The position numbers and the translations under genes are program-made. A stretch of 55,827 bases of DNA from an uncultured bacterium. Its GTDB lineage: Bacteria; Armatimonadota; HRBIN16. The stretch covers positions 1 through 55,827 of the forward strand of contig CALJAP010000144.1 in assembly GCA_938027655.1 (NCBI GenBank). Reading direction: 5' to 3'. The notes under the pieces are model-generated. The model saw only the letters and a program-made list of their open reading frames with translations. It searched no databases and had not been told where the DNA came from. Below are positions 1 through 55,827 of this stretch, piece after piece; positions within the stretch are counted from its first letter, which is position 1, and each line of letters starts with the position of its first letter.

Positions 1-351
1 CTCCCACATACGACGGGAGTAGGGAATAGCACACCTACCATAGGAGACGCGCCTCCGGGGGCTATCCCACAGCGTCATCACCAGCACCTCGTCCGGCTGC
101 CACGTCTCGTGCCAGAAAGCCTGCCAGATGGCGATGCGGAATACCTCCACGCACCGCTCGCTCACTACAAAGGTCTGCCCCACAGGTTGCCCCGCCCCTA
201 TCGTGGCGAAACGGCGGTCGTCCCGCGCGGTGGTATGTGCGCCCAGCTTCGCCCCGTTCAGCAACCTCTCCAGTATGGGCATTTCCTCTGCGCGTGCGTA
301 ACCGATTACGCAAGCGAGAAAAATAAAGACTAGGGTTCTTTTTCTCACCAT
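1..351 (-). CDS. Secreted protein of unknown family, 3' end cut by window edge
   Basis: The reverse strand is open from the ATG at 351 to the first base of the window (117 codons, no stop), so only the N-terminus is present. The first 21 residues form a classic signal peptide: MVRKR, then a hydrophobic stretch, ending in a YARA-type cleavage site before EEMP. The mature part contains GQPVGQTFVV and DEVLVMTLWDSP, a pattern that looks like a beta-sandwich or lectin-like domain, but I do not recognise a family. A purine-rich ribosome site (GAGAGG) lies just upstream of the start. The reading frame and signal peptide are seen; a secreted glycan-related role is only inferred from neighbouring glycosidases. 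Confidence 0.72.
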   Translation of the reverse strand, partial: MVRKRTLVFIFLACVIGYARAEEMPILERLLNGAKLGAHTTARDDRRFATIGAGQPVGQTFVVSERCVEVFRIAIWQAFWHETWQPDEVLVMTLWDSPRRRVSYGRCAIPYSRRMWE

Positions 352-804
352 TGCCGACCTCTCCCGGTTGGGATACACTTGCTACACAGTTGCTGAGTCT
401 ATTGTATCGTGTTACTACGCGCCTGACAAGTATCTTTGCTCTCCAAATGCGTCTGCGGTTCAAGCCGCGCTTTTACCACCCAAACCTCGCCCCGGCAGGG
501 TGATGAACCAGCGCAGGCTGGCTTGGTTTGACGGGAAATTGCTCTAACCGTGAAGGAAATGACAGAATATCGGTGCGCGCAACAAATAGAAGCGAAGGCA
601 TCCTCCCTATCGAGAGGATGCCCCCATTCACTGACGCCTGGCTAACAAAATAGATTCAACCGCCGCCTTGGCTCAGAATATGTATCTGCATAAATCGAGA
701 ATTGACCAGCTATCAGCCTGTACCTCAGCACCAGTTTCTGGGCGAAACGTCCTCAGCCGGCCTTGTGATAGCCTGAGGCTATACAAGGAACCGAGCGGGC
801 AAAC
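352..804. other. Intergenic region with short palindromes and a dispersed repeat copy
   Basis: No credible gene in 453 bases. It should hold the promoter of the reverse-strand gene starting at 351. It contains a dispersed-repeat copy at 511-560 (listed separately), a perfect 9-bp hairpin at 597-605/614-622 (GGCATCCTC paired with GAGGATGCC) without a T-run, and a 6-bp inverted repeat with a 3-base loop at 768-782 (ATAGCC/GGCTAT) just beyond the stop of the gene at 805. The last could help terminate that gene but lacks a T-tract. Confidence 0.6.
511..560 (+). repeat. Dispersed intergenic repeat, family D, copy 1
   Basis: This segment carries GCAGG, then GGCTTGGTTTG, then a C/A-rich spacer and ACCGT, and it realigns with 22523-22573, where the same order appears (GCAGGC, GGCTTGGTTTG, GGAACCGGCTTTAGCCGT). 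The match is imperfect, so this is a diverged family. Function unknown; it sits in non-coding sequence in both places. Confidence 0.4.
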
Positions 805-1686
805 TCACTTAAGCTTGGAAAGGTCAAAAACGCAAGTATGTTCGTAAGTGGGACGGACCGCCTTGAACACAAGCTTCTTGGTGCTAGCAGAAACTATTGG
901 CTTCCCCTTGTCATCAAAAAGCGGAAACACTAATAAATAGGTTGCTGCGTAGGCGGTGTAGCCCTCACGAACAATGTCAAAGTGGTACACCGTACTGCTA
1001 CCAGATGAATATACGTGTGCTATGCTTCCGCTTCCGTAGATTGAACCGGAGTTCGACGACTCGATAATCGTCTGGTTGACCGTAAGATGAGGCGTTGAAC
1101 CTTTTAGCTCCTGCGGTTCATTCATGGCGCTAGAGTATATCGGTCGTATTACCTGCTTCCCGTCTACCAAAATCAGGAACTGCACGTCGGTAACATCTTC
1201 CTTTTTGGCGGGACGGTTAATCCACTCTCCCCAATCGGAGATGCCAGGCCAGGCGTACAACTCGACAATCACCACAAAATAGTCTTTGGTAAGGTTCAGC
1301 AGTTCCGCCACTTTGTGCAGACCCGAATCTGCCGGCTCGTAGGTCATTTCGTCGAAGTAACCGCTTAGCGTCGCAAGAAGACCCGGGGTTACTATAATTG
1401 CGTTGGGTGCTGTCCATGACTTGGAACTCGGCATTCTAACTTTTGCAAGGTCTTTACGCCACGGACCAACCAGATAGTGCAGGCTCTTCTTGCGTTTGCG
1501 CTCTTGGCGACCGTACTCATAGCTCTTTTTTATGGCCTCTTCGTTTCCCACAAAGAGAGGGTGTACTTGTAACTCTTGCGAAAGAGCTTGCCGCGTATAC
1601 AGTATGGTCAAGAGCGACATGGTGAGGATAAGCAAAATACGCGGCTTGTTGCTGGTGCGCTGTTCGCTAAGTTGTGAGAATCGCAT
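805..1686 (-). CDS. Secreted or membrane-anchored protein of unknown function
   Basis: A 293-residue product. The ATG at 1686 is chosen because GGGAGG lies 8 bases upstream; an in-frame GTG nine bases earlier sits inside that ribosome site. Residues about 12-36 form a hydrophobic export segment after a basic N-terminus, ending near ALSQE, so the protein is probably exported. The rest shows no motif I know; a Ser/Gly/Tyr-rich stretch (SNSGSIYGSGS and following) near the middle may be a flexible surface loop. The gene is visibly more A/T-rich than its neighbours, which may indicate later acquisition. It stands alone, with a 284-base gap to the next gene. Confidence 0.7.
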   Translation of the reverse strand: MRFSQLSEQRTSNKPRILLILTMSLLTILYTRQALSQELQVHPLFVGNEEAIKKSYEYGRQERKRKKSLHYLVGPWRKDLAKVRMPSSKSWTAPNAIIVTPGLLATLSGYFDEMTYEPADSGLHKVAELLNLTKDYFVVIVELYAWPGISDWGEWINRPAKKEDVTDVQFLILVDGKQVIRPIYSSAMNEPQELKGSTPHLTVNQTIIESSNSGSIYGSGSIAHVYSSGSSTVYHFDIVREGYTAYAATYLLVFPLFDDKGKPIVSASTKKLVFKAVRPTYEHTCVFDLSKLK

Positions 1687-1942
1687 TGTAAACACCTCCC
1701 TTGTAAGAGTCTCCTCTAGGTTATAGGCTTATTGTCCCCTGTAGCTTACCCGTACGGATGCGGGGAATCAGGGAGTAGGAGTTACGCAGTTGACGTACAC
1801 TCCCTTTTGCAAGTATCATCTTAACACAACCATGCCCCTCTGGTCAATTGGAGCGAGCCGGCGTGACCCCGCCCAAAGGCGGTGACCTACACCTCATCTA
1901 CCTTGTTTTTCATCAACCTGCAGCTACCTACGGAACGAACGG

Positions 1943-1965
1943 GGGGCAACCCTGATGGTTGCCCC
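1943..1965 (-). terminator. GC-rich hairpin after the glycosidase gene
   Basis: Perfect 9-bp stem GGGGCAACC (1943-1951) and GGTTGCCCC (1957-1965) around a 5-base loop, starting six bases past the stop of the reverse-strand gene ending at 1971. There is no clear T-run after it on the reverse strand, so it could be a factor-independent terminator of the U-poor kind or an RNA-stabilising hairpin. Confidence 0.5.
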
Positions 1966-1970
1966 TGTGA

Positions 1971-4442
1971 TTATTTTGCAGTCGCGGGCGCGACCTCCAC
2001 CTCATACCAGAAGGTCTTCTCATTGCCGATGGTGATTTTGCCGCCGGTGACCGGCAGGGTCTTGCCTGTGCGCCTGCCGTGATGGTCCAGGATGTGAACC
2101 TTCGTGGCGCGGATACCTTTCAGCGTCACCGTCGCCCGAACCGGCTCCAGCAGGATAGGCGGCTTGCCCTCGTCCAGCAGGGAAGTGCGCGAGGGGTTGT
2201 ACACCTGCCCGCTGTTCTCTGCCCGCGCCACCGCCGTCAGCAACAGCCGTTTGGAACGTGCCATCGGCTGGTCGTCCAGACTGCTCAGCACCACCTGGCA
2301 GAAGGGCGTTTGCGCCTCGATTCGCACGTTCTGGCAGTCCACCGCTTTGCCGCCGATGAAGCCGACCGCTCCCTGTGTGCGCGGCGCATTGATGAGGAAT
2401 ACTCCTTCGCGACTCCATCGGAGCAGTCCGTGCTGGCTGGTAAAGTGGTCGGTCGGCACATCGGGTATGGACGCTTGCGGTGCATCTTTTTTGCACGCCA
2501 CTCTTTGCATCAACATCAAACCGCCGGGTATCGTGTCACCCATCGGGCGTAACAACCAGTCGTCGGCGTCCTTGAAGGAGTAGATGGTGGTCTTGTCGGT
2601 GGGAGGCACATCGTTGCGCAGGAACACCAGCGCGGCAGGCACACGCGCCGCCATCACGTGTGGCTTGTTGCCCACGTTGAAACTGCCCTCCATGCGCGGC
2701 GCCCAATCGCCGCCAGAGTAGTCGAATTGCAACAGCCCATCCCAGTCCTGCATCGAACCGTAAGACGCCATCAGCAATGGAGCTTCCGAAATCCACTCGT
2801 TCATCCAGCAGTTGTTCCACTCGGTGACGATGAAGGGCATCCCGTCCATCTGCTGGCGGCCCAACCACGTGATGGTAGAACCCGCCGGCTGCTTGACCAT
2901 GGGGCTATTGTTAAAACGGTTGGTGGGGGAGTAGCCTCCCTGCGGATGGTCCCAGTAGGCGTGCCGGTCGATATAGTCCAACTGCGCGTTGGAGAGCACG
3001 TCGCCTATCCAGTTTTCCCAGTGGTTGCTCCCCGCGATGGGCACTTTCACGCCGATGGAGCGCAGGTAGTCATAAATCTCCTTGTAGGTCGCGGTTTGCA
3101 CCTCGTACAGGAACCGTCCAACGGTGGGATTCTTCTGACGCAGCAGGTCGGGCACGCTCCCCTGTGGACGACTGACGCCCTTTGTACTACACCATTCGGT
3201 GAACAGGTCGTTAATCTCCTGGATATACGATGGTGGCAGCGCGCCGTAGCCTCCCACCCAGAACAGCGTGCTTTCGTTGATAATCTCCATCATGGCGATG
3301 GTGGGTTCGTCTACATAGCGGGTCTTCGTGTAGGGGTTATAGTGGGTCAGCAGGTCGTGCGCGTACTTCTTCTGCAGTTCAATCAGGCGTCGGTTGTAAT
3401 GCGCGGCGACCTTGGCGCCGTTGTCCAGCGTCTCCCAGTCGCGCACGCCGTCATCGCGCTGGAACTTGCGGTGCACCAGCAGGTCCATATAGATGTAGAT
3501 ACCGTGCCGTTTGCACTGGTAGATGAAGTAATCGAGCCGGTCCAGCATCTCCGGTGACAGGTTGAGCGTGCTGGTGGGATGGTTGCCGAAGATGTTCGGT
3601 TGCGCCCAGCTGGCGTCCATATGGTGCAGGCGCACCATGTTGCATCCGAACTTCGCGAGGCGTGCGGCGGTGCGCTCGGCAGTGGTCCTATCCATGAACA
3701 CGTTGCCCGCCACAATGTTCACACCCCAGAAACGCGCTGGCGTGCCGTCTTGGAACACAAACTTGCCCCCCTTCACCGTCAGGAAGCCATGCTTGCCCGC
3801 CGGTCGGTGCAGGTAGCGCGAGAGGTCTACCACCGCCGGTTTGGTGTAGTCGTCGGGAGAGCTGTCCAGCGGATACCAGTCGCGAGTATCGGTCTGCGAT
3901 TCGGTAATCGGTTGGAGTGGGTTATTTTGCATGTCAAACGCCTCCAGTCGCAGGTCGTCGAACCAGGCAGTTCCGGTAGCGTTGTGCAAGCCGGCAATCA
4001 GAGAGACGCGCACCGCGCCCTCCGGAACCTCGTAGTCGCGCGTATACAGCGTCCATTCGGTGGTACCATCGATATCGAAACCCGGCGGATAGCCGCCGAC
4101 CAGTTCGCCGTTTGCGTTGTAGAAGGTGACCTGCAGTCGTGCTTTCTCCCACGGGTTCGCGCCCATCCTCACGTTCTGGGTACGCATCCAACCCGCGAGG
4201 CGCACGCGCTTCGCCCCTCTAGGCAGCAGGCAATCCTGTCCGGCTACCGTCCAGCCGGGCGAATTGGCGGAGATTCGCAAGCAGTTTCGCCCCTCCCTGG
4301 CTCCTTCACTCACTACCCGCGCCTCTCCGGGTAGTGACCAGCCGGTTGCTCCTCCCTCGAAGCCGCCGTTGAGGAGCATGTTTGGTGCGCTTCCAGCAGG
4401 CACGATAGCTACCAGCACACACAAGGCAATCCACGGTCGCAT
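1971..4442 (-). CDS. Secreted clan GH-A-type glycoside hydrolase with N-terminal carbohydrate-binding-like domain
   Basis: An 823-residue product. The ATG at 4442 is preceded by AGGAGG and begins a signal peptide (MRPWIALCVLVAIVPAGSA). Residues about 20-170 (NLLLNGGFEGG-like opening, FDDLRLE close) look like a CBM4/9-type beta-sandwich. From about 225 the sequence follows the TIM-barrel pattern of cellulase-like enzymes: FWGVNIVAG, NMVRLHHMD, then IINES with Glu390 as likely acid/base, and IVTEWNN with Glu541 as likely nucleophile. The C-terminal 250 residues look like accessory beta-sandwich domains. It probably cleaves a beta-linked polysaccharide outside the cytoplasm; substrate cannot be told. 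Adjacent palindromes at 4458-4480 may be its operator. Confidence 0.82.
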   Translation of the reverse strand: MRPWIALCVLVAIVPAGSAPNMLLNGGFEGGATGWSLPGEARVVSEGAREGRNCLRISANSPGWTVAGQDCLLPRGAKRVRLAGWMRTQNVRMGANPWEKARLQVTFYNANGELVGGYPPGFDIDGTTEWTLYTRDYEVPEGAVRVSLIAGLHNATGTAWFDDLRLEAFDMQNNPLQPITESQTDTRDWYPLDSSPDDYTKPAVVDLSRYLHRPAGKHGFLTVKGGKFVFQDGTPARFWGVNIVAGNVFMDRTTAERTAARLAKFGCNMVRLHHMDASWAQPNIFGNHPTSTLNLSPEMLDRLDYFIYQCKRHGIYIYMDLLVHRKFQRDDGVRDWETLDNGAKVAAHYNRRLIELQKKYAHDLLTHYNPYTKTRYVDEPTIAMMEIINESTLFWVGGYGALPPSYIQEINDLFTEWCSTKGVSRPQGSVPDLLRQKNPTVGRFLYEVQTATYKEIYDYLRSIGVKVPIAGSNHWENWIGDVLSNAQLDYIDRHAYWDHPQGGYSPTNRFNNSPMVKQPAGSTITWLGRQQMDGMPFIVTEWNNCWMNEWISEAPLLMASYGSMQDWDGLLQFDYSGGDWAPRMEGSFNVGNKPHVMAARVPAALVFLRNDVPPTDKTTIYSFKDADDWLLRPMGDTIPGGLMLMQRVACKKDAPQASIPDVPTDHFTSQHGLLRWSREGVFLINAPRTQGAVGFIGGKAVDCQNVRIEAQTPFCQVVLSSLDDQPMARSKRLLLTAVARAENSGQVYNPSRTSLLDEGKPPILLEPVRATVTLKGIRATKVHILDHHGRRTGKTLPVTGGKITIGNEKTFWYEVEVAPATAK

Positions 4443-4457
4443 CGCTTTGCCTCCTCT

Positions 4458-4480
4458 TAAACGTTTCAGAAATCGATTTC
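4458..4480. promoter_or_regulatory. Two adjacent palindromes, possible LacI-type operator
   Basis: AAACGTTT at 4459-4466 has the central CG and flanking A/T pattern typical of LacI/GalR-family operators, and it is followed at 4469-4480 by the perfect 12-base palindrome GAAATCGATTTC. Both lie between the ribosome site of the reverse-strand glycosidase (start 4442) and the divergent gene at 4550, a good place for a repressor. The palindromes are seen; the regulator is inferred and no LacI-family gene is in the window. Confidence 0.4.
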
Positions 4481-4511
4481 GAGGTGCAAACGCGGATTCC
4501 TTGTGGAGGGA

Positions 4512-4540
4512 TTGACCAGCGTACCTGTTTAGCGTAAAAT
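4512..4540 (+). promoter_or_regulatory. Sigma70-like promoter candidate
   Basis: TTGACC (4512-4517), 17-base spacer, TAAAAT (4535-4540). Transcription would begin near 4547, only a few bases before the ATG at 4550, giving an almost leaderless mRNA. Either that is real or the translation start lies further downstream. Confidence 0.4.
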
Positions 4541-4549
4541 CGAGGTACC

Positions 4550-5146
4550 ATGTCACTCGCCGGCACGCAAAAAAGGGAATCGTGGCGTGCGCTGGGGGAG
4601 TATCGGCAGATGCTCACCAGCTGCACCGACGACGAGCTGCAGGATGTGTATTTTCACATCGACGTACTGCAGTATCCTGATCGGTATCGTGCCGTACTGG
4701 ATGAGCTCACCCGTCGCGGACTGCAACCCGTTTCGGGGGTAGAGCCTCAGGTCGTGCCTGCAGACATCCCCGAGCACGTGCGCAATCTCCCCGCACTCCG
4801 GTCGCGTCCTCTGGCGATAGCGCTGGTAGCATCGTCACTGCTGGCGGCGTACACGGCGATTGTTACCTTCCTCTTCTGCCTGCCGATTTACCTGCTGGCT
4901 CTGCCGCTGAAGGTGCTGAACCAGCAGAGCGCGTTTTTCTATCTGTTCAGCTTTCCGTTTGCACCGCTTTCCGCTGCCGGTTTCGGCAGGCGAGCAGGGG
5001 GAAGAGGCTGGTACAGCCTTGCGGTACTGGCAGGAGTGGCACTGGGGGTGATGATGTTCATCGGCACAGGAGCTCTGCACGCGGTGGTACAGGCGCTGTT
5101 CCGCCCGGATGGGGCGGAGGGGTTCTCGTTGCCTGTGGCGTACTGA
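4550..5146 (+). CDS. Small integral membrane protein of unknown function
   Basis: A 198-residue product with a soluble N-terminal half (about residues 1-85, containing YRQMLTSCTDDELQDVYFHI, possibly helical) and three hydrophobic segments at about 86-112, 125-145 and 155-182. A weak GAGG lies four bases before the ATG. I do not recognise the family. It is transcribed divergently from the glycosidase and is followed by the promoter at 5152 of the Ig-repeat protein, so it is probably a single-gene unit. Confidence 0.65.
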   Translation: MSLAGTQKRESWRALGEYRQMLTSCTDDELQDVYFHIDVLQYPDRYRAVLDELTRRGLQPVSGVEPQVVPADIPEHVRNLPALRSRPLAIALVASSLLAAYTAIVTFLFCLPIYLLALPLKVLNQQSAFFYLFSFPFAPLSAAGFGRRAGGRGWYSLAVLAGVALGVMMFIGTGALHAVVQALFRPDGAEGFSLPVAY

Positions 5147-5151
5147 CCTCC

Positions 5152-5180
5152 TTGATTTTTGGCTTACAGTCTCGTATAAT
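5152..5180 (+). promoter_or_regulatory. Sigma70-type promoter
   Basis: TTGATT (5152-5157), exactly 17 bases, TATAAT (5175-5180), 86 bases before the ATG at 5266. It starts six bases past the stop of the preceding gene, so it supports separate transcription of the downstream gene. Confidence 0.7.
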
Positions 5181-5265
5181 TGCGATGGAGGGTGGTATCT
5201 GATAACATGTCCTGCTATTGTTTTCCTGTCTTTTTGCTCATCTCAAAACTCGAGGAGTAGCCTTT

Positions 5266-6798
5266 ATGCCTGCCAGTACTACCATAGAAGTGAAGCTCTC
5301 GCACGACGAGGTAAAAATAGAACCGGGCGGCACCGCGCAACTGCAGGTGGAGATTATGAACACCTCCGACCAGCCGGATACCATCGGGCTGGAGGTAGAG
5401 GGGCTGGATTACGAGTGGGTGGCGATACCCGTTCCCACCATGACGCTGGATGCACATGCACGCGGCACAGAGAAAATCCTGTTAAAAATACCCCGACGCA
5501 GCGAAAGCGCGGCGGGAGCATACCCCTTTGTGGTACGCGCACGTTCTCTGGAGACGGGCGCTACTGCCGTTGCTCCCGTGACGCTGCTGGTGGAACCGTT
5601 TGCCGCGCTGTCTATCGAGCTGTACCCGCGTCGTGGCGTGTGTTCCTACTGGAAACCCGTCAGTGAGTTCGAGGTCACCGTACACAATCTGGGCAACACG
5701 CCGCTGGATGTGCGCCTCTATGCGAACGATCCGGACGACGTAGGGGTATACACCTTCGAGAGAGAGGTGCTCAGCCTGCAGGCGGGAGCTTCGGAGACGG
5801 TGGTGTTGAGCGTGGAGCCGTCCCGTCGCGCTATGGTCGGGCGCAGTCAGATTGCGTCCTTTACCGTCACGGCGCGTTGCGTGGATAACGCTTATGTGGC
5901 AGTGCACACACAGGGGCAGCTGTACACGCGCCCGCTGGTCTCGCCGGTCACATTAAGCGTGCTGGGTTTGCTTCTGCTTGCGCTGGGCGTGTGGGCGTTT
6001 ACCCGCCCCAAGCCGGTGGAGATACTGGATTTTGCGGTGGAACCGTCCACTATCCAGCAGGGAGGCACCGCCGTACTCCGCTGGCATGTGGCGAACGCCT
6101 CCGAAATCAGCATCACCCCTGATATCGGCGTCGTCAAGGAGACTGCCGGTAGCAGGCAGGTTCTTCCCGCGCAGACCACCACTTACCATCTGATGGCTCG
6201 TGGACGGGGCGGCGTGGCTGAAAAAGAGGTTATCCTGACCGTTCTGCCCGCGCCGGAGCCGCCACCGCCTGCCATCCTCTCGTTTAACGCAGAGCCGCCA
6301 CAGGTAACCAAAGGCGACCCCGTTATCCTGAGCTGGCAGGTGCAGAACGCCACCAAGCTGCTGCTCAGCCCGCTTGGGGAGCTGGACCCGTTGCTCACCT
6401 CGGTGCGGGATACACCTGCCCTCACCACCACCTACACGCTGGTCGCCATCAATTCCGCCGGACGTAAAGTGGAGAAGAAGGTCACGGTAAAGGTGCGCGA
6501 CCCAAACGCGCTGGAGGTGCTGGAGTTCAAAGCGGAGCCCTCAGTCATCACTGCAGGGGGAACGGTTACCCTGCGCTGGCGGGTACAGGCCGCCTCGCGG
6601 GTAATCATCGATAACGGGGTAGGTGAGGTGGCGCCTCAGGGAGAAACCGTCGTGTCACCCACGCAGGATACTACCTACACGCTCACCGCAACGAACGATG
6701 CCGGAGAGATGGTGACGAAAAGCGTCAAAGTGACGGTGACCACCACACCGCCGGTGACCACGCCTCCGTCGGTGAACCCGGTGCAACCGGGACGGTAG
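5266..6798 (+). CDS. Single-pass membrane protein with NEW3-like domains and three Ig-like repeats
   Basis: A 510-residue product; the ATG at 5266 follows GAGGAG and begins MPASTTIEVKLS. There is no N-terminal signal peptide. Residues about 5-110 resemble the NEW3/COG1470-type beta-sandwich (KIEPGGTAQLQVEIMNTSD), with a second sandwich at about 115-205. A single transmembrane helix lies at about 224-246, followed by three repeats at about 250-326, 335-410 and 417-492, each with the pattern F-x-A/V-EPS, GG-x-x-x-LRW-x-V, A-x-x-I/L and TTTYTL near the end. A Pro/Thr tail closes the protein. The repeats are typical of bacterial surface or protein-interaction modules. Its 3' end overlaps the convergent gene by 74 bases. 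Confidence 0.8.
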   Translation: MPASTTIEVKLSHDEVKIEPGGTAQLQVEIMNTSDQPDTIGLEVEGLDYEWVAIPVPTMTLDAHARGTEKILLKIPRRSESAAGAYPFVVRARSLETGATAVAPVTLLVEPFAALSIELYPRRGVCSYWKPVSEFEVTVHNLGNTPLDVRLYANDPDDVGVYTFEREVLSLQAGASETVVLSVEPSRRAMVGRSQIASFTVTARCVDNAYVAVHTQGQLYTRPLVSPVTLSVLGLLLLALGVWAFTRPKPVEILDFAVEPSTIQQGGTAVLRWHVANASEISITPDIGVVKETAGSRQVLPAQTTTYHLMARGRGGVAEKEVILTVLPAPEPPPPAILSFNAEPPQVTKGDPVILSWQVQNATKLLLSPLGELDPLLTSVRDTPALTTTYTLVAINSAGRKVEKKVTVKVRDPNALEVLEFKAEPSVITAGGTVTLRWRVQAASRVIIDNGVGEVAPQGETVVSPTQDTTYTLTATNDAGEMVTKSVKVTVTTTPPVTTPPSVNPVQPGR

Positions 6799-8002
6799 TC
6801 TTCCCGGATACTCTATCCGGTTTCAGCAGGCGCACGGAAGCACTGCTTGTCAGACGGTACCAGCCGCTCACAGACAATCGCCAGACCGGCTGTGTTGCTT
6901 GCCAGCGGGTTTTACCCAGCTGCAGAATCGCCCTCCTGTCCTCTGCCTGAACCTGCCATTGCCCGGATGGCAACCACACCCGGGTTGTGCTGTCAGGCGG
7001 AGTAATGTGTACCTCGTCCGATTCCCCAACCGCTTCGGTAAACGCCCTCCACAGCGCGATGGGCTGGGGCTCCGCGAGCCGTGCAAAGGTTGCTCGAAGC
7101 GTTGCACTGCCGTACACGCTGTCGATATACAGCACCATCCCGATGAGCGTACCCATTCCGGTGGCATCCACCTGCTTAAGGTCTTTCTCGGATGCGCCGC
7201 CTGCCAGCCAGCGCTGACGCAGGGGTGCGCATCGCTGTTGCACAAAGCCCCGTAACTCCGGGGCGGAAGCTCCACAAACGTCCTCTGGAGAGAGCTGACC
7301 GTTTTGCACCAGCGGCTCCAGCCATGTCAGCAAAAGGCGTTCCCCCATGTAGCCGTTTGCCCACGGCTCGGGGGCGGTATAGCCCGTGATTCCCGGAAAC
7401 AGAGCGTGCGAAAACTCATGCGCCACCTCGCGCAACCATTCCAGCCGGTCGCGAATCTCCTGAATCGAGTAGATATAGAGATTGTTTCGCCACTGCTCCC
7501 CTCCAGCATTGCCCTGCCGACACAACCACACGTTCAACACCCGCTCACCCTGCAGGTTTACCTGCAGCCGTAGCCTCTGCCAGGCAACCTCCTGCAAGCG
7601 TAGGAGCAAACGACACACCTTTTGTGCCTCAGGTAGGTCTTCTGTCTGCTGAGCATAGACGCGAAACCGTAACTCGGGTTGGCTCAGGTGTTCGGTGCGA
7701 AAGTAGCCATAGCAGGCGACGGTAAATTGCCAACCGTGTTTCGGGTCTCGCCGAGAGATGCCTCCCTGGTGCAGGCGACGAGTGGCTACAACCGCTCCCG
7801 TAGAGGGTGTTAACGGTTCCAGCGTTTGCGCCTCAAAGCCCTGTTGTGCTGAGGCATTCCACACGGGCGGGGGAGGAGGATGCTCTATCTCTTCCTCTGC
7901 TCCCCCGGCTGCTGCGAACAGGAGCACGACTACAAGGGCGAGAGCCACTCCTCGGTAGCAGCGAAGGCGTTGTGGTTGTGGATAGACTCGATGGATTCGC
8001 AT
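6725..8002 (-). CDS. Putative secreted zinc metalloprotease (HExxH)
   Basis: A 425-residue product with a basic N-terminus and a hydrophobic export segment at about 17-34. The key motif is AHEFSHALFPG at 194-204: His195-Glu196-x-x-His199 is a zinc-binding HExxH, and Glu221 in GYMGERLLLTW could be the third ligand, as in gluzincins. No other family signature was recognised. AAGGTGG serves as ribosome site. The first 73 bases overlap the end of folE2, suggesting coupling to it, although a functional link is not obvious. The 3' end overlaps the convergent Ig-repeat gene by 74 bases. The peptidase call rests on the motif alone. Confidence 0.7.
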   Translation of the reverse strand: MRIHRVYPQPQRLRCYRGVALALVVVLLFAAAGGAEEEIEHPPPPPVWNASAQQGFEAQTLEPLTPSTGAVVATRRLHQGGISRRDPKHGWQFTVACYGYFRTEHLSQPELRFRVYAQQTEDLPEAQKVCRLLLRLQEVAWQRLRLQVNLQGERVLNVWLCRQGNAGGEQWRNNLYIYSIQEIRDRLEWLREVAHEFSHALFPGITGYTAPEPWANGYMGERLLLTWLEPLVQNGQLSPEDVCGASAPELRGFVQQRCAPLRQRWLAGGASEKDLKQVDATGMGTLIGMVLYIDSVYGSATLRATFARLAEPQPIALWRAFTEAVGESDEVHITPPDSTTRVWLPSGQWQVQAEDRRAILQLGKTRWQATQPVWRLSVSGWYRLTSSASVRLLKPDRVSGKTTVPVAPGSPTEAWSPAVWWSPSL

Positions 8003-8748
8003 TCCACCTTAAACCGTCGTATGCCGGGTAACCGCCTCAGCGCAAGCACCGAATCGCGCAACATGTCCTCCACGAACTTGGCATTATCGTAAGCGGACTC
8101 GGTCACATGCTTCTCATCGGGACGCTTCAGTACAGGATACAACGGACTGCTGCCCTGTTCCTCTAGCAGCCTGCAGAGCTCTTCCATGTCCGGTTCCGGC
8201 GCAGAGGGGAGCAGTTCAATCTCCGCGCGGATGTAGGCTCTCTGGTTATGCGCACCATACAGTGCAATCTGCTTACTGCATGGGCATAGCGATTTCACCG
8301 GAACATTCACCCTGACAAGGCGCGTGCAGCTACCGTTTTCCAGCACCACCACCCATTCTGCGTCCGCATCTAGCCAGCCGGTTGCGCCGGTGACAGGGGC
8401 GCGCTTGCGCAGGAAATATTTGAACCTCATGGTGACTTCTGCTTGGTCGGCGTCCAGTGCATCGCGGGCGCGGTCGAGCATCCGTTGCAGGTCATGAAGG
8501 GTAAGGGGAGCCCGGCTTGCTTCATCCAGTATTTGCATCAGGCGACTCATATGTGTGCCCTTTTTGTCCGGCTGCAAGGACACCGCGAAATCCACCGAGG
8601 CGATGGTGTGGAACGCACTACCGTCGCCGTTGGCGATTTGTACAGGCAGTTGCACCCCGCGCACGCCGACCCGTGGGATGGGTACGTGGCGCACGTCTTC
8701 CTGGTTGGCAACGTCAGGAAGCGATAGCGCTACTCCGATTTCATCCAT
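7930..8748 (-). CDS. folE2: GTP cyclohydrolase FolE2 (type IB)
   Basis: A 272-residue product that converts GTP to 7,8-dihydroneopterin triphosphate, the first step of folate (and queuosine-type) pathways, in the cytoplasm. The family hallmarks are present: SLPDVANQ near the N-terminus, KGTHMSRLMQ at about 63-72, and the metal and catalytic-site segment SLCPCSKQIALYGAHNQR at 153-170, with Cys155 and Cys157. Start at 8748 is chosen because GGGGGAC precedes the ATG; an upstream in-frame start at 8775 has no ribosome site. FolE2 replaces the zinc-dependent FolE in many bacteria and can use other divalent metals. It is first in a two-gene unit with the metalloprotease. Confidence 0.95.
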   Translation of the reverse strand: MDEIGVALSLPDVANQEDVRHVPIPRVGVRGVQLPVQIANGDGSAFHTIASVDFAVSLQPDKKGTHMSRLMQILDEASRAPLTLHDLQRMLDRARDALDADQAEVTMRFKYFLRKRAPVTGATGWLDADAEWVVVLENGSCTRLVRVNVPVKSLCPCSKQIALYGAHNQRAYIRAEIELLPSAPEPDMEELCRLLEEQGSSPLYPVLKRPDEKHVTESAYDNAKFVEDMLRDSVLALRRLPGIRRFKVECESIESIHNHNAFAATEEWLSPL

Positions 8749-8820
8749 TGCTGTCCCCCGCAGAATGATTTGCACGTTTAGGGTACCCGCTTTGTCACAG
8801 GCGGGTCAACGGGTATTCTG

Positions 8821-9921
8821 TTACTCCATTATCTTTTGCCAGAAAGTTACATATTGCACGGCGACCTGCTTCATACTGAATCGTTCCATCGCTCGCCTTC
8901 GCGCAATTTGCGCCAGCTTGCGGTGCATCTCCGGTTGCTCTTCCAGCAGACGGATACAATTCGCCAGCTGCAACGCGCTGCCCTCCGCGAAAACCAGACC
9001 GGCATCACCGATAACGCGCGGTATCTCGCCACTGTCCGAGCCAACTACAGGCACCCCACATGCCATCGCCTCCACCAGCACCCTGCCGAACTGCTCCTTC
9101 CAGCGCAGTGTGGTACGCGAGGGCAGTACCAGCACATGCAACTGGCGCAGAAACGCGGCAACATGCGTAGAGGGGATTGCACCCAACCAGCGCACCCGAT
9201 GCGCTATGCCCAAGCGTTCCGCTCGCTCTCGCCAGGGCGATTCGGCTCCCTCCCCGGCAATCCACGCCTCGCAGTCCTCAGGCAGACTTTTCAGGCTCTC
9301 CAGCAACACATCGATGCCCTTTGCAGGAACCAGCCGTCCCAGGTAGCCGATGCGAAACGGTGGCGACGCGGGCAGCTCACCCGGTGTGAAGAGCTCCGTA
9401 TCCACACCGTATTGCGGGATGATGCCCACAGGCAGGGTGAACCCCTTGCGCCGTAGTACCTGCATCGCGTCATGGTTGCCCGCAATGACCCCGCTGAGCC
9501 GTTTTGCGAGAGATGCCTCAAACCAGCGAAAGGGTGGGGGATAGCAACGGTAGATGTTCTGCCAGCAGAACGCCACGGCGTGAGCTCCTGACCGTTTTGC
9601 CGCCAGCGCCGCGTGGTAGGTGGCGAAGTTGTACACCTCCTCGTCGATGTGCACCAGGTCGGGGCGAAACTGCCGAATCAGGCGAGGCAAACGGGGCGCG
9701 TAGTAGAAGTGATAGTGTCCGTTCCAGCGCAGGGGGGTCACCTGCAGGTGATAGCCTCGCGGAGTAACCGCCTCCAGAGGTATTTTGCCCACATGCGGCT
9801 CGCGCCAGTACGGCGGCACCACCACCAGCAGCTCCTCTACGTCAGGCTGTGCGGCAAGGTGTTCATACTGCTTGTGGTAGACCGCTCGCGTGGCAGCTTT
9901 TGAGAACAGCAACACTCGCAT
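8821..9921 (-). CDS. Glycosyltransferase family 4 protein
   Basis: A 366-residue cytoplasmic or peripheral enzyme of the GT-B fold. The N-terminal half reads MRVLLFSKAATRAVYHKQY and HIDEEVYNF; the C-terminal half has the linker IGYLGRLVPAKGIDVLLES and the nucleotide-sugar site VEAMACGVPVVGSDSGEIP, in which the E-x7-E pattern is typical of GT4 retaining transferases. It likely transfers a sugar from a nucleotide donor to a cell-surface glycan or glycolipid. Donor and acceptor cannot be read from sequence. It appears to be a single gene, 73 bases from folE2. Its ribosome site is weak. Confidence 0.88.
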   Translation of the reverse strand: MRVLLFSKAATRAVYHKQYEHLAAQPDVEELLVVVPPYWREPHVGKIPLEAVTPRGYHLQVTPLRWNGHYHFYYAPRLPRLIRQFRPDLVHIDEEVYNFATYHAALAAKRSGAHAVAFCWQNIYRCYPPPFRWFEASLAKRLSGVIAGNHDAMQVLRRKGFTLPVGIIPQYGVDTELFTPGELPASPPFRIGYLGRLVPAKGIDVLLESLKSLPEDCEAWIAGEGAESPWRERAERLGIAHRVRWLGAIPSTHVAAFLRQLHVLVLPSRTTLRWKEQFGRVLVEAMACGVPVVGSDSGEIPRVIGDAGLVFAEGSALQLANCIRLLEEQPEMHRKLAQIARRRAMERFSMKQVAVQYVTFWQKIME

Positions 9922-10000
9922 AGAATACCGGCTCGGTTTTGAGGCGTCGCAAATTTGAGCTTAGTATACCTTCTTCATGGTATCGCTATCCAGTGTTGAC

Positions 10001-10070
10001 TGGAGGACGAACCCCCGGTGAGCCGAACATCTGCCCTCTCACACGGCTTGGCAGAAGCCTCGCGCTCCGG
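10001..10070. repeat. Inverted pair of family A intergenic repeats
   Basis: The forward copy at 10001-10031 reads TGGAGGACGA ... GTGAGCCGAACAT, and the inverted copy at 10043-10070 is the complement of a sequence close to GAGGCTTCTGCCAAGCCG. They match the better-conserved copies at 13800-13826 and 16355-16381 (core GAGGCTCCTGCCGAGCCG) and the inverted copy at 16389-16411. The pair lies between the glycosyltransferase and the dehydrogenase at 10150. Confidence 0.55.
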
Positions 10071-10149
10071 ACATGGGTTGCACCCTTGCAGGAACTTGCT
10101 GCGCCTCCTCGAAACAAGTAATCCTGTATACTCTTCGTGGAGGACATCG

Positions 10150-11313
10150 ATGGCAGAGAAGGTCACACTGGCAATAGTGGGCTGCGGGGGCATAGCAGGC
10201 GCGCACCGCGAGGGGCTGAGAAAACTGTGGGAAGCGGGCATCCGCGATTTCGAAGTCATCGCGACGGTAGATATCGACCGTTTGCGAGCCGAGAAGATGG
10301 CAGACGATCTGGCACAGTTTCAAGGCAAACGCCCCACGCCGTACCAGCAGCTGGAAGAGATGCTACGGGCGGAGAAGAACCTTGATGCGGTGGACATCTG
10401 CTCGGTGCACCGCAATCACCATTCGCTGGCTATCCCCTGCTTCCAAGCGGGCAAGCACGTGACTATTGAGAAACCGCTTGCGCTTACGCTGAAAGCAGGG
10501 CGACGGATGCTGGCGGCAGCGGCACAGGCTGGAACCGTGTTTCAGGTGGCGGAGAACTACCGCCGCGCTCCCGAACACCGCGCCATCCACTGGGCAGTTC
10601 GGCAGGGCGACATCGGCGAGATACGCATGATATTCTGGCTGGATGTGGGCGAGAGGCTGTGGTACTGGACCTGGCGCGAGCACCGTATGGACGCGGGCGG
10701 CGGATGGGTGCTGGATGGCGGCGTGCACTTCGCCGACCTGTTCCGCTACCACATAGGCGAGGTGGATACCGTTGCCGCGCGTTCACACGCTTTCCATCCC
10801 TATCGCTACGGCAAGCCGGAGACGCTGGAAGACCCCATTCCCGTGGATGTGGAGGACACCGTGATGGCAACGCTCACCTTCGAAAGCGGCGCGATGGGGC
10901 AGTGGACCTCCGTCTCCGCCGCGCCGGGAAAGGGCTTCAACCAGCGCATCCTATACGGCGAGCATGGCTCCATCGATTTCGGAAGCGGATTGAAAACACG
11001 CTCCGGGCGCGAAGAGAGCCTGCAGGAGATGGTGGCACGCTTCCGTAAGGCGATAGGCGAAGATGGCTGGGAGCAGATGTTCCCGCACGGCGTCACCGAC
11101 ACCATCGCTACTGAGCTATGGGAGTTCATTCAGGCGGTGCAGGGCAAGATGCCGGTGGAGATTGACGGGGTAGAGGGTTATAAGGACGAAGCCATCTGCA
11201 TGGCGGTATACGAATCCAGCTGGCTCAACGGCAGCACAGTGGTCGTTGCCGATGTGGAGTCCGGCGCGATTGCCAACTACCAGCGCGACCTTGACGAGGC
11301 GCTGGGATTGTAG
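10150..11313 (+). CDS. Gfo/Idh/MocA family NAD(P)-dependent sugar oxidoreductase
   Basis: A 387-residue cytoplasmic enzyme. The Rossmann fingerprint IVGCGGIAGAHR lies at 9-20 and the family signature EKPLAL at 107-112. The catalytic-type region WVLDGGVHFADLFRYHIG follows, as in many members. Start at 10150 is chosen for its GGAGGACATCG leader; a TATACT at 10127-10132 could be the -10 element but is too close to be certain. It likely oxidises or isomerises a pyranose, or handles a dehydro-sugar. The GH38 mannosidase begins 24 bases downstream on the same strand, so the two probably form an operon for mannose-containing glycans. Confidence 0.9.
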   Translation: MAEKVTLAIVGCGGIAGAHREGLRKLWEAGIRDFEVIATVDIDRLRAEKMADDLAQFQGKRPTPYQQLEEMLRAEKNLDAVDICSVHRNHHSLAIPCFQAGKHVTIEKPLALTLKAGRRMLAAAAQAGTVFQVAENYRRAPEHRAIHWAVRQGDIGEIRMIFWLDVGERLWYWTWREHRMDAGGGWVLDGGVHFADLFRYHIGEVDTVAARSHAFHPYRYGKPETLEDPIPVDVEDTVMATLTFESGAMGQWTSVSAAPGKGFNQRILYGEHGSIDFGSGLKTRSGREESLQEMVARFRKAIGEDGWEQMFPHGVTDTIATELWEFIQAVQGKMPVEIDGVEGYKDEAICMAVYESSWLNGSTVVVADVESGAIANYQRDLDEALGL

Positions 11314-11337
11314 CACGTGTTCAAGGAGGAAGCAGCC

Positions 11338-13770
11338 ATGACTCTCCATGCCATCGGCAATGCGCATATCGACCCCGTGTGGCTGTGGCGGTGGACGGAA
11401 GGACTGGAGACCATCCGCGCCACCTTCGCCAGCGTTCTGGAACGGATGAGGGAGTTTCCTGAGTTTCGCTTCACCGGCAGTTCGGCGGCGTTTTACTGGC
11501 TTCTGGAGCAGACCGACCCCGATATGCTTGCGGAGATTCGCCAGCGCGTGCACGAAGGACGTTGGGAACTGGTGGGCGGATGGTGGATTCAGCCCGATTG
11601 CAATATCCCGTGTGGCGAGTCCTTTGTCCGCCACGCGCTGGTTGGGCAACGCTACTTCCAGAAGACCTTCGGGGTCACCGCCACCGTCGGCTACAACCCC
11701 GACAGCTTCGGGCATGCGGGCACGCTACCGCAAATACTGCGCAAAGCAGGGTTGACACGCTACGTCTTTATGCGCCCCAGCCCGCACGAGAAAAGCCTGC
11801 CCGCCAACGTCTTCTGGTGGCAATCGCCCGACGGCTCGCGTGTGCTGGCGGCGCGAATCACCCGCTCCTACGCCACATGGGGCGAAGATCTGACACAGCA
11901 TGTAGAAGCCAGTGCAGAAGGCGCGCCTGATTTTCTGGATGACTACATCCTTTTCTATGGTGTGGGCAACCACGGTGGTGGTCCCACCATCCAGAATATC
12001 CGCTCGCTACAGCAGTTAGCGCAGGCTCCCCAAATGCGGGCGGTTCGCCTGAGCACCCTTGGAGCCTTCTTCGAGGCTGCGGAAGCACAGGCGGGGGCAG
12101 GTGCGCCCATCCCCGTCGTCGCCGAAGAGCTGCAACACCACGCGCGCGGCTGCTACACCGCCCACTCGGAAGTCAAGCGCCAGAACCGCCGCATCGAGCA
12201 TCTGCTGATGACCGCCGAGCGTGTGGCGTCGATGGCGTGGGCATTACTGGGACGCGAATACCCGCAACAGGCGCTTACTGAAGCGTGGCAGAGCGTGCTG
12301 TTCAACCAGTTCCATGACATTCTGGCGGGAACCAGCCTGCCCGAAGGTTACGAGGACGCCCGCGACCTGTACGGGCACGCCGCCGCGCTGGGCGGTTATG
12401 CTCTGCACACCAGCCTACAGGCGTTGGCGCGGCAGATAGACACGCGCGGGGAGGGTGCGCCGCTGTTAGTGTTCAACCCGTTGCCCTGGTGGGTGGTGGC
12501 TCCTGTTGAGGTAGAACGCGGTTCGGTGCAGCTGAGTGACGAAGAGGGCAACCCCGTGCCTGCGCAGGAGGTGCAGTCATCCACCGTGACGGGTCAGCAG
12601 CGCAGCGTGTTCGTGGTAGAACTGCCCCCGATGGGCTATCGCGTGCTGCGGGCGGATGCGCAGGTTGCCCCGTCTACTCCATCGGGTATGTTGCACGCCG
12701 AGGTCAACGACGAGGGCGCCTCACTGGAAAACGACTTCTGGCGGCTGGAGGTCAACACTGCAGGGCATCTTGCCCGCCTATACGACAAGCGCCATCGTGT
12801 GGAGGTGCTCTCTGCTCCTGCCAATATGGGCATCGTGCTGGACGACCCCAGCGACACCTGGAGCCACGATGTCGCCTCCTTCCGCAACGAGATAGGGCGT
12901 TTCGCAGGGGCGCAGCTGGCGATAGAAGAGCTGGGGAACGTGCGCGCCTGCCTGCGCATCGAGACCCGCTGGGGCAACTCGCGGATGATGCAGAGGCTCT
13001 ACCTGTACCGTGAGAGTGAGATTATCGAGTGTCGCGCTACAATCAACTGGCAGGAGCGGTACAAGATGCTCAAAATAGCCTTCCCCTTGCGCCTGCAGGA
13101 GCCTCGTGTGACCGCCGAATCGCCCTATGGTTTTACCGTACGCGAACCGGACGGTGGAGAGGAACCCTGCCAGCAGTGGGTGGACGTGTCGGGCTGGACG
13201 ACGGACGACAAGGACGAACGTATCCCCTATGGCTTTGCCCTGCTTAACGATAGCAAGTACGGCTATGACGCGCTGGGTTCCGAATTGCGCTTGAGCATTC
13301 TGCGCAGCCCTGCATACGCGCACCATGACCCGAGCAGGCTGGAACCGCAGAAGCGCTACCGGTACATCGATCAGGGAATGCAAACAGTCACCTACCGACT
13401 GGTTCCCCATGCAGGTAGTTGGCAGGAGGCGCACATTACGCGGCGCGCGTGGGAGCTGAACGTGCCGCCCGTCACTGTCAAGGAGTATATGCACAGGGGA
13501 GCTTTCCCACCAATAGCCTCCCTGCTGTATGTGGAACCGGAGAACGTATTGGTGACCGTCTGCAAAAAGGCAGAAGATGCCGATGCGCTGATTGTGCGAG
13601 CATACGAGAGCACCGGTAAGCCCTGCACCGCGCGAATCGAGATGCCTCTGGTCGGTATCCGGTGGGAAGCTCCTATCGGCGCGTGCGAGGTCAAGACATG
13701 GCGTATCGTGACGAGTGAACCGCCTGAGATTGTGGAGGTGAACCTCCTCGAAGGGGTGGAGGGTACGTAA
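11338..13770 (+). CDS. Alpha-mannosidase, glycoside hydrolase family 38
   Basis: An 810-residue enzyme that releases alpha-linked mannose using a zinc ion. The N-terminal domain starts with AIGNAHIDPVWLWRW, giving zinc ligands His10 and Asp12; GYNPDSFGHAGTLPQIL at 118-134 holds the nucleophile Asp122. A further ligand region is HHARGCYTAHSEVKRQ at about 270. The middle and C-terminal beta-sandwich domains are present at usual length. No signal peptide, so a cytoplasmic enzyme. AAGGAGG lies 10 bases before the ATG at 11338. It follows the dehydrogenase at 10150 and likely supplies its substrate. Confidence 0.93.
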   Translation: MTLHAIGNAHIDPVWLWRWTEGLETIRATFASVLERMREFPEFRFTGSSAAFYWLLEQTDPDMLAEIRQRVHEGRWELVGGWWIQPDCNIPCGESFVRHALVGQRYFQKTFGVTATVGYNPDSFGHAGTLPQILRKAGLTRYVFMRPSPHEKSLPANVFWWQSPDGSRVLAARITRSYATWGEDLTQHVEASAEGAPDFLDDYILFYGVGNHGGGPTIQNIRSLQQLAQAPQMRAVRLSTLGAFFEAAEAQAGAGAPIPVVAEELQHHARGCYTAHSEVKRQNRRIEHLLMTAERVASMAWALLGREYPQQALTEAWQSVLFNQFHDILAGTSLPEGYEDARDLYGHAAALGGYALHTSLQALARQIDTRGEGAPLLVFNPLPWWVVAPVEVERGSVQLSDEEGNPVPAQEVQSSTVTGQQRSVFVVELPPMGYRVLRADAQVAPSTPSGMLHAEVNDEGASLENDFWRLEVNTAGHLARLYDKRHRVEVLSAPANMGIVLDDPSDTWSHDVASFRNEIGRFAGAQLAIEELGNVRACLRIETRWGNSRMMQRLYLYRESEIIECRATINWQERYKMLKIAFPLRLQEPRVTAESPYGFTVREPDGGEEPCQQWVDVSGWTTDDKDERIPYGFALLNDSKYGYDALGSELRLSILRSPAYAHHDPSRLEPQKRYRYIDQGMQTVTYRLVPHAGSWQEAHITRRAWELNVPPVTVKEYMHRGAFPPIASLLYVEPENVLVTVCKKAEDADALIVRAYESTGKPCTARIEMPLVGIRWEAPIGACEVKTWRIVTSEPPEIVEVNLLEGVEGT

Positions 13771-13799
13771 CGCACGCCCCTCTGGGTGGTGTACCAACT

Positions 13800-13826
13800 T
13801 GGAGGGTGAGGCTCCTGCCGAGCCGT
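13800..13826 (+). repeat. Family A intergenic repeat
   Basis: Contains GAGGCTCCTGCCGAGCCG preceded by TGGAGGGT, nearly identical to the copy at 16355-16381. The core can fold as GGCTC/GAGCC. It sits between two convergent genes (stops at 13770 and 13839), where it might also act as a weak bidirectional terminator. Confidence 0.6.
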
Positions 13827-13838
13827 ATACATATCATC

Positions 13839-14594
13839 CTACCACTTTGTCGCCACGAAGAAGGCGCGGTCGGTGGTGGCGTTGGGGGGGCGCAGGGTGT
13901 AGGCGTGAAAGGTACGGGCGTAGTCGAACCCTGCGCGAAGTAGCATTTGCTTGATTTCCTCCAGCGGGTACGCTCTCTGGCGGTGCACTTCGGTGAAATG
14001 GTGGGTGATTTCTCCTTGCTCGTCGCGCAGCCAGAACTCCATTTCCACCGTGCAGAGTTTGCTCTCCTCATCGTATCGACTCTTCCAACGATAAAGCAAT
14101 CGCCGGCGCGAGCCGAGGTTGTCCTGGTCAAACAGCCCCTCGCGCAGGGCGTACTCGGTGTTGACGTCAAAAAGGAACGCCCCGCCCGATTGCAGATGGT
14201 TATACACCCTCTGGAACGCTTCCTGAAGTTTTTCGGGAGAGAGGATATAGTTCAGGCTGTCAAATAGGCTGAGCACGAGGTCAAACCGCTTCGACAGCTG
14301 CAGCTGCGATGCATCCTGCACCTCGTAACGGATGTCTAACCCTGCTTCCTGCGCCTTACGTTGTGCCTCCGCCACCATCGGTGCGGAGATGTCCACACCC
14401 CACACCTCGTAGCCCATCCTCGCCAGCCGCATCGCCACGTTGCCCGTGCCGCAGGCAAGGTCGAGGATGCTGCGCACCTTCAGGCGGTAGCGCTCTATCA
14501 ACTCATGCACATAGCGTACCCAGAAATCATAGGGCACATTGTGCATCAGTTCATCGTAATATGGGGCGATGAGCGTGAATGCAGCGTCGGACAT
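13839..14594 (-). CDS. Class I SAM-dependent methyltransferase
   Basis: A 251-residue cytoplasmic protein with motif I LDLACGTGNVAMRL at 44-57, the acidic end of strand 2 VWGVDISAP, and a motif IV-like LSLFDSLNYI. The N-terminal YYDELM resembles small-molecule methyltransferases (ubiE/Methyltransf_25 type). Target unknown. It lies 13 bases downstream of the DUF2442 gene on the same strand, which suggests co-transcription with the DUF4160/DUF2442 pair. Confidence 0.85.
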   Translation of the reverse strand: MSDAAFTLIAPYYDELMHNVPYDFWVRYVHELIERYRLKVRSILDLACGTGNVAMRLARMGYEVWGVDISAPMVAEAQRKAQEAGLDIRYEVQDASQLQLSKRFDLVLSLFDSLNYILSPEKLQEAFQRVYNHLQSGGAFLFDVNTEYALREGLFDQDNLGSRRRLLYRWKSRYDEESKLCTVEMEFWLRDEQGEITHHFTEVHRQRAYPLEEIKQMLLRAGFDYARTFHAYTLRPPNATTDRAFFVATKW

Positions 14595-14607
14595 GTCTCG
14601 ATACAGG

Positions 14608-14913
14608 TTACTCTGTTACTACACCGCGCGACGCCAACCAACGCCTCAGCGACTTTGTGCTTTCCCCGCTGGGGCGCCCCGCCAGTATCCCTTCGACGCC
14701 AATGTGCTCGTCGATGTCCGGCCACTCGATAGCGTACCCCCCACCCAGCAGCTGCCAACGCTGTCGCTCGGCAGGTGTAGCGTACAACAGGCGAGGATAC
14801 CACGCCAGCGGTACGGCAATCCGCCTGCCATCTAGCAGACGTACAATCAGGTCCTCTTCGGTCACCTCTACGTCTACAGCGAGAGGCTCGGTTTCAAGCG
14901 TCAAAGTACTCAT
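14608..14913 (-). CDS. DUF2442 domain protein
   Basis: A 101-residue protein. The region VEVTEEDLIVRLLDGRRIAV, then PLAWYPRL, A-x-PAERQRWQL and GYAIEWPDIDEHI is the recognisable DUF2442 pattern. The start at 14913 is supported by GGAGGCG, and it lies inside the preceding gene (20-base overlap), indicating translational coupling. Genes of this family very often sit directly next to DUF4160 genes, as here; a regulator or small toxin-antitoxin-like partnership has been suggested by such pairing but I cannot prove it from sequence. Confidence 0.85.
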   Translation of the reverse strand: MSTLTLETEPLAVDVEVTEEDLIVRLLDGRRIAVPLAWYPRLLYATPAERQRWQLLGGGYAIEWPDIDEHIGVEGILAGRPSGESTKSLRRWLASRGVVTE

Positions 14914-15130
14914 GCCACGCCTCCAGAAGTGTCTTTTCGTATTTGATAACAAGGCGGGTGATCTCGTTCAACTCGTGAGAAGCGAAGCCCCGGTTCTTCG
15001 CCAGTGTCACGGGCGCAAGCCAAAACTTGGCAATCTGCTTGTCACGCTTCACATGGATGTGTGGTGGCTCTCCCCTGTCGGAGCTAAAGAAGATGAAAGA
15101 GTAAGAACCTTCGACAAGTATCGTAGGCAT
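14894..15130 (-). CDS. DUF4160 domain protein
   Basis: A 78-residue protein starting MPTILVEGSYSF, with the diagnostic GEPPHIHVKRD (residues about 20-30) and AKFWLAPVTLA, then a helical tail ending LLEAWHEYF. The ATG at 15130 is preceded by GAGGGCAGAGGT. It is the first gene of a pair with DUF2442. Usual length for the family, so intact. Small enough that it may act on RNA or on its partner protein, but no function is established. Confidence 0.85.
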   Translation of the reverse strand: MPTILVEGSYSFIFFSSDRGEPPHIHVKRDKQIAKFWLAPVTLAKNRGFASHELNEITRLVIKYEKTLLEAWHEYFDA

Positions 15131-15299
15131 ACCTCTGCCCTCTATATGAAAGACATGGATTCGCCACGCCTCATCTCGCCCATAGTGTACACAAAATACC
15201 ACATTCTGTCCAGATTCCATCGCAACGACGCCCCAGAGGATTTGCCAGAGGGTAGACAGAACCCAACAATATGCAGAACAGAGACGAGGAGGCAGAGTA

Positions 15300-16313
15300 A
15301 TGGCACAAGCAGCACAACGCAGGCTCCCCGCGGCGACGCCTCAGAAGCTGCCGCGATGGCGTGGCTTTAACCTGCTCAATAAGTTTCATCGCGACTGGAA
15401 CAGCCGACCGTTTCACGAACAGGACTTCGCATGGATTGCCGAACTGGGCTTTAACTTCGTGCGCTTGCCGATGGACTACCGGTGCTGGACGGAGCCTTCG
15501 GACTGGACGAAACTGCGCGAAGAGGTGCTGAAAGAGATCGACGCGGCAGTGCGGTACGGGCAGAAGCACAGGGTGCATGTATGCATTAACTTCCACCGCG
15601 CGCCCGGCTATACGGTCGCCTCGCCGCCGGAGCCGAAATCGCTGTGGACGGATGCCGAGGCATTGAAGGTGTGCTGTATGCACTGGGCACACTTCGCCAA
15701 ACGTTATAAGGGCATTCCCAACAGCCAGATCAGCTTCAATCTGTTCAACGAACCTGCCGGTGTAGATGCCCCAACACATCGCAGGGTGGTAGAGCGCGTG
15801 GTAGAGGCTATTCGCGAGCAGGACCCCGACCGCCTCATCATCTGCGACGGTCTGAATTGGGCACGAGCACCCATTGAGGAACTGGTAGGACTGAAAGTGG
15901 CTGGCGCAACGCGCGGTTACGACCCCTTTGTCATCTCCCACTATAAGGCGAGCTGGGTGCAGGGTTCCGACAAATGGCCTGAACCCACCTATCCCTGGCG
16001 CGAGGGCAGCACCGTGTGGGACAGGCAGACGATATGGGAGCGCATCTACAAGCCCTGGAAGGAGCTGGAGAAAAAAGGCGTCGGCGTGATGATCGGCGAG
16101 TTCGGCGCGCATAATCAAACCCCGCACAGGGTGGTTATCGCCTGGCTGCGCGACCTGCTGAGCCTCTGGAAGGAAGCGGGTTGGGGCTGGGCGATGTGGA
16201 ACTTCTACGGCTCGTTTGGACCGGTGGACAGCGGACGTGCCGACGTGCGCTATGAGGAATGGCGTGGGCATAAGCTGGACCGCGAGATGCTGGAGCTACT
16301 GCAATCGATGTAG
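15300..16313 (+). CDS. Glycoside hydrolase family 5-like enzyme
   Basis: A 337-residue protein without signal peptide. It shows the clan GH-A pattern: WRGFNLLNKF near the start, NFVRLPMDYR at 52-61, HVCINFHRAPGY at 93-104, SFNLFNEPAG with Glu151 as acid/base, and GVMIGEFGAHN with Glu267 as nucleophile, followed by GWAMWNFYGSFG. GAGGAGG lies 10 bases before the ATG at 15300. It is divergent from the DUF4160 pair with about 170 bases between. It probably cleaves short beta-glucans or mannans taken up into the cell. Confidence 0.88.
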   Translation: MAQAAQRRLPAATPQKLPRWRGFNLLNKFHRDWNSRPFHEQDFAWIAELGFNFVRLPMDYRCWTEPSDWTKLREEVLKEIDAAVRYGQKHRVHVCINFHRAPGYTVASPPEPKSLWTDAEALKVCCMHWAHFAKRYKGIPNSQISFNLFNEPAGVDAPTHRRVVERVVEAIREQDPDRLIICDGLNWARAPIEELVGLKVAGATRGYDPFVISHYKASWVQGSDKWPEPTYPWREGSTVWDRQTIWERIYKPWKELEKKGVGVMIGEFGAHNQTPHRVVIAWLRDLLSLWKEAGWGWAMWNFYGSFGPVDSGRADVRYEEWRGHKLDREMLELLQSM

Positions 16314-16354
16314 CCTTGCGCTGAGATGTTAACGGTTGCTGAGGTTCATCCCTC

Positions 16355-16411
16355 TGGAGGGCGAGGCTCCTGCCGAGCCGTCGGCACGCGATGTTCGGCT
16401 CACAGGAGCCT
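16355..16411. repeat. Inverted pair of family A intergenic repeats
   Basis: Forward copy 16355-16381 (TGGAGGGC then GAGGCTCCTGCCGAGCCG) and inverted copy 16389-16411 (GATGTTCGGCTCACAGGAGCC), seven bases apart. The inverted half resembles the complement of the forward copy at 10011-10031. Lies between the convergent GH5-like (stop 16313) and alkaline phosphatase (stop 16419) genes. Confidence 0.6.
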
Positions 16412-16418
16412 GTTCTAT

Positions 16419-17918
16419 CTATGCCCAGTGCACGGGGCGTACGCGCGGCGCACGAGCAAGGTATCGCTTCGCCTGTTCTGGTGTCATCTCCGGGTTGCGG
16501 AAGGAGATACCGGTCAGCTTTAGCATCCGGTGAAACGCCTCCTTGTGCGGCTGAATGCCTGCAAACATCTCCTTGCCTGCCCCCAGAGCGGTCACCAGTG
16601 TCCAGTCGCTCGTGTGCTGGGTGCCAATCCACGCCACACCGTTGTAGTTGGACAGCACCTCGCCCAGAACGCCCACCAGATTCGCATGGGCGCGGTTCAG
16701 CGCAGGAGCCGGCTTTCCACTGGCAACACCGGCGATAACATCCGCCTCCTCGCGTGTGATTTCGATGCCCGTTACCTCGCGGACTGCCTCGCGCACCTTG
16801 TCGGGCGTGGGCGCGCCCGCCTGCTTCAGCAGCTCCTGAATAGCCACGTACGAACCTTTTGCCTGGGCGATTCGCTCCAAGCACTTTGTGCTGTCGCGGT
16901 ACTCCTCGCCCATGCCGTTTAAGCCGGGGTTGGAGTTGCCGTGGTCGCTGGTAACCACCAGCAGGGTGTCGGGATGCCTGCGCACGAAGTCTACCGCTAC
17001 CGCGATGGCGTCATCAAACGCCAGCTGGTCCCACAATACTCCGGCCGCATCGTTGGAATGCGCTGCATGGTCTACGCGCCCGCCCTCAATCTGCAACAGG
17101 AAGCCCTTCGGTGAGCGCGACAGGATTTCCAGCGCGACCCGCGCCATCTCCGCCAGCGTGGGTACCTGATCCCAGAGCTGAGGGGTATTCCTGTGGTCGA
17201 CGGTGTACGGCACATGCCCATTGTAGAACAGCCCAAGCACCTTCTCCGGTCGCTCGCGCCCCTGCACCTGCTCGCGCCTCTCCCAGAATGTATAACCTTT
17301 ACGCCGGTATTCGGCAATCAGGTCGCGCTTGTCTGAGCGCAGTTGGGGGTCAAAGAACCGCCTGCCACCTCCCATTAACACATCTACCACATCCGCATAC
17401 TGCTCGGCGATAATGTGCTCGTCGTCTCGGCTACGGTGCGAGGCAGCGAAACCGGCGGGAGTGGCGTGGGTGATGGTGGTCGTGGTCACCAGACCGACCT
17501 TCTTGCCCGCCCGGCGCATGACGTGCGCGAGTGGGGTGAGCTTTGTGCCGTCGGGCAGGACGTTCACCGCCCCGTTGAACACGCGCGAGCCGCTGCCCCA
17601 TGCACTGCTCGCTGCCGAGGAGTCGGTCACCAGCGAATCGAGAGAGCTGGTCTCAAACAACCCGACGACCGCCTCGGGGTCTTGCAGCAATCGGAACCAA
17701 TGTGTGCCCTTGCCCCGAGCCATCTGCGAAAACGGTTCCGCCATCGACGGCACGCCCATGCTCATGCCGTCAGAGACCATGAAGATGATGCTCTTTGGCG
17801 CACGCGACACACGGGAACGTCCCTGCGCCGATGCCTCGCGCAGCAACAGCCCACTGCCGACCAGTGCCGCCGCTCCAGCCTGCAACAGTTCCCGCCGTGA
17901 AAGCTCTGAAGGTGTCAT
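16419..17918 (-). CDS. Alkaline phosphatase, Tat-exported
   Basis: A 499-residue metalloenzyme that hydrolyses phosphomonoesters outside the cytoplasm. The N-terminus has a twin-arginine signal, LSRRELLQAGAAAL, ending near ASAQG. Catalytic features: IIFMVSDGMSMG, VTDSSAASSAWGSG (the nucleophilic serine), VTSDHGNSNPG for metal binding, and IEGGRVDHAAHSND. Length matches the family. GGGGAGG lies before the ATG at 17918, with a TATAAT -10 at 17970-17975. The single-gene unit suggests phosphate-responsive control, but no Pho box is evident. Confidence 0.93.
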   Translation of the reverse strand: MTPSELSRRELLQAGAAALVGSGLLLREASAQGRSRVSRAPKSIIFMVSDGMSMGVPSMAEPFSQMARGKGTHWFRLLQDPEAVVGLFETSSLDSLVTDSSAASSAWGSGSRVFNGAVNVLPDGTKLTPLAHVMRRAGKKVGLVTTTTITHATPAGFAASHRSRDDEHIIAEQYADVVDVLMGGGRRFFDPQLRSDKRDLIAEYRRKGYTFWERREQVQGRERPEKVLGLFYNGHVPYTVDHRNTPQLWDQVPTLAEMARVALEILSRSPKGFLLQIEGGRVDHAAHSNDAAGVLWDQLAFDDAIAVAVDFVRRHPDTLLVVTSDHGNSNPGLNGMGEEYRDSTKCLERIAQAKGSYVAIQELLKQAGAPTPDKVREAVREVTGIEITREEADVIAGVASGKPAPALNRAHANLVGVLGEVLSNYNGVAWIGTQHTSDWTLVTALGAGKEMFAGIQPHKEAFHRMLKLTGISFRNPEMTPEQAKRYLARAPRVRPVHWA

Positions 17919-17969
17919 GTGCTTCCTCCCCTGTTGTGTGCATATCTTTGTGATTACCCGGTTACCCTC

Positions 17970-17975
17970 ATTATA
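17970..17975 (-). promoter_or_regulatory. -10 element for the alkaline phosphatase gene
   Basis: TATAAT on the reverse strand 52 bases before the ATG at 17918. No good -35 hexamer at 16-18 bases upstream, which is compatible with an activator-dependent promoter. Confidence 0.5.
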
Positions 17976-18012
17976 CCTTCACGCGATGTTAAGGTTATGT
18001 AAACGCGCTTTG

Positions 18013-18225
18013 ATGGTCATTCACACCGGCAAGACCGTTGCCAATGTGGACGACCCCAAAGCCTGCCGCACCAAACTGGCGGCGAAGACCGACGCCCAGA
18101 ACATCCTGAACGAATGGGATATGGGCTGGCATCGGGTGACGGTGTACGGCGACTGGCGCAGGCAGGCAATGCAGCTGGCGAGGCTGTACGGCATCACGGT
18201 AAACGAGGAGGACAAACCGGGGTAG
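18013..18225 (+). pseudogene. Gene remnant, C-terminal piece of a possible sugar isomerase
   Basis: A 70-residue open stretch from an ATG at 18013 (or 79 from 17986) with no ribosome site. It reads VIHTGKTVANVDDPKACRTK, then ILNEWDMGWHRVTVYGDWR and LARLYGITV. The GWHRVTVYGD block followed by LARLYGI resembles the extreme C-terminus of L-fucose/L-arabinose isomerase-like proteins, but I am not certain. It lies between the alkaline phosphatase promoter and the GH65 terminator, with no upstream coding sequence in any frame, so it appears to be the tail left by a deletion. Confidence 0.35.
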
Positions 18226-18235
18226 TTCCCCACAG

Positions 18236-18262
18236 CCCCCTTCTCCCATCGGGAGAAGGGGG
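18236..18262 (-). terminator. Perfect 12-bp hairpin after the GH65 gene
   Basis: CCCCCTTCTCCC (18236-18247), 3-base loop, GGGAGAAGGGGG (18251-18262), 21 bases past the GH65 stop. No T-run on either side. A close relative is at 50373-50395 and a looser one at 27160-27185, so this may be a repeat-derived terminator. Confidence 0.6.
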
Positions 18263-18282
18263 ACTTCCTCTCGTGAATGTTC

Positions 18283-20595
18283 TCACGCATACTCCCACCG
18301 CCAGCTCCCGCCGGGGGCAATCGCTGTTCTACCCTCCGGACTCAGCACAGGAACCTCGTTCGTTCCCCTGTTCGTTAACTCCACGCTCCTGCCGTCCACG
18401 CGCACCTGCACCGGCTGTCCATGCCACACGACGCGGAACTGCACGCTGCGCCAGTGCGCGGGGATAACGGGTGGTTTGAGGAAGCGGATGCCCTCGGCGG
18501 TCAGAGCCAGCTGGCAGAAGCCGTTCACCACCGCCTGCCACGCTCCGCCCAACGATGCCGCGTGGATGCCCAGGTTCCAGTGCGGTCCGTACGAGGCGAG
18601 GTCGATATGCGCGGTGTACAGGAAATATTTGTATGCCCAGTCCACCATGCCTGCGTCCGCCGCCACCAGCGAGTACGCCATCGGGCTGAGCGAAGAGTCG
18701 TGCGCGGTGCGCGGCTCGTAGTATCGCCAGTTCGCCAGCTTGGTTTCGGTGTCGTAACGGTCGCGCAGCAGGTAGAGCAGTAGCACCACATCCGCCTGCT
18801 TGATATTCTGCGTCTGCTGATAGGGTCCCAGCGGGCCGCCCGGGTGCAGGTCGGGATGCGCCAGTCGCTTGCGCGTCTGCTCAACAGGTTCATCGCGCAG
18901 GTTGAAGTAGCCGTCGAACTGCGGGATGAGGCGTGTGCGCGGGTCAGGGGCAGGCACATACACCTTCTGCGCGAACTCCTGCCATCGAATAACTTCACCG
19001 TCCCTCAGCCCAGTTTTGACCTTGAGCGCGTCGTACGCCTGCGGGTATTTTTCTTGCAACAGGTGGAGCACCTCTATCGCCTTCTCTACGCTGAACTGCG
19101 CCAGCGCGTTGGTGTAGGCGTTGTTGTCTACGCGCTCGTGGTATTCGTCGGGACCGAGCACCGAACGGAGCTCGTATCGCCCGCGTTCGGCGTTCCAGCG
19201 CGCCCGCGAGACGAAGAAACGTGCCACCTCAACCAGAATCTCCGCGCCACCGTCCAGCCAGAAACGCTCATCGCCCGTCGCCTGCACATATTGCCACGCC
19301 GCATACACGATGTCGGCGGAGATGTGTATCTGCTCATCGGCAAAGTAACTGCGTATCGGCTCGCCGGTGAGCGGGTTGGTGAACACATAGAGGTCGCACT
19401 GCTCGTCACCGCTCTCCTGGCTTTGCCAGGCGTAGTACGCCCCTTGAAAGCCCAGCCCCTTTGCCTTGCGCTTCGCCCCTTCCAGAGTGTGGTAGCGGTA
19501 GCGCAGGATGTTTCGTGCCACCTGCGGCTGAGTGGTGATGAACAGGGGCAGTACGAATATCTCGCAGTCCCAGAAGATGGAGCCATAATAGTCCTGCCCC
19601 TGCAGTCCACGCGCCGGGATGCTGATACGGTCATCGTGGTAAGGAGCGGCGGCAAGCAGGTGAAACACCGCGAAACGGATGCCCATCTGCGCCTGCTCAT
19701 CGCCCTCAATTCGCACCTCCGACGCCTGCCACAGCGCGTCCCAGCGTTGCACGTGCTCCGCTTTCAGCGCATCGTAGCCCAGCGCACACACGCTATCCAG
19801 CTCGGCGAGGCACAGCCGGTACAGGTCGCCTTCGCTGAAACGACTATCGTGGAGAACGCACCATTTGGTGAGCGCAAACTCCTGCTCCGGCTGCAGGTCA
19901 AAGGTGAAAATGGTCTGTACACAGCGGTCGGTAGGGTCGTCCCGCTCTACGTTCACCTGTGCGGGCGTACGCACCTCATGTCTTGCCATCACGCCGATGT
20001 GGTAACCGGGATCGAAGGTCTCCACCTCCAAATAGTCTTCTTCGCCTTCCTGTCGGCGGGTGAACCGTTTGAAGTGATACGCCCAGCGGTTGTTCACCGC
20101 CCCATCGATGCTGGAACGCAGTTCGACATGCACCGGCTGTTCGGCAACCAGTCGGTAGCGGATAACGCCCACGTGCCGATGCGCCATGCTGAGCAAACGC
20201 TCGCTCTCCATACGCACCACTTTGCCCGAAGGGCTTCGCCAGCGGATGTAGCGGCGCATCACGCCCTCGCGCGTATCCAGCTCCCGCCAGTATTGCAGCA
20301 GTTCGCCCATGTTCGCGGGGTCAAAGGGGTTGTGGTCTACCCAGAACTGGATGAACGTCCAGTCAGGCATGTTGGGGAACTCACGTTCGGTCAGCTTACC
20401 CCGAGGGGTATCGTAGATGCCGTTAATGTAACATCCCTTAACGCCCGAAATGGTGGGGGGCAGTTCCTCTCCTGCTCCGCGCAGTCCCATGTAGCCGTTC
20501 GCCAGCGCGAAAACGGTGGCTTTTGCGCTCTCCTCTTCGGGTTTGTACACCGTCTCGCGGATAATGGTGCCGTCGATAAAGTGGTACTCTTCCAT
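18283..20595 (-). CDS. Glycoside hydrolase family 65 phosphorylase
   Basis: A 770-residue cytoplasmic enzyme. GH65 enzymes such as maltose, trehalose, kojibiose and nigerose phosphorylases split alpha-glucobioses with phosphate, giving beta-glucose 1-phosphate. Features: LANGYMGLRG at 31-40, FWDCEIFVLPLF at 341-352, and GPDEYHERVDNNAYTN at 481-496 with catalytic Glu484. The start at 20595 is chosen because the upstream in-frame region lies in the preceding gene and AGGAGG adjoins this ATG. It follows the beta-phosphoglucomutase-like gene by five bases, which isomerises just the product of this reaction; the pairing supports the phosphorylase rather than hydrolase activity. Disaccharide specificity is not readable. 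Confidence 0.92.
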   Translation of the reverse strand: MEEYHFIDGTIIRETVYKPEEESAKATVFALANGYMGLRGAGEELPPTISGVKGCYINGIYDTPRGKLTEREFPNMPDWTFIQFWVDHNPFDPANMGELLQYWRELDTREGVMRRYIRWRSPSGKVVRMESERLLSMAHRHVGVIRYRLVAEQPVHVELRSSIDGAVNNRWAYHFKRFTRRQEGEEDYLEVETFDPGYHIGVMARHEVRTPAQVNVERDDPTDRCVQTIFTFDLQPEQEFALTKWCVLHDSRFSEGDLYRLCLAELDSVCALGYDALKAEHVQRWDALWQASEVRIEGDEQAQMGIRFAVFHLLAAAPYHDDRISIPARGLQGQDYYGSIFWDCEIFVLPLFITTQPQVARNILRYRYHTLEGAKRKAKGLGFQGAYYAWQSQESGDEQCDLYVFTNPLTGEPIRSYFADEQIHISADIVYAAWQYVQATGDERFWLDGGAEILVEVARFFVSRARWNAERGRYELRSVLGPDEYHERVDNNAYTNALAQFSVEKAIEVLHLLQEKYPQAYDALKVKTGLRDGEVIRWQEFAQKVYVPAPDPRTRLIPQFDGYFNLRDEPVEQTRKRLAHPDLHPGGPLGPYQQTQNIKQADVVLLLYLLRDRYDTETKLANWRYYEPRTAHDSSLSPMAYSLVAADAGMVDWAYKYFLYTAHIDLASYGPHWNLGIHAASLGGAWQAVVNGFCQLALTAEGIRFLKPPVIPAHWRSVQFRVVWHGQPVQVRVDGRSVELTNRGTNEVPVLSPEGRTAIAPGGSWRWEYA

Positions 20596-20600
20596 CCTCC

Positions 20601-21353
20601 TCACAGCTCCTCGAGGTTGACCTCGTCTAGGTTCGTGACCACCCAGTCTGCACCCGCAGCGCGCAACAGGTGGGCGTCGTCCCGTCGTGCCACCCCAATA
20701 CAGCGCATCCCACCAGCCTTCGCCGCTTGCACCCCTGCCGGGGCGTCCTCGATGACAACGCATCGTTCAGGCGCAAGGTTCAGCAGAGCGACGGCGGTGA
20801 GGAATATCTCCGGGTGCGGTTTGCCCTGCGCAAAGTCGCGCCCACAGACGTTGGCATCGAAGAGGTCGCTCAAGCGCGTTTCGGGTGTGACAAAGGGGAG
20901 GCGCAGGCGTTGTCTCTCACAGAAGGGTTGCAGGAACACCCGCTCCAGCATCCGATTGGCGTTCTTAGACGACGAAGCAGCGGCGAGCTTTATCCCCTTC
21001 GCCTTTAGTGCAAGGATAAAGCGCAAGCCGTCCTCAAAAGCGGTAAACTGCCCGCGCTCTATCAGCTCCACAATCATCTGCTGTTTGAGGTCGCACAGTT
21101 CTTGTGTGCGCCTGCCATCGGGGTCGGGTATGCCGAAGTATTCCAGCAACGCCGACGCCCCCTCCCGTCTGGGTTTGCCCGACACAACCTGCTGGTACAC
21201 CTCGGCGGTGTAACGCTCTGGCGTGTAGTGGGTATGAGAAGCGATATCTGCCCATCGACTGCTCATGAGCCTGTGTAACGTCTCGCCCCAGGCACGTTCG
21301 TGCGGCGAGTCCACCAGCACCCCGTCGATGTCGAATATCGCTGCCTGCGTCAT
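20601..21353 (-). CDS. Beta-phosphoglucomutase-like HAD phosphatase
   Basis: A 250-residue HAD-superfamily protein: nucleophile motif IFDIDGVLVDS at 6-16, SSS motif in AAASSSKNANRML, and GKPHPEIFLTA with VIEDAPAGVQAAKAGG near the end. The last two motifs and the helical cap are those of beta-phosphoglucomutase, which converts beta-glucose 1-phosphate to glucose 6-phosphate. Its neighbour GH65 makes that substrate. The ATG overlaps the stop of the upstream gene as ATGA (21350-21353), so they are translationally coupled. A plain sugar phosphatase remains possible. Confidence 0.88.
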   Translation of the reverse strand: MTQAAIFDIDGVLVDSPHERAWGETLHRLMSSRWADIASHTHYTPERYTAEVYQQVVSGKPRREGASALLEYFGIPDPDGRRTQELCDLKQQMIVELIERGQFTAFEDGLRFILALKAKGIKLAAASSSKNANRMLERVFLQPFCERQRLRLPFVTPETRLSDLFDANVCGRDFAQGKPHPEIFLTAVALLNLAPERCVVIEDAPAGVQAAKAGGMRCIGVARRDDAHLLRAAGADWVVTNLDEVNLEEL

Positions 21354-22444
21354 CGGTCGCGTACCCCGTACTTCTCAGCAGCATCGAGGTAGACCTTCAC
21401 GCCATCCGGCGGTAGGTCCCACGTGAGATGGTTGCCCACACAGAAGAAATAGCCGGGCATATCGCGCCCTACCTGCGCCATCTCACGCACCATCGCCTCT
21501 ATCGCCTCGCGGTCGTTGCTCATGATGACGCGATTATCGCCGCCTCCAAGCAGCACCTTATCGGGGTGTTTGCGGGCGAAGGCTTTCCAGTTGGTATAGG
21601 TTTCACAGAAGATGCCGTCCGCCCCACATGCCAGCACGTCGTCTGCCACCAGGTCTACATTGCCGTCGGAAACGAAGAATATCTTCTTGCCCGACGCCTT
21701 CAGGTAGCCCCAGAACTCCTCGTAATAGGGGTAGATGTTCTCGCGCAGCCACTTCGGCGAGAAGACCGGTCCCTGCCGGTGGCAGATGTCGTCGTGACTG
21801 GAGAAGACCTGCACGTCGGTGCTCGCCCACGCTCGAAACACCTTGCGCGAGATTTCGGCAAAGTCGCGTAATAGGCGTTTTGCCTCCTGCGGATAGCAGG
21901 CGGCCACTTCCAGCCACAGCTCCCAGCCAAAGGTGAGCAGAGGCCACATGAACAGCGTGTTGTAGAAATGCCCGATTTCCAGACAGAGGTCACCGTTGGC
22001 GGCGCGGTCGCGCTCTACCTGTTGCTGAAACCGCCTAGCCAGCTCCTCTTCCGGCGGTGAGAGGTCTATGCCGATGGGGTCCATCTCGCGGTAGTCCCAG
22101 TGCTCCAGCGGCTGATAGCGCAGCACGTCCTCCACCGACCGGAACCGATGTCCCCAGTCCCAGTGCCACGTGTGCCCCCAGCCCCAGCGTACGGTCTTAC
22201 GCCCCTGCACGTCCTCATACACCACGCCGTCTGGCGGGCGTGGCACAGGAGTATCTTCGAGAGGAAGCGTGTATAGGTCAATGGCGTAGCGTTCTACCAG
22301 TGCCTTCTGTGCCAGGCGCGGATGCTGCCAGGGGTCTATGCCGGTAATATACTCGATAGCATCCGGACAGGAGATGATTTCCCAGTGCGGGATGCGGTCG
22401 GTCATCTGCCCGTGAAACGCCTTCAGTGCACGTTCGCGATTCAT
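21350..22444 (-). CDS. Uroporphyrinogen decarboxylase-family protein, non-haem type
   Basis: A 364-residue TIM-barrel protein of the URO-D/MtaA superfamily: MNRERALKAFHGQMTDRIPHWE is the usual opening, and GYLKASGKKIFFVSDGNVD with LGGGDNRVIMSNDREAIEAMV near the end are typical of the non-haem branch. Such proteins often appear in sugar or methyl-transfer gene clusters, and their substrates are mostly unknown. It is the first gene of the GH65/beta-phosphoglucomutase unit, with ATGA overlap to the next gene. A role in handling the same sugar, for example modification or transfer, is inference only. Confidence 0.8.
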   Translation of the reverse strand: MNRERALKAFHGQMTDRIPHWEIISCPDAIEYITGIDPWQHPRLAQKALVERYAIDLYTLPLEDTPVPRPPDGVVYEDVQGRKTVRWGWGHTWHWDWGHRFRSVEDVLRYQPLEHWDYREMDPIGIDLSPPEEELARRFQQQVERDRAANGDLCLEIGHFYNTLFMWPLLTFGWELWLEVAACYPQEAKRLLRDFAEISRKVFRAWASTDVQVFSSHDDICHRQGPVFSPKWLRENIYPYYEEFWGYLKASGKKIFFVSDGNVDLVADDVLACGADGIFCETYTNWKAFARKHPDKVLLGGGDNRVIMSNDREAIEAMVREMAQVGRDMPGYFFCVGNHLTWDLPPDGVKVYLDAAEKYGVRDR

Positions 22445-22522
22445 GGTGGTCTTACCCCCTGCGGTTCGCTTCCTTCCAACGATATTGTAACCTGTAGAGG
22501 GGCAATTTGCCAGAGGCAGCTA

Positions 22523-22573
22523 CGCAGGCAGGGCTTGGTTTGCGAGGAACCGGCTTTAGCCGTCAGAGAGGGA
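22523..22573 (+). repeat. Dispersed intergenic repeat, family D, copy 2
   Basis: Contains GGCTTGGTTTG then GGAACCGGCTTTAGCCG, aligning with 511-560. The 274-base gap 22445-22718 that holds it also has CTCAGCATGACAAAATAGAT near 22640-22660, echoed by AACAAAATAGATTCA near 645. No gene is visible in this gap. Confidence 0.4.
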
Positions 22574-22718
22574 GGCGGGTAGCTGCGCGTGCAACGGGGG
22601 GAAGGATCTCGTTCTATCGCTACACCGAGGTGCTTCGCTAACGCTCAGCATGACAAAATAGATGCACCATACCTTTGATCAGAACATGTTTATCCCAAGG
22701 TTGGGGTGTGAGAGAATA

Positions 22719-23942
22719 CTACGCACCTCTCTCGTCCGCCTCCGGGCGCAGGGAGGGGAACAACGCAAGCAACACAATCCACAGGCTTGCCGCCACCGGC
22801 ATTGCCAGCAACATGCCCCAGATTCCGAACAGCTTCGCCCCCACAATCAGCGCGAAGATGCTGGCTATCGGATGTAAACCCACCGAACCGCCGACAATGC
22901 GCGGCACCAGCACCTGGTCGAACAGCGTGTTCACCGCTATCGCCGTGCCCACTACAACCAGCGTGTACTGCCAGGAATGCGCCGACACCGCAAACAACCA
23001 CAGTGCCTGCCCCTCTCCCCCAAAAAAGGCCACCAGCCCGGAGGTAACCGCTATCAACAGTGCTCCGATGTACGGAACCAGATACAGCAAACCTGCCAGC
23101 GTGCCCAGCACGATACTGTATCGCACCCCCAGAAGGGTAAAGACAACAGCCATCGTGATGCCGTACAGGATAGCTACCGTTGCCAGCCCCTTCAGATAAC
23201 CCGTCCACACCACGCCCAGCGCACGCAGCAGCACCAGAACAGAGGAACGTGAGCCTTCAGGAACCATCTCTATCAGCCGCTGGCGAATACGTGGCAGGTC
23301 CACCATCGCGAAGAAGGCGATAATCGGGATGAGCACCAGCCACAGCAGTTTGCCCACCAGCGAGCTGACATAGCCCAGCAGGTTGCTCATCCAGGCGGTT
23401 ACCTGCTTGTTAATCTCCTCCGAATAGCGATCCAACAGCTGCTGTGGATCTTCAGGCAAGTTCAGGCGTTGTAATGTGTCATGGTGGCGTTTGAGAAAAG
23501 GTTGTAGTTCCTGCTGGAACCAGTCATTGGCACCGCGGATATAGCCCGGCAGGTCTTTGATAAGTCCTTGTAGCTGCGCGACTATCAACGGCACCACATA
23601 CAGTAGCAGCGCCACTACCAGAAGCACGAAGGCGATAAACACCAGCACCGTCGCCATGCGACGTGAATAGCCGCGTCGCTCCAGAGCGCACAGCTGACCG
23701 TCCAGCAACCCGGCGATGGCAAAGGCAATCACGAAGGGCACCAGCACATCCGCCACGTAGTACAGAGCTGCCCCCACCACCAGCAGCACCACAACCCCCG
23801 CCCACGGGCGGATACGCAGTGGTAAGAGAGAGGGTAAATCTGCCTGTGCTTCGGTGAACAGAGCAGTGACATCGCCCGCCCGAGCACCGGGCGGGCGATG
23901 GGCTTCCACTGGCTCGCTACGCTTGCGATTGCTCTGGGGCAT
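22719..23942 (-). CDS. AI-2E/PerM family permease
   Basis: A 407-residue integral membrane protein. About eight hydrophobic segments occur in the order expected for the family, two near residues 50-80, others around 95-125, 205-230, and four in the C-terminal half; the conserved loop is the LLYLVPYIGALL region. Members have been proposed to export autoinducer or other small molecules, and some act in sodium-linked transport. The ATG at 23942 is preceded by GGAGAAC; the earlier in-frame GTG lies in the ribosome region. The start is inside the YtxH-like gene (26-base overlap), so it is translationally coupled to it. Confidence 0.87.
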   Translation of the reverse strand: MPQSNRKRSEPVEAHRPPGARAGDVTALFTEAQADLPSLLPLRIRPWAGVVVLLVVGAALYYVADVLVPFVIAFAIAGLLDGQLCALERRGYSRRMATVLVFIAFVLLVVALLLYVVPLIVAQLQGLIKDLPGYIRGANDWFQQELQPFLKRHHDTLQRLNLPEDPQQLLDRYSEEINKQVTAWMSNLLGYVSSLVGKLLWLVLIPIIAFFAMVDLPRIRQRLIEMVPEGSRSSVLVLLRALGVVWTGYLKGLATVAILYGITMAVVFTLLGVRYSIVLGTLAGLLYLVPYIGALLIAVTSGLVAFFGGEGQALWLFAVSAHSWQYTLVVVGTAIAVNTLFDQVLVPRIVGGSVGLHPIASIFALIVGAKLFGIWGMLLAMPVAASLWIVLLALFPSLRPEADERGA

Positions 23943-24201
23943 GTTCTCCAGCCTCAGCTGCCTCCTCACCAGCAGCCTTCTGGCGGATGGTCGATGCTAC
24001 CGTCTCCAGAGCCGGCTTGACACGGTGCGAGAGCTCGGAAACGCTCTCTTTCAGCTTCTCAATCGCCTTCGCCAGATCCTCACGGGTCTCCCGGCCCGAT
24101 TTGGGCGCCAGCAACAGCGCCACCACCGCTCCCACAATCGCGCCGATGCCAATCCCAGCCAGCACGCTCAACAAGACGCTGCGTTCCTCATTGTCCGACA
24201 T
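23917..24201 (-). CDS. YtxH-domain membrane-anchored protein
   Basis: A 94-residue protein: a membrane segment at about 9-31 (VLLSVLAGIGIGAIVGAVV), followed by LLAPKSGRETREDLA, the standard YtxH pattern, then an amphipathic helix and an acidic Glu/Ala-rich tail. The AGGAGG ribosome site precedes the ATG at 24201. YtxH proteins are often associated with a ytxG partner, as here (14-base overlap with the upstream gene). Function is unclear; stress-related in Bacillus. Confidence 0.88.
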   Translation of the reverse strand: MSDNEERSVLLSVLAGIGIGAIVGAVVALLLAPKSGRETREDLAKAIEKLKESVSELSHRVKPALETVASTIRQKAAGEEAAEAGEHAPEQSQA

Positions 24202-24811
24202 GGCTTTCTCCTCCTCTCTGTTCTTCTGATGTTTCCCCAGCAGGGGGTTCCTCCGAGTCTTTTGACCCCTCCGGTGGCGGTGGCGTTTCGGTCGGTCGCT
24301 CGCCTTTCAGAACCGCGTATCCCTTCCTCAGCGCCTCCATCCACACGCGCGGGCGCGATATGGGCGAAGCAGCTACCGATTTCACCGCCTGCGCCACCTT
24401 TTGGGGGTGGGTAACCGCGTCTACGACAGACAAAACGCGCTCGATACGTTCGATTTTCTCTACGAGGCTCTGCGCTACCTTCAGCAGATGTCGGATAGTC
24501 ACCAGCGCCTCGCGAGCCGATGGTATCACCTCGTCGCTCAGCGTTGCTCCTGCATCCTTCACCGCAGGCATCAGTGCAGTGCGCGTTTCGTTCAGGATGG
24601 TATCCGTCGTTTCCAGAACACGCTGAAGCTGGTTAATAGCCGGGGGCAACCCCTGAAGCGCGGGCAGCGCTTGCCCGCGCAGTTCCACAACGGTACGCTC
24701 CGCTTCGGCAACCGTGCGCCGCAAGCGTATTACCACGGGTATCAACAGCGCCAGCACGACAATCGCCAGCACAATCAATATCGCCACACCGAATTGAATC
24801 AACCCTTCCAT
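24188..24811 (-). CDS. YtxG-like DUF948 membrane protein
   Basis: A 207-residue protein with one N-terminal membrane helix (about 6-28), a long helical region (about 30-150, with many Leu/Val/Glu/Gln repeats and likely coiled coil), and a Pro/Glu-rich tail. This is the DUF948/YtxG layout, and the following ytxH-like gene supports it. It starts six bases after the mnmA stop, so the four genes mnmA, ytxG-like, ytxH-like and permease form an operon. Confidence 0.75.
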   Translation of the reverse strand: MEGLIQFGVAILIVLAIVVLALLIPVVIRLRRTVAEAERTVVELRGQALPALQGLPPAINQLQRVLETTDTILNETRTALMPAVKDAGATLSDEVIPSAREALVTIRHLLKVAQSLVEKIERIERVLSVVDAVTHPQKVAQAVKSVAASPISRPRVWMEALRKGYAVLKGERPTETPPPPEGSKDSEEPPAGETSEEQRGGESHVGQ

Positions 24812-24817
24812 CCTCTT

Positions 24818-25918
24818 TTACTCCAATCGCCTCGAAATCGTGCCTCCACCGACTACTACATCGCTGCAGTAAAACACCGCTGCCTGCCCCGGCGTAACCG
24901 CCCGCTGGGGTGAATCAAACTCCACCTCCACGCACGTAGGTACTGCCGTCGGGAAGATGGTCGCAGGCGCCTCAGGCATATTGTAGCGAATCCGCGCCTG
25001 TACTGCAAGAGGCTTCGTTAATCTGTCAACCGCAATCCAGTTGACAGATTCCACCAGAAACCGTCGGCAGTAGAGATACTGCTCCGGTCCGATCACCACC
25101 ACGTTGTTCTGGGGATCAATATCCACCACATACAGCGGTTGCTGATGCCCGGAGAGCCCCAGCCCGCGTCGCTGTCCGATGGTGAAAAAGGCGATGCCCG
25201 GATGCCTGCCCAGCACGTTGCCATGCACATCGCGTATCTCGCCCGGGCGCACGGTGTCGGGCACGCGGCTCTGCAGGAAGGCACGGTAACCTCCCGCCTC
25301 AGCGACGAAGCAAATCTCCTGGCTGTCGGGTTTGTCGGCAACGGGCAAGCCCAGCTCCCTCGCCAGCGCGCGCGTTTCGGTCTTGCTGGGCAGTTCGCCT
25401 AGAGGAAACAGCGTGCGCGCCAGCTGCGCTTGCGTCATCGGGAAAAGCACGTAGGACTGGTCCTTCTCGCGGTTGACCGCCTTCAGCAGGAGCCATCGCC
25501 CGGTATCCTCGTCGCGGCGAATACGCGCGTAGTGCCCGGTAGCGATGAACTGTGCGCCCAGCTCGTCCGCCTTTTGCAGGAAGGCGTCGAACTTCACATA
25601 CCGGTTGCACTGCACGCAGGGGTTGGGTGTGCGCCCGCGCCGGTACTCCTCGATGAAGTCGGCAATGACCGTCTGCGCGAACTGCTTGCGGAAGTTGAGC
25701 ACATAGTGTGGTATTCCCAGCATCTTCGCCACGCGGCGGGCATCCACCACCGCCCCCAGCGAGCAGCAACCGCTGTGGCGCGGGTCGGTCTGGCTCTCCT
25801 GCCAGATTTGCAGGGTGATTCCTACCACCTCGTAGCCCTGTCGAACCAGCAGAGCCGCCGCCACCGAACTGTCCACGCCGCCGCTCATCGCCACGGCGAC
25901 CAGGGGCTTTTTTGCCAT
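24818..25918 (-). CDS. mnmA: tRNA-specific 2-thiouridylase MnmA
   Basis: A 366-residue cytoplasmic enzyme that thiolates U34 of Lys, Glu and Gln tRNAs using a persulfide. PP-loop VAMSGGVDSSVAAALL at 8-23; catalytic Cys101 in PNPCVQCNRYVKF; second catalytic Cys about residue 199 in SQEICFV; FFTIGQRRGLG in the C-terminal part. Usual length. It starts the operon that continues with the YtxG/YtxH/permease genes, and shares a promoter region with a TATAAT at 25938-25943. Confidence 0.96.
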   Translation of the reverse strand: MAKKPLVAVAMSGGVDSSVAAALLVRQGYEVVGITLQIWQESQTDPRHSGCCSLGAVVDARRVAKMLGIPHYVLNFRKQFAQTVIADFIEEYRRGRTPNPCVQCNRYVKFDAFLQKADELGAQFIATGHYARIRRDEDTGRWLLLKAVNREKDQSYVLFPMTQAQLARTLFPLGELPSKTETRALARELGLPVADKPDSQEICFVAEAGGYRAFLQSRVPDTVRPGEIRDVHGNVLGRHPGIAFFTIGQRRGLGLSGHQQPLYVVDIDPQNNVVVIGPEQYLYCRRFLVESVNWIAVDRLTKPLAVQARIRYNMPEAPATIFPTAVPTCVEVEFDSPQRAVTPGQAAVFYCSDVVVGGGTISRRLE

Positions 25919-25937
25919 TGCTCATCCCTCCACGCCG

Positions 25938-25965
25938 ATTATACCCGTTTTCAGAGGGCGAGCAA
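25938..25965 (-). promoter_or_regulatory. Promoter candidate for mnmA
   Basis: TTGCTC, 16 bases, TATAAT (25938-25943) on the reverse strand, 20 bases before the mnmA ATG. It overlaps the end of holB. The -10 is perfect; the -35 is weak. Confidence 0.45.
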
Positions 25966-27066
25966 GCGCATCATGAGCACCTCAGTTGCCAGCTGCACGT
26001 TCGCGTTGCCTTCCACCGCCCGGCGCACGTCCAGCACCGTGTCCAGCGCGTGCATCAACCTCTCCACGCCCATATTCTCTGCGGCACGACTCAGCCGCTG
26101 TTCGTCGCCCTGATAGACGATACCGCCGAGGTCACCTCCGCACGCTACCCACAGCGCATCGCGGAACCAAGCGCATAGAGCATCCATTGCCAGCAACAGC
26201 GCGCCGCGCGTGGGGTTCTTACTCTTTGCTGGGGCTTCTACAGAGGGTTCGCCTTCCTCCGAAATGTCCACCGTCGCCAGCGAGCGCAACCTTTCCGCAA
26301 GAAGCAGGGCAGGAGCGGGTGTCTGCGCCCCCGACACGGTGTATGCGAGGTCCGCCAGCGCGTCCCACACCCTTAACGCCTGGGGCTGGGTTGCCAGCGA
26401 CCATGCCCTGCCAGGGCACCCCTGCGACAGGAGCGCGCACCGATGAGCCACCTCAGGCTCCACTCCATGCTGTGCCGTCAGCCACTGGCGGATGGTGTCC
26501 GCGTCCACAGGATACAAAGGAACCCACTGACAGCGCGAGCGAATGGTCTCTATCACATCCTCCGGCATCGGTGCAAGCAGTAGGAAGACCGCATACGGCG
26601 GCGGCTCCTCTACCGTCTTGAGCAGGCTGTTGGCAGCGGCTTCGGTCAGCGTATCCGCGCGTGTGAGGATGTATACGGTTCGCCTGCCGAAGCTGGGGGC
26701 GAAGTTTATCGTGCGCCCGATGACACCCACCTGATGCGCCTTCGCCTCGCGGGGCACGTTGTGCCCATCCCAGAGCTGCCAGATAAGCGTTTGCTCCGAA
26801 TAGGGGACAATCGTGTGGATTTCAGGGTGCGCGTCATGTATCAGACGACGACAGCTCTCACACTCCCCACAGGCTTCCCCCTCCGGCGTGGGGGTCAGGC
26901 AGGCGAGCGCGGCCGCGAAGGCATGTGCTACACTATGCTTTCCCACACCTGCCATGCCGGTGAACAGGTAAGCGTGCGCCACGTCGCCTGTAGCCACCGC
27001 GCGACGCAACAGACGCAGCGCGGTCTGATGTCCCACAATTTGCGAAAAAAATATCGGTAAAACCAT
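25951..27066 (-). CDS. holB: DNA polymerase III subunit delta'-like clamp-loader protein
   Basis: A 371-residue AAA+ protein. The ATG at 27066 is chosen because the upstream in-frame stretch is repeat sequence. QIVGHQTALRLL and AHAYLFTGMAGVGKHSVAHAF (Walker A) are at the N-terminus, and the zinc-type cluster CGECESCRRLIHDAHPE follows. TLTEAAANSLLKTVEEPP is the usual sensor-I/SRC-like region. HolB helps load the sliding clamp. The lack of a long C-terminal extension argues against DnaX. The ribosome site is weak. Confidence 0.85.
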   Translation of the reverse strand: MVLPIFFSQIVGHQTALRLLRRAVATGDVAHAYLFTGMAGVGKHSVAHAFAAALACLTPTPEGEACGECESCRRLIHDAHPEIHTIVPYSEQTLIWQLWDGHNVPREAKAHQVGVIGRTINFAPSFGRRTVYILTRADTLTEAAANSLLKTVEEPPPYAVFLLLAPMPEDVIETIRSRCQWVPLYPVDADTIRQWLTAQHGVEPEVAHRCALLSQGCPGRAWSLATQPQALRVWDALADLAYTVSGAQTPAPALLLAERLRSLATVDISEEGEPSVEAPAKSKNPTRGALLLAMDALCAWFRDALWVACGGDLGGIVYQGDEQRLSRAAENMGVERLMHALDTVLDVRRAVEGNANVQLATEVLMMRLLAL

Positions 27067-27073
27067 TGTATTA

Positions 27074-27107
27074 CACTCTGTAGCCGCAGGCTTCAGCCTG
27101 CGCAAAG
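27074..27107 (+). repeat. Family B palindromic repeat, copy 1
   Basis: Core CGCAGGCTTCAGCCTGCG is a perfect 8-bp hairpin with a two-base loop (27085-27092/27095-27102), flanked by CACTCTGTAGC and CAAAG. The copy at 28564-28597 differs by one base. It lies directly upstream of holB. Confidence 0.75.
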
Positions 27108-27128
27108 AACTTTGAACCTCTCCCCCCG

Positions 27129-27222
27129 CCCCTCTCCTACAAGCAGAGGGGAGCCGATTCCCCCTTTCCTTCGGACGGAAGGGGGTTAGGTTCAACTCCC
27201 CTCTCCGACAAAGAGAGGGGAG
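27129..27222. repeat. Three successive hairpins
   Basis: Stem 1 CCCCTCT/AGAGGGG (27129-27135/27145-27151); stem 2 CCCCCTT/AAGGGGG (27160-27166/27179-27185); stem 3 CTCCCCTCTC/GAGAGGGGAG (27196-27205/27213-27222), the last 10 bp and perfect. They lie in the 192-base gap between the dehydrogenase (stop 27259, reverse strand) and holB, and may terminate the dehydrogenase transcript, but there are no strong T-runs. Confidence 0.55.
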
Positions 27223-27258
27223 CCGGTTTCCCCTTTTTCAAAGTTCATCAGGTTACAG

Positions 27259-28539
27259 CTACACCAGCGGCGTCTTGCCCGGTATTGCCACCGGGTCCAC
27301 CGGCATCTCGCCGAACTCCTTGATGTCCTTCACCAGATTCAGTTTGGACTCCTTCAGCGCGAAGTCCCACGTGACCTCCTGACCGGTATATGCCGCCATG
27401 CGCCCCATGATGGCGGTGAGGGTGCTCAGTGCGACCTGCTCGCCTTCGTTCAACGGTTTGCCCTCGCGGATGCTGTGAATGAGGTCGGCGTGCTCCTGCA
27501 CATACGGATTGTTACCGCCCTCATTGCGCCACTGAACCTTGCCTCGTATCCAGCCCGCGGGGTCGGCGACTCCCTCCGTACCGATCACATATTCGCTCAC
27601 TCGGTTGGCGCATCCGTCGATCTGACGGCACATGCTCAGCACGCGCACGCCGCCCGGATACTCATATTCGATGGCGAAGTGGTCGTAGATGTGACCGTAC
27701 GCCGGGTCGGTGCGCACCTGCCGCCCACCCATGCCCACACACTTCACCGGATACGCCTGCATGACCCAGTTGATGACGTCTAGGTTGTGGATGTGCTGCT
27801 CCACAATGTGGTCACCGGAGAGCCAGGTGAAGTACAGCCAGTTGCGAATCTGCCATTCGATATCGCTCATGCCCGGCTGACGGTCCCATTTCCACAGACC
27901 GCCCTGGTTCCAGTAGCACTGCGCCGCCACGATTTTGCCGATTGCCCCGTCGTGGATACGCTTGATGGTCTCGATGTAGCCCTTCTGGTGTCTGCGCTGG
28001 GTACCGGCAACCACACCCAGTCCCTTTTGCTTTGCCAGGTTTGCCGCCTCTAGCACCATACGCACGCCAGCGGGACACACCGCGACGGGTTTCTCCATGA
28101 ACACATGCTTGCCCGCCTCTACTGCTGCTCTAAAGTGAATGGGGCGGAAGCCGGGTGGTGTGGCAAGAATCACCATGTCCACACCGCTCTGCATCACCTT
28201 CAGGTAGTTGTCAAACCCCCAGAAGACGCGCTCTCTGGTCACCTTGAATCGGTCGCCAAGGTTCTGCAGGTTATTAAACGCGCCCTCCGCGCGGTCCTGG
28301 AACAGGTCGCCCAGCGCCCAGATTTCCACGTTCGGCGCGGCGTTTACCGCATCACGAGCGGCTCCTGTGCCACGCCCGCCACAGCCGACCACGCCCACGC
28401 GAATACGGTCGCTGCCCTGTGCCCAGGCGTAGTTCCAGCCCAGCACACCCGATGCCAGCGCTACGGTGCTTGCACCCAGCGATGTTTTCAGAAAGTCTCT
28501 CCGCGTGAGATTCTTCTCCGAACGACGATGTTCAGCCAT
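27259..28539 (-). CDS. Tat-signal Gfo/Idh/MocA oxidoreductase, copy 1
   Basis: A 426-residue protein. Twin-arginine signal LTRRDFLKTSLGAS at 11-24, hydrophobic core, and cleavage near WAQGS. Then the Rossmann motif VGVVGCGGRGTGAAR and EKPVAVCP, followed by the NWLYFTWLSGDHIVEQHIHN segment that is typical of this subfamily. So it is probably a periplasmic or surface-located NAD(P)-binding enzyme, or it carries its cofactor through Tat. Ribosome site GGGAGGT before the ATG at 28539. It is adjacent to a closely similar second copy (28695-29966), which suggests duplication. Confidence 0.9.
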   Translation of the reverse strand: MAEHRRSEKNLTRRDFLKTSLGASTVALASGVLGWNYAWAQGSDRIRVGVVGCGGRGTGAARDAVNAAPNVEIWALGDLFQDRAEGAFNNLQNLGDRFKVTRERVFWGFDNYLKVMQSGVDMVILATPPGFRPIHFRAAVEAGKHVFMEKPVAVCPAGVRMVLEAANLAKQKGLGVVAGTQRRHQKGYIETIKRIHDGAIGKIVAAQCYWNQGGLWKWDRQPGMSDIEWQIRNWLYFTWLSGDHIVEQHIHNLDVINWVMQAYPVKCVGMGGRQVRTDPAYGHIYDHFAIEYEYPGGVRVLSMCRQIDGCANRVSEYVIGTEGVADPAGWIRGKVQWRNEGGNNPYVQEHADLIHSIREGKPLNEGEQVALSTLTAIMGRMAAYTGQEVTWDFALKESKLNLVKDIKEFGEMPVDPVAIPGKTPLV

Positions 28540-28563
28540 TGGTGATACCTCCCTGTATATCTG

Positions 28564-28688
28564 CACTCTGTAGCCGCAGGCTTTAGCCTGCGCAAAGGAC
28601 GACGCAACCTGAAGGTTGCGGCTACGGCTCGTTAGGAGCCTCGCCATCCACGTAAGAGCACTGGAGGGTCGCGCTCCGTCGCGACCAG
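28564..28688. repeat. Mosaic of families B, A and C in one intergenic gap
   Basis: Four short elements lie end to end: family B (28564-28597); a hairpin GCAACCT/AGGTTGC (28604-28619); an inverted family A copy (28626-28652, complement of GGCGAGGCTCCTAACGAGCC); and family C (28662-28688, complement includes CGCGACGGAGCGCG). The gap is between the two tandem Tat dehydrogenases, reverse strand. Confidence 0.7.
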
Positions 28689-28694
28689 AGACCG

Positions 28695-29966
28695 CTACAC
28701 CAGCGGCGTCCTGCCCGGCATGGCTACCTCATCCACCGGCATCTCGCCGAAGGCGGTCACGTTGCGCACGAGATTCAGCTTCGACTCCTTCAGCGCGAAA
28801 TCCCACGTGACCTCCTGACCGGTGTATGCCGCCATGCGTCCCATAATCGCGGTGAGGGTGCTCTCCGCCACCTGTACGCCCTCGTTAATCGGCTTGCCTG
28901 CGCGCACGCTGGCAATCAGGTCGGCGTGTTCCTGCACATAGGGGTTCACGCGCCCTTCCCATCGCCAGTTCTCCTTGCCGCGCACCCAGAAGGTGTCGAA
29001 GCCTTCCAGCTTTGCCTGCCCTTCCGTGCCGATGACCTGATTGGTCACGCGCCCCAAACAGCCGTCCATCTGACGGCACATCGCGGTTACCCGTGCACCG
29101 TTGGGGTAGACGTACTCGATGGCAAAATGGTCGTAAATATGACCGTATGCCGGGTCCGTACGCACCTGTCGCCCGCCCATGCCGATACACCGCTCCGGCG
29201 GCGAACCCATCACCCAGTTCATCACATCGATGTTGTGCACGAACTGCTCCACGATGTGGTCGCCAGAGAGCCACGTGAAGTACAGCCAGTTGCGAATCTG
29301 CCATTCGATATCGCTCATGCCCGGCTGGCGATCCCACTTCCACAGCGCGCCGGTGAGGTAGTAGGCGTACGCCGCCACCACCTTGCCGATGGAGCCTCCG
29401 TGGATGCGTTTGATGGTCTCCAGATAGCCCTGGTGATGACGATACTGCGTGCCCGCCACCACCCCCAGCCTGTTCTGCTCTGCCAGTCTGGCGGTTTCGA
29501 TAACCATGCGCACCCCTTCGGGGCAAACCGCAACCGGCTTCTCCATAAAGACGTGCTTGCCTGCCTCCACCGCCGCGCGGAAGTGAATGGGGCGGAAACC
29601 GGGCGGCGTAGCGAGCAGCACATAGTCCACACCGCTGTCTATTACCCGCTTGTAGGCGTCGAACCCCACAAAGCAACGGGCATCGGTCACTTTCATCCTG
29701 TCGCCCAAATTCGCCAGCGACTTTCGACAGTTGTCCAGCCTGTCCTGAAAGAGGTCGCCCAGCGCCCAGATTTCCACGCCTTCCGCCGCGCTTGCTGCGT
29801 CGCGCGCCGCGCCGGTACCGCGTCCGCCACAGCCAACAAGCCCCACGCGGATACGGTCACTGCCCTGCGCCCAAGCGTAATTCCAGCCCAGCGCGCTGGC
29901 AGTGATCACGGCGGCGCCGGTGCTCTTCAGAAACTGTCGTCGGGACAGGTTTCGCCTCTGCTGCAT
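28695..29966 (-). CDS. Tat-signal Gfo/Idh/MocA oxidoreductase, copy 2
   Basis: A 423-residue paralogue of the 27259 gene. Tat signal LSRRQFLKSTGAA at 7-19, then WAQGSDRIRVGLVGCGGRG, EKPVAVCPEG and the same NWLYFTWLSGDHIVEQ segment. The two agree over most of their length, so they arose by tandem duplication. AAGGAGGT before the ATG at 29966 is a strong ribosome site. It is divergent from the metallophosphatase starting at 30066, with 99 bases between. Confidence 0.9.
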   Translation of the reverse strand: MQQRRNLSRRQFLKSTGAAVITASALGWNYAWAQGSDRIRVGLVGCGGRGTGAARDAASAAEGVEIWALGDLFQDRLDNCRKSLANLGDRMKVTDARCFVGFDAYKRVIDSGVDYVLLATPPGFRPIHFRAAVEAGKHVFMEKPVAVCPEGVRMVIETARLAEQNRLGVVAGTQYRHHQGYLETIKRIHGGSIGKVVAAYAYYLTGALWKWDRQPGMSDIEWQIRNWLYFTWLSGDHIVEQFVHNIDVMNWVMGSPPERCIGMGGRQVRTDPAYGHIYDHFAIEYVYPNGARVTAMCRQMDGCLGRVTNQVIGTEGQAKLEGFDTFWVRGKENWRWEGRVNPYVQEHADLIASVRAGKPINEGVQVAESTLTAIMGRMAAYTGQEVTWDFALKESKLNLVRNVTAFGEMPVDEVAMPGRTPLV

Positions 29967-30065
29967 CTTCACCCACCTCCTTTTTCCTGTTTCCCGCACA
30001 GACAACGGTTTTCCTTTGCAGGGTTCGCAAAACCGATGGCGAAAACGAAAGCGGAGGTGAAAGAG

Positions 30066-31241
30066 ATGGTGCCAAGCATTTCATGGACAGCTTTCTTTGC
30101 GCTAGTGATGCTTGCGGGATGCTTCGCCCAACAGAAACTGATTTCGCAGGTGCACCTGTCGTGGAGCGAGGACCCGCAGACCACGATGAGCATCACTTGG
30201 CAGAGCGGTGAGCCACTGTCGCGTCCGGTGGTGCAATACGGTGAGGGAAACAACCTGTCGCAAACGGCGATAGCCAAACGCATCCGCTACGAGCAGGAGA
30301 CCGGACCGCTTTATCAGGTTACCCTGCGGAACCTCAAGCCGGGCACAACCTACTCCTATCGCGTAGGAGACGCTGGCAAGGGCTGGAGCGAGGTGCGCAC
30401 GTTCCATACCGCTCCCGCCGTTCCGCCCGCTCGTTTTGTGTTCACCGCGTTTGCCGACCACGGAGTGACCCCTGCTGCCGAGCAGAACGTGCGTCGCGTG
30501 CTTTCGGGCGAGAAACCGGCGTTCCATCTCATCATGGGCGACCTCTCCTACGCCAACGGCAACCAGCCGGTATGGGACAGCTGGTTCGAGGAGATAGAAC
30601 CGCTGGCGTCGCAAGTGCCGCTGATGGTCTGCCCAGGCAACCACGAGGACGAGCGTGGCATCCGCTTCGCCACCTATCTCGCCCGCTTCGCCCTGCCGGG
30701 CAAAGAGCTATACTACCGTTTCGACTACGGCGGGGTGCGCTTTATCCTGTTCAACTCGCAAGACTTTCGGGACGCCGAGCAACTGCGCTGGTTTGAACAG
30801 GAGCTTCGTGAAGCGCGGCGCGACCCTAAAGTGCGCTGGGTCATCGTCTCCATGCATCATCCACTGTACAGCTCCACCGTCCGCCGTCTCAACGATACCG
30901 CGCGCATTGAGGTGCTTCAGCCGCTGTTCGACAAATACCGCCCGGACCTGGTGCTGCTGGGGCACCATCACAATTACGAGCGCACTTACCCCTTGCTGAG
31001 CATGAAGCTACGCAGTCAACACCCGAACCGTTACTCGCGGGGGCAGGGCGTCATCTACGTCACCAGCGGAGGCGGCGGCAAGTCGCTCTATGACCAGACA
31101 CCGGAACAACCCGTCTTCACGGCAAAGCGGGAGAGGTGTTACCAGTACCTGCGCATCACAGTCTCCGACAGGTCGCTGCTAGTGGAATGCTACCGTACCG
31201 AAGACAACAGCCTGCTGGACCGTTTCGAAATCGTGCGGTGA
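30066..31241 (+). CDS. Purple-acid-phosphatase-like metallophosphatase lipoprotein
   Basis: A 391-residue protein. A signal peptide with lipobox VMLAGC (Cys19) suggests lipid anchoring. Residues about 27-115 form an Fn3-like domain (PTTMSITWQSGE-like), as in purple acid phosphatases; the metallophosphatase domain has Asp131 in TAFADHG, MGDLSYAN with Asp159, PGNHED with Asn192, MHHPLYS, and GHHHNYERTYP. It likely hydrolyses phosphomonoesters at the cell surface. The ATG at 30066 is chosen because GGAGGTGAAAG precedes it. It converges with the large 1246-residue gene, ending 18 bases apart. Confidence 0.88.
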   Translation: MVPSISWTAFFALVMLAGCFAQQKLISQVHLSWSEDPQTTMSITWQSGEPLSRPVVQYGEGNNLSQTAIAKRIRYEQETGPLYQVTLRNLKPGTTYSYRVGDAGKGWSEVRTFHTAPAVPPARFVFTAFADHGVTPAAEQNVRRVLSGEKPAFHLIMGDLSYANGNQPVWDSWFEEIEPLASQVPLMVCPGNHEDERGIRFATYLARFALPGKELYYRFDYGGVRFILFNSQDFRDAEQLRWFEQELREARRDPKVRWVIVSMHHPLYSSTVRRLNDTARIEVLQPLFDKYRPDLVLLGHHHNYERTYPLLSMKLRSQHPNRYSRGQGVIYVTSGGGGKSLYDQTPEQPVFTAKRERCYQYLRITVSDRSLLVECYRTEDNSLLDRFEIVR

Positions 31242-31259
31242 CGCCGGTGACCTTCCCTC

Positions 31260-34200
31260 TCATTTCCGTTCCTCCTCCAGCACCAGCAGCCATCCCTTGC
31301 CCACAGGTACGGGTATCGGCTGCTCGGGGGAGAAACGGGCGGGAGGCTGCACGTGTAACACCGCCGGCGCGGTCACCCGACAGCGGTCCGGACGGATTCC
31401 CAGCGCCTGCCAGTCTATCTGCAGACGCACCTGCACCTCTTCCTTCGCCCAGCTTGCCAGCGCGATAAGCGACCTGCCCTTTTTGCGATAGACGGTAGCC
31501 AGCACATCGGGATGGTCGGTGCGTACAGGACACCCCTTGTGCCAGTAGCCGAGCATCTCCGCATCCCCAATGCCGAAATCATCCCACAGCTGCCAGATGT
31601 GCGCTGTAGAGGGGTGGCGTTCGCGCCCGGTCATGCCGTAAATCATGCCGCGATAGGGGTTACCGCCATCCTGTAACATATCGCCCATCAGCCCAAACGG
31701 AATGCCCGAAATCTCCACCAGCCAGTAGTCTGGGGGCAGGTTGTAGTCGTATAGCTCCCCGAACCACAGCGTGTCCAGATAGGGGAAGTGCTCCATGTAT
31801 TCGTTAGCCGGACTGCTGAGCGGCGGCTCGGAAAGCCACGGTGGAGACCAGTTGTCACCCGAATGGAAGTCGATTCGGCTGTTGGGGTTTGCACGCTTCA
31901 TCACGCGCCGTACGCGCTTCATAATCTCGCGGTCATAGCCGATGCCGTCCAGATACAGTCCGTCGATGCCGGTGTGCTCTATCAGGAATCGCAGCCCTTC
32001 CAGATAGAAGTTATGCCAGCGCGATAGCCCCTGTGTGGCGACTGCCGCATCGATCTCCCCACTGCCGAGGTACTGTAGCCACGCGGGTAAGTAGCCACTC
32101 ACCAGGTGCTCCTTCAGCCACGGATGCCCTCCGGGCAGCTCTTTCTCCTGCTGGGCACGCAGGCTCTGTTCGGGGGCGTTGTAGACGTCCATATCGGCAA
32201 CCAGCACTTCGTCGCCCAGACTACGCAATGCCCACAGCTCGGGCGCGTGGTTACTCAGCTCGCGGACGGTGTAGTAGATGTTCACGCCGACGGGCATCGG
32301 CTCGCCGCTGAAGACCAGCTCGACGGTGTCTCCGGTTCTTTGCAAGCGGTATTTGCCGTTCACGAAGCCGCCATCGCCTCGTGCCATGCGTTGTGGGCGA
32401 GTATACCCGTCGCGGACATCCGTGAAGGTATCCAGCAACAGGGTGTCGTCATCGGGGGTGAACTGCACGGGCGCGTTTTCGGAGAACTCGCGGCGGCTGA
32501 CCTTGATGGCTTGGATGGAGAATCCCTGCCCTTCCAACCGTATCAGCGCGCCTTGCAAGGGGGCTTGTAGTGTGCCCTGATGTGGTGACTCTGCAGCAAG
32601 CTTGCCATCCACATAGATAGCAAACCGCTTGCCCCACGAAAGCGTTACCGTGTGCACCTCGCCCTGTTGCCACTCCGGCTGGTGGCTGCCGATGAGCACA
32701 GGGTAGGGGTTGTCGGCACGAGATGGCTGATGCAGGTATGCCCTCATGCCCCTGTCGTCGATGTTCCAGTAGAAGCCAATGCTCTCGCCGTTAGATAACA
32801 GCAGGCTGAAAAGGCTCTGGTTGAAGTGTGGGTCTCCTGCCTTGCCCGCTTTGGGGTCAAAGTTCACGCGCACACGCAGGTGCACTGCACCTTGCGACAG
32901 GTCGATATTGCCCTCAGCGGGATACTGCAGGCTCCCCTTGTGACGCAGGGGTGGATCCGCGCGCAGGGAGCGCACGCCTTCTGCCAGTTCCCGCCAGTGC
33001 AGCATCGGGTAGTTGATGAAGGGGTTGTACGGTTCGTGTGCGTGGTGGATATGCACGATGTTACCGCCAACCCACAAGGGGATACGCATGTCCCAGCGGT
33101 TGCGATCTAACGGCTTGAAGGGGGTAATGAGCAGGCGGAAGAGGAACTGTAGCTCTTCACCTGCCCTCATCTGCCGTTGCCCTGAATATGCCCGTAGCAG
33201 GAAGGCGTTTTCTGTTTCCGTCAACAGGCATCCGCCCTTGCCCTCGTTGTACCACGAAGCGGGCAGATAGTTGGCAATCAGCCACTGCTCCTGCACCTGC
33301 GCAGACGCGCCCTCCGCCGGAATGGGCGGTATAGGAACACCCCACACCTCGCGGTTCGCTTCTAGCTTCACCTGCATTCCTGCATCCACGTCGCCTATCC
33401 ACACCAGATTGTTGTTGCGTCGGGGATGCCACTGCCATTCCCACCGCGCGGGGCGCACGCCACCACGCTTGCCCATGCCCATCATGTAGGTCGCCACCTC
33501 GCGGCGGAAGGGCACTTCCAGCCGAATATCGCGCAGGTTCACCTCGCGTTTCGCCCGAATGGTCACGGTAAACAACACGCACCCATCGAACTCCAGGCGC
33601 GTTTGCACACGCTGGCTCAGGCTGTCGCTTTCGGCAACAGACAGCCACTCGACCTCTGCTTCGTTGTGCTTCATGCGCCGTTGACGCACCTCCGACCAGC
33701 GCACCTCGCCGTGCGCGGTCTCCACGACGAATCGCAGGGGAGACGCCAGAATCTGCTGCCCGTTGCTGGTGATGCTTTCAGGGAAGCCCAGCCGTCCCAG
33801 CCGAACGGTACGCCCTAAAATCTCTGCACGGCTGCCCGACACTTTCACCGGCGTGTAGGGCGGCACTACCGTCTGCTCCAGTCCGATAGTGGAGTCGAGC
33901 CAGCGCAGACGGGAAAGCCGCCAGTTGTCGCTATCGCCTGCATCCTCCAGCACGTCGCCTGAGACCCTGAGGCGCACGGTGATAGCGGTCTCTTCCAAGC
34001 CCTGCGGTTTCAGGCGGAGCGTGCCCGTATACGTGCCGGAAGCATCTCGGGGAACCTGCACGCCCACCCAGAGGGTGCGTACCCTGCCAGTGGTCACACT
34101 GAACTCCTTGCGCAAGGGACGCCCCAGCCAGTCGGTTCCCTGCAGGTTGAACACGCGAACGGCGGAAGCGGGGATGCGCCTGTCCCCTTCACCGCGCAGG

Positions 34201-35000
34201 TCGCTGACGGTGACCCTCAGCTGCCGTATGGGCTGGCGGGCGGCGTAGATGCCAATCTGAAACGGATAGAACTCACCCGGCTGCGCTTGCCCAACGAACT
34301 CCTGCGAGGCGCCACGCTCTGCCCAGCGGTAGGGCAGGTGGTCAAACATGCGGACGGGATAGCGGCGGTCTTCGGGAAAGGTGAGGTAGCTGTGTGCAGG
34401 GTACTTCGCCAGCAGGTTTTGCACCTCCTCCCGCGTGGCGATAATCTCCATGGGGTCGAAGCGGTCCCACTCGCTACGTGCCTGTATCGCCAGCACTTTC
34501 GCCTCAGGCAGCAAACGCCACGCGCCATCGGACAGCTCCTCCGCGCCGAGGTGGTGTTTACGCACCCACTCGGGGTCGGCAGTTGCCTGAGGCGAGAAGT
34601 ATTTGCCTTTGGTGGATTCGCCCCACATGTCCCACACCCAGTGCGGTGGGTCATAGGGCAGGTAGTACACCTCATACCTGCCCGGCACAGTGACCGGCTG
34701 GAAAACGATGTCGCCATGCTCCTGCCCTATTGCGATGGCGAGTACGTTGGCTACCTGTTTGCCCGTTGCTGAATCGAAGACCAGCACCGCCTTGCGTTCG
34801 GGGAAGGGGTCACGCCGGCGCCACGGGATGCGCACGCGTACCGCGTCCGCAGGTTCAGATACCTCCACAATAGCGCGGTGGTTGCCTCGCCCCTCTTCTT
34901 GCCATGATGCCACTTCGTAGCGCACTTCCTGCAGTGCGGATGCAGGTGTCAACAAACACATCACCCCCAACATGAGGATTATTCGATGGATAGGGTTCAT
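31260..35000 (-). CDS. Very large secreted multidomain protein, glycoside-hydrolase-like
   Basis: A 1246-residue product with a signal peptide (MNPIHRIILMLGVMCLL to ASA). N-terminal beta-sandwich region (about 25-350) with GVQVPRDASGTYTGTLRL, a pattern often found in GH123/DUF6067-like proteins. A LamG-like jelly-roll region (about 680-850) includes SLLLSNGESIGFYWN. The C-terminal region (about 960-1180) contains GIDGLYLDGIGYDREIMK and ANPNSRIDFHSGD, resembling a barrel with acidic active-site positions, and ends in a beta-domain. Family assignment is tentative; carbohydrate degradation is inferred from its neighbours. Confidence 0.65.
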   Translation of the reverse strand: MNPIHRIILMLGVMCLLTPASALQEVRYEVASWQEEGRGNHRAIVEVSEPADAVRVRIPWRRRDPFPERKAVLVFDSATGKQVANVLAIAIGQEHGDIVFQPVTVPGRYEVYYLPYDPPHWVWDMWGESTKGKYFSPQATADPEWVRKHHLGAEELSDGAWRLLPEAKVLAIQARSEWDRFDPMEIIATREEVQNLLAKYPAHSYLTFPEDRRYPVRMFDHLPYRWAERGASQEFVGQAQPGEFYPFQIGIYAARQPIRQLRVTVSDLRGEGDRRIPASAVRVFNLQGTDWLGRPLRKEFSVTTGRVRTLWVGVQVPRDASGTYTGTLRLKPQGLEETAITVRLRVSGDVLEDAGDSDNWRLSRLRWLDSTIGLEQTVVPPYTPVKVSGSRAEILGRTVRLGRLGFPESITSNGQQILASPLRFVVETAHGEVRWSEVRQRRMKHNEAEVEWLSVAESDSLSQRVQTRLEFDGCVLFTVTIRAKREVNLRDIRLEVPFRREVATYMMGMGKRGGVRPARWEWQWHPRRNNNLVWIGDVDAGMQVKLEANREVWGVPIPPIPAEGASAQVQEQWLIANYLPASWYNEGKGGCLLTETENAFLLRAYSGQRQMRAGEELQFLFRLLITPFKPLDRNRWDMRIPLWVGGNIVHIHHAHEPYNPFINYPMLHWRELAEGVRSLRADPPLRHKGSLQYPAEGNIDLSQGAVHLRVRVNFDPKAGKAGDPHFNQSLFSLLLSNGESIGFYWNIDDRGMRAYLHQPSRADNPYPVLIGSHQPEWQQGEVHTVTLSWGKRFAIYVDGKLAAESPHQGTLQAPLQGALIRLEGQGFSIQAIKVSRREFSENAPVQFTPDDDTLLLDTFTDVRDGYTRPQRMARGDGGFVNGKYRLQRTGDTVELVFSGEPMPVGVNIYYTVRELSNHAPELWALRSLGDEVLVADMDVYNAPEQSLRAQQEKELPGGHPWLKEHLVSGYLPAWLQYLGSGEIDAAVATQGLSRWHNFYLEGLRFLIEHTGIDGLYLDGIGYDREIMKRVRRVMKRANPNSRIDFHSGDNWSPPWLSEPPLSSPANEYMEHFPYLDTLWFGELYDYNLPPDYWLVEISGIPFGLMGDMLQDGGNPYRGMIYGMTGRERHPSTAHIWQLWDDFGIGDAEMLGYWHKGCPVRTDHPDVLATVYRKKGRSLIALASWAKEEVQVRLQIDWQALGIRPDRCRVTAPAVLHVQPPARFSPEQPIPVPVGKGWLLVLEEERK

Positions 35001-35057
35001 GCCTTCCTTACCCCCTCACACAAATTAGCGGATGTCTCGCCTCCTGCGTCGTTAGCC

Positions 35058-37202
35058 TCAGTACCACTCCACGCGCAGACCGCTCAGCAGGTGTTCGCCT
35101 TCGAGCGTGCCCACGATGCCGGCGTCTGTCAGGTTGTACACTGCGTGCGGCACCTCGCCCTTCTCCCAATCGGCAAAGGGTAGCAACGGCACTCGACAAG
35201 GGTAAGGGGCGTTGCGACGCAGGCGCACCACACCTTGCACGCGGTCTATCTGTAACCCGCATAGCGCGAACAGGTAGCCGATGGAGGTAATCCCGCGCGG
35301 GTAGAAGCACAGGTTGTTGGTGAAGTAGGTGTCGATGAACCCCTTGTTCAGCCCGGCGGTATTCATCAGCTGCTCCATCGCCATATAGCGCGACGAGTTA
35401 TCGGGCAGCCCGACGTCCAGATAGGCGGCGATGTAGTCGCGCCACAAGTTCTGCGACAGCCACACGTTGCTCCTATCCGCGCTGGTGTGCGTGCAGCCGT
35501 ATTCGGTCAATGCATGACGGTAAGCGCTGGCGATGTCTTGCCTGATGCGGGAGAGGTCTACAGGCGGTGTGTGTCCGCTCATCAGCAGGTACAGCAAACC
35601 GTTGGCGGTGTAGAGAGAGTAGGCGTCCCACCCGCTCAGCTCGCCGTGCAACGGTTCGCCGGTCCATGGGTCATTCAATCCTTCGGCGGTGCGCTCTAGG
35701 CAGACGGCGTAGTGGTCACCCAGCCATGCCTGCGCGTCAAGCGTTTCCCGAATGCGCCTGACAAGACGTTCACATTGCGACTGCCACTCGCTATCTCCCA
35801 GAGCCTGCGCGATTTGCGCCGCGGCGTGGCAGGCGCAGAGCGTTTTCACCGCCAGGTATACCTGCTCGCGGGCGTACTGCACGGCGGCGGAGGCGTCATC
35901 AATGGTGTTCGCCACGCCCTCGTTGGGGAAGCCGTTGCCAGTGGTGTCGCTGCGCTCGAAGTAGTCCACCAAACGTCTGCACAGGGCGTGATGCCGCTGC
36001 GCAGGGGCGAGGTCACCCGCCCAGCGCCAGTAGGCGTGGAGCATCAGCAGGTAGTTCGCGTTCTCTTCCACCTGCATCGGGTGGGGATACGCCTGCGAGC
36101 CTACCCTCGCGTGGGTGCCCATATCGTGCGCGAGATAACTACCCACCTCATCCTGCATCTCGAACCGCGCCCACTCGTCCAGCAGCTTCCCCAGCAGGGG
36201 CAACCAGAAGGCGAAGTACACCAGCCCGTTGTTGTACTCCACGTCCACCGTGCTGTGGAAGTAGCAGGAACCTTCCCAGACGCTGAACCACTCCTCGCCC
36301 TGCTCATCCACCACCCACCAGCTATTGAGCAGGAAGTTCTGGAACGAGAAGCGGATGAGGTCTAACTGCGACTTGCTGAGGCTTGCCCCGTCCAGTAAGC
36401 TTTCCACAAACGCTGTCTTGCGCAGGAGGGTATCCGCTTCCTCGCGCGCGAAGCGAGCCACCGCTTCCGCGTTTGCGAAGTGGCGCGTGTACAGGAAGCG
36501 CATCGGCTTGCCAAAGACCTCCAGCACAGGCTGGTCTACGTAAGCGCACCATGCGAAGCGCAAAGTGGTCTCCGTGCTCCGGTCAAAGTCAAACGGCAGT
36601 GTCAGTCCGTTGTTCTCTATCAGGACGCCTTCGGTAAGCGGTACCATACGCTCCTGCGCGACCGGCGGAGTATCGCCGACAATGAAGTCGGTGATGGAGA
36701 ACCGCTCATCAGCCACATGGGATATGGGGTATTCTATCGCCAGTGCATCTGCTGAAGGGGCAGTCTTTGTGCCCTCACGCTGCAGGCGTACCACCAACTT
36801 GCCTCGATGCACAGGGTTCTGGCAGACTGTCCAGAACAAGCGGGGTTGAGGTTGTACTTTCAGCGTAAAGTAGAGCAGGGGAGCGGTAGAGACCTTTGCA
36901 TCGTGCGGGTAGAACGGTGCGGTAATCTCTACCTCTAACCGCAGTCCATGCTTCACCGAATGGGCAGTGTAGCGCACTCCGCACAGACGCAACTCTTGTT
37001 CCACGGCGTCAAATGTGCCCGCCTGTTTGGTGAAGGGCAGGGCAACAACCTCGCCGCCTTCGGTTTCCACACCGATGGTGAGGTGCATCGGCAGGTCTAT
37101 CCACCGCCCAAGGGCGGAGTGCAGCACATGCTTGGCATAGGGGTCCAGCACCAGCGTGAACCGCGACCCCAATCGGCTGATGGGTGTTGCATGGAGATTC
37201 AT
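35058..37202 (-). CDS. Alpha/alpha-barrel glycosidase-like protein
   Basis: A 714-residue cytoplasmic protein, no signal peptide. The N-terminal half is beta-rich; the C-terminal half (from about 290) has VDVEYNNGLVYFAFW, AHDMGTHARVG, MQVEENANYLLMLHAYWRW and GDLAPAQRHH, which follow the layout of (alpha/alpha)6 toroids such as the DUF4965/glutaminase-A group or related GH families. I cannot decide between them. GAGGTG precedes the ATG at 37202. It starts 18 bases after the restriction-enzyme gene ends on the same strand, so read-through is likely. Confidence 0.6.
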   Translation of the reverse strand: MNLHATPISRLGSRFTLVLDPYAKHVLHSALGRWIDLPMHLTIGVETEGGEVVALPFTKQAGTFDAVEQELRLCGVRYTAHSVKHGLRLEVEITAPFYPHDAKVSTAPLLYFTLKVQPQPRLFWTVCQNPVHRGKLVVRLQREGTKTAPSADALAIEYPISHVADERFSITDFIVGDTPPVAQERMVPLTEGVLIENNGLTLPFDFDRSTETTLRFAWCAYVDQPVLEVFGKPMRFLYTRHFANAEAVARFAREEADTLLRKTAFVESLLDGASLSKSQLDLIRFSFQNFLLNSWWVVDEQGEEWFSVWEGSCYFHSTVDVEYNNGLVYFAFWLPLLGKLLDEWARFEMQDEVGSYLAHDMGTHARVGSQAYPHPMQVEENANYLLMLHAYWRWAGDLAPAQRHHALCRRLVDYFERSDTTGNGFPNEGVANTIDDASAAVQYAREQVYLAVKTLCACHAAAQIAQALGDSEWQSQCERLVRRIRETLDAQAWLGDHYAVCLERTAEGLNDPWTGEPLHGELSGWDAYSLYTANGLLYLLMSGHTPPVDLSRIRQDIASAYRHALTEYGCTHTSADRSNVWLSQNLWRDYIAAYLDVGLPDNSSRYMAMEQLMNTAGLNKGFIDTYFTNNLCFYPRGITSIGYLFALCGLQIDRVQGVVRLRRNAPYPCRVPLLPFADWEKGEVPHAVYNLTDAGIVGTLEGEHLLSGLRVEWY

Positions 37203-37220
37203 ACGCTCTCACCTCAAGAC

Positions 37221-38303
37221 CTATATCTGTAATAACTGACGAACTACTTCGTTCCACAACATTTTTACGGTAGCAGGAGCCTCTTCCAGCAACTTGACAG
37301 CCTCCTCTAGAAAGGCTTCTCTTCCTTTTGCACCAGCTGTTGCCAAGTTATAGTAGATCCAATCGCTTACGCGAACGAATCCCACCTCGTGTCCTTGTGC
37401 GAAGAGTACATATGCCGTTCGATAGGCTTCTTCCGCAGGACGAGGCCCGGTGAAGGCAAAAAGGTACTCATGGATACTGAGTGGAGAGAGTTTGCTCTGG
37501 AAGGTCGCTTCTACTCTTGTTTGGTCTATCGTTCTTTCTGTCACTTCTATAGCCATTCGTATTCGGTCGCCTTCCCACACCGTGATGTCTCCTCCCGCCC
37601 CGCTTGCACGGTCAGCGACATTAATGTCTTGCCACTCTACTTTCCAACTCAGTTGGTACACGTTAGAGACAGCTTTGAGCATCGCAATGCTGAGTAGTAG
37701 AGGCATTAACCCACCGCTCTTTCGGGACAGCAGTGCCTCGGTCAACTGCCGAACTTGCTCTAAACTGATGCGAGACAGGCGAACCAGCTGTATTGCAGAC
37801 CTCTCACGCAACTCTACAAAGCGATACAGAAGATAGCTCAACAGATTTAGCGCATATTGATCATCTGCTCGCCTCAGTTCCTCAAGATATGCCAAAAAAG
37901 CCTGATAGCCCTTCTTGTCCTTTAGCCCCACTGCTATCTCAGGGACGAAGCGAACATTTCGGCGAAATACAGCCAAGTATGGACCTCTGGAACAGGGTAT
38001 CCCCTTCAACACCAGGAATGGATTAACCACTTGCTCGTCCAGAGTGCGCCCGGAGAAAGCGTTATCACCCTGTTCAGCATAAGGCAGGCTAAGGTCAATC
38101 TGGGGATCTACTATTCGTGCAATGGCGCACCCGAGCAAGGCTTCGCGATACGATTGAACTTTGGTTTCAAACAAGACATCTGCTGACCTCTGAGCTCTTT
38201 CGGAAACCGCAGGTGGGGCTGCGTTGAGATAATCTTGCTCTGCTTGTTCAAAATGGTCACGCAGCACCTGTTCAGCCCTCTTGATGTCTACCTGCCGCCC
38301 CAT
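37221..38303 (-). CDS. SacI-family restriction endonuclease-like protein
   Basis: A 360-residue protein. The signature block is RKSGGLMPLLLSIAMLKAV (about 194-212) and GGDITVWEGDRIRMAIEV (237-254), which resemble the SacI restriction endonuclease family (Pfam RE_SacI). GGDITV with Asp239 and AIEVT with Glu253 look like a PD-(D/E)xK nuclease core in which the usual Lys is replaced by Thr255. It follows the methylase by 6 bases on the same strand. The gene is more A/T-rich than the carbohydrate genes around it, suggesting acquisition by transfer. The recognition site is not readable. Family assignment is from memory of motifs. Confidence 0.72.
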   Translation of the reverse strand: MGRQVDIKRAEQVLRDHFEQAEQDYLNAAPPAVSERAQRSADVLFETKVQSYREALLGCAIARIVDPQIDLSLPYAEQGDNAFSGRTLDEQVVNPFLVLKGIPCSRGPYLAVFRRNVRFVPEIAVGLKDKKGYQAFLAYLEELRRADDQYALNLLSYLLYRFVELRERSAIQLVRLSRISLEQVRQLTEALLSRKSGGLMPLLLSIAMLKAVSNVYQLSWKVEWQDINVADRASGAGGDITVWEGDRIRMAIEVTERTIDQTRVEATFQSKLSPLSIHEYLFAFTGPRPAEEAYRTAYVLFAQGHEVGFVRVSDWIYYNLATAGAKGREAFLEEAVKLLEEAPATVKMLWNEVVRQLLQI

Positions 38304-38309
38304 GCTATC

Positions 38310-39233
38310 TCATAGCCTCTGCTCAGGGATGCTATAGTTCACCCAGAGTGCCTCTTGTCGTGGTTGTTTTACAGAATGGCACGTCTTTACAGGAGCGAGA
38401 ACGCATGTCCAGTCGCCATACAATTCATCCATGAGCCCGCAACGGTACCCAGAGATCGCTACCTTGCCTTGGCATTCGTGCAGTACTTTTGCAAGTTCAC
38501 GGTGTGCTGCTTCGTCCATCTCGAACCCGTACGCACGTCTATCCCCCCTTGCTTCAGGGGCATACGGAGGGTCGCAGTAAAAGAGGGTATTGGGTGAGTC
38601 GTACAGTTTAATAACCTCGATAGCTGGGCGATTTTCTATCTGCACTCGCAACAAGCGCTCTGCGATCTCAGGGAGCATATCGATACCTCCGAGCCAGCGT
38701 GACACGGCACCGGACATCCCTCTTCGCGAGGTGTTGATACAATTAGCCCATCTGCCCAACGTGGCTGTCTGTGCGAGCCCAGTGCGTGCTTGCCTTGCTC
38801 GCACATAGAAACGGCGAGCCCGTTCCAGGTCGGAAATGTTTTCATCGGGAGGAGAGACGGCTAGTTCAAACTCCTCACGCGAGAACGGGGTCAGGGCAAT
38901 AGCTTTAACCAGCTCCTCTGTTTGCTCCCTCAGAACTCGAAAGAAGTTGACCACCTCTCCATCCAGGTCGTTGTAGGTCTCTACAGGTGAAGGCTCACGA
39001 TTTAGCAGCACAGCTGCCGAGCCGCCGAACGGCTCGCAATAATGGTGTGTTCGAGGCAGTAGCGGCAGTAACCAATCCAGATGTGAGTACTTCCCCCCGT
39101 ACCACCCAAAGGCGATAAGCCTGCGCGTGTGAGAACGCCCGTTGCGCGTTACCAAAGGAGCAGGTCTTCGCCCGCTCTGCAAGGGCGCTGTCAGGAAGTA
39201 CTCCGGCTCTTCAGAGATGTCGAATAGGTCCAT
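38310..39233 (-). CDS. DNA adenine methyltransferase, D12/Dam class
   Basis: A 307-residue enzyme. Motif X-like AFGWYGGKYSHLDWLLP at 41-57, motif I YCEPFGGSAAVLLNRE at 65-80, YNDLDGEVV at 87-95, and the N6-adenine motif IV YCDPPYAP at 219-226. This is the D12 class N6-adenine methyltransferase type. It probably protects the DNA from the nuclease encoded six bases downstream. A Dam-class partner for a SacI-family nuclease is worth noting because other methylase classes are common with that family. GGGGG lies near the start at 39233. Confidence 0.9.
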   Translation of the reverse strand: MDLFDISEEPEYFLTAPLQSGRRPAPLVTRNGRSHTRRLIAFGWYGGKYSHLDWLLPLLPRTHHYCEPFGGSAAVLLNREPSPVETYNDLDGEVVNFFRVLREQTEELVKAIALTPFSREEFELAVSPPDENISDLERARRFYVRARQARTGLAQTATLGRWANCINTSRRGMSGAVSRWLGGIDMLPEIAERLLRVQIENRPAIEVIKLYDSPNTLFYCDPPYAPEARGDRRAYGFEMDEAAHRELAKVLHECQGKVAISGYRCGLMDELYGDWTCVLAPVKTCHSVKQPRQEALWVNYSIPEQRL

Positions 39234-39302
39234 TTACTCTACCCCCTCATGTTCGTATCTATTTTGCTACTCAGCCCCCTCTTTGTGAACTTCTACAGGG
39301 GT

Positions 39303-41396
39303 TCACACCCTCCTACACAGCCTCACCTGAGTCGGATCACCGCCGACCTCTTCGAAAAGCACCAGCACGTTCTGCTCGCGCAGCCAGTCGGTGGGCAAGT
39401 GATAATATCGCTGGGTGGGCAAGCCTTTGCCCTCCTGGTATACCGCTGGGGATAGCCACTCCTCGGGCTTGCCAGTGCCCGGAGCCAGCCAGTACCGCCC
39501 GATACACCGTCCGTTCAACCACGCTATGCCCTTGGTCATGCCGGTCAGGTCTAAGGCAAGGGGATTACTGCTTTTTGGACGCTCGAAAGTGGTTTTCCAC
39601 CAGCAAAGCGGTTTGCCTCGCGCCACCTCGATACTGCTCTCCCAGCGCACGAGCGCACTGCCTTCGGCGAAAACGCGGTAATGTTCACCTTTCAGCCCTG
39701 CCTCGATGCGCCATGGCGCCTCCAGTGGCTCGCCGCGCCACAGCAGCTTGCCCCAGAAGCCTTTGCGCTCGTCCACCATGTTGCGTTCGCCCAGCATCCA
39801 GTCCCCTTTGACCAGCCCCAGCGCACAGCAGAGTATCGCCAGGGTATGTTCGCCCGCGCTCATCTCCAGTTCGAACCGCTGGGTGAAGCTCTCCGGGTCA
39901 TCCAGATTGCGGTTCTCAGGTAAGGGCGGCTGTGTGGTGGCAACAAACTGCCCGTCGAGGAAGAGGTGTACCACGTCCGCCACTCCCTGCAGCTCCAGCA
40001 CGCCGGAACCATCCTGATGCGGCAGCACCATCAACTTGGCAACATACCAGCAGTAGTCGGTTTCATCGTGAGTGAACTGTAGCTGCTCCACCGGCTTATC
40101 GGAGAGCACCGGCGGATGGAGGGGTGTCGGCTCGCCGTTGGGGAGCGGTTCCACCCACCATCCGAATGGCGTGAGATTCGGGTCACAGACCTCCATGCGT
40201 CGCTCTACCGTGTACCGCGGCTCCACCTGTGCGGTGTTCATCAGCGGTTGCCCATCGCCGATGATGGTTACCGATTGCGGGGGCAGCTGGTAGCGACGCC
40301 CACCATAGGAGACCGACACCGCTTTTTGGGTGTCGTCGTTGCACAGGAAAACCAGCGACCGCCCATCACGCTGATAGGCGTACGCCAGTGTATTTTCCGG
40401 CAACGGTTCGGGTTGTGCTCGTTCGCTGTCTACCAGCACGGAAGCGTATTCCTGCAACATACGGTGCAGGCGCGCCAGATGGTACATCTTGGTGGTGGGC
40501 AAGCCAAATTCGTCCAGCGGGGCATCATAGTCATAGCTGGTGGTCTGCAGGAATGAGCCGTCGCGGTCAAAGTTCGTGCCACCGTGCCACATGTAGTAGT
40601 TCATGCCCGTGCCGCCTGCGGCGAAGAAACGCGCCGCCGCATACGCCACGTTTTCGGGAGTGCGCCGGTTGTGCGGATAGCCCCACAGGTCGTACCAGCC
40701 AGGCCAGTGTTCCGTCCACAGGGCGGGTTTGTCGGGGTACCGGGCGAAGTATTCGTCCAGCAGGGGATGGGCGTAGAAGGCGTTGATGGTCTCGATGATG
40801 CCCGGTGCGCTACCCTTGCACATCACCCATGGCACGCCGACCTGCAGGGACTGCGCCATTTGCGCGATGCGCTTGAGGTATCGCTCGCCCTCTTCACCAT
40901 AACGCCATGCGATGTTGCCATACTCGTTTTCAATCTGAGCGAGAATAATCGGACCTCCGTGAGGGGCAAAGTAGGAGCGCACATAGTCGCAGAACAGACG
41001 CACCCATCCCTCCATCTCTCGCAGGAACGGCTCGTTATCGGTGCGCATCTGGATACCCGGCACATCGCGCAGCCAGGCGGGCAGACCGCCGTAATTCGTC
41101 TCCGCGCAGATATACGGACCGATGCGCAGGATAACGTACAGCCCCTGTTCGTGTGCTAGGTCCAGAAAGCGGCGAATGTCCAGCCTGTCGGAGAAGTCGT
41201 ACACCCCGCGGCGTCGCTCGTGCAGGTTCCAGAAAACGTAGGCTTCAATCGCGTTTAACCCTGCCTCTTTGCTCCGTTCCATCAGGGAACGCCACATGCC
41301 CGGAGTACTGCGTGGGTAGTGTATCGCTCCGCTCAGGAGCAATGTGCGTTTTCCGTTAATGGTGACAGCACGATGGTCGTAACTCACGTTCAGCAT
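39303..41396 (-). CDS. Beta-galactosidase, glycoside hydrolase family 35
   Basis: A 697-residue enzyme without signal peptide. LLLSGAIHYPRSTPGMW at 19-35, AYVFWNLHE at 52-60, RIGPYICAETNYGGLPAWL at 91-109. Acid/base Glu158 in AQIENEYGN and nucleophile Glu229 in WTEHWPGW. C-terminal jelly-roll domains follow to the end. It releases beta-linked galactose. The ATG at 41396 is preceded by GAGGGG. It lies upstream of the methylase/nuclease pair with 69 bases between, so the cassette is inserted in the carbohydrate cluster. Confidence 0.95.
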   Translation of the reverse strand: MLNVSYDHRAVTINGKRTLLLSGAIHYPRSTPGMWRSLMERSKEAGLNAIEAYVFWNLHERRRGVYDFSDRLDIRRFLDLAHEQGLYVILRIGPYICAETNYGGLPAWLRDVPGIQMRTDNEPFLREMEGWVRLFCDYVRSYFAPHGGPIILAQIENEYGNIAWRYGEEGERYLKRIAQMAQSLQVGVPWVMCKGSAPGIIETINAFYAHPLLDEYFARYPDKPALWTEHWPGWYDLWGYPHNRRTPENVAYAAARFFAAGGTGMNYYMWHGGTNFDRDGSFLQTTSYDYDAPLDEFGLPTTKMYHLARLHRMLQEYASVLVDSERAQPEPLPENTLAYAYQRDGRSLVFLCNDDTQKAVSVSYGGRRYQLPPQSVTIIGDGQPLMNTAQVEPRYTVERRMEVCDPNLTPFGWWVEPLPNGEPTPLHPPVLSDKPVEQLQFTHDETDYCWYVAKLMVLPHQDGSGVLELQGVADVVHLFLDGQFVATTQPPLPENRNLDDPESFTQRFELEMSAGEHTLAILCCALGLVKGDWMLGERNMVDERKGFWGKLLWRGEPLEAPWRIEAGLKGEHYRVFAEGSALVRWESSIEVARGKPLCWWKTTFERPKSSNPLALDLTGMTKGIAWLNGRCIGRYWLAPGTGKPEEWLSPAVYQEGKGLPTQRYYHLPTDWLREQNVLVLFEEVGGDPTQVRLCRRV

Positions 41397-41437
41397 GGTA
41401 TTCCCCTCTGTTTCCCCCTATCTCTTGTATGAACACT

Positions 41438-41508
41438 TGAGGACGCGACGGAGCGCGTCCCTCCAGACAGTTCATTTTGTGGACACAACGGAGCACGTTC
41501 CTCCAAAA
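41438..41508 (+). repeat. Tandem pair of family C repeats
   Basis: Copy 1 (41440-41466) has GGACGCGACGGAGCGCGTCC, a perfect hairpin of 7-bp arms; copy 2 (41478-41506) has GGACACAACGGAGCACGTTC. The same core occurs inverted at 28662-28688. Located in the 147-base gap before GH35, so close to its promoter. Confidence 0.6.
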
Positions 41509-41543
41509 TATCTCGTTAGCCGTGTGGAGACTCACAGCGGTCG

Positions 41544-41963
41544 TTACTCCCTCCTTGGGGCAGGGCGTTGTTCGAAATAGTCCGGGTTCTCACATTCCAG
41601 CACATGGTGCCGAAACGCCTCAATCAACCGCTCCGCTTCCGAGCGCAACCGGAAAGTGCCTTTCACCTCGCCCTGCCACACGTCCTCCTGAACCCATTCC
41701 GGCACCGGCATAAAGACTACCGGTTCAGGGGTGTCTACCTCCACACACAGTATTAAGGGCGCTCCTGGGTTGTCGTGTAGAAAGACAAATTCCAGCACCA
41801 CGCTGTGCGGGGTGTAGCGCGTGCCGCCCATCTGCACCTCGCGCATCTGCACTGCCTCCTCAAACGTCTTGCGGTCAAAGTGCCCGATGGGCGGTGCCTG
41901 CTTGTGCTGTAATGCTTCCAGAACTTGTTTGCGGGTGGCGTTGGTGAACTCACGCAGGGTCAT
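41544..41963 (-). CDS. Protein of unknown function, 139 residues
   Basis: No family recognised. The ATG at 41963 is taken (an in-frame GTG nine bases earlier sits in the ribosome site GAGGTG). There is no signal peptide or membrane segment. Composition is mixed alpha/beta: a helical N-terminus, beta-rich middle with VVLEFVFLHD and LCVEVDTPEPVVFM, and a helical tail. It starts 10 bases after the coiled-coil gene stops and forms an operon with it and gatA. Confidence 0.6.
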   Translation of the reverse strand: MTLREFTNATRKQVLEALQHKQAPPIGHFDRKTFEEAVQMREVQMGGTRYTPHSVVLEFVFLHDNPGAPLILCVEVDTPEPVVFMPVPEWVQEDVWQGEVKGTFRLRSEAERLIEAFRHHVLECENPDYFEQRPAPRRE

Positions 41964-41973
41964 TGCTATCACC

Positions 41974-42579
41974 TCACCTCTGGCGGTTATCTAACCACTC
42001 CTCCACCTCCTCGATGCTCTGCTGGTAATGACCTACCTCTTGCTGCAGTTCCTGTAGTGTCTCCAGCAGACCTTCGGGCGGCTCAGGAGTAGCTTGCGGT
42101 TGAGAATGCAGCAGCAACACCCTATCATGCAACACATCCAGCGCCACCAGCCACTGATGCACCTGTGCTTCTATCTGTCGTGCCCGAAGCAGGGCGTGGT
42201 TGCGCTGGCGGCGTGCCTCCTCCAGCTGCTTCAGCGTCAACTGATACGTAATCGCCAGCTCGATTTCGCCGCGATGCTCATGCCACCACGCCAGTGCAGT
42301 ATACCATAACCGTTGAAGCCACCTGTCGGGCGGCACATGAATCAGGATGCGGTCCTGCTGCAGCAGGTGTTCGTAAATACCCGCCTGCAAGCGCTGCAGA
42401 CGTTCAGGCAGTTCGCGCAGGCACTCCCTACCGTGCTGGGGCAAGGAGCGATAGGCACGCAAGATTTTGGCGGCGCGTTCTCGTGCCTGACGCCACAGCG
42501 CTTGCGTGCGCCCGTGCCGCAGCCGGCGTGCTCGCCACTGTTGCCATTTCTCCAGCCAGGCACGCAGAATCATGGTCAT
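41974..42579 (-). CDS. Basic coiled-coil protein of unknown function
   Basis: A 201-residue protein rich in Arg, Gln, Leu and Trp, with almost no beta-type sequence. The N-terminal 50 residues are strongly basic (WRARRLRHGR), and the rest alternates Leu with Glu/Gln/Arg in heptad-like fashion, ending in EVEEWLDNRQR. No signal peptide. It lies six bases downstream of gatA, on the same strand. Its partner is likely the following 139-residue gene. The basic end could bind nucleic acid or membrane; this is inference. Confidence 0.6.
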   Translation of the reverse strand: MTMILRAWLEKWQQWRARRLRHGRTQALWRQARERAAKILRAYRSLPQHGRECLRELPERLQRLQAGIYEHLLQQDRILIHVPPDRWLQRLWYTALAWWHEHRGEIELAITYQLTLKQLEEARRQRNHALLRARQIEAQVHQWLVALDVLHDRVLLLHSQPQATPEPPEGLLETLQELQQEVGHYQQSIEEVEEWLDNRQR

Positions 42580-42585
42580 TGCCCT

Positions 42586-44046
42586 TTACAGCACCGGCTT
42601 GCGCCGATGCCAGTCGGTCGCTTGTTCGAAGGTATAGGCGACGCGCAGCACGGTCTCTTCGTCCCAAGGCTTGCCGATGATTTGCAAACCGATGGGAAGC
42701 CCGTCATGGAATCCGCATGGCATCGCTAGAGCAGGAAGCCCTGCAATGTTTACCGGAATGGTGCACACATCCGCCAGCTTCATCGCCAGCGGGTCGTCTG
42801 CCTTTTCACCGATGCGGAACGCCACTGTCGGCGAGGTGGGCGTGATAAGCACATCGTATTGCTCGAACGCGCGGTCGAAGTCGCGGCGGATGAGCGTACG
42901 CACCTGCTGTGCTTTCAGGTAGTAGGCGTCGTAGTAGCCAGCGGAAAGCGCGTAGGTTCCTATCATGATGCGCTGTTTGACCTCCGCCCCGAAACCTTCG
43001 CCGCGCGTCTTCTCCACCATATCGATGTGTCCTGACAGCTCCTGGGTGCGCCAGCCGTACTTCACACCATCGTAGCGGGCGAGGTTCGAGCTCGCTTCCG
43101 CCGGCGCGAGAATATAATAGCAAGCCAGACCGTACTCGATATAGGGCAGGGAGGTCTCCTCCGCCGTAGCGCCCAGGCTCTCCAGCAAGTGAACTGCCTG
43201 ATGCACCGCATCCACCACCTCCGGCGCGACGCCTTGAGCGAAGAACTCCCTCGGTACACCGATGCGCAAACCTTTCACGTCCGGCACCAGCGCGGCGGTA
43301 AAATCAGGCACGGGCACGTCCACGCTAGTGGAGTCACGGCGGTCTTTGCCGCAGATAGCGTTCAGCAGGATGGCGCAGTCGGTGACATCTTTGGTGATGG
43401 GGCCAATCTGGTCCAGCGAGGAGGCGTAAGCCACCAGACCGTACCGGCTGACCCGCCCATAGGTTGGCTTCATCCCTACCACGCCACAGAGCGCCGCCGG
43501 CTGACGAATGGAACCGCCCGTATCCGAGCCTAAAGCGGCGATGCACATATTCGCTGCCACTGCCGCCGCCGAGCCGCCGCTGCTACCTCCCGGCACGCAG
43601 TCCAGATTCCACGGGTTGCGGGTGACGAAGAATGCCGAGTTCTCGGTGGAGGAACCCATCGCGAACTCGTCCATGTTGGTCTTGCCGGTAAACACCGCGT
43701 GTCGCCGGCGCAGCTGCTCCACGACGTGCGCATCGAACGGCGGCACGAAGTTCTGCAGTATCTTCGAAGCGCAGGTAGTCAAGGTGCCGCGCGTGCAGAG
43801 GTTGTCTTTCAGCGCGATGGGGATGCCGGTCAGAACATCTGTGCCGTCGCCTGCCTGTAGCAGACGGTCCGCCTCCTGCGCCTGTTGCATCGCCAGGTCC
43901 GGCGTCAACGTGATGTAGGCGCGTACCTGCGGTTCCACCGCCTCGATGCGTTCCAGCACCGCCTGCGTGAGCTCACGGCTGCTGATTTCACGCTTGCGCA
44001 GCAGGTTAGATGCTTCATGGATGGTCAGGGTATGTAAACCGCTCAT
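42586..44046 (-). CDS. gatA: Glu-tRNA(Gln)/Asp-tRNA(Asn) amidotransferase subunit A
   Basis: A 486-residue amidase-signature protein that makes ammonia from glutamine for the GatCAB complex, which completes Gln-tRNA(Gln) or Asn-tRNA(Asn). Catalytic triad: Lys80 in [10 protein letters not shown], Ser155 in [14 protein letters not shown], and nucleophile Ser179 in DTGGSIRQP. Length is normal. gatB and gatC are not in the window. GGAGAAGC precedes the ATG at 44046, with a good promoter at 44105-44133. It leads a three-gene unit with two unknown genes. Confidence 0.96.
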
Positions 44047-44104
44047 TGCTTCTCCGTGTTGTGTGCTCGCGTTTTTGCAGCACTTGACCTCTTTTCAATA
44101 CACC

Positions 44105-44133
44105 ATTATACCGCCCTTTCGTGCGGCTGTCAT
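44105..44133 (-). promoter_or_regulatory. Sigma70-type promoter for the gatA unit
   Basis: ATGACA, 17 bases, TATAAT (44105-44110), reverse strand. It lies 59 bases before the gatA ATG and overlaps the end of the aminotransferase gene. Confidence 0.65.
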
Positions 44134-45362
44134 TTCGTGAAGGCGCGCTGCACCTTGGCGACGGCAGTGGCGATGTCTGCCATATCCTCCTCATCGCCAA
44201 GAAGCATGTTCTGGTACAGCCACACCGCCTCTTCCGCGCAGGCGCGCTCGCACACCGGACAGTACACTTTCGAATAGTCCTTCAACATACTGCGCTGGCA
44301 CAGGTCGTTGGAAACAGGGCGGTTTACGAAAACGCGCTCTTTATAAAGCGGTACGTATCCTGCACTGCAGGGAACGCCTTCCGCGTTCAACGCTCGCAAG
44401 AACTCTTCGCGAGGTCTTCCGCCAAAAGCTTCTCTGTTGTAGCGGAAGATATACAGGTGATAGGCGTGGCGTGTCACGCGGGAGTCAGGACGTGGAGGAC
44501 GGATGCCTGGAATCTGGCTGAGCAGCTCGGTCAGCTTCTGCGCGTTTCGAGTGCGCCTTTCGGTCTGGTCGGGTAGTCGCTGCAGTTGGCACAACAGTAT
44601 CGCCGCCTGGAACTCGGTCATGCGGAAATTACTGCCCAGCACGTGATGCTCATACCAGCGCCCACCGCGCACTCGCCCGACGTTATGCACTGACCATACC
44701 TGGTCAGCCCAGTGCGGGTCGTTGGTGATGACCGCGCCGCCCTCGCCGGCATTCAGATTCTTGCTTGCCTGAAAACTGAAACAGCCCATATCGCCGATTG
44801 CGCCCACTTTGGTGCCTTTCCACTCGGCGGCGTGTGCCTGCGCGGCGTCCTCGATAACCAGCAGGTTGTGCTTGCGGGCAACCTCCAGCACGCCGTCCAT
44901 GTCGGCGGGACAGCCGGCGATGTGCACTGGGATAATAGCTCGTGTGCGCGGGGTGATGGCTTCTTCAATCTTTGCAGGGTCTATATTGAGACTCTCCTCT
45001 TCCACATCCACGAACACGGGTGTGGCGCCTACCGCCAGCACAGCAGTTGCTGTGGCGATGAACGTGTAGGGAGGCACAATGACCTCATCTCCACACCCGA
45101 TGTGCGCTGCACGCAGAGCTACCTCCAGCGCGGCGGTTCCGTTCGTCACGCACACCGCAAACTGCGCATCCTGAAAACGAGCGAATGCCTCCTCGAACTC
45201 GCGTACTTTCGTACCCTCCACCGACCACCACTTGCCGCTGCGCAACACGTTCAGTATGGCTTGCTCTTCCGCTTCGTCAAAAACGGGCCACTGAGGCCAC
45301 GGGCGCGACCGCACGGGCGTACCCCCATCAATAGCCAGAACGTCTGCCACACCTACCGCCAT
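44130..45362 (-). CDS. DegT/DnrJ/EryC1/StrS family aminotransferase
   Basis: A 410-residue PLP enzyme. GDEVIVPPYTFIATATAV at 91-108, EDAAQAHAAEWKG at 171-183, and the PLP lysine Lys201 in FSFQASKNLNAGEGG. This family transaminates keto-sugars for cell-surface polysaccharides or antibiotics and is often beside sugar dehydrogenases. AGGAGGG precedes the ATG. It is alone on its transcript, though the zinc-ribbon gene lies 101 bases upstream on the same strand. Confidence 0.92.
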   Translation of the reverse strand: MAVGVADVLAIDGGTPVRSRPWPQWPVFDEAEEQAILNVLRSGKWWSVEGTKVREFEEAFARFQDAQFAVCVTNGTAALEVALRAAHIGCGDEVIVPPYTFIATATAVLAVGATPVFVDVEEESLNIDPAKIEEAITPRTRAIIPVHIAGCPADMDGVLEVARKHNLLVIEDAAQAHAAEWKGTKVGAIGDMGCFSFQASKNLNAGEGGAVITNDPHWADQVWSVHNVGRVRGGRWYEHHVLGSNFRMTEFQAAILLCQLQRLPDQTERRTRNAQKLTELLSQIPGIRPPRPDSRVTRHAYHLYIFRYNREAFGGRPREEFLRALNAEGVPCSAGYVPLYKERVFVNRPVSNDLCQRSMLKDYSKVYCPVCERACAEEAVWLYQNMLLGDEEDMADIATAVAKVQRAFTK

Positions 45363-45463
45363 AGCGCGAACCCTCCTGCAGATGGTTTCAGGAAAGGATT
45401 CCCTCTGTGCGGAAGGTTTACCTGCTTCGGAGAGATAGCGTCAAGGAGAGAAAAAGAACGGGT

Positions 45464-45736
45464 TCAGAACGGAGACCGGGGCGAACGCCTGCGGCGGTGG
45501 TACCAGTCCTGAAAGCGTGCCCATGCCTCCCCGAACCACAACCGCAGGGAACGCAGGCAGCTATCCTGCCTTGTGGTCTCGTGCATCTGCAACTTACGTG
45601 CCGCCTCAATCACCGAGCGTACGGTTGAGGGTTCGGTGTTGAATCGCCCGCGCCAGCCGCACACATGGCACTCGGTGTTCTCCATCAGGTTGGGAGCGCC
45701 ACATAGTTCGCAGATTTTAAGGCGTACGTCGCGCAT
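45464..45736 (-). CDS. Small zinc-ribbon protein
   Basis: A 90-residue protein. ICELCGAPN and ECHVCGWRG supply two Cys-x2-Cys pairs (Cys9/12 and Cys23/26), a rubredoxin-like zinc ribbon. The remainder is basic and Trp-rich, ending RRRRSPRSPF, a possible nucleic-acid-binding tail. No family is certain. It starts 39 bases past the M28 gene stop on the same strand and is likely the last member of the prfB operon. Confidence 0.7.
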   Translation of the reverse strand: MRDVRLKICELCGAPNLMENTECHVCGWRGRFNTEPSTVRSVIEAARKLQMHETTRQDSCLRSLRLWFGEAWARFQDWYHRRRRSPRSPF

Positions 45737-45775
45737 GACCGCATCCGCGTATTTAGCGATTGCTTCACTATCGAA

Positions 45776-46699
45776 TTATGGCTTGGATTCGCGTTCGGCA
45801 TAGACCACCGCCGCGACCACCTCGCCAACTACCTGCAGTGAGTTCGGACTGCACTTGTCTACCGTGTCCTGCAGTGTGTGCCAGTACGGGTAGTCGAAAT
45901 CGATTAGGTCGATGCAAGGCACGCCTGCCTCGATCAACGGCACATGGTCGTCGGTTATTGCGTACTTCTGGGCATCGGGGAAGTACCTGCGATAACCCAG
46001 CTCGCCTGCCGCACGCCATACCTTCTCCACCACTTGTGGAGCGGCGTACACCGAGTTGGTCTCTTTGTAAATCTGCAAATCTTTATCGCCCACCATGTCC
46101 AGCAGGATGCCGTATGTCGGGCGCAGCTTACCCATGTTTCTGGCAAAGTAGCGCGAGCCGAGCAGCATGGTGTTCACGTCGGGCCCGTAGTCTTCACCGT
46201 CCCAGAAGGCGATAATAACACCTACCTCCGGCCGCCGCAGCTTGAACTGCCTCGCCAGCTCCAGCAGTATTGCCACCCCTGACGCGCCATCGTTCGCGCC
46301 CGGAATCGGCTTTTTGCGGTTTGCAGGCTCCAGCTCCTCGTCGGCGGTGGGGCGAGTGTCCCAGTGCGCACAAAGCAGGATGCGCTTGCTGGCGTTTTCG
46401 TTGAAGATGCCAAAGATGTTGTACAGGCGCAGGCTTTTGCCGTTCACTACCTGCGTGAAGGTCTGTATCTCCACGCGATCGGCGACCTTCTCCAGCTCGG
46501 TCATCAACCAATCGCGACACTGCAGATGTGCCTGCGTGCCCGGCACGCGCGGACCGAAGGAAACCTGCTTCTCGAGGTCGGCGAATGCCCGCTTCCCGTC
46601 GAAGACAGGGCGCTCTGCCTGCACCGCCCCCGGCGCACACCCCCAGAGAAGAAAAAGGGCACAGGCGAAGAAAAGGCCCAGCAACCTGTCTATGCGCAA
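45776..46699 (-). CDS. M28-family metallopeptidase, glutaminyl-cyclase-like, lipoprotein
   Basis: A 307-residue protein. It starts at a TTG (46699) with GAGGAG upstream, since no ATG lies in frame there. LLWGC at about 17-21 is a lipobox-like cleavage site, though the Trp is unusual. The metal-binding order is AHWDTRP, IPGANDGASGV, FWDGEDYG and DDHVP, with YPYWHTLQDT at the end. This order fits M28 aminopeptidases and the glutaminyl-peptide cyclotransferases. Cyclase versus peptidase cannot be separated. It sits in a unit with prfB and the zinc-ribbon gene. Confidence 0.85.
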   Translation of the reverse strand: MRIDRLLGLFFACALFLLWGCAPGAVQAERPVFDGKRAFADLEKQVSFGPRVPGTQAHLQCRDWLMTELEKVADRVEIQTFTQVVNGKSLRLYNIFGIFNENASKRILLCAHWDTRPTADEELEPANRKKPIPGANDGASGVAILLELARQFKLRRPEVGVIIAFWDGEDYGPDVNTMLLGSRYFARNMGKLRPTYGILLDMVGDKDLQIYKETNSVYAAPQVVEKVWRAAGELGYRRYFPDAQKYAITDDHVPLIEAGVPCIDLIDFDYPYWHTLQDTVDKCSPNSLQVVGEVVAAVVYAERESKP

Positions 46700-46717
46700 A
46701 GGGTCATCTCCTCTCTT

Positions 46718-47371
46718 TTACGGTTTCACCGCCACAATACGCCCGGATAGCCCGGTAATCGGCTTACCCGCCTCCAGATAGGTCCGCAGGGCATCACCAA
46801 CCGTTTTGTCGGTTTCGCGTTCCACTGCCGAACGCTCCCATACCTTGAAATAACCCAGCGCACCGTAAGCAAGCGTGGCAGAGGTCGCTACACGATACTC
46901 GCGCTGTGGGCTCAGGTCCTGTTTGTTCTCCGTGCCCACCTGCACGCGAACCACTCGCTCGCCGGCCGGCTTCGCGGGGTCAAAGGTCACCTGCAGCCCG
47001 CTCACCTGCAGGAAGCCTGCGTTGGGTTGCGGATAAAGCGTTAGCGCGCGCTCCAGCGCGTGCTGAATCTGCGCACCGGTCAGCTTGAGCACCACCACCC
47101 GGTCGTCTCGATATGGCAGCAGTCTACTGACCACCTCGGCGGGTGGGGTATTGCGGCTGAGGCTCACCTCGTTGAACGCTGCCGCTGGCAGCCAGGCGAT
47201 GTCTGCTCCACTCGCATCGCGCAGGGCGTCCACCACCACGTTCGCCAGGTCGCTCTCTTCGGTGCGCACGTTCTGGGTGCTCAGGTCTTGTGCCCATGCG
47301 GCAACGCCTGTTATCAGCAGGAGAACCGCTGCCCACAGGATACTGCTAACTGCTCGACTGCTTGTTGCCAT
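46718..47371 (-). CDS. Secreted 5'-nucleotidase C-terminal-domain protein without metallophosphatase domain
   Basis: A 217-residue protein with a signal peptide (WAAVLLLITGVAAWAQ). The core matches the C-terminal domain of 5'-nucleotidases: SDLANVVVDALRDASGADIAW, LKLTGAQIQHALERAL, SGLQVTFDP and VATSATLAYG. The usual N-terminal metallophosphatase domain is absent. The domain in full enzymes binds the nucleotide base, so this protein may bind nucleotides or be part of a split enzyme. Its start overlaps the prfB end by 26 bases; GGAGGG precedes it. Confidence 0.8.
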   Translation of the reverse strand: MATSSRAVSSILWAAVLLLITGVAAWAQDLSTQNVRTEESDLANVVVDALRDASGADIAWLPAAAFNEVSLSRNTPPAEVVSRLLPYRDDRVVVLKLTGAQIQHALERALTLYPQPNAGFLQVSGLQVTFDPAKPAGERVVRVQVGTENKQDLSPQREYRVATSATLAYGALGYFKVWERSAVERETDKTVGDALRTYLEAGKPITGLSGRIVAVKP

Positions 47372-48474
47372 TTTTTCGTGCCCCCCTCCATCGGAGATAG
47401 GCGTGAATAAACAGGTCGATGTCGCCGTCCATCACCCGAGGCACATCCCCTGTCTCCGCTTCCGTCCTATGGTCCTTCACCATATAATACGGTTGAAACA
47501 CGTAGGAGCGTATCTGATGCCCCCACTCGATAGGCGGAGGTTCACCGCGCAGGGCGGCAATGCGTTCGGCGTTGGCTCGACGCTCGCGCTCGGCTAGCCT
47601 CGCCATTAAGACTCGCAACGCCATGTCGCGGTTACGCCCCTGTGAACGTTCATTCTGGCAGGTCACCACGATGCCCGTCGGGATGTGCGTGATGCGCACT
47701 GCGGTCTCATTCTTCTGCATGTGCTGACCGCCCGCGCTGCCTGCCCGGAAGGTCTCGATACGCAGGTCGTCCGGGTTAATTTGAATCTCTTCGTTCTCCG
47801 CAAGTTCCGGTATCACATCCACCGAGGCAAACGAGGTATGCCTCCGCTTATTGGCGTCAAACGGCGAGATGCGCACCAGTCGGTGCACTCCGCGCTCCGA
47901 CTCCAGCAAGCCGTAAGCATTGCGTCCCTCGATCCGTACCGTCACACTTTTTAGACCGGCAACCTCGCCCGGAGTTTCGTCCAGTATCTCGGTGCGGAAG
48001 CCGTGCTCTTGTGCCCAGCGCAAGTACATTCTGAGCAGCATCTGCACCCAGTCGCAGGATTCGGTTCCGCCTGCGCCGGCGTTGATTTCCAAAATGGCAT
48101 TATTGGCATCATGCTCGCCGCTGAGCAGGGTTTCCATTTCCACTTGGTCCAGCCGCTTCGCCAGCGCGTGCACGCCCTGCTCCAGCTCGTGCAGCAGTTC
48201 GAGGTCTTCCTCTTCCGTCAGCAGCTCCGCCAGCGCCTGCAGTTCCTGCCACTGGTGTTCCAGCTCTTCCCATCCGGCAATGCGCTGGCGCAATGCGTTC
48301 ATCCGTTGGATGGTCTCCTGCGCCTGGCGCGGGTCATCCCAGAAGTCCGGCTGGGCGGTTTGTTGCTCGATGCGCGCGATCTCTTCTCGAACGTGTGCAA
48401 CGTCAAAGATGCTCGCCCAGCGCGTTGATGCGCTCGCGGCAAGCCTGCAGCTCGCGGCTCAAAATCTCTAACAC
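47346..48474 (-). CDS. prfB: Peptide chain release factor 2, programmed +1 frameshift
   Basis: The product of about 375 residues reads UAA and UGA stop codons. The coding region is in two frames: 48474-48406 (GTG start, with AAAAGGAGGG before it, 23 codons) and 48404-47346. The join is CTT TGA C at 48408-48402, the classic RF2 site, where the T at 48405 is skipped. Downstream motifs: HRLVRISPFDANKRR with the SPF motif that recognises stop codons, and GSAGGQHMQKNET with the catalytic GGQ. The upstream stimulator resembles a weak Shine-Dalgarno (GGGCGAG). Confidence 0.95.
48402..48408 (-). promoter_or_regulatory. prfB: RF2 programmed frameshift site CTTTGAC
   Basis: Reverse strand CTT-TGA-C after codon 23 of prfB. 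The in-frame stop TGA with C after it is a weak terminator, so low RF2 levels favour the +1 slip on CTT. This autoregulation is well established for RF2 genes; the sequence here is a clear match. Confidence 0.93.
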
Positions 48475-48497
48475 GGGCTCCCTCCTTTTGTTGCGGT

Positions 48498-48516
48498 GGT
48501 ACAGGGTAATTGTACC
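48498..48516. promoter_or_regulatory. Inverted repeat GGTACA-N7-TGTACC
   Basis: Perfect 6-bp arms (48498-48503 and 48511-48516), 7-base loop, 24 bases before the prfB GTG on the reverse strand. It could be an operator or a leader hairpin. Nothing else in the 133-base divergent gap is conspicuous. Confidence 0.35.
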
Positions 48517-48607
48517 ATAAACTGTTGTGAACGATGTGTGCAGGAGTTCTGCTCCCTTCTTGCTAATAGAATCACCGTGACATCTTCCCTGTAGCGAGGA
48601 ACTTGCT

Positions 48608-49654
48608 ATGCCAGCATCCAGCAAGAAGGTACGAGTCGGCATTGTCGGCGTCGGCATCGGGAGTTTGCATATTCAGGGCTATCAACGACACCCACAGGCG
48701 GAAGTGGTGGCAGTTTGCGATATTAACGAAGAGCGCGCCCAGCAAGTGGCGCAGGAGTACGGCGTGCCGCACGTGTTCACAGATTATCAGGAGATGTTAG
48801 AGAAGGTGGAGTTGAACGCGGTGTCGGTGTGCACGCCGAACGCGCTCCATGCACCGGTGGCGATTGCGGCGATGGAAGCGGGTTGCCATATCCTGTGCGA
48901 AAAGCCTCTTGCGCACACCCTGCAGGATGCTGAGCGGATGTTGCAGGTGGCGCAGAAAACGGGTGTGCTGTTCATGATGGGCATGAACAACCGCTTCCGC
49001 GGCGACAGCCAGACGCTGAAGCGACATATCGATTCGGGCGACCTGGGTGAGATTTACTACGCCAAGTGCGGTTGGCTGCGGCGCAACGGTATCCCCGGCT
49101 TTGGCGGCTGGTTCACCACAAAGGCGCTGTCGGGCGGCGGGCCCCTTATCGATATCGGCGTGCATGTGCTAGACCTCACCTGGTGGCTGATGGGATGCCC
49201 CGAGCCGGACGCGGTGTTCGGAGTCACATACGCCAAATTCGGTCCGCACGGGCGAGGCAGAGGCGGCTGGGGCACGCCGCAAAAGGGTGGCACGTTCGAC
49301 GTGGAGGACTTGGCGACCGCTCTCGTCCGCTTCAAGAACGGCGCAGCGTGCCATTTGGATGCCTCGTGGGCGTCGTATATCGAGCGCGACGTGTTCTACT
49401 CGCAGCTAATGGGCACAAAAGGCGGCGCGACGCTGGAACCCCTGCGCATCTTCACCGACCGGCATGGCGTTGCCGAGGACTTCCATCCTCACGCGCCCAA
49501 CATCCCCGGACATCTGGCAGAGGTGCAGCACTTCGTGGACTGTATCCTGAAGCGCAAGCCCACTATCGCCCCCATCGAGCAGGGCGTGGCGATTATGCGC
49601 ATTCTGGATGGCATCTACCGCTCCGCCGAGACTGGGGAGCTGGTGAAGGTGTAA
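48608..49654 (+). CDS. Gfo/Idh/MocA family oxidoreductase, cytoplasmic
   Basis: A 348-residue enzyme. Rossmann motif VRVGIVGVGIGSLHI at 8-22, and CEKPLAHT at 97-104 with Glu98-Lys99-Pro100. GGGPLIDIGVHVLDLTWWLMG is the catalytic-type segment. No signal. It is unlike the two Tat copies in its N-terminus. GAGGAA precedes the ATG. radC follows 9 bases later on the same strand, so they may be co-transcribed. Confidence 0.9.
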   Translation: MPASSKKVRVGIVGVGIGSLHIQGYQRHPQAEVVAVCDINEERAQQVAQEYGVPHVFTDYQEMLEKVELNAVSVCTPNALHAPVAIAAMEAGCHILCEKPLAHTLQDAERMLQVAQKTGVLFMMGMNNRFRGDSQTLKRHIDSGDLGEIYYAKCGWLRRNGIPGFGGWFTTKALSGGGPLIDIGVHVLDLTWWLMGCPEPDAVFGVTYAKFGPHGRGRGGWGTPQKGGTFDVEDLATALVRFKNGAACHLDASWASYIERDVFYSQLMGTKGGATLEPLRIFTDRHGVAEDFHPHAPNIPGHLAEVQHFVDCILKRKPTIAPIEQGVAIMRILDGIYRSAETGELVKV

Positions 49655-49663
49655 AGCACGACC

Positions 49664-50359
49664 GTGCCGGAGCCTGTGGTCAAATACACGATTAAAGAGC
49701 TGCCTGAAGACGAACGTCCGCGCGAGCGGCTGGTGCAGTTCGGAGCCGGTGCGCTCTCCAGCGCGGAATTGCTGGCGATTCTGCTGCGTACCGGCACGCC
49801 CGAAATGACCGCCGTGCAGCTGGCGCAGCACCTGCTTACCACCATGGGTAGCCTCCGCGCCATCGCCAACGCCAAACCCGCCGAACTGGCTCAGGTGAAG
49901 GGCATTGGCGTCGCCAAAGCGGCGCAGCTGCTGGCGGCGGTGGAGCTGGGACGGCGCATCGCGCTGGAGCAGATGGGCGAACAACCTGCTATTACCCGCC
50001 CTGATGATGTGTACGCACTGCTTCACGCCCAGCTGCGTGACGAAAAGCAGGAGCATGTGGTGGTGCTGTTGCTTAACACCAAGAACCGCGTGATGCGCCA
50101 GACCACCGTCACCAAAGGCACGCTGGACTCCAGCCTGCTGCACCCGCGTGAGGTCTTTCGCGAAGCGGTGCGCCACAGTGCCTCTTCTATCATTCTTGCT
50201 CACAATCACCCCAGCGGCGACCCTACTCCCAGCAGTGAGGACATCCAGATTACCCGACGCCTGCATCAGGCAGGACAACTCATGGGCATTGAACTGCTAG
50301 ACCACGTCATACTGGGTGACGGCAGATGGGTGAGTCTAAAAGCGCAGGGGGTCTTCTAA
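49664..50359 (+). CDS. radC: RadC-family JAB-domain protein
   Basis: A 231-residue protein, GTG start at 49664. N-terminal helix-hairpin-helix-type region (LSSAELLAILLRTG) and the JAB metal motif AHNHPSGDPTPSSED near the C-terminus. Despite its name, it is not established as a repair enzyme. The start codon has a weak ribosome site. The stop is followed by the hairpin at 50373-50395. Confidence 0.93.
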   Translation: MPEPVVKYTIKELPEDERPRERLVQFGAGALSSAELLAILLRTGTPEMTAVQLAQHLLTTMGSLRAIANAKPAELAQVKGIGVAKAAQLLAAVELGRRIALEQMGEQPAITRPDDVYALLHAQLRDEKQEHVVVLLLNTKNRVMRQTTVTKGTLDSSLLHPREVFREAVRHSASSIILAHNHPSGDPTPSSEDIQITRRLHQAGQLMGIELLDHVILGDGRWVSLKAQGVF

Positions 50360-50372
50360 GCAAGAGAATGTG

Positions 50373-50395
50373 CCCCCTTCCCGCTGGGAAGGGGG
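50373..50395. terminator. GC-rich hairpin between convergent genes
   Basis: CCCCCTTCCC (50373-50382), 3-base loop, GGGAAGGGGG (50386-50395), perfect 10-bp stem in the 60-base gap between the radC stop and the LolA-like gene stop. Likely bidirectional. It resembles the stems at 18236-18262 and 27160-27185. Confidence 0.65.
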
Positions 50396-50419
50396 GTTGC
50401 GCGACCACAAGTTAACGGA

Positions 50420-51172
50420 CTATCGAGGCGCAGGTGGACCGCCAGGGGATGGCATTTGCATCTGTCGCTCCTTCGCTCCCGCCGGTGGCTTGAAAGCAAA
50501 CACCGAGTCCGGCAGATTCGGGTTAATCTGTTGGGAAGCAAAGGTTATCGTGATGTTGTCCACCACCTTCTGGTCGCCCATGCTCCGAGTTCCCTCGATG
50601 ATAATCTGGCGCACCACGTACGTGGCTTTGTCGATCAGAGCGGTGGCGGTCATCTTGAGCGAGCTTTTTCCATCCGGCGACTGCTGCGATTGCGTGGACT
50701 GAATCACGAATACGGGCTTCCCACCCACCTGACGGTCAGCCAGCTTCTTCGCGTTGGCAGCAAACATGGCTTGCAGCTGAACGCCAATCTGGGACGGATC
50801 GCCGGAGCCGATGCCACTGCCTGCCATGGCGAGCGACGCCGGCGCTGCAGTCTTCACGTACTCTTTCTCTTTGGGGGAGTAGATATACATCGTCTTGCCG
50901 TCGCTGTACACCTGCAGGCGGTCTTTGCCCTCTACGATGGTCACCATCTTGTTGGGAGCTTTGAACTTGGTGGTGATGGTGCTGGTGTTTTGCTGTTTCT
51001 GGCTACCTGTCTGGCGTACCTCCGTCATCGTTGCCTGAGCCTGGTAGCTCTTCGCGTTCTTGTAGGCAGCGGCTACTTTGCTCAGAATGGTCTGCACGTC
51101 CTGTGCGTGGCTGGGCGCGCTGGCGAAGAGCATTGCCCCCACCACGAGCCCGGTCAAGAATAGCGTTCTCAT
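50420..51172 (-). CDS. LolA-like/DUF2092-type secreted protein
   Basis: A 250-residue protein with a signal peptide (LVVGAMLFASAPSHAQ). The mature sequence starts with VQTILSKVAAAYKNAKSYQAQATM and includes KMVTIVEGKDRLQVYSDGK and VFVIQSTQ, the order of the outer-membrane lipoprotein-sorting fold. The C-terminal end is Pro/Gln-rich. The ATG at 51172 has GGAGTG upstream; a strong promoter is at 51206-51235. The fold binds lipid or lipid-linked protein. Role in the cell unknown. Confidence 0.78.
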   Translation of the reverse strand: MRTLFLTGLVVGAMLFASAPSHAQDVQTILSKVAAAYKNAKSYQAQATMTEVRQTGSQKQQNTSTITTKFKAPNKMVTIVEGKDRLQVYSDGKTMYIYSPKEKEYVKTAAPASLAMAGSGIGSGDPSQIGVQLQAMFAANAKKLADRQVGGKPVFVIQSTQSQQSPDGKSSLKMTATALIDKATYVVRQIIIEGTRSMGDQKVVDNITITFASQQINPNLPDSVFAFKPPAGAKERQMQMPSPGGPPAPR

Positions 51173-51205
51173 GGAAACTTCACTCCTTCCGGTTGATGCT
51201 ATAGA

Positions 51206-51235
51206 AGTATACGCTTTTCGCTCTCGAAATGTCAA
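51206..51235 (-). promoter_or_regulatory. Sigma70 promoter, near-consensus
   Basis: TTGACA, 18 bases, TATACT (51206-51211), reverse strand, 34 bases before the ATG at 51172. It begins just past the stop of the subtilisin-like gene, so the LolA-like gene has its own promoter. Confidence 0.75.
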
Positions 51236-51239
51236 ACCC

Positions 51240-53408
51240 TCATCGCCCCGTTACCGGTCGTCTTCCACCTCCTCCCGGACGCTGGGTTGGAGGATTGATG
51301 GGAATCTGCACGCGTATACCGTCCGACACCCCCACTGCGCTGGTCAACCCGGCGCCGTTCACCGCACGTACAGCCACGTAATAGGTTTTTCCGTGCGCCA
51401 GGCTCACGCTGAAGGTGACCTCCGTACGCACTCCCACACCCGTCCAGCCCATGACGTCGGTACCGCCGGGCGTGGTGCCGATGGCTACCTCGTAGCGAAA
51501 GATGCCCGTCTCTAAATCGCGGCTCCACCAGCGTGCGTGCAGGGTGCTCAAACTGCTCTGCACCGCACCGTCATCCCACACCTGCGGCGTTTCGGGGGGT
51601 GTGATGTCGGGCTGCATGTTCACGTCGCCTAACCAGAAGTCCACACCGGGCGTATCCGCGCCTGCGACCACCTCTACCCACTCGAACTCCTTGTTGTAGC
51701 CGAACGCGGTCGCTTTCACGCGGTAGTAACCGGGCGGCAGGTTAGGAATGCGCCACAGTCCGTAGTTCTGCGCGGTAGTGACTTTGCGCGTGCTGCCCAC
51801 CATCGCTCGTGCCTCAACCTGCGCCCCCTGTACCGGTGTGCCGTTGAAGTACACCTGTCCCGACAGGCAGCCCACCGTAGCGTTACGTGCGTTTCGCTCC
51901 AGCAGGGTGTTGCGCACGTTGATGCGTCCGAAGCCGTAGCTGGGTGTCCAGCCACCGTCCGCCCGCTGCTGGGCGTTATCTGCCCCGCGCTGGATGGCAC
52001 GCCAAGTCGCGAGGTTACCGCCGGGCGTGTTCACGGTAAACCCCTTGTACTCCGCGTACAACGCCGCCAGCCCCGATACGTGAGGGGTCGCCATGGAGGT
52101 GCCGATTTGATAGCCGTACATATAGAACTGCTCGCCGAAGGCGTCGGGCAGAGATACCGGATAGCTGGGCGCGGTAGAGTAGATAACGAACGCCTCGGGC
52201 CACAGGTTGCCGTCGTCGTCCTGTACCCAGAGCAGGCTACCACCTGGTGCGCTCACGCCGATATAGTCACCGGTACCTGCGTAGAGCGAGCTGGGGAAAT
52301 CATCCAGAATGCCTGTCGGTGAAACCGCCAGCACCTTGCTATGTGCCGCCGGATAGATGTTGCCGATGTTGCCGCCTCCGATGCCCGATTCGTTCGCCGC
52401 GGCGATAAGCAGACAGCCCTTGTAGTAAGCGTAGTTCACCGCATCTGCCAGAATCTGCGGGTAGCTGGTGGTGCCCAGGCTCATGTTGATAACGGGGATG
52501 TTGTTGTCCGCACAGTAAATGATAGCCTCCACGAGGTCTGTGTCTTCACCCGTACCTGTGGCGTCAATAATCTTTATTGGCACAATCTGGGCGTTGTACG
52601 CCACCCCGAAGACGCCTTCACCGTTGTTCGCTGCCGCCGCGGCGATGCCCGCCACATGCGTGCCGTGCCCCACCTCATCGGTGAAATCGGAATCGTAGAC
52701 GCCCCCGAAGATACTGCAACCCAGCGTCCAATCTATCTGCCCGCCGTAGCGTGAATCGGTGCTGGTTCCTCCGGCGTTCTTGAAGTCGGGATGATTGGGG
52801 TCCACCCCGCTGTCAATCACCGCGATACGGATGGCATCGCGCGGTTTGTTCGCCGCGGTGTAGTAGCGGTTGGGATAAATCTGCCAGCCATCATATGCCT
52901 GAATGATAAGCATATTCCACAGATACGGATAGAGGTTGGGGATGCCGGAGATTTTGCCGGAGTCGTATTCATGGAACTTCGGGTCGTTCGGCTCGGGGAG
53001 CAGGGGACGCACGAGATAGTTCGGCTCCGCCCACTGTACCTGCGGCTGCTTCTGGAGCAGCTCCACCGCATGCGCAACCGATACCCCTTTGGGCAGGCGA
53101 ACCATCGCCCAGCCGATTCGCTCGATGGTGCGCTCCACGCGCGATCCCGCCAGCTCCGGGATCCCTTCCACTACCGGTTGCACCGCCGCCGCCACAACGG
53201 ATGATGTCCCTGTAGCAGAGAGGGTGTTTCGTGCTGCCTCCAGCACCTGAGGTCGCAGTTTGACCAGCACCTGTCCCTCACGATATTCCTGCCGTGGCGC
53301 CGCTTGCTTTGCCACGGGCACACCGGCAAACCGTAGAGGAGCCGACTGACCGGTCAAGTTACAAAGAACTGCCACCACAACGAGCAAACATACTGCGTAG
53401 ATACGCAT
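51240..53408 (-). CDS. Subtilisin-like serine protease (S8)
   Basis: A 722-residue secreted protease. Signal peptide (MRIYAVCLLVVVAVL), prodomain-like region at about 42-130 (EGQVLVKLRPQV, then VQWAEPNYLV). Catalytic Asp199 in VIDSGVDPNHPDF, His248 in VGHGTHVAG, oxyanion Asn339, and Ser438 in GTSMATPHVSG. The C-terminus has a carboxypeptidase-regulatory-like domain (VYFNGTPVQGAQVEA, then GYYRVKATAFGY) and an Fn3-like domain. The ATG at 53408 has AGGAGG, and a consensus promoter at 53442-53471 lies before it. Confidence 0.93.
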   Translation of the reverse strand: MRIYAVCLLVVVAVLCNLTGQSAPLRFAGVPVAKQAAPRQEYREGQVLVKLRPQVLEAARNTLSATGTSSVVAAAVQPVVEGIPELAGSRVERTIERIGWAMVRLPKGVSVAHAVELLQKQPQVQWAEPNYLVRPLLPEPNDPKFHEYDSGKISGIPNLYPYLWNMLIIQAYDGWQIYPNRYYTAANKPRDAIRIAVIDSGVDPNHPDFKNAGGTSTDSRYGGQIDWTLGCSIFGGVYDSDFTDEVGHGTHVAGIAAAAANNGEGVFGVAYNAQIVPIKIIDATGTGEDTDLVEAIIYCADNNIPVINMSLGTTSYPQILADAVNYAYYKGCLLIAAANESGIGGGNIGNIYPAAHSKVLAVSPTGILDDFPSSLYAGTGDYIGVSAPGGSLLWVQDDDGNLWPEAFVIYSTAPSYPVSLPDAFGEQFYMYGYQIGTSMATPHVSGLAALYAEYKGFTVNTPGGNLATWRAIQRGADNAQQRADGGWTPSYGFGRINVRNTLLERNARNATVGCLSGQVYFNGTPVQGAQVEARAMVGSTRKVTTAQNYGLWRIPNLPPGYYRVKATAFGYNKEFEWVEVVAGADTPGVDFWLGDVNMQPDITPPETPQVWDDGAVQSSLSTLHARWWSRDLETGIFRYEVAIGTTPGGTDVMGWTGVGVRTEVTFSVSLAHGKTYYVAVRAVNGAGLTSAVGVSDGIRVQIPINPPTQRPGGGGRRPVTGR

Positions 53409-53441
53409 TCGTAGGCACCTCCTGTGAACTCTCTTGAGTAA

Positions 53442-53471
53442 ATCATAGAGGAATAAGCGTGCGATTGTCAA
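53442..53471 (-). promoter_or_regulatory. Consensus sigma70 promoter for the protease gene
   Basis: TTGACA, 18 bases, TATGAT (53442-53447), reverse strand, 33 bases before the ATG at 53408. Confidence 0.75.
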
Positions 53472-53504
53472 CAGGGTGCTTGGGAACAGTTGCAGGTTTT
53501 GACA

Positions 53505-54566
53505 TCATTCGTCAAATCGCCATTCTACGTCGTAAACTCCCCCACTTTGATACTCCGTCGGTTCCATAAACTCGTAAGGTGGAATGAAAGGATTCTCCGA
53601 GCGCTCTCTGCCCATAGGCAACCGCTCTGTATTATAGACCATGATGTGGCTTTCAAAGTAGGAACGCCCACCGATCGAGTAGGAACGGGTAAAGTCACAG
53701 GTGGAGATAATCGCCCAACGTCCGTCGTTAGAAACTGCGTGAGGTTGAATGACGCCAGCTACATGCCGCCCATCCATTAGCAGACGAATCCCACCTTTCT
53801 TACTGTCCAAGTACAGCTTGGCTTTAGTAAACCTGCTTCGCGGTATCTCAATTTGGGGGTCATATGGCTCTGCACGCAATCGCCACAGCCCATTGCGGGA
53901 GTAGACGCAAAACTTTGGGGGGTTAAGGGGTGCTTTATACCACCAGGGATTAAGGATGTTCCAGCCTTCCTGAACGTGGCGTACCTGAGCGGAACTCAGA
54001 CGCCAGCGTTGGCGGGTACGGATGTCCATGCCGTACCAGACCACCGTCTTTCCTTTCCCAAACCGTCGATACCAGATGGTACGGCTGTCGGGGTACCATC
54101 CGGTTGCTGCACAACCGTTCATCAGTTTGGTTGCTTTTGTCGTTGCGCACTCTACCAGCACAAGGTCATACCAGTTGGTTATTCCCAGCAAGTAGCGCCC
54201 GTCCGGTGAAAAACGGGGGTAATATACCGGGTCGGAAGGGAACTGAACGGTGCGCCACCTGGGCAGGTGAGCCTTGACATCCGCGATTGCCATGCCCAGC
54301 CCAACCGCAGTGAGCGCCACGTATCGCTTGTCCAGGGACATACCTACCCAGCGTTCATCCAGGCTTCCTCGACGCAGCAAGGGAACGATTTTTCTCTGCC
54401 CTTTCTCGAAGCGAAGGATTGCCGTCATGCCTGGCTCTTCCGGTACGTACCACAGCCTTTCGAAAGGCGGCATCTCGTTCAGAGACTCCCGGTATAGCTG
54501 CTGGATACGCGCAGGAAGTCTTCTGATGTAATCCTCACCGTATTTCTTTTGGACATCTTGCTTCAT
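53505..54566 (-). CDS. Beta-propeller-like protein of unknown function
   Basis: A 353-residue protein. YYPRFSPDGRYLLGITNWYDL, and shorter repeats of the kind W-x2-D-SRTIWY and VSNDGRWAIISTCD, suggest a TolB/WD40-type propeller. There is no signal peptide in the first 30 residues (MKQDVQKKYGEDYIRR), so it is cytoplasmic or starts further upstream. The gene, like its upstream neighbour, is more A/T-rich than the rest, suggesting a later arrival. It starts six bases after the neighbour stops. Confidence 0.65.
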   Translation of the reverse strand: MKQDVQKKYGEDYIRRLPARIQQLYRESLNEMPPFERLWYVPEEPGMTAILRFEKGQRKIVPLLRRGSLDERWVGMSLDKRYVALTAVGLGMAIADVKAHLPRWRTVQFPSDPVYYPRFSPDGRYLLGITNWYDLVLVECATTKATKLMNGCAATGWYPDSRTIWYRRFGKGKTVVWYGMDIRTRQRWRLSSAQVRHVQEGWNILNPWWYKAPLNPPKFCVYSRNGLWRLRAEPYDPQIEIPRSRFTKAKLYLDSKKGGIRLLMDGRHVAGVIQPHAVSNDGRWAIISTCDFTRSYSIGGRSYFESHIMVYNTERLPMGRERSENPFIPPYEFMEPTEYQSGGVYDVEWRFDE

Positions 54567-54572
54567 CGCATC

Positions 54573-55827
54573 TCACCGCAGATCGATAGTGACGACTTCC
54601 CGGAAGTACGGCTGTATAGGGAGATAATCCTCTACCTTAACCACTTGCTCGTTGGGAAAGATACGAACATCCCTGCCGAACGAAGGCGTCCATTGTTGCC
54701 AGCCGTTGCAAAATACCTGCACCCCGCTCAACTCCTCGAAGGTTATCCGTGAAACGTAACCGACACCGATGTAACGGGCAAACGAACCTGTGCGTTGCCA
54801 GCCGTTCGGGTCATTTTCGGGGATCCCTCGTTGAGCCATTGAAATCACACGCCGTACTCGCGGATTGCTTCTCGCAAGGTCGGGCACTTTTGCAGTACCT
54901 ACGAAGGTGTGCTGGTAATACGGAGAGTCGGGGTCGGTATCTATCAGGTAGCGCCATGCTTTGATCTCCAGAACGGCTGACTTTTCTCGAAACCCTGCTT
55001 CGCTCTTGATGCGCAGGTCTATATCGACGACATAGCCGTATTGTACTAGGTTCCAGGGGAGGTCGCTTCCTGTTGTTCCTACTACAGGAATGTATTCGTC
55101 GGTGCCTTGTTCGCGAGGCTTCTCGATACGTATCCTCATAAATGGCATCCACCTAGCATAGCTAGGTGGCGGCGAATAGGGGGTCTTTCCTTCTTCCCTG
55201 CCATTTCTTCGCACGCCTCTTCCACTAGGATGGTAACTGATTCCGCCCTCGATATCTACTCTTCTGCCTCCTGCAGCATTGTAGGCGATGCCGAAGTACA
55301 CGTGAGGAGTATCGCGTGTGCTTGCATGTGTGTTACTTGGCACAAAAACATACCATTGAGGTAAGAAGAAGCTACCCCTTGCCCCGATGCAAGGGTGCTG
55401 GCTGTTCGTACGGATGCGACGATACGGACCAGTATGGTCACGCCGTTGTAGAATGCTCGAAATGCCCTTTCCCTCGTCCTCCATTTGTAGAGGCATCAGC
55501 AAGCCGCCGTCCGAAGTCTCTACGACTCCCTGCGTAGTGTTGTACTGGAGGGGAGCAGGCGACTCACTCTGAACCGCGCCTCCAATGCTGGCATAGTACA
55601 CGCCGTCTGGCGATAGGGCGCTTAGGTCGCTATAATGATTGCCAGTCAGGCTACGAACCGCCTGCAAGATGCTGGCAGCATCCCCGCTATCCCACGGTAT
55701 CGCCCCCACATGGGGTATCGCGCTGTCCTCTTCCGATGGAGCACTCCATACACCGTTGCGCTCCGCCTCCACCACAAAATAATACTCCTGCTCCGTGCTT
55801 AAACCCGTGATGCTCAACATCCGCGCA
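54573..55827 (-). CDS. Fn3-containing protein of unknown function, 5' end cut by window edge
   Basis: Open from the right window edge (frame continues above the Met at 55820), at least 417 codons, ending at 54573. The first visible residues LSITGLSTEQEYYFVVEAE and NGVWSAPSEE are the second half of an Fn3 domain, so the true start lies beyond the window. The rest is beta-rich with Tyr and Arg; no enzyme motif is seen. It is in the same unit as the propeller-like gene and shares its lower G/C content. Confidence 0.7.
   Translation of the reverse strand, partial: ARMLSITGLSTEQEYYFVVEAERNGVWSAPSEEDSAIPHVGAIPWDSGDAASILQAVRSLTGNHYSDLSALSPDGVYYASIGGAVQSESPAPLQYNTTQGVVETSDGGLLMPLQMEDEGKGISSILQRRDHTGPYRRIRTNSQHPCIGARGSFFLPQWYVFVPSNTHASTRDTPHVYFGIAYNAAGGRRVDIEGGISYHPSGRGVRRNGREEGKTPYSPPPSYARWMPFMRIRIEKPREQGTDEYIPVVGTTGSDLPWNLVQYGYVVDIDLRIKSEAGFREKSAVLEIKAWRYLIDTDPDSPYYQHTFVGTAKVPDLARSNPRVRRVISMAQRGIPENDPNGWQRTGSFARYIGVGYVSRITFEELSGVQVFCNGWQQWTPSFGRDVRIFPNEQVVKVEDYLPIQPYFREVVTIDLR

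Follow-up and report, generated by a model that had tools for sequence, protein, structure and literature searches.

A dispersed GGAG-footed hairpin repeat with the anatomy of REP elements, and a RAYT-type transposase flanked by it, in Armatimonadota

To our knowledge, the recognition of REPs by RAYTs and the choice of the cut site have been studied in only three REPtrons, all of them GTAG. The published REP feet are GTAG or GTGG, that is GT[AG]G (PMC6006769, PMC3733652). The repeat analysed here, referred to as family A, resembles the Y and Z REPs of Escherichia coli and their transposase TnpA-REP (RayT, PDB 4ER8) in having a foot and an imperfect hairpin with a mismatch in the stem, and it shares with the E. 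coli REPtron the inverted pairs, the tandem BIMEs, the intergenic dispersal and a Y1 HUH gene lying between inverted copies. However, the foot of family A is GGAG where that of E. coli is GTAG, and its stem is interrupted by a tandem GA/GA mismatch where the E. coli REPs have an AA/GC bulge. The GTAG-tagged superfamily (24 families; Di Nocera et al. 2013, PMC3733652) is likewise made up of short palindromes, tagged at one end by unpaired bases, that occur as dimers and groups, mostly downstream of genes, but its tags are GTAG, GYAG, GYRG, GTRG, GTMG and GTGG, and GGAG is absent from them. The REPINs of Pseudomonas fluorescens (Bertels and Rainey 2011, PMC3116915) also consist of two inverted REPs with a short spacer and are accompanied by a single-copy RAYT. 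They differ from family A in two respects, namely that Pseudomonas REPs have GTGG/GTAG-type feet, and that the A1 form of family A has as its partner either A2, a sibling distinct from it, or a further family, B, while many A1 copies are solitary. The transposase associated with family A, RAYT-A, is like TnpA-Y1 class 2 (Quentin et al. 2018, PMC6006769) in its length of approximately 158 aa and in its motifs (HUH with D-H-[VIL]-H, WQ and Y...NP), though that survey gives GT[AG]G as the canonical foot and the foot that goes with RAYT-A is GGAG. A literature search covering mainly open-access papers found nothing relevant on GGAG feet or on the repeat sequence itself.

The window, i.e. the whole stretch of 55,827 nt that was analysed, includes four matches to the family A core at ≤3 mismatches, where 0.15 are expected and none of 100 shuffled sequences reached four. 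When the sibling form A2 is counted alongside these four A1 copies the total is six, which bears out the six copies in gaps that had been reported from the sequence-only reading, and all six are intergenic. Two of them appear to lie inside ORFs, but in the ORF at 10018 the Pfam match starts only at residue 51, and in the ORF ending at 28647 only at residue 82; because these matches begin 50 to 80 residues in, both overlaps are artefacts of upstream start codons. The two inverted pairs noted in the same reading are both real (10002-10068 and 16356-16418) and each combines A1 with A2, but the spacing given for them, 7-12 bases, was too short, the actual distances being 18 and 15 nt. The REPs found in the window are as follows.

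10002..10025, + strand: A2-type REP GGAGGACGAACCCCCGGTGAGCCG, one base shorter, first arm of an inverted pair.
10044..10068, - strand: A1-type REP GGAGCGCGAGGCTTCTGCCAAGCCG, with 3 mismatches, forming the other arm of the inverted pair with the 10002..10025 copy, 18 nt away.
13801..13825, + strand: A1 REP GGAGGGTGAGGCTCCTGCCGAGCCG, solitary, in the convergent gap between an alpha-mannosidase-like GH38 gene (+) and a methyltransferase gene (-).
16356..16380, + strand: A1 REP, exact consensus, in the convergent gap between a GH5 cellulase-like gene (+) and an alkaline phosphatase gene (-).
16396..16418, - strand: half-degenerate A2 REP, partner of the 16356 copy across a gap of 15 nt, the typical A1-A2 geometry.
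28570..28625, both strands: inverted pair of family C, GTAGCCGCAGGCTTTAGCCTGCGC (+) and GTAGCCGCAACCTTCAGGTTGCGT (-), GTAG-footed, belonging to the RAYT on contig C120.
28625..28649, - strand: A1 REP GGATGGCGAGGCTCCTAACGAGCCG, 3 mismatches, within a composite REP cluster.
28663..28686, + strand: family B REP GGAGGGTCGCGCTCCGTCGCGACC, exact, also GGAG-footed.
41441..41464, - strand: family B REP, 2 mismatches.

Three REP families thus adjoin one another at 28570-28686, where the inverted C pair is followed first by a degenerate copy of A1 and then by B in exact form.

The A1 unit is the 25-mer GGAGGGCGAGGCTCCTGCCGAGCCG, usually with CT before it and T after it, and is laid out as GGAG followed by the hairpin GGC-GA-GGC-TCCT-GCC-GA-GCC. 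Its sibling A2, GGAGGGCGAACCTGCCGGTGAGCCG (or the form with CTCCCGG), is found in all ten genomes of the genus and has an inner stem altered in a compensatory manner relative to that of A1. Both are predicted to fold identically, as ....(((..(((....)))..)))., with an unpaired GGAG foot, a GGC/GCC outer stem, the GA/GA tandem mismatch, an inner stem of 3 bp and a loop of 4 nt. Each position of the foot is retained in 66-67 of 73 copies in the genome from which the window comes (hereafter the source genome) even though it is unpaired, and CT stands directly before GGAG in 22 of the 54 copies with an intact foot. Covariation was assessed in eleven A-type variants, most of them taken from sequence next to RAYT genes. 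Bases pair in 98.5 % of stem cells, and both sides vary in four of the six pairs, while shifting the partners by one base lowers pairing to about a third. As the eleven sequences were chosen by hand, these values support the structure and are not a census. An inverted partner lies within 110 nt of 22 of the 73 A1 copies, downstream in 21 of the 22 and of the A2 type in 20 of those, with an A1-A2 spacing of mostly 10-19 nt in the source genome. In the sister species G003, A1 alternates with inverted copies of family B, another GGAG-footed hairpin, in tandem arrays with a period of 71-72 nt. Family A is, with high confidence, a family of REP elements, occurring singly or as pairs (BIMEs/REPINs), that has been spread by a RAYT.

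G003, which belongs to the same genus, encodes on its contig C2 an intact Y1 protein of 158 aa, RAYT-A, flanked by an exact A1 on one side and by an inverted A1 with 1 mismatch on the other. RAYT-A has the HUH motif as PDHVH and the catalytic-Tyr motif as YVRLNP, and is homologous to the E. coli TnpA-REP of PDB 4ER8 (E 1e-9). A RAYT 54 % identical to it is found in G040, from another family of the phylum, again between inverted A1 copies (1 and 4 mismatches). With the G003 protein as query, a decayed homologue (60 % identity over 118 residues) was detected on contig C99 of the source genome; its N-terminal part is in another frame with stops, there is a TAG near the end, and inverted A1 copies are present on both flanks. 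The suggestion, made from the window alone, of a REP/BIME element mobilised by a RAYT-type transposase is supported by these Y1 genes with the core in their flanks, intact in two genomes and broken in the third. Family A was almost certainly copied by this RAYT, which is now broken in the source genome and intact in the sister species and, since the cognate gene is a pseudogene in the source genome, expansion of family A there is probably over. The only intact gene recovered from the source genome with the Pfam Y1_Tnp model (PF01797) is on contig C120 (36934-37416) and is flanked not by family A but by GTAG-footed family C, GTAGCCGCAGGCTTTAGCCTGCG and its inverse. Taken alone, this match suggested that family A had no RAYT, a reading overturned by the broken RAYT-A on C99. 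The C120 RAYT carries an FYDH recognition segment.

What sets family A apart from a routine REP family is the GGAG foot together with a matching residue change in its RAYT. Where the tetranucleotide of a REP would be GTAG or GTGG, that of family A is GGAG, and GTAG belongs to the separate family C. Nevertheless, GGAG was counted as a variant and not as grounds for exclusion because it is the GGAG form that flanks the RAYT gene itself. GGAG accompanies RAYT-A and its close relatives; in the same phylum, more distant relatives have GTAG at that position. Feet were called mechanically from the inverted hairpins on both flanks, blind to the protein, and only then compared with the aligned protein, using E. 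coli residue numbers taken from the 4ER8 alignment. With strict calls, a His at 99/101 is absent from all 28 GGAG RAYTs and present in all 13 GTAG RAYTs. Five second-ranked calls were then added, from loci where the top call was shifted (GAGG at four, GCGG at one) and a GGAG or GTAG call was available at the same hairpin, and in the resulting set of 46 RAYTs the His is absent from 32 of 32 with GGAG and present in 14 of 14 with GTAG. Trp occupies position 99 in 30 of the 32 GGAG RAYTs versus one of the 14 GTAG RAYTs, and His occupies position 101 in none of the former versus 12 of the latter; E. coli TnpA-REP, which is GTAG, has W99, E100 and H101, and RAYT-A has W99-D100-T101. The region at approximately 94-104 of E. 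coli TnpA-REP is reported to contact GTAG, H101 included (PMC6006769; PMC8266576). Two GTAG-footed RAYTs, L321 and L327, have His at 99 and Arg in place of His at 101, which is possibly an alternative way of reading the T.

Judged from these alignments, a changed reading of the guide in the RAYT-A clade is likely. A broader proposal, towards which we lean slightly, is that GGAG REPs, together with their RAYTs, constitute a guide class of their own, in which an altered contact segment (W99, His101 missing, polar 102) would let the enzyme read G instead of T at the second guide position, and that this change may have arisen more than once; the class would span Armatimonadota-like, Planctomycetota, Verrucomicrobiota/Kiritimatiellota and other genomes. 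The principal competing explanation is that GGAG is no guide but just the best-conserved edge of the repeat, and that the differences at 99, 101 and 102 mark clade membership. In a tree built without the contact columns, the foot and the residue each change three times, in the same places (3/3), and the two to three independent foot/residue pairs are all concordant, but only two of the three changes are on well-supported branches. Hence, with only about three independent switches the association is suggestive and not proven; the Fisher test on it is uncorrected, and a sign test cannot reach significance with three. Columns far from the contact region, e.g. residues 53, 56 and 87 of RAYT-A, also separate the two sets, as clade markers would. 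Against this, GGAG occupies the exact position of GTAG in the sister clade (GGAGGGC... vs GTAGGGC...), foot and residues switch together, and 99-102 fall within the stretch of the E. coli enzyme for which GTAG contacts, including one by H101, are reported (PMC6006769). We therefore regard clade membership as a possible but rather unlikely explanation. Since the GGAG RAYTs have a GTAG sister clade from which they differ at only a few contact residues, guide recognition becomes directly testable.

If GGAG is the guide, RAYT (TnpA-REP, a Y1 HUH single-strand nuclease) would fold onto one strand of the hairpin and read the foot. We infer that catalysis would follow with a cut beside the foot, probably at the CT dinucleotide often preceding GGAG, and the released REP or REP pair would be joined to new single-stranded DNA, so that copies spread through intergenic space.

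The source genome (3.53 Mb in 219 contigs) contains 103 copies (48 + 55) of the 18-mer core at ≤2 mismatches, and none was found in the reversed-sequence control. Family A is, as expected of a REP, a short palindromic repeat of high copy number. Fetched surroundings were available for 73 distinct copies and, with genes called by a home-made codon model and not taken from curated annotation, at most seven of these copies are within predicted genes and 66 are intergenic, in loci that are 84 % coding (p ~1e-43); two of the seven are the start-codon artefacts in the window. Confinement of the core to the window, or its occurrence inside genes as often as between them, had been named as results that would speak against a mobile element, and neither was seen. 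The genes on either side are co-directional for 34 copies, convergent for 18 and divergent for five, and nine copies are at contig or locus edges, a distribution of neighbours that matches the pattern described for REPs (PMC3733652). Five loci of the source genome (L005, L009, L016, L019 and L023) have a longer repeat, TTAGCCCCCCTGTCGTCCCCCCGCAAGCAGGGGGAG..., directly 3' of A1 and the same in all five copies, so that A1 seems to be fused to another dispersed repeat there. About eleven source-genome copies have GAGGCTCCGTCCGAGCCG, in which an inner stem pair is broken and which resembles a hybrid of A1 and B (CTCCGTC).

Family A was found in all ten genomes of the genus, again with no match in the reversed control. 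A1 copies are most numerous in G003, the sole genome of the ten whose RAYT-A is intact, with 191 at ≤2 mismatches, of which 88 (46 %) are exact. The corresponding numbers for the source genome are 79 and 18 (23 %), and in the other genomes of the genus 6-27 % of A1 copies are exact, except in G005, which is without RAYT-A and has seven exact copies out of 16. Because most of the genomes are rich in A1 copies and have no detectable RAYT-A, copy number within the genus does not follow the presence of the RAYT, and decay after loss of RAYT-A would explain the copy-rich genomes that are without it. Orthologous sites differ in occupancy. The 13801 site is filled in G003, G004 and G006 and empty in G001, G005 and G008; in each of the latter three the gap, bounded by the same two genes, was aligned from either side. 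The 16356 site is filled in G003 only and is without family A in G001, G002, G004, G006 and G009, the orthologous gap in G009 being occupied by family B. The empty orthologous sites that were examined gave no base-exact insertion boundary. These distributions are consistent with A1 having inserted as the genus diversified and with the enzyme having been lost later in most lineages, and a genus with intact, broken and missing RAYTs offers a natural series for the ageing of a REP population after loss of its transposase.

The position of most copies downstream of genes is also what would be expected if the hairpins were intrinsic terminators or mRNA-stabilizing 3' elements kept for an RNA function, with dispersal by RAYT incidental, and a transcriptional element had been offered as an alternative from the window sequence. 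As terminators the repeats find no support, since a run of T follows the hairpin in only one of 73 copies on each strand and the predicted energy, near -5 kcal/mol (z ~-0.4), is weak for a terminator. An RNA function in general is at odds with the conservation of an unpaired foot and with the empty orthologous sites in sister species, and the window has no Rfam match above the gathering score. We consider an RNA role very improbable as the reason for the repeats. Though dispersed, multicopy and partly in inverted pairs, the repeats are hardly conceivable as fragments or MITEs of a classical DD(E/D) transposon, as the genes between inverted copies encode Y1/HUH proteins with HUH and Y...NP motifs and the repeat itself is a hairpin plus foot.

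REP elements dispersed by a RAYT, the reading preferred here, are not confined to this genus. When one genome per GTDB species was scanned for exact matches to the 25-mer, with C or T allowed at position 16, at least 119 stretches were found to contain it. Among the matches listed, these are largely from Planctomycetota, and also from Kiritimatiellota, Verrucomicrobiota, Acidobacteria and Hydrogenedentota, a MAG labelled Myxococcota and MAGs labelled Chthonomonas. A homologue of RAYT-A at E 1e-8 or better is present in 25 of 45 genomes among the 25-mer matches listed, and a dozen of the best homologues, 44-57 % identical to RAYT-A, have A1 or close variants in their flanks. A constant REP beside RAYTs whose identity has halved may reflect either transfer between phyla or strong constraint; the same 25-mer next to RAYTs approximately 50 % identical in different phyla raises the question of why it stays constant, or of how the pair moves. 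In an Isosphaera MAG (L264 and L276, G293:C40), a RAYT with A1-type flanks is split over two frames and is apparently frameshifted. A Fuerstiella MAG, a planctomycete (L105), has nine exact 25-mers within approximately 1 kb; they lie on both strands, are spaced in multiples of approximately 100-200 bases and form a tandem BIME array.
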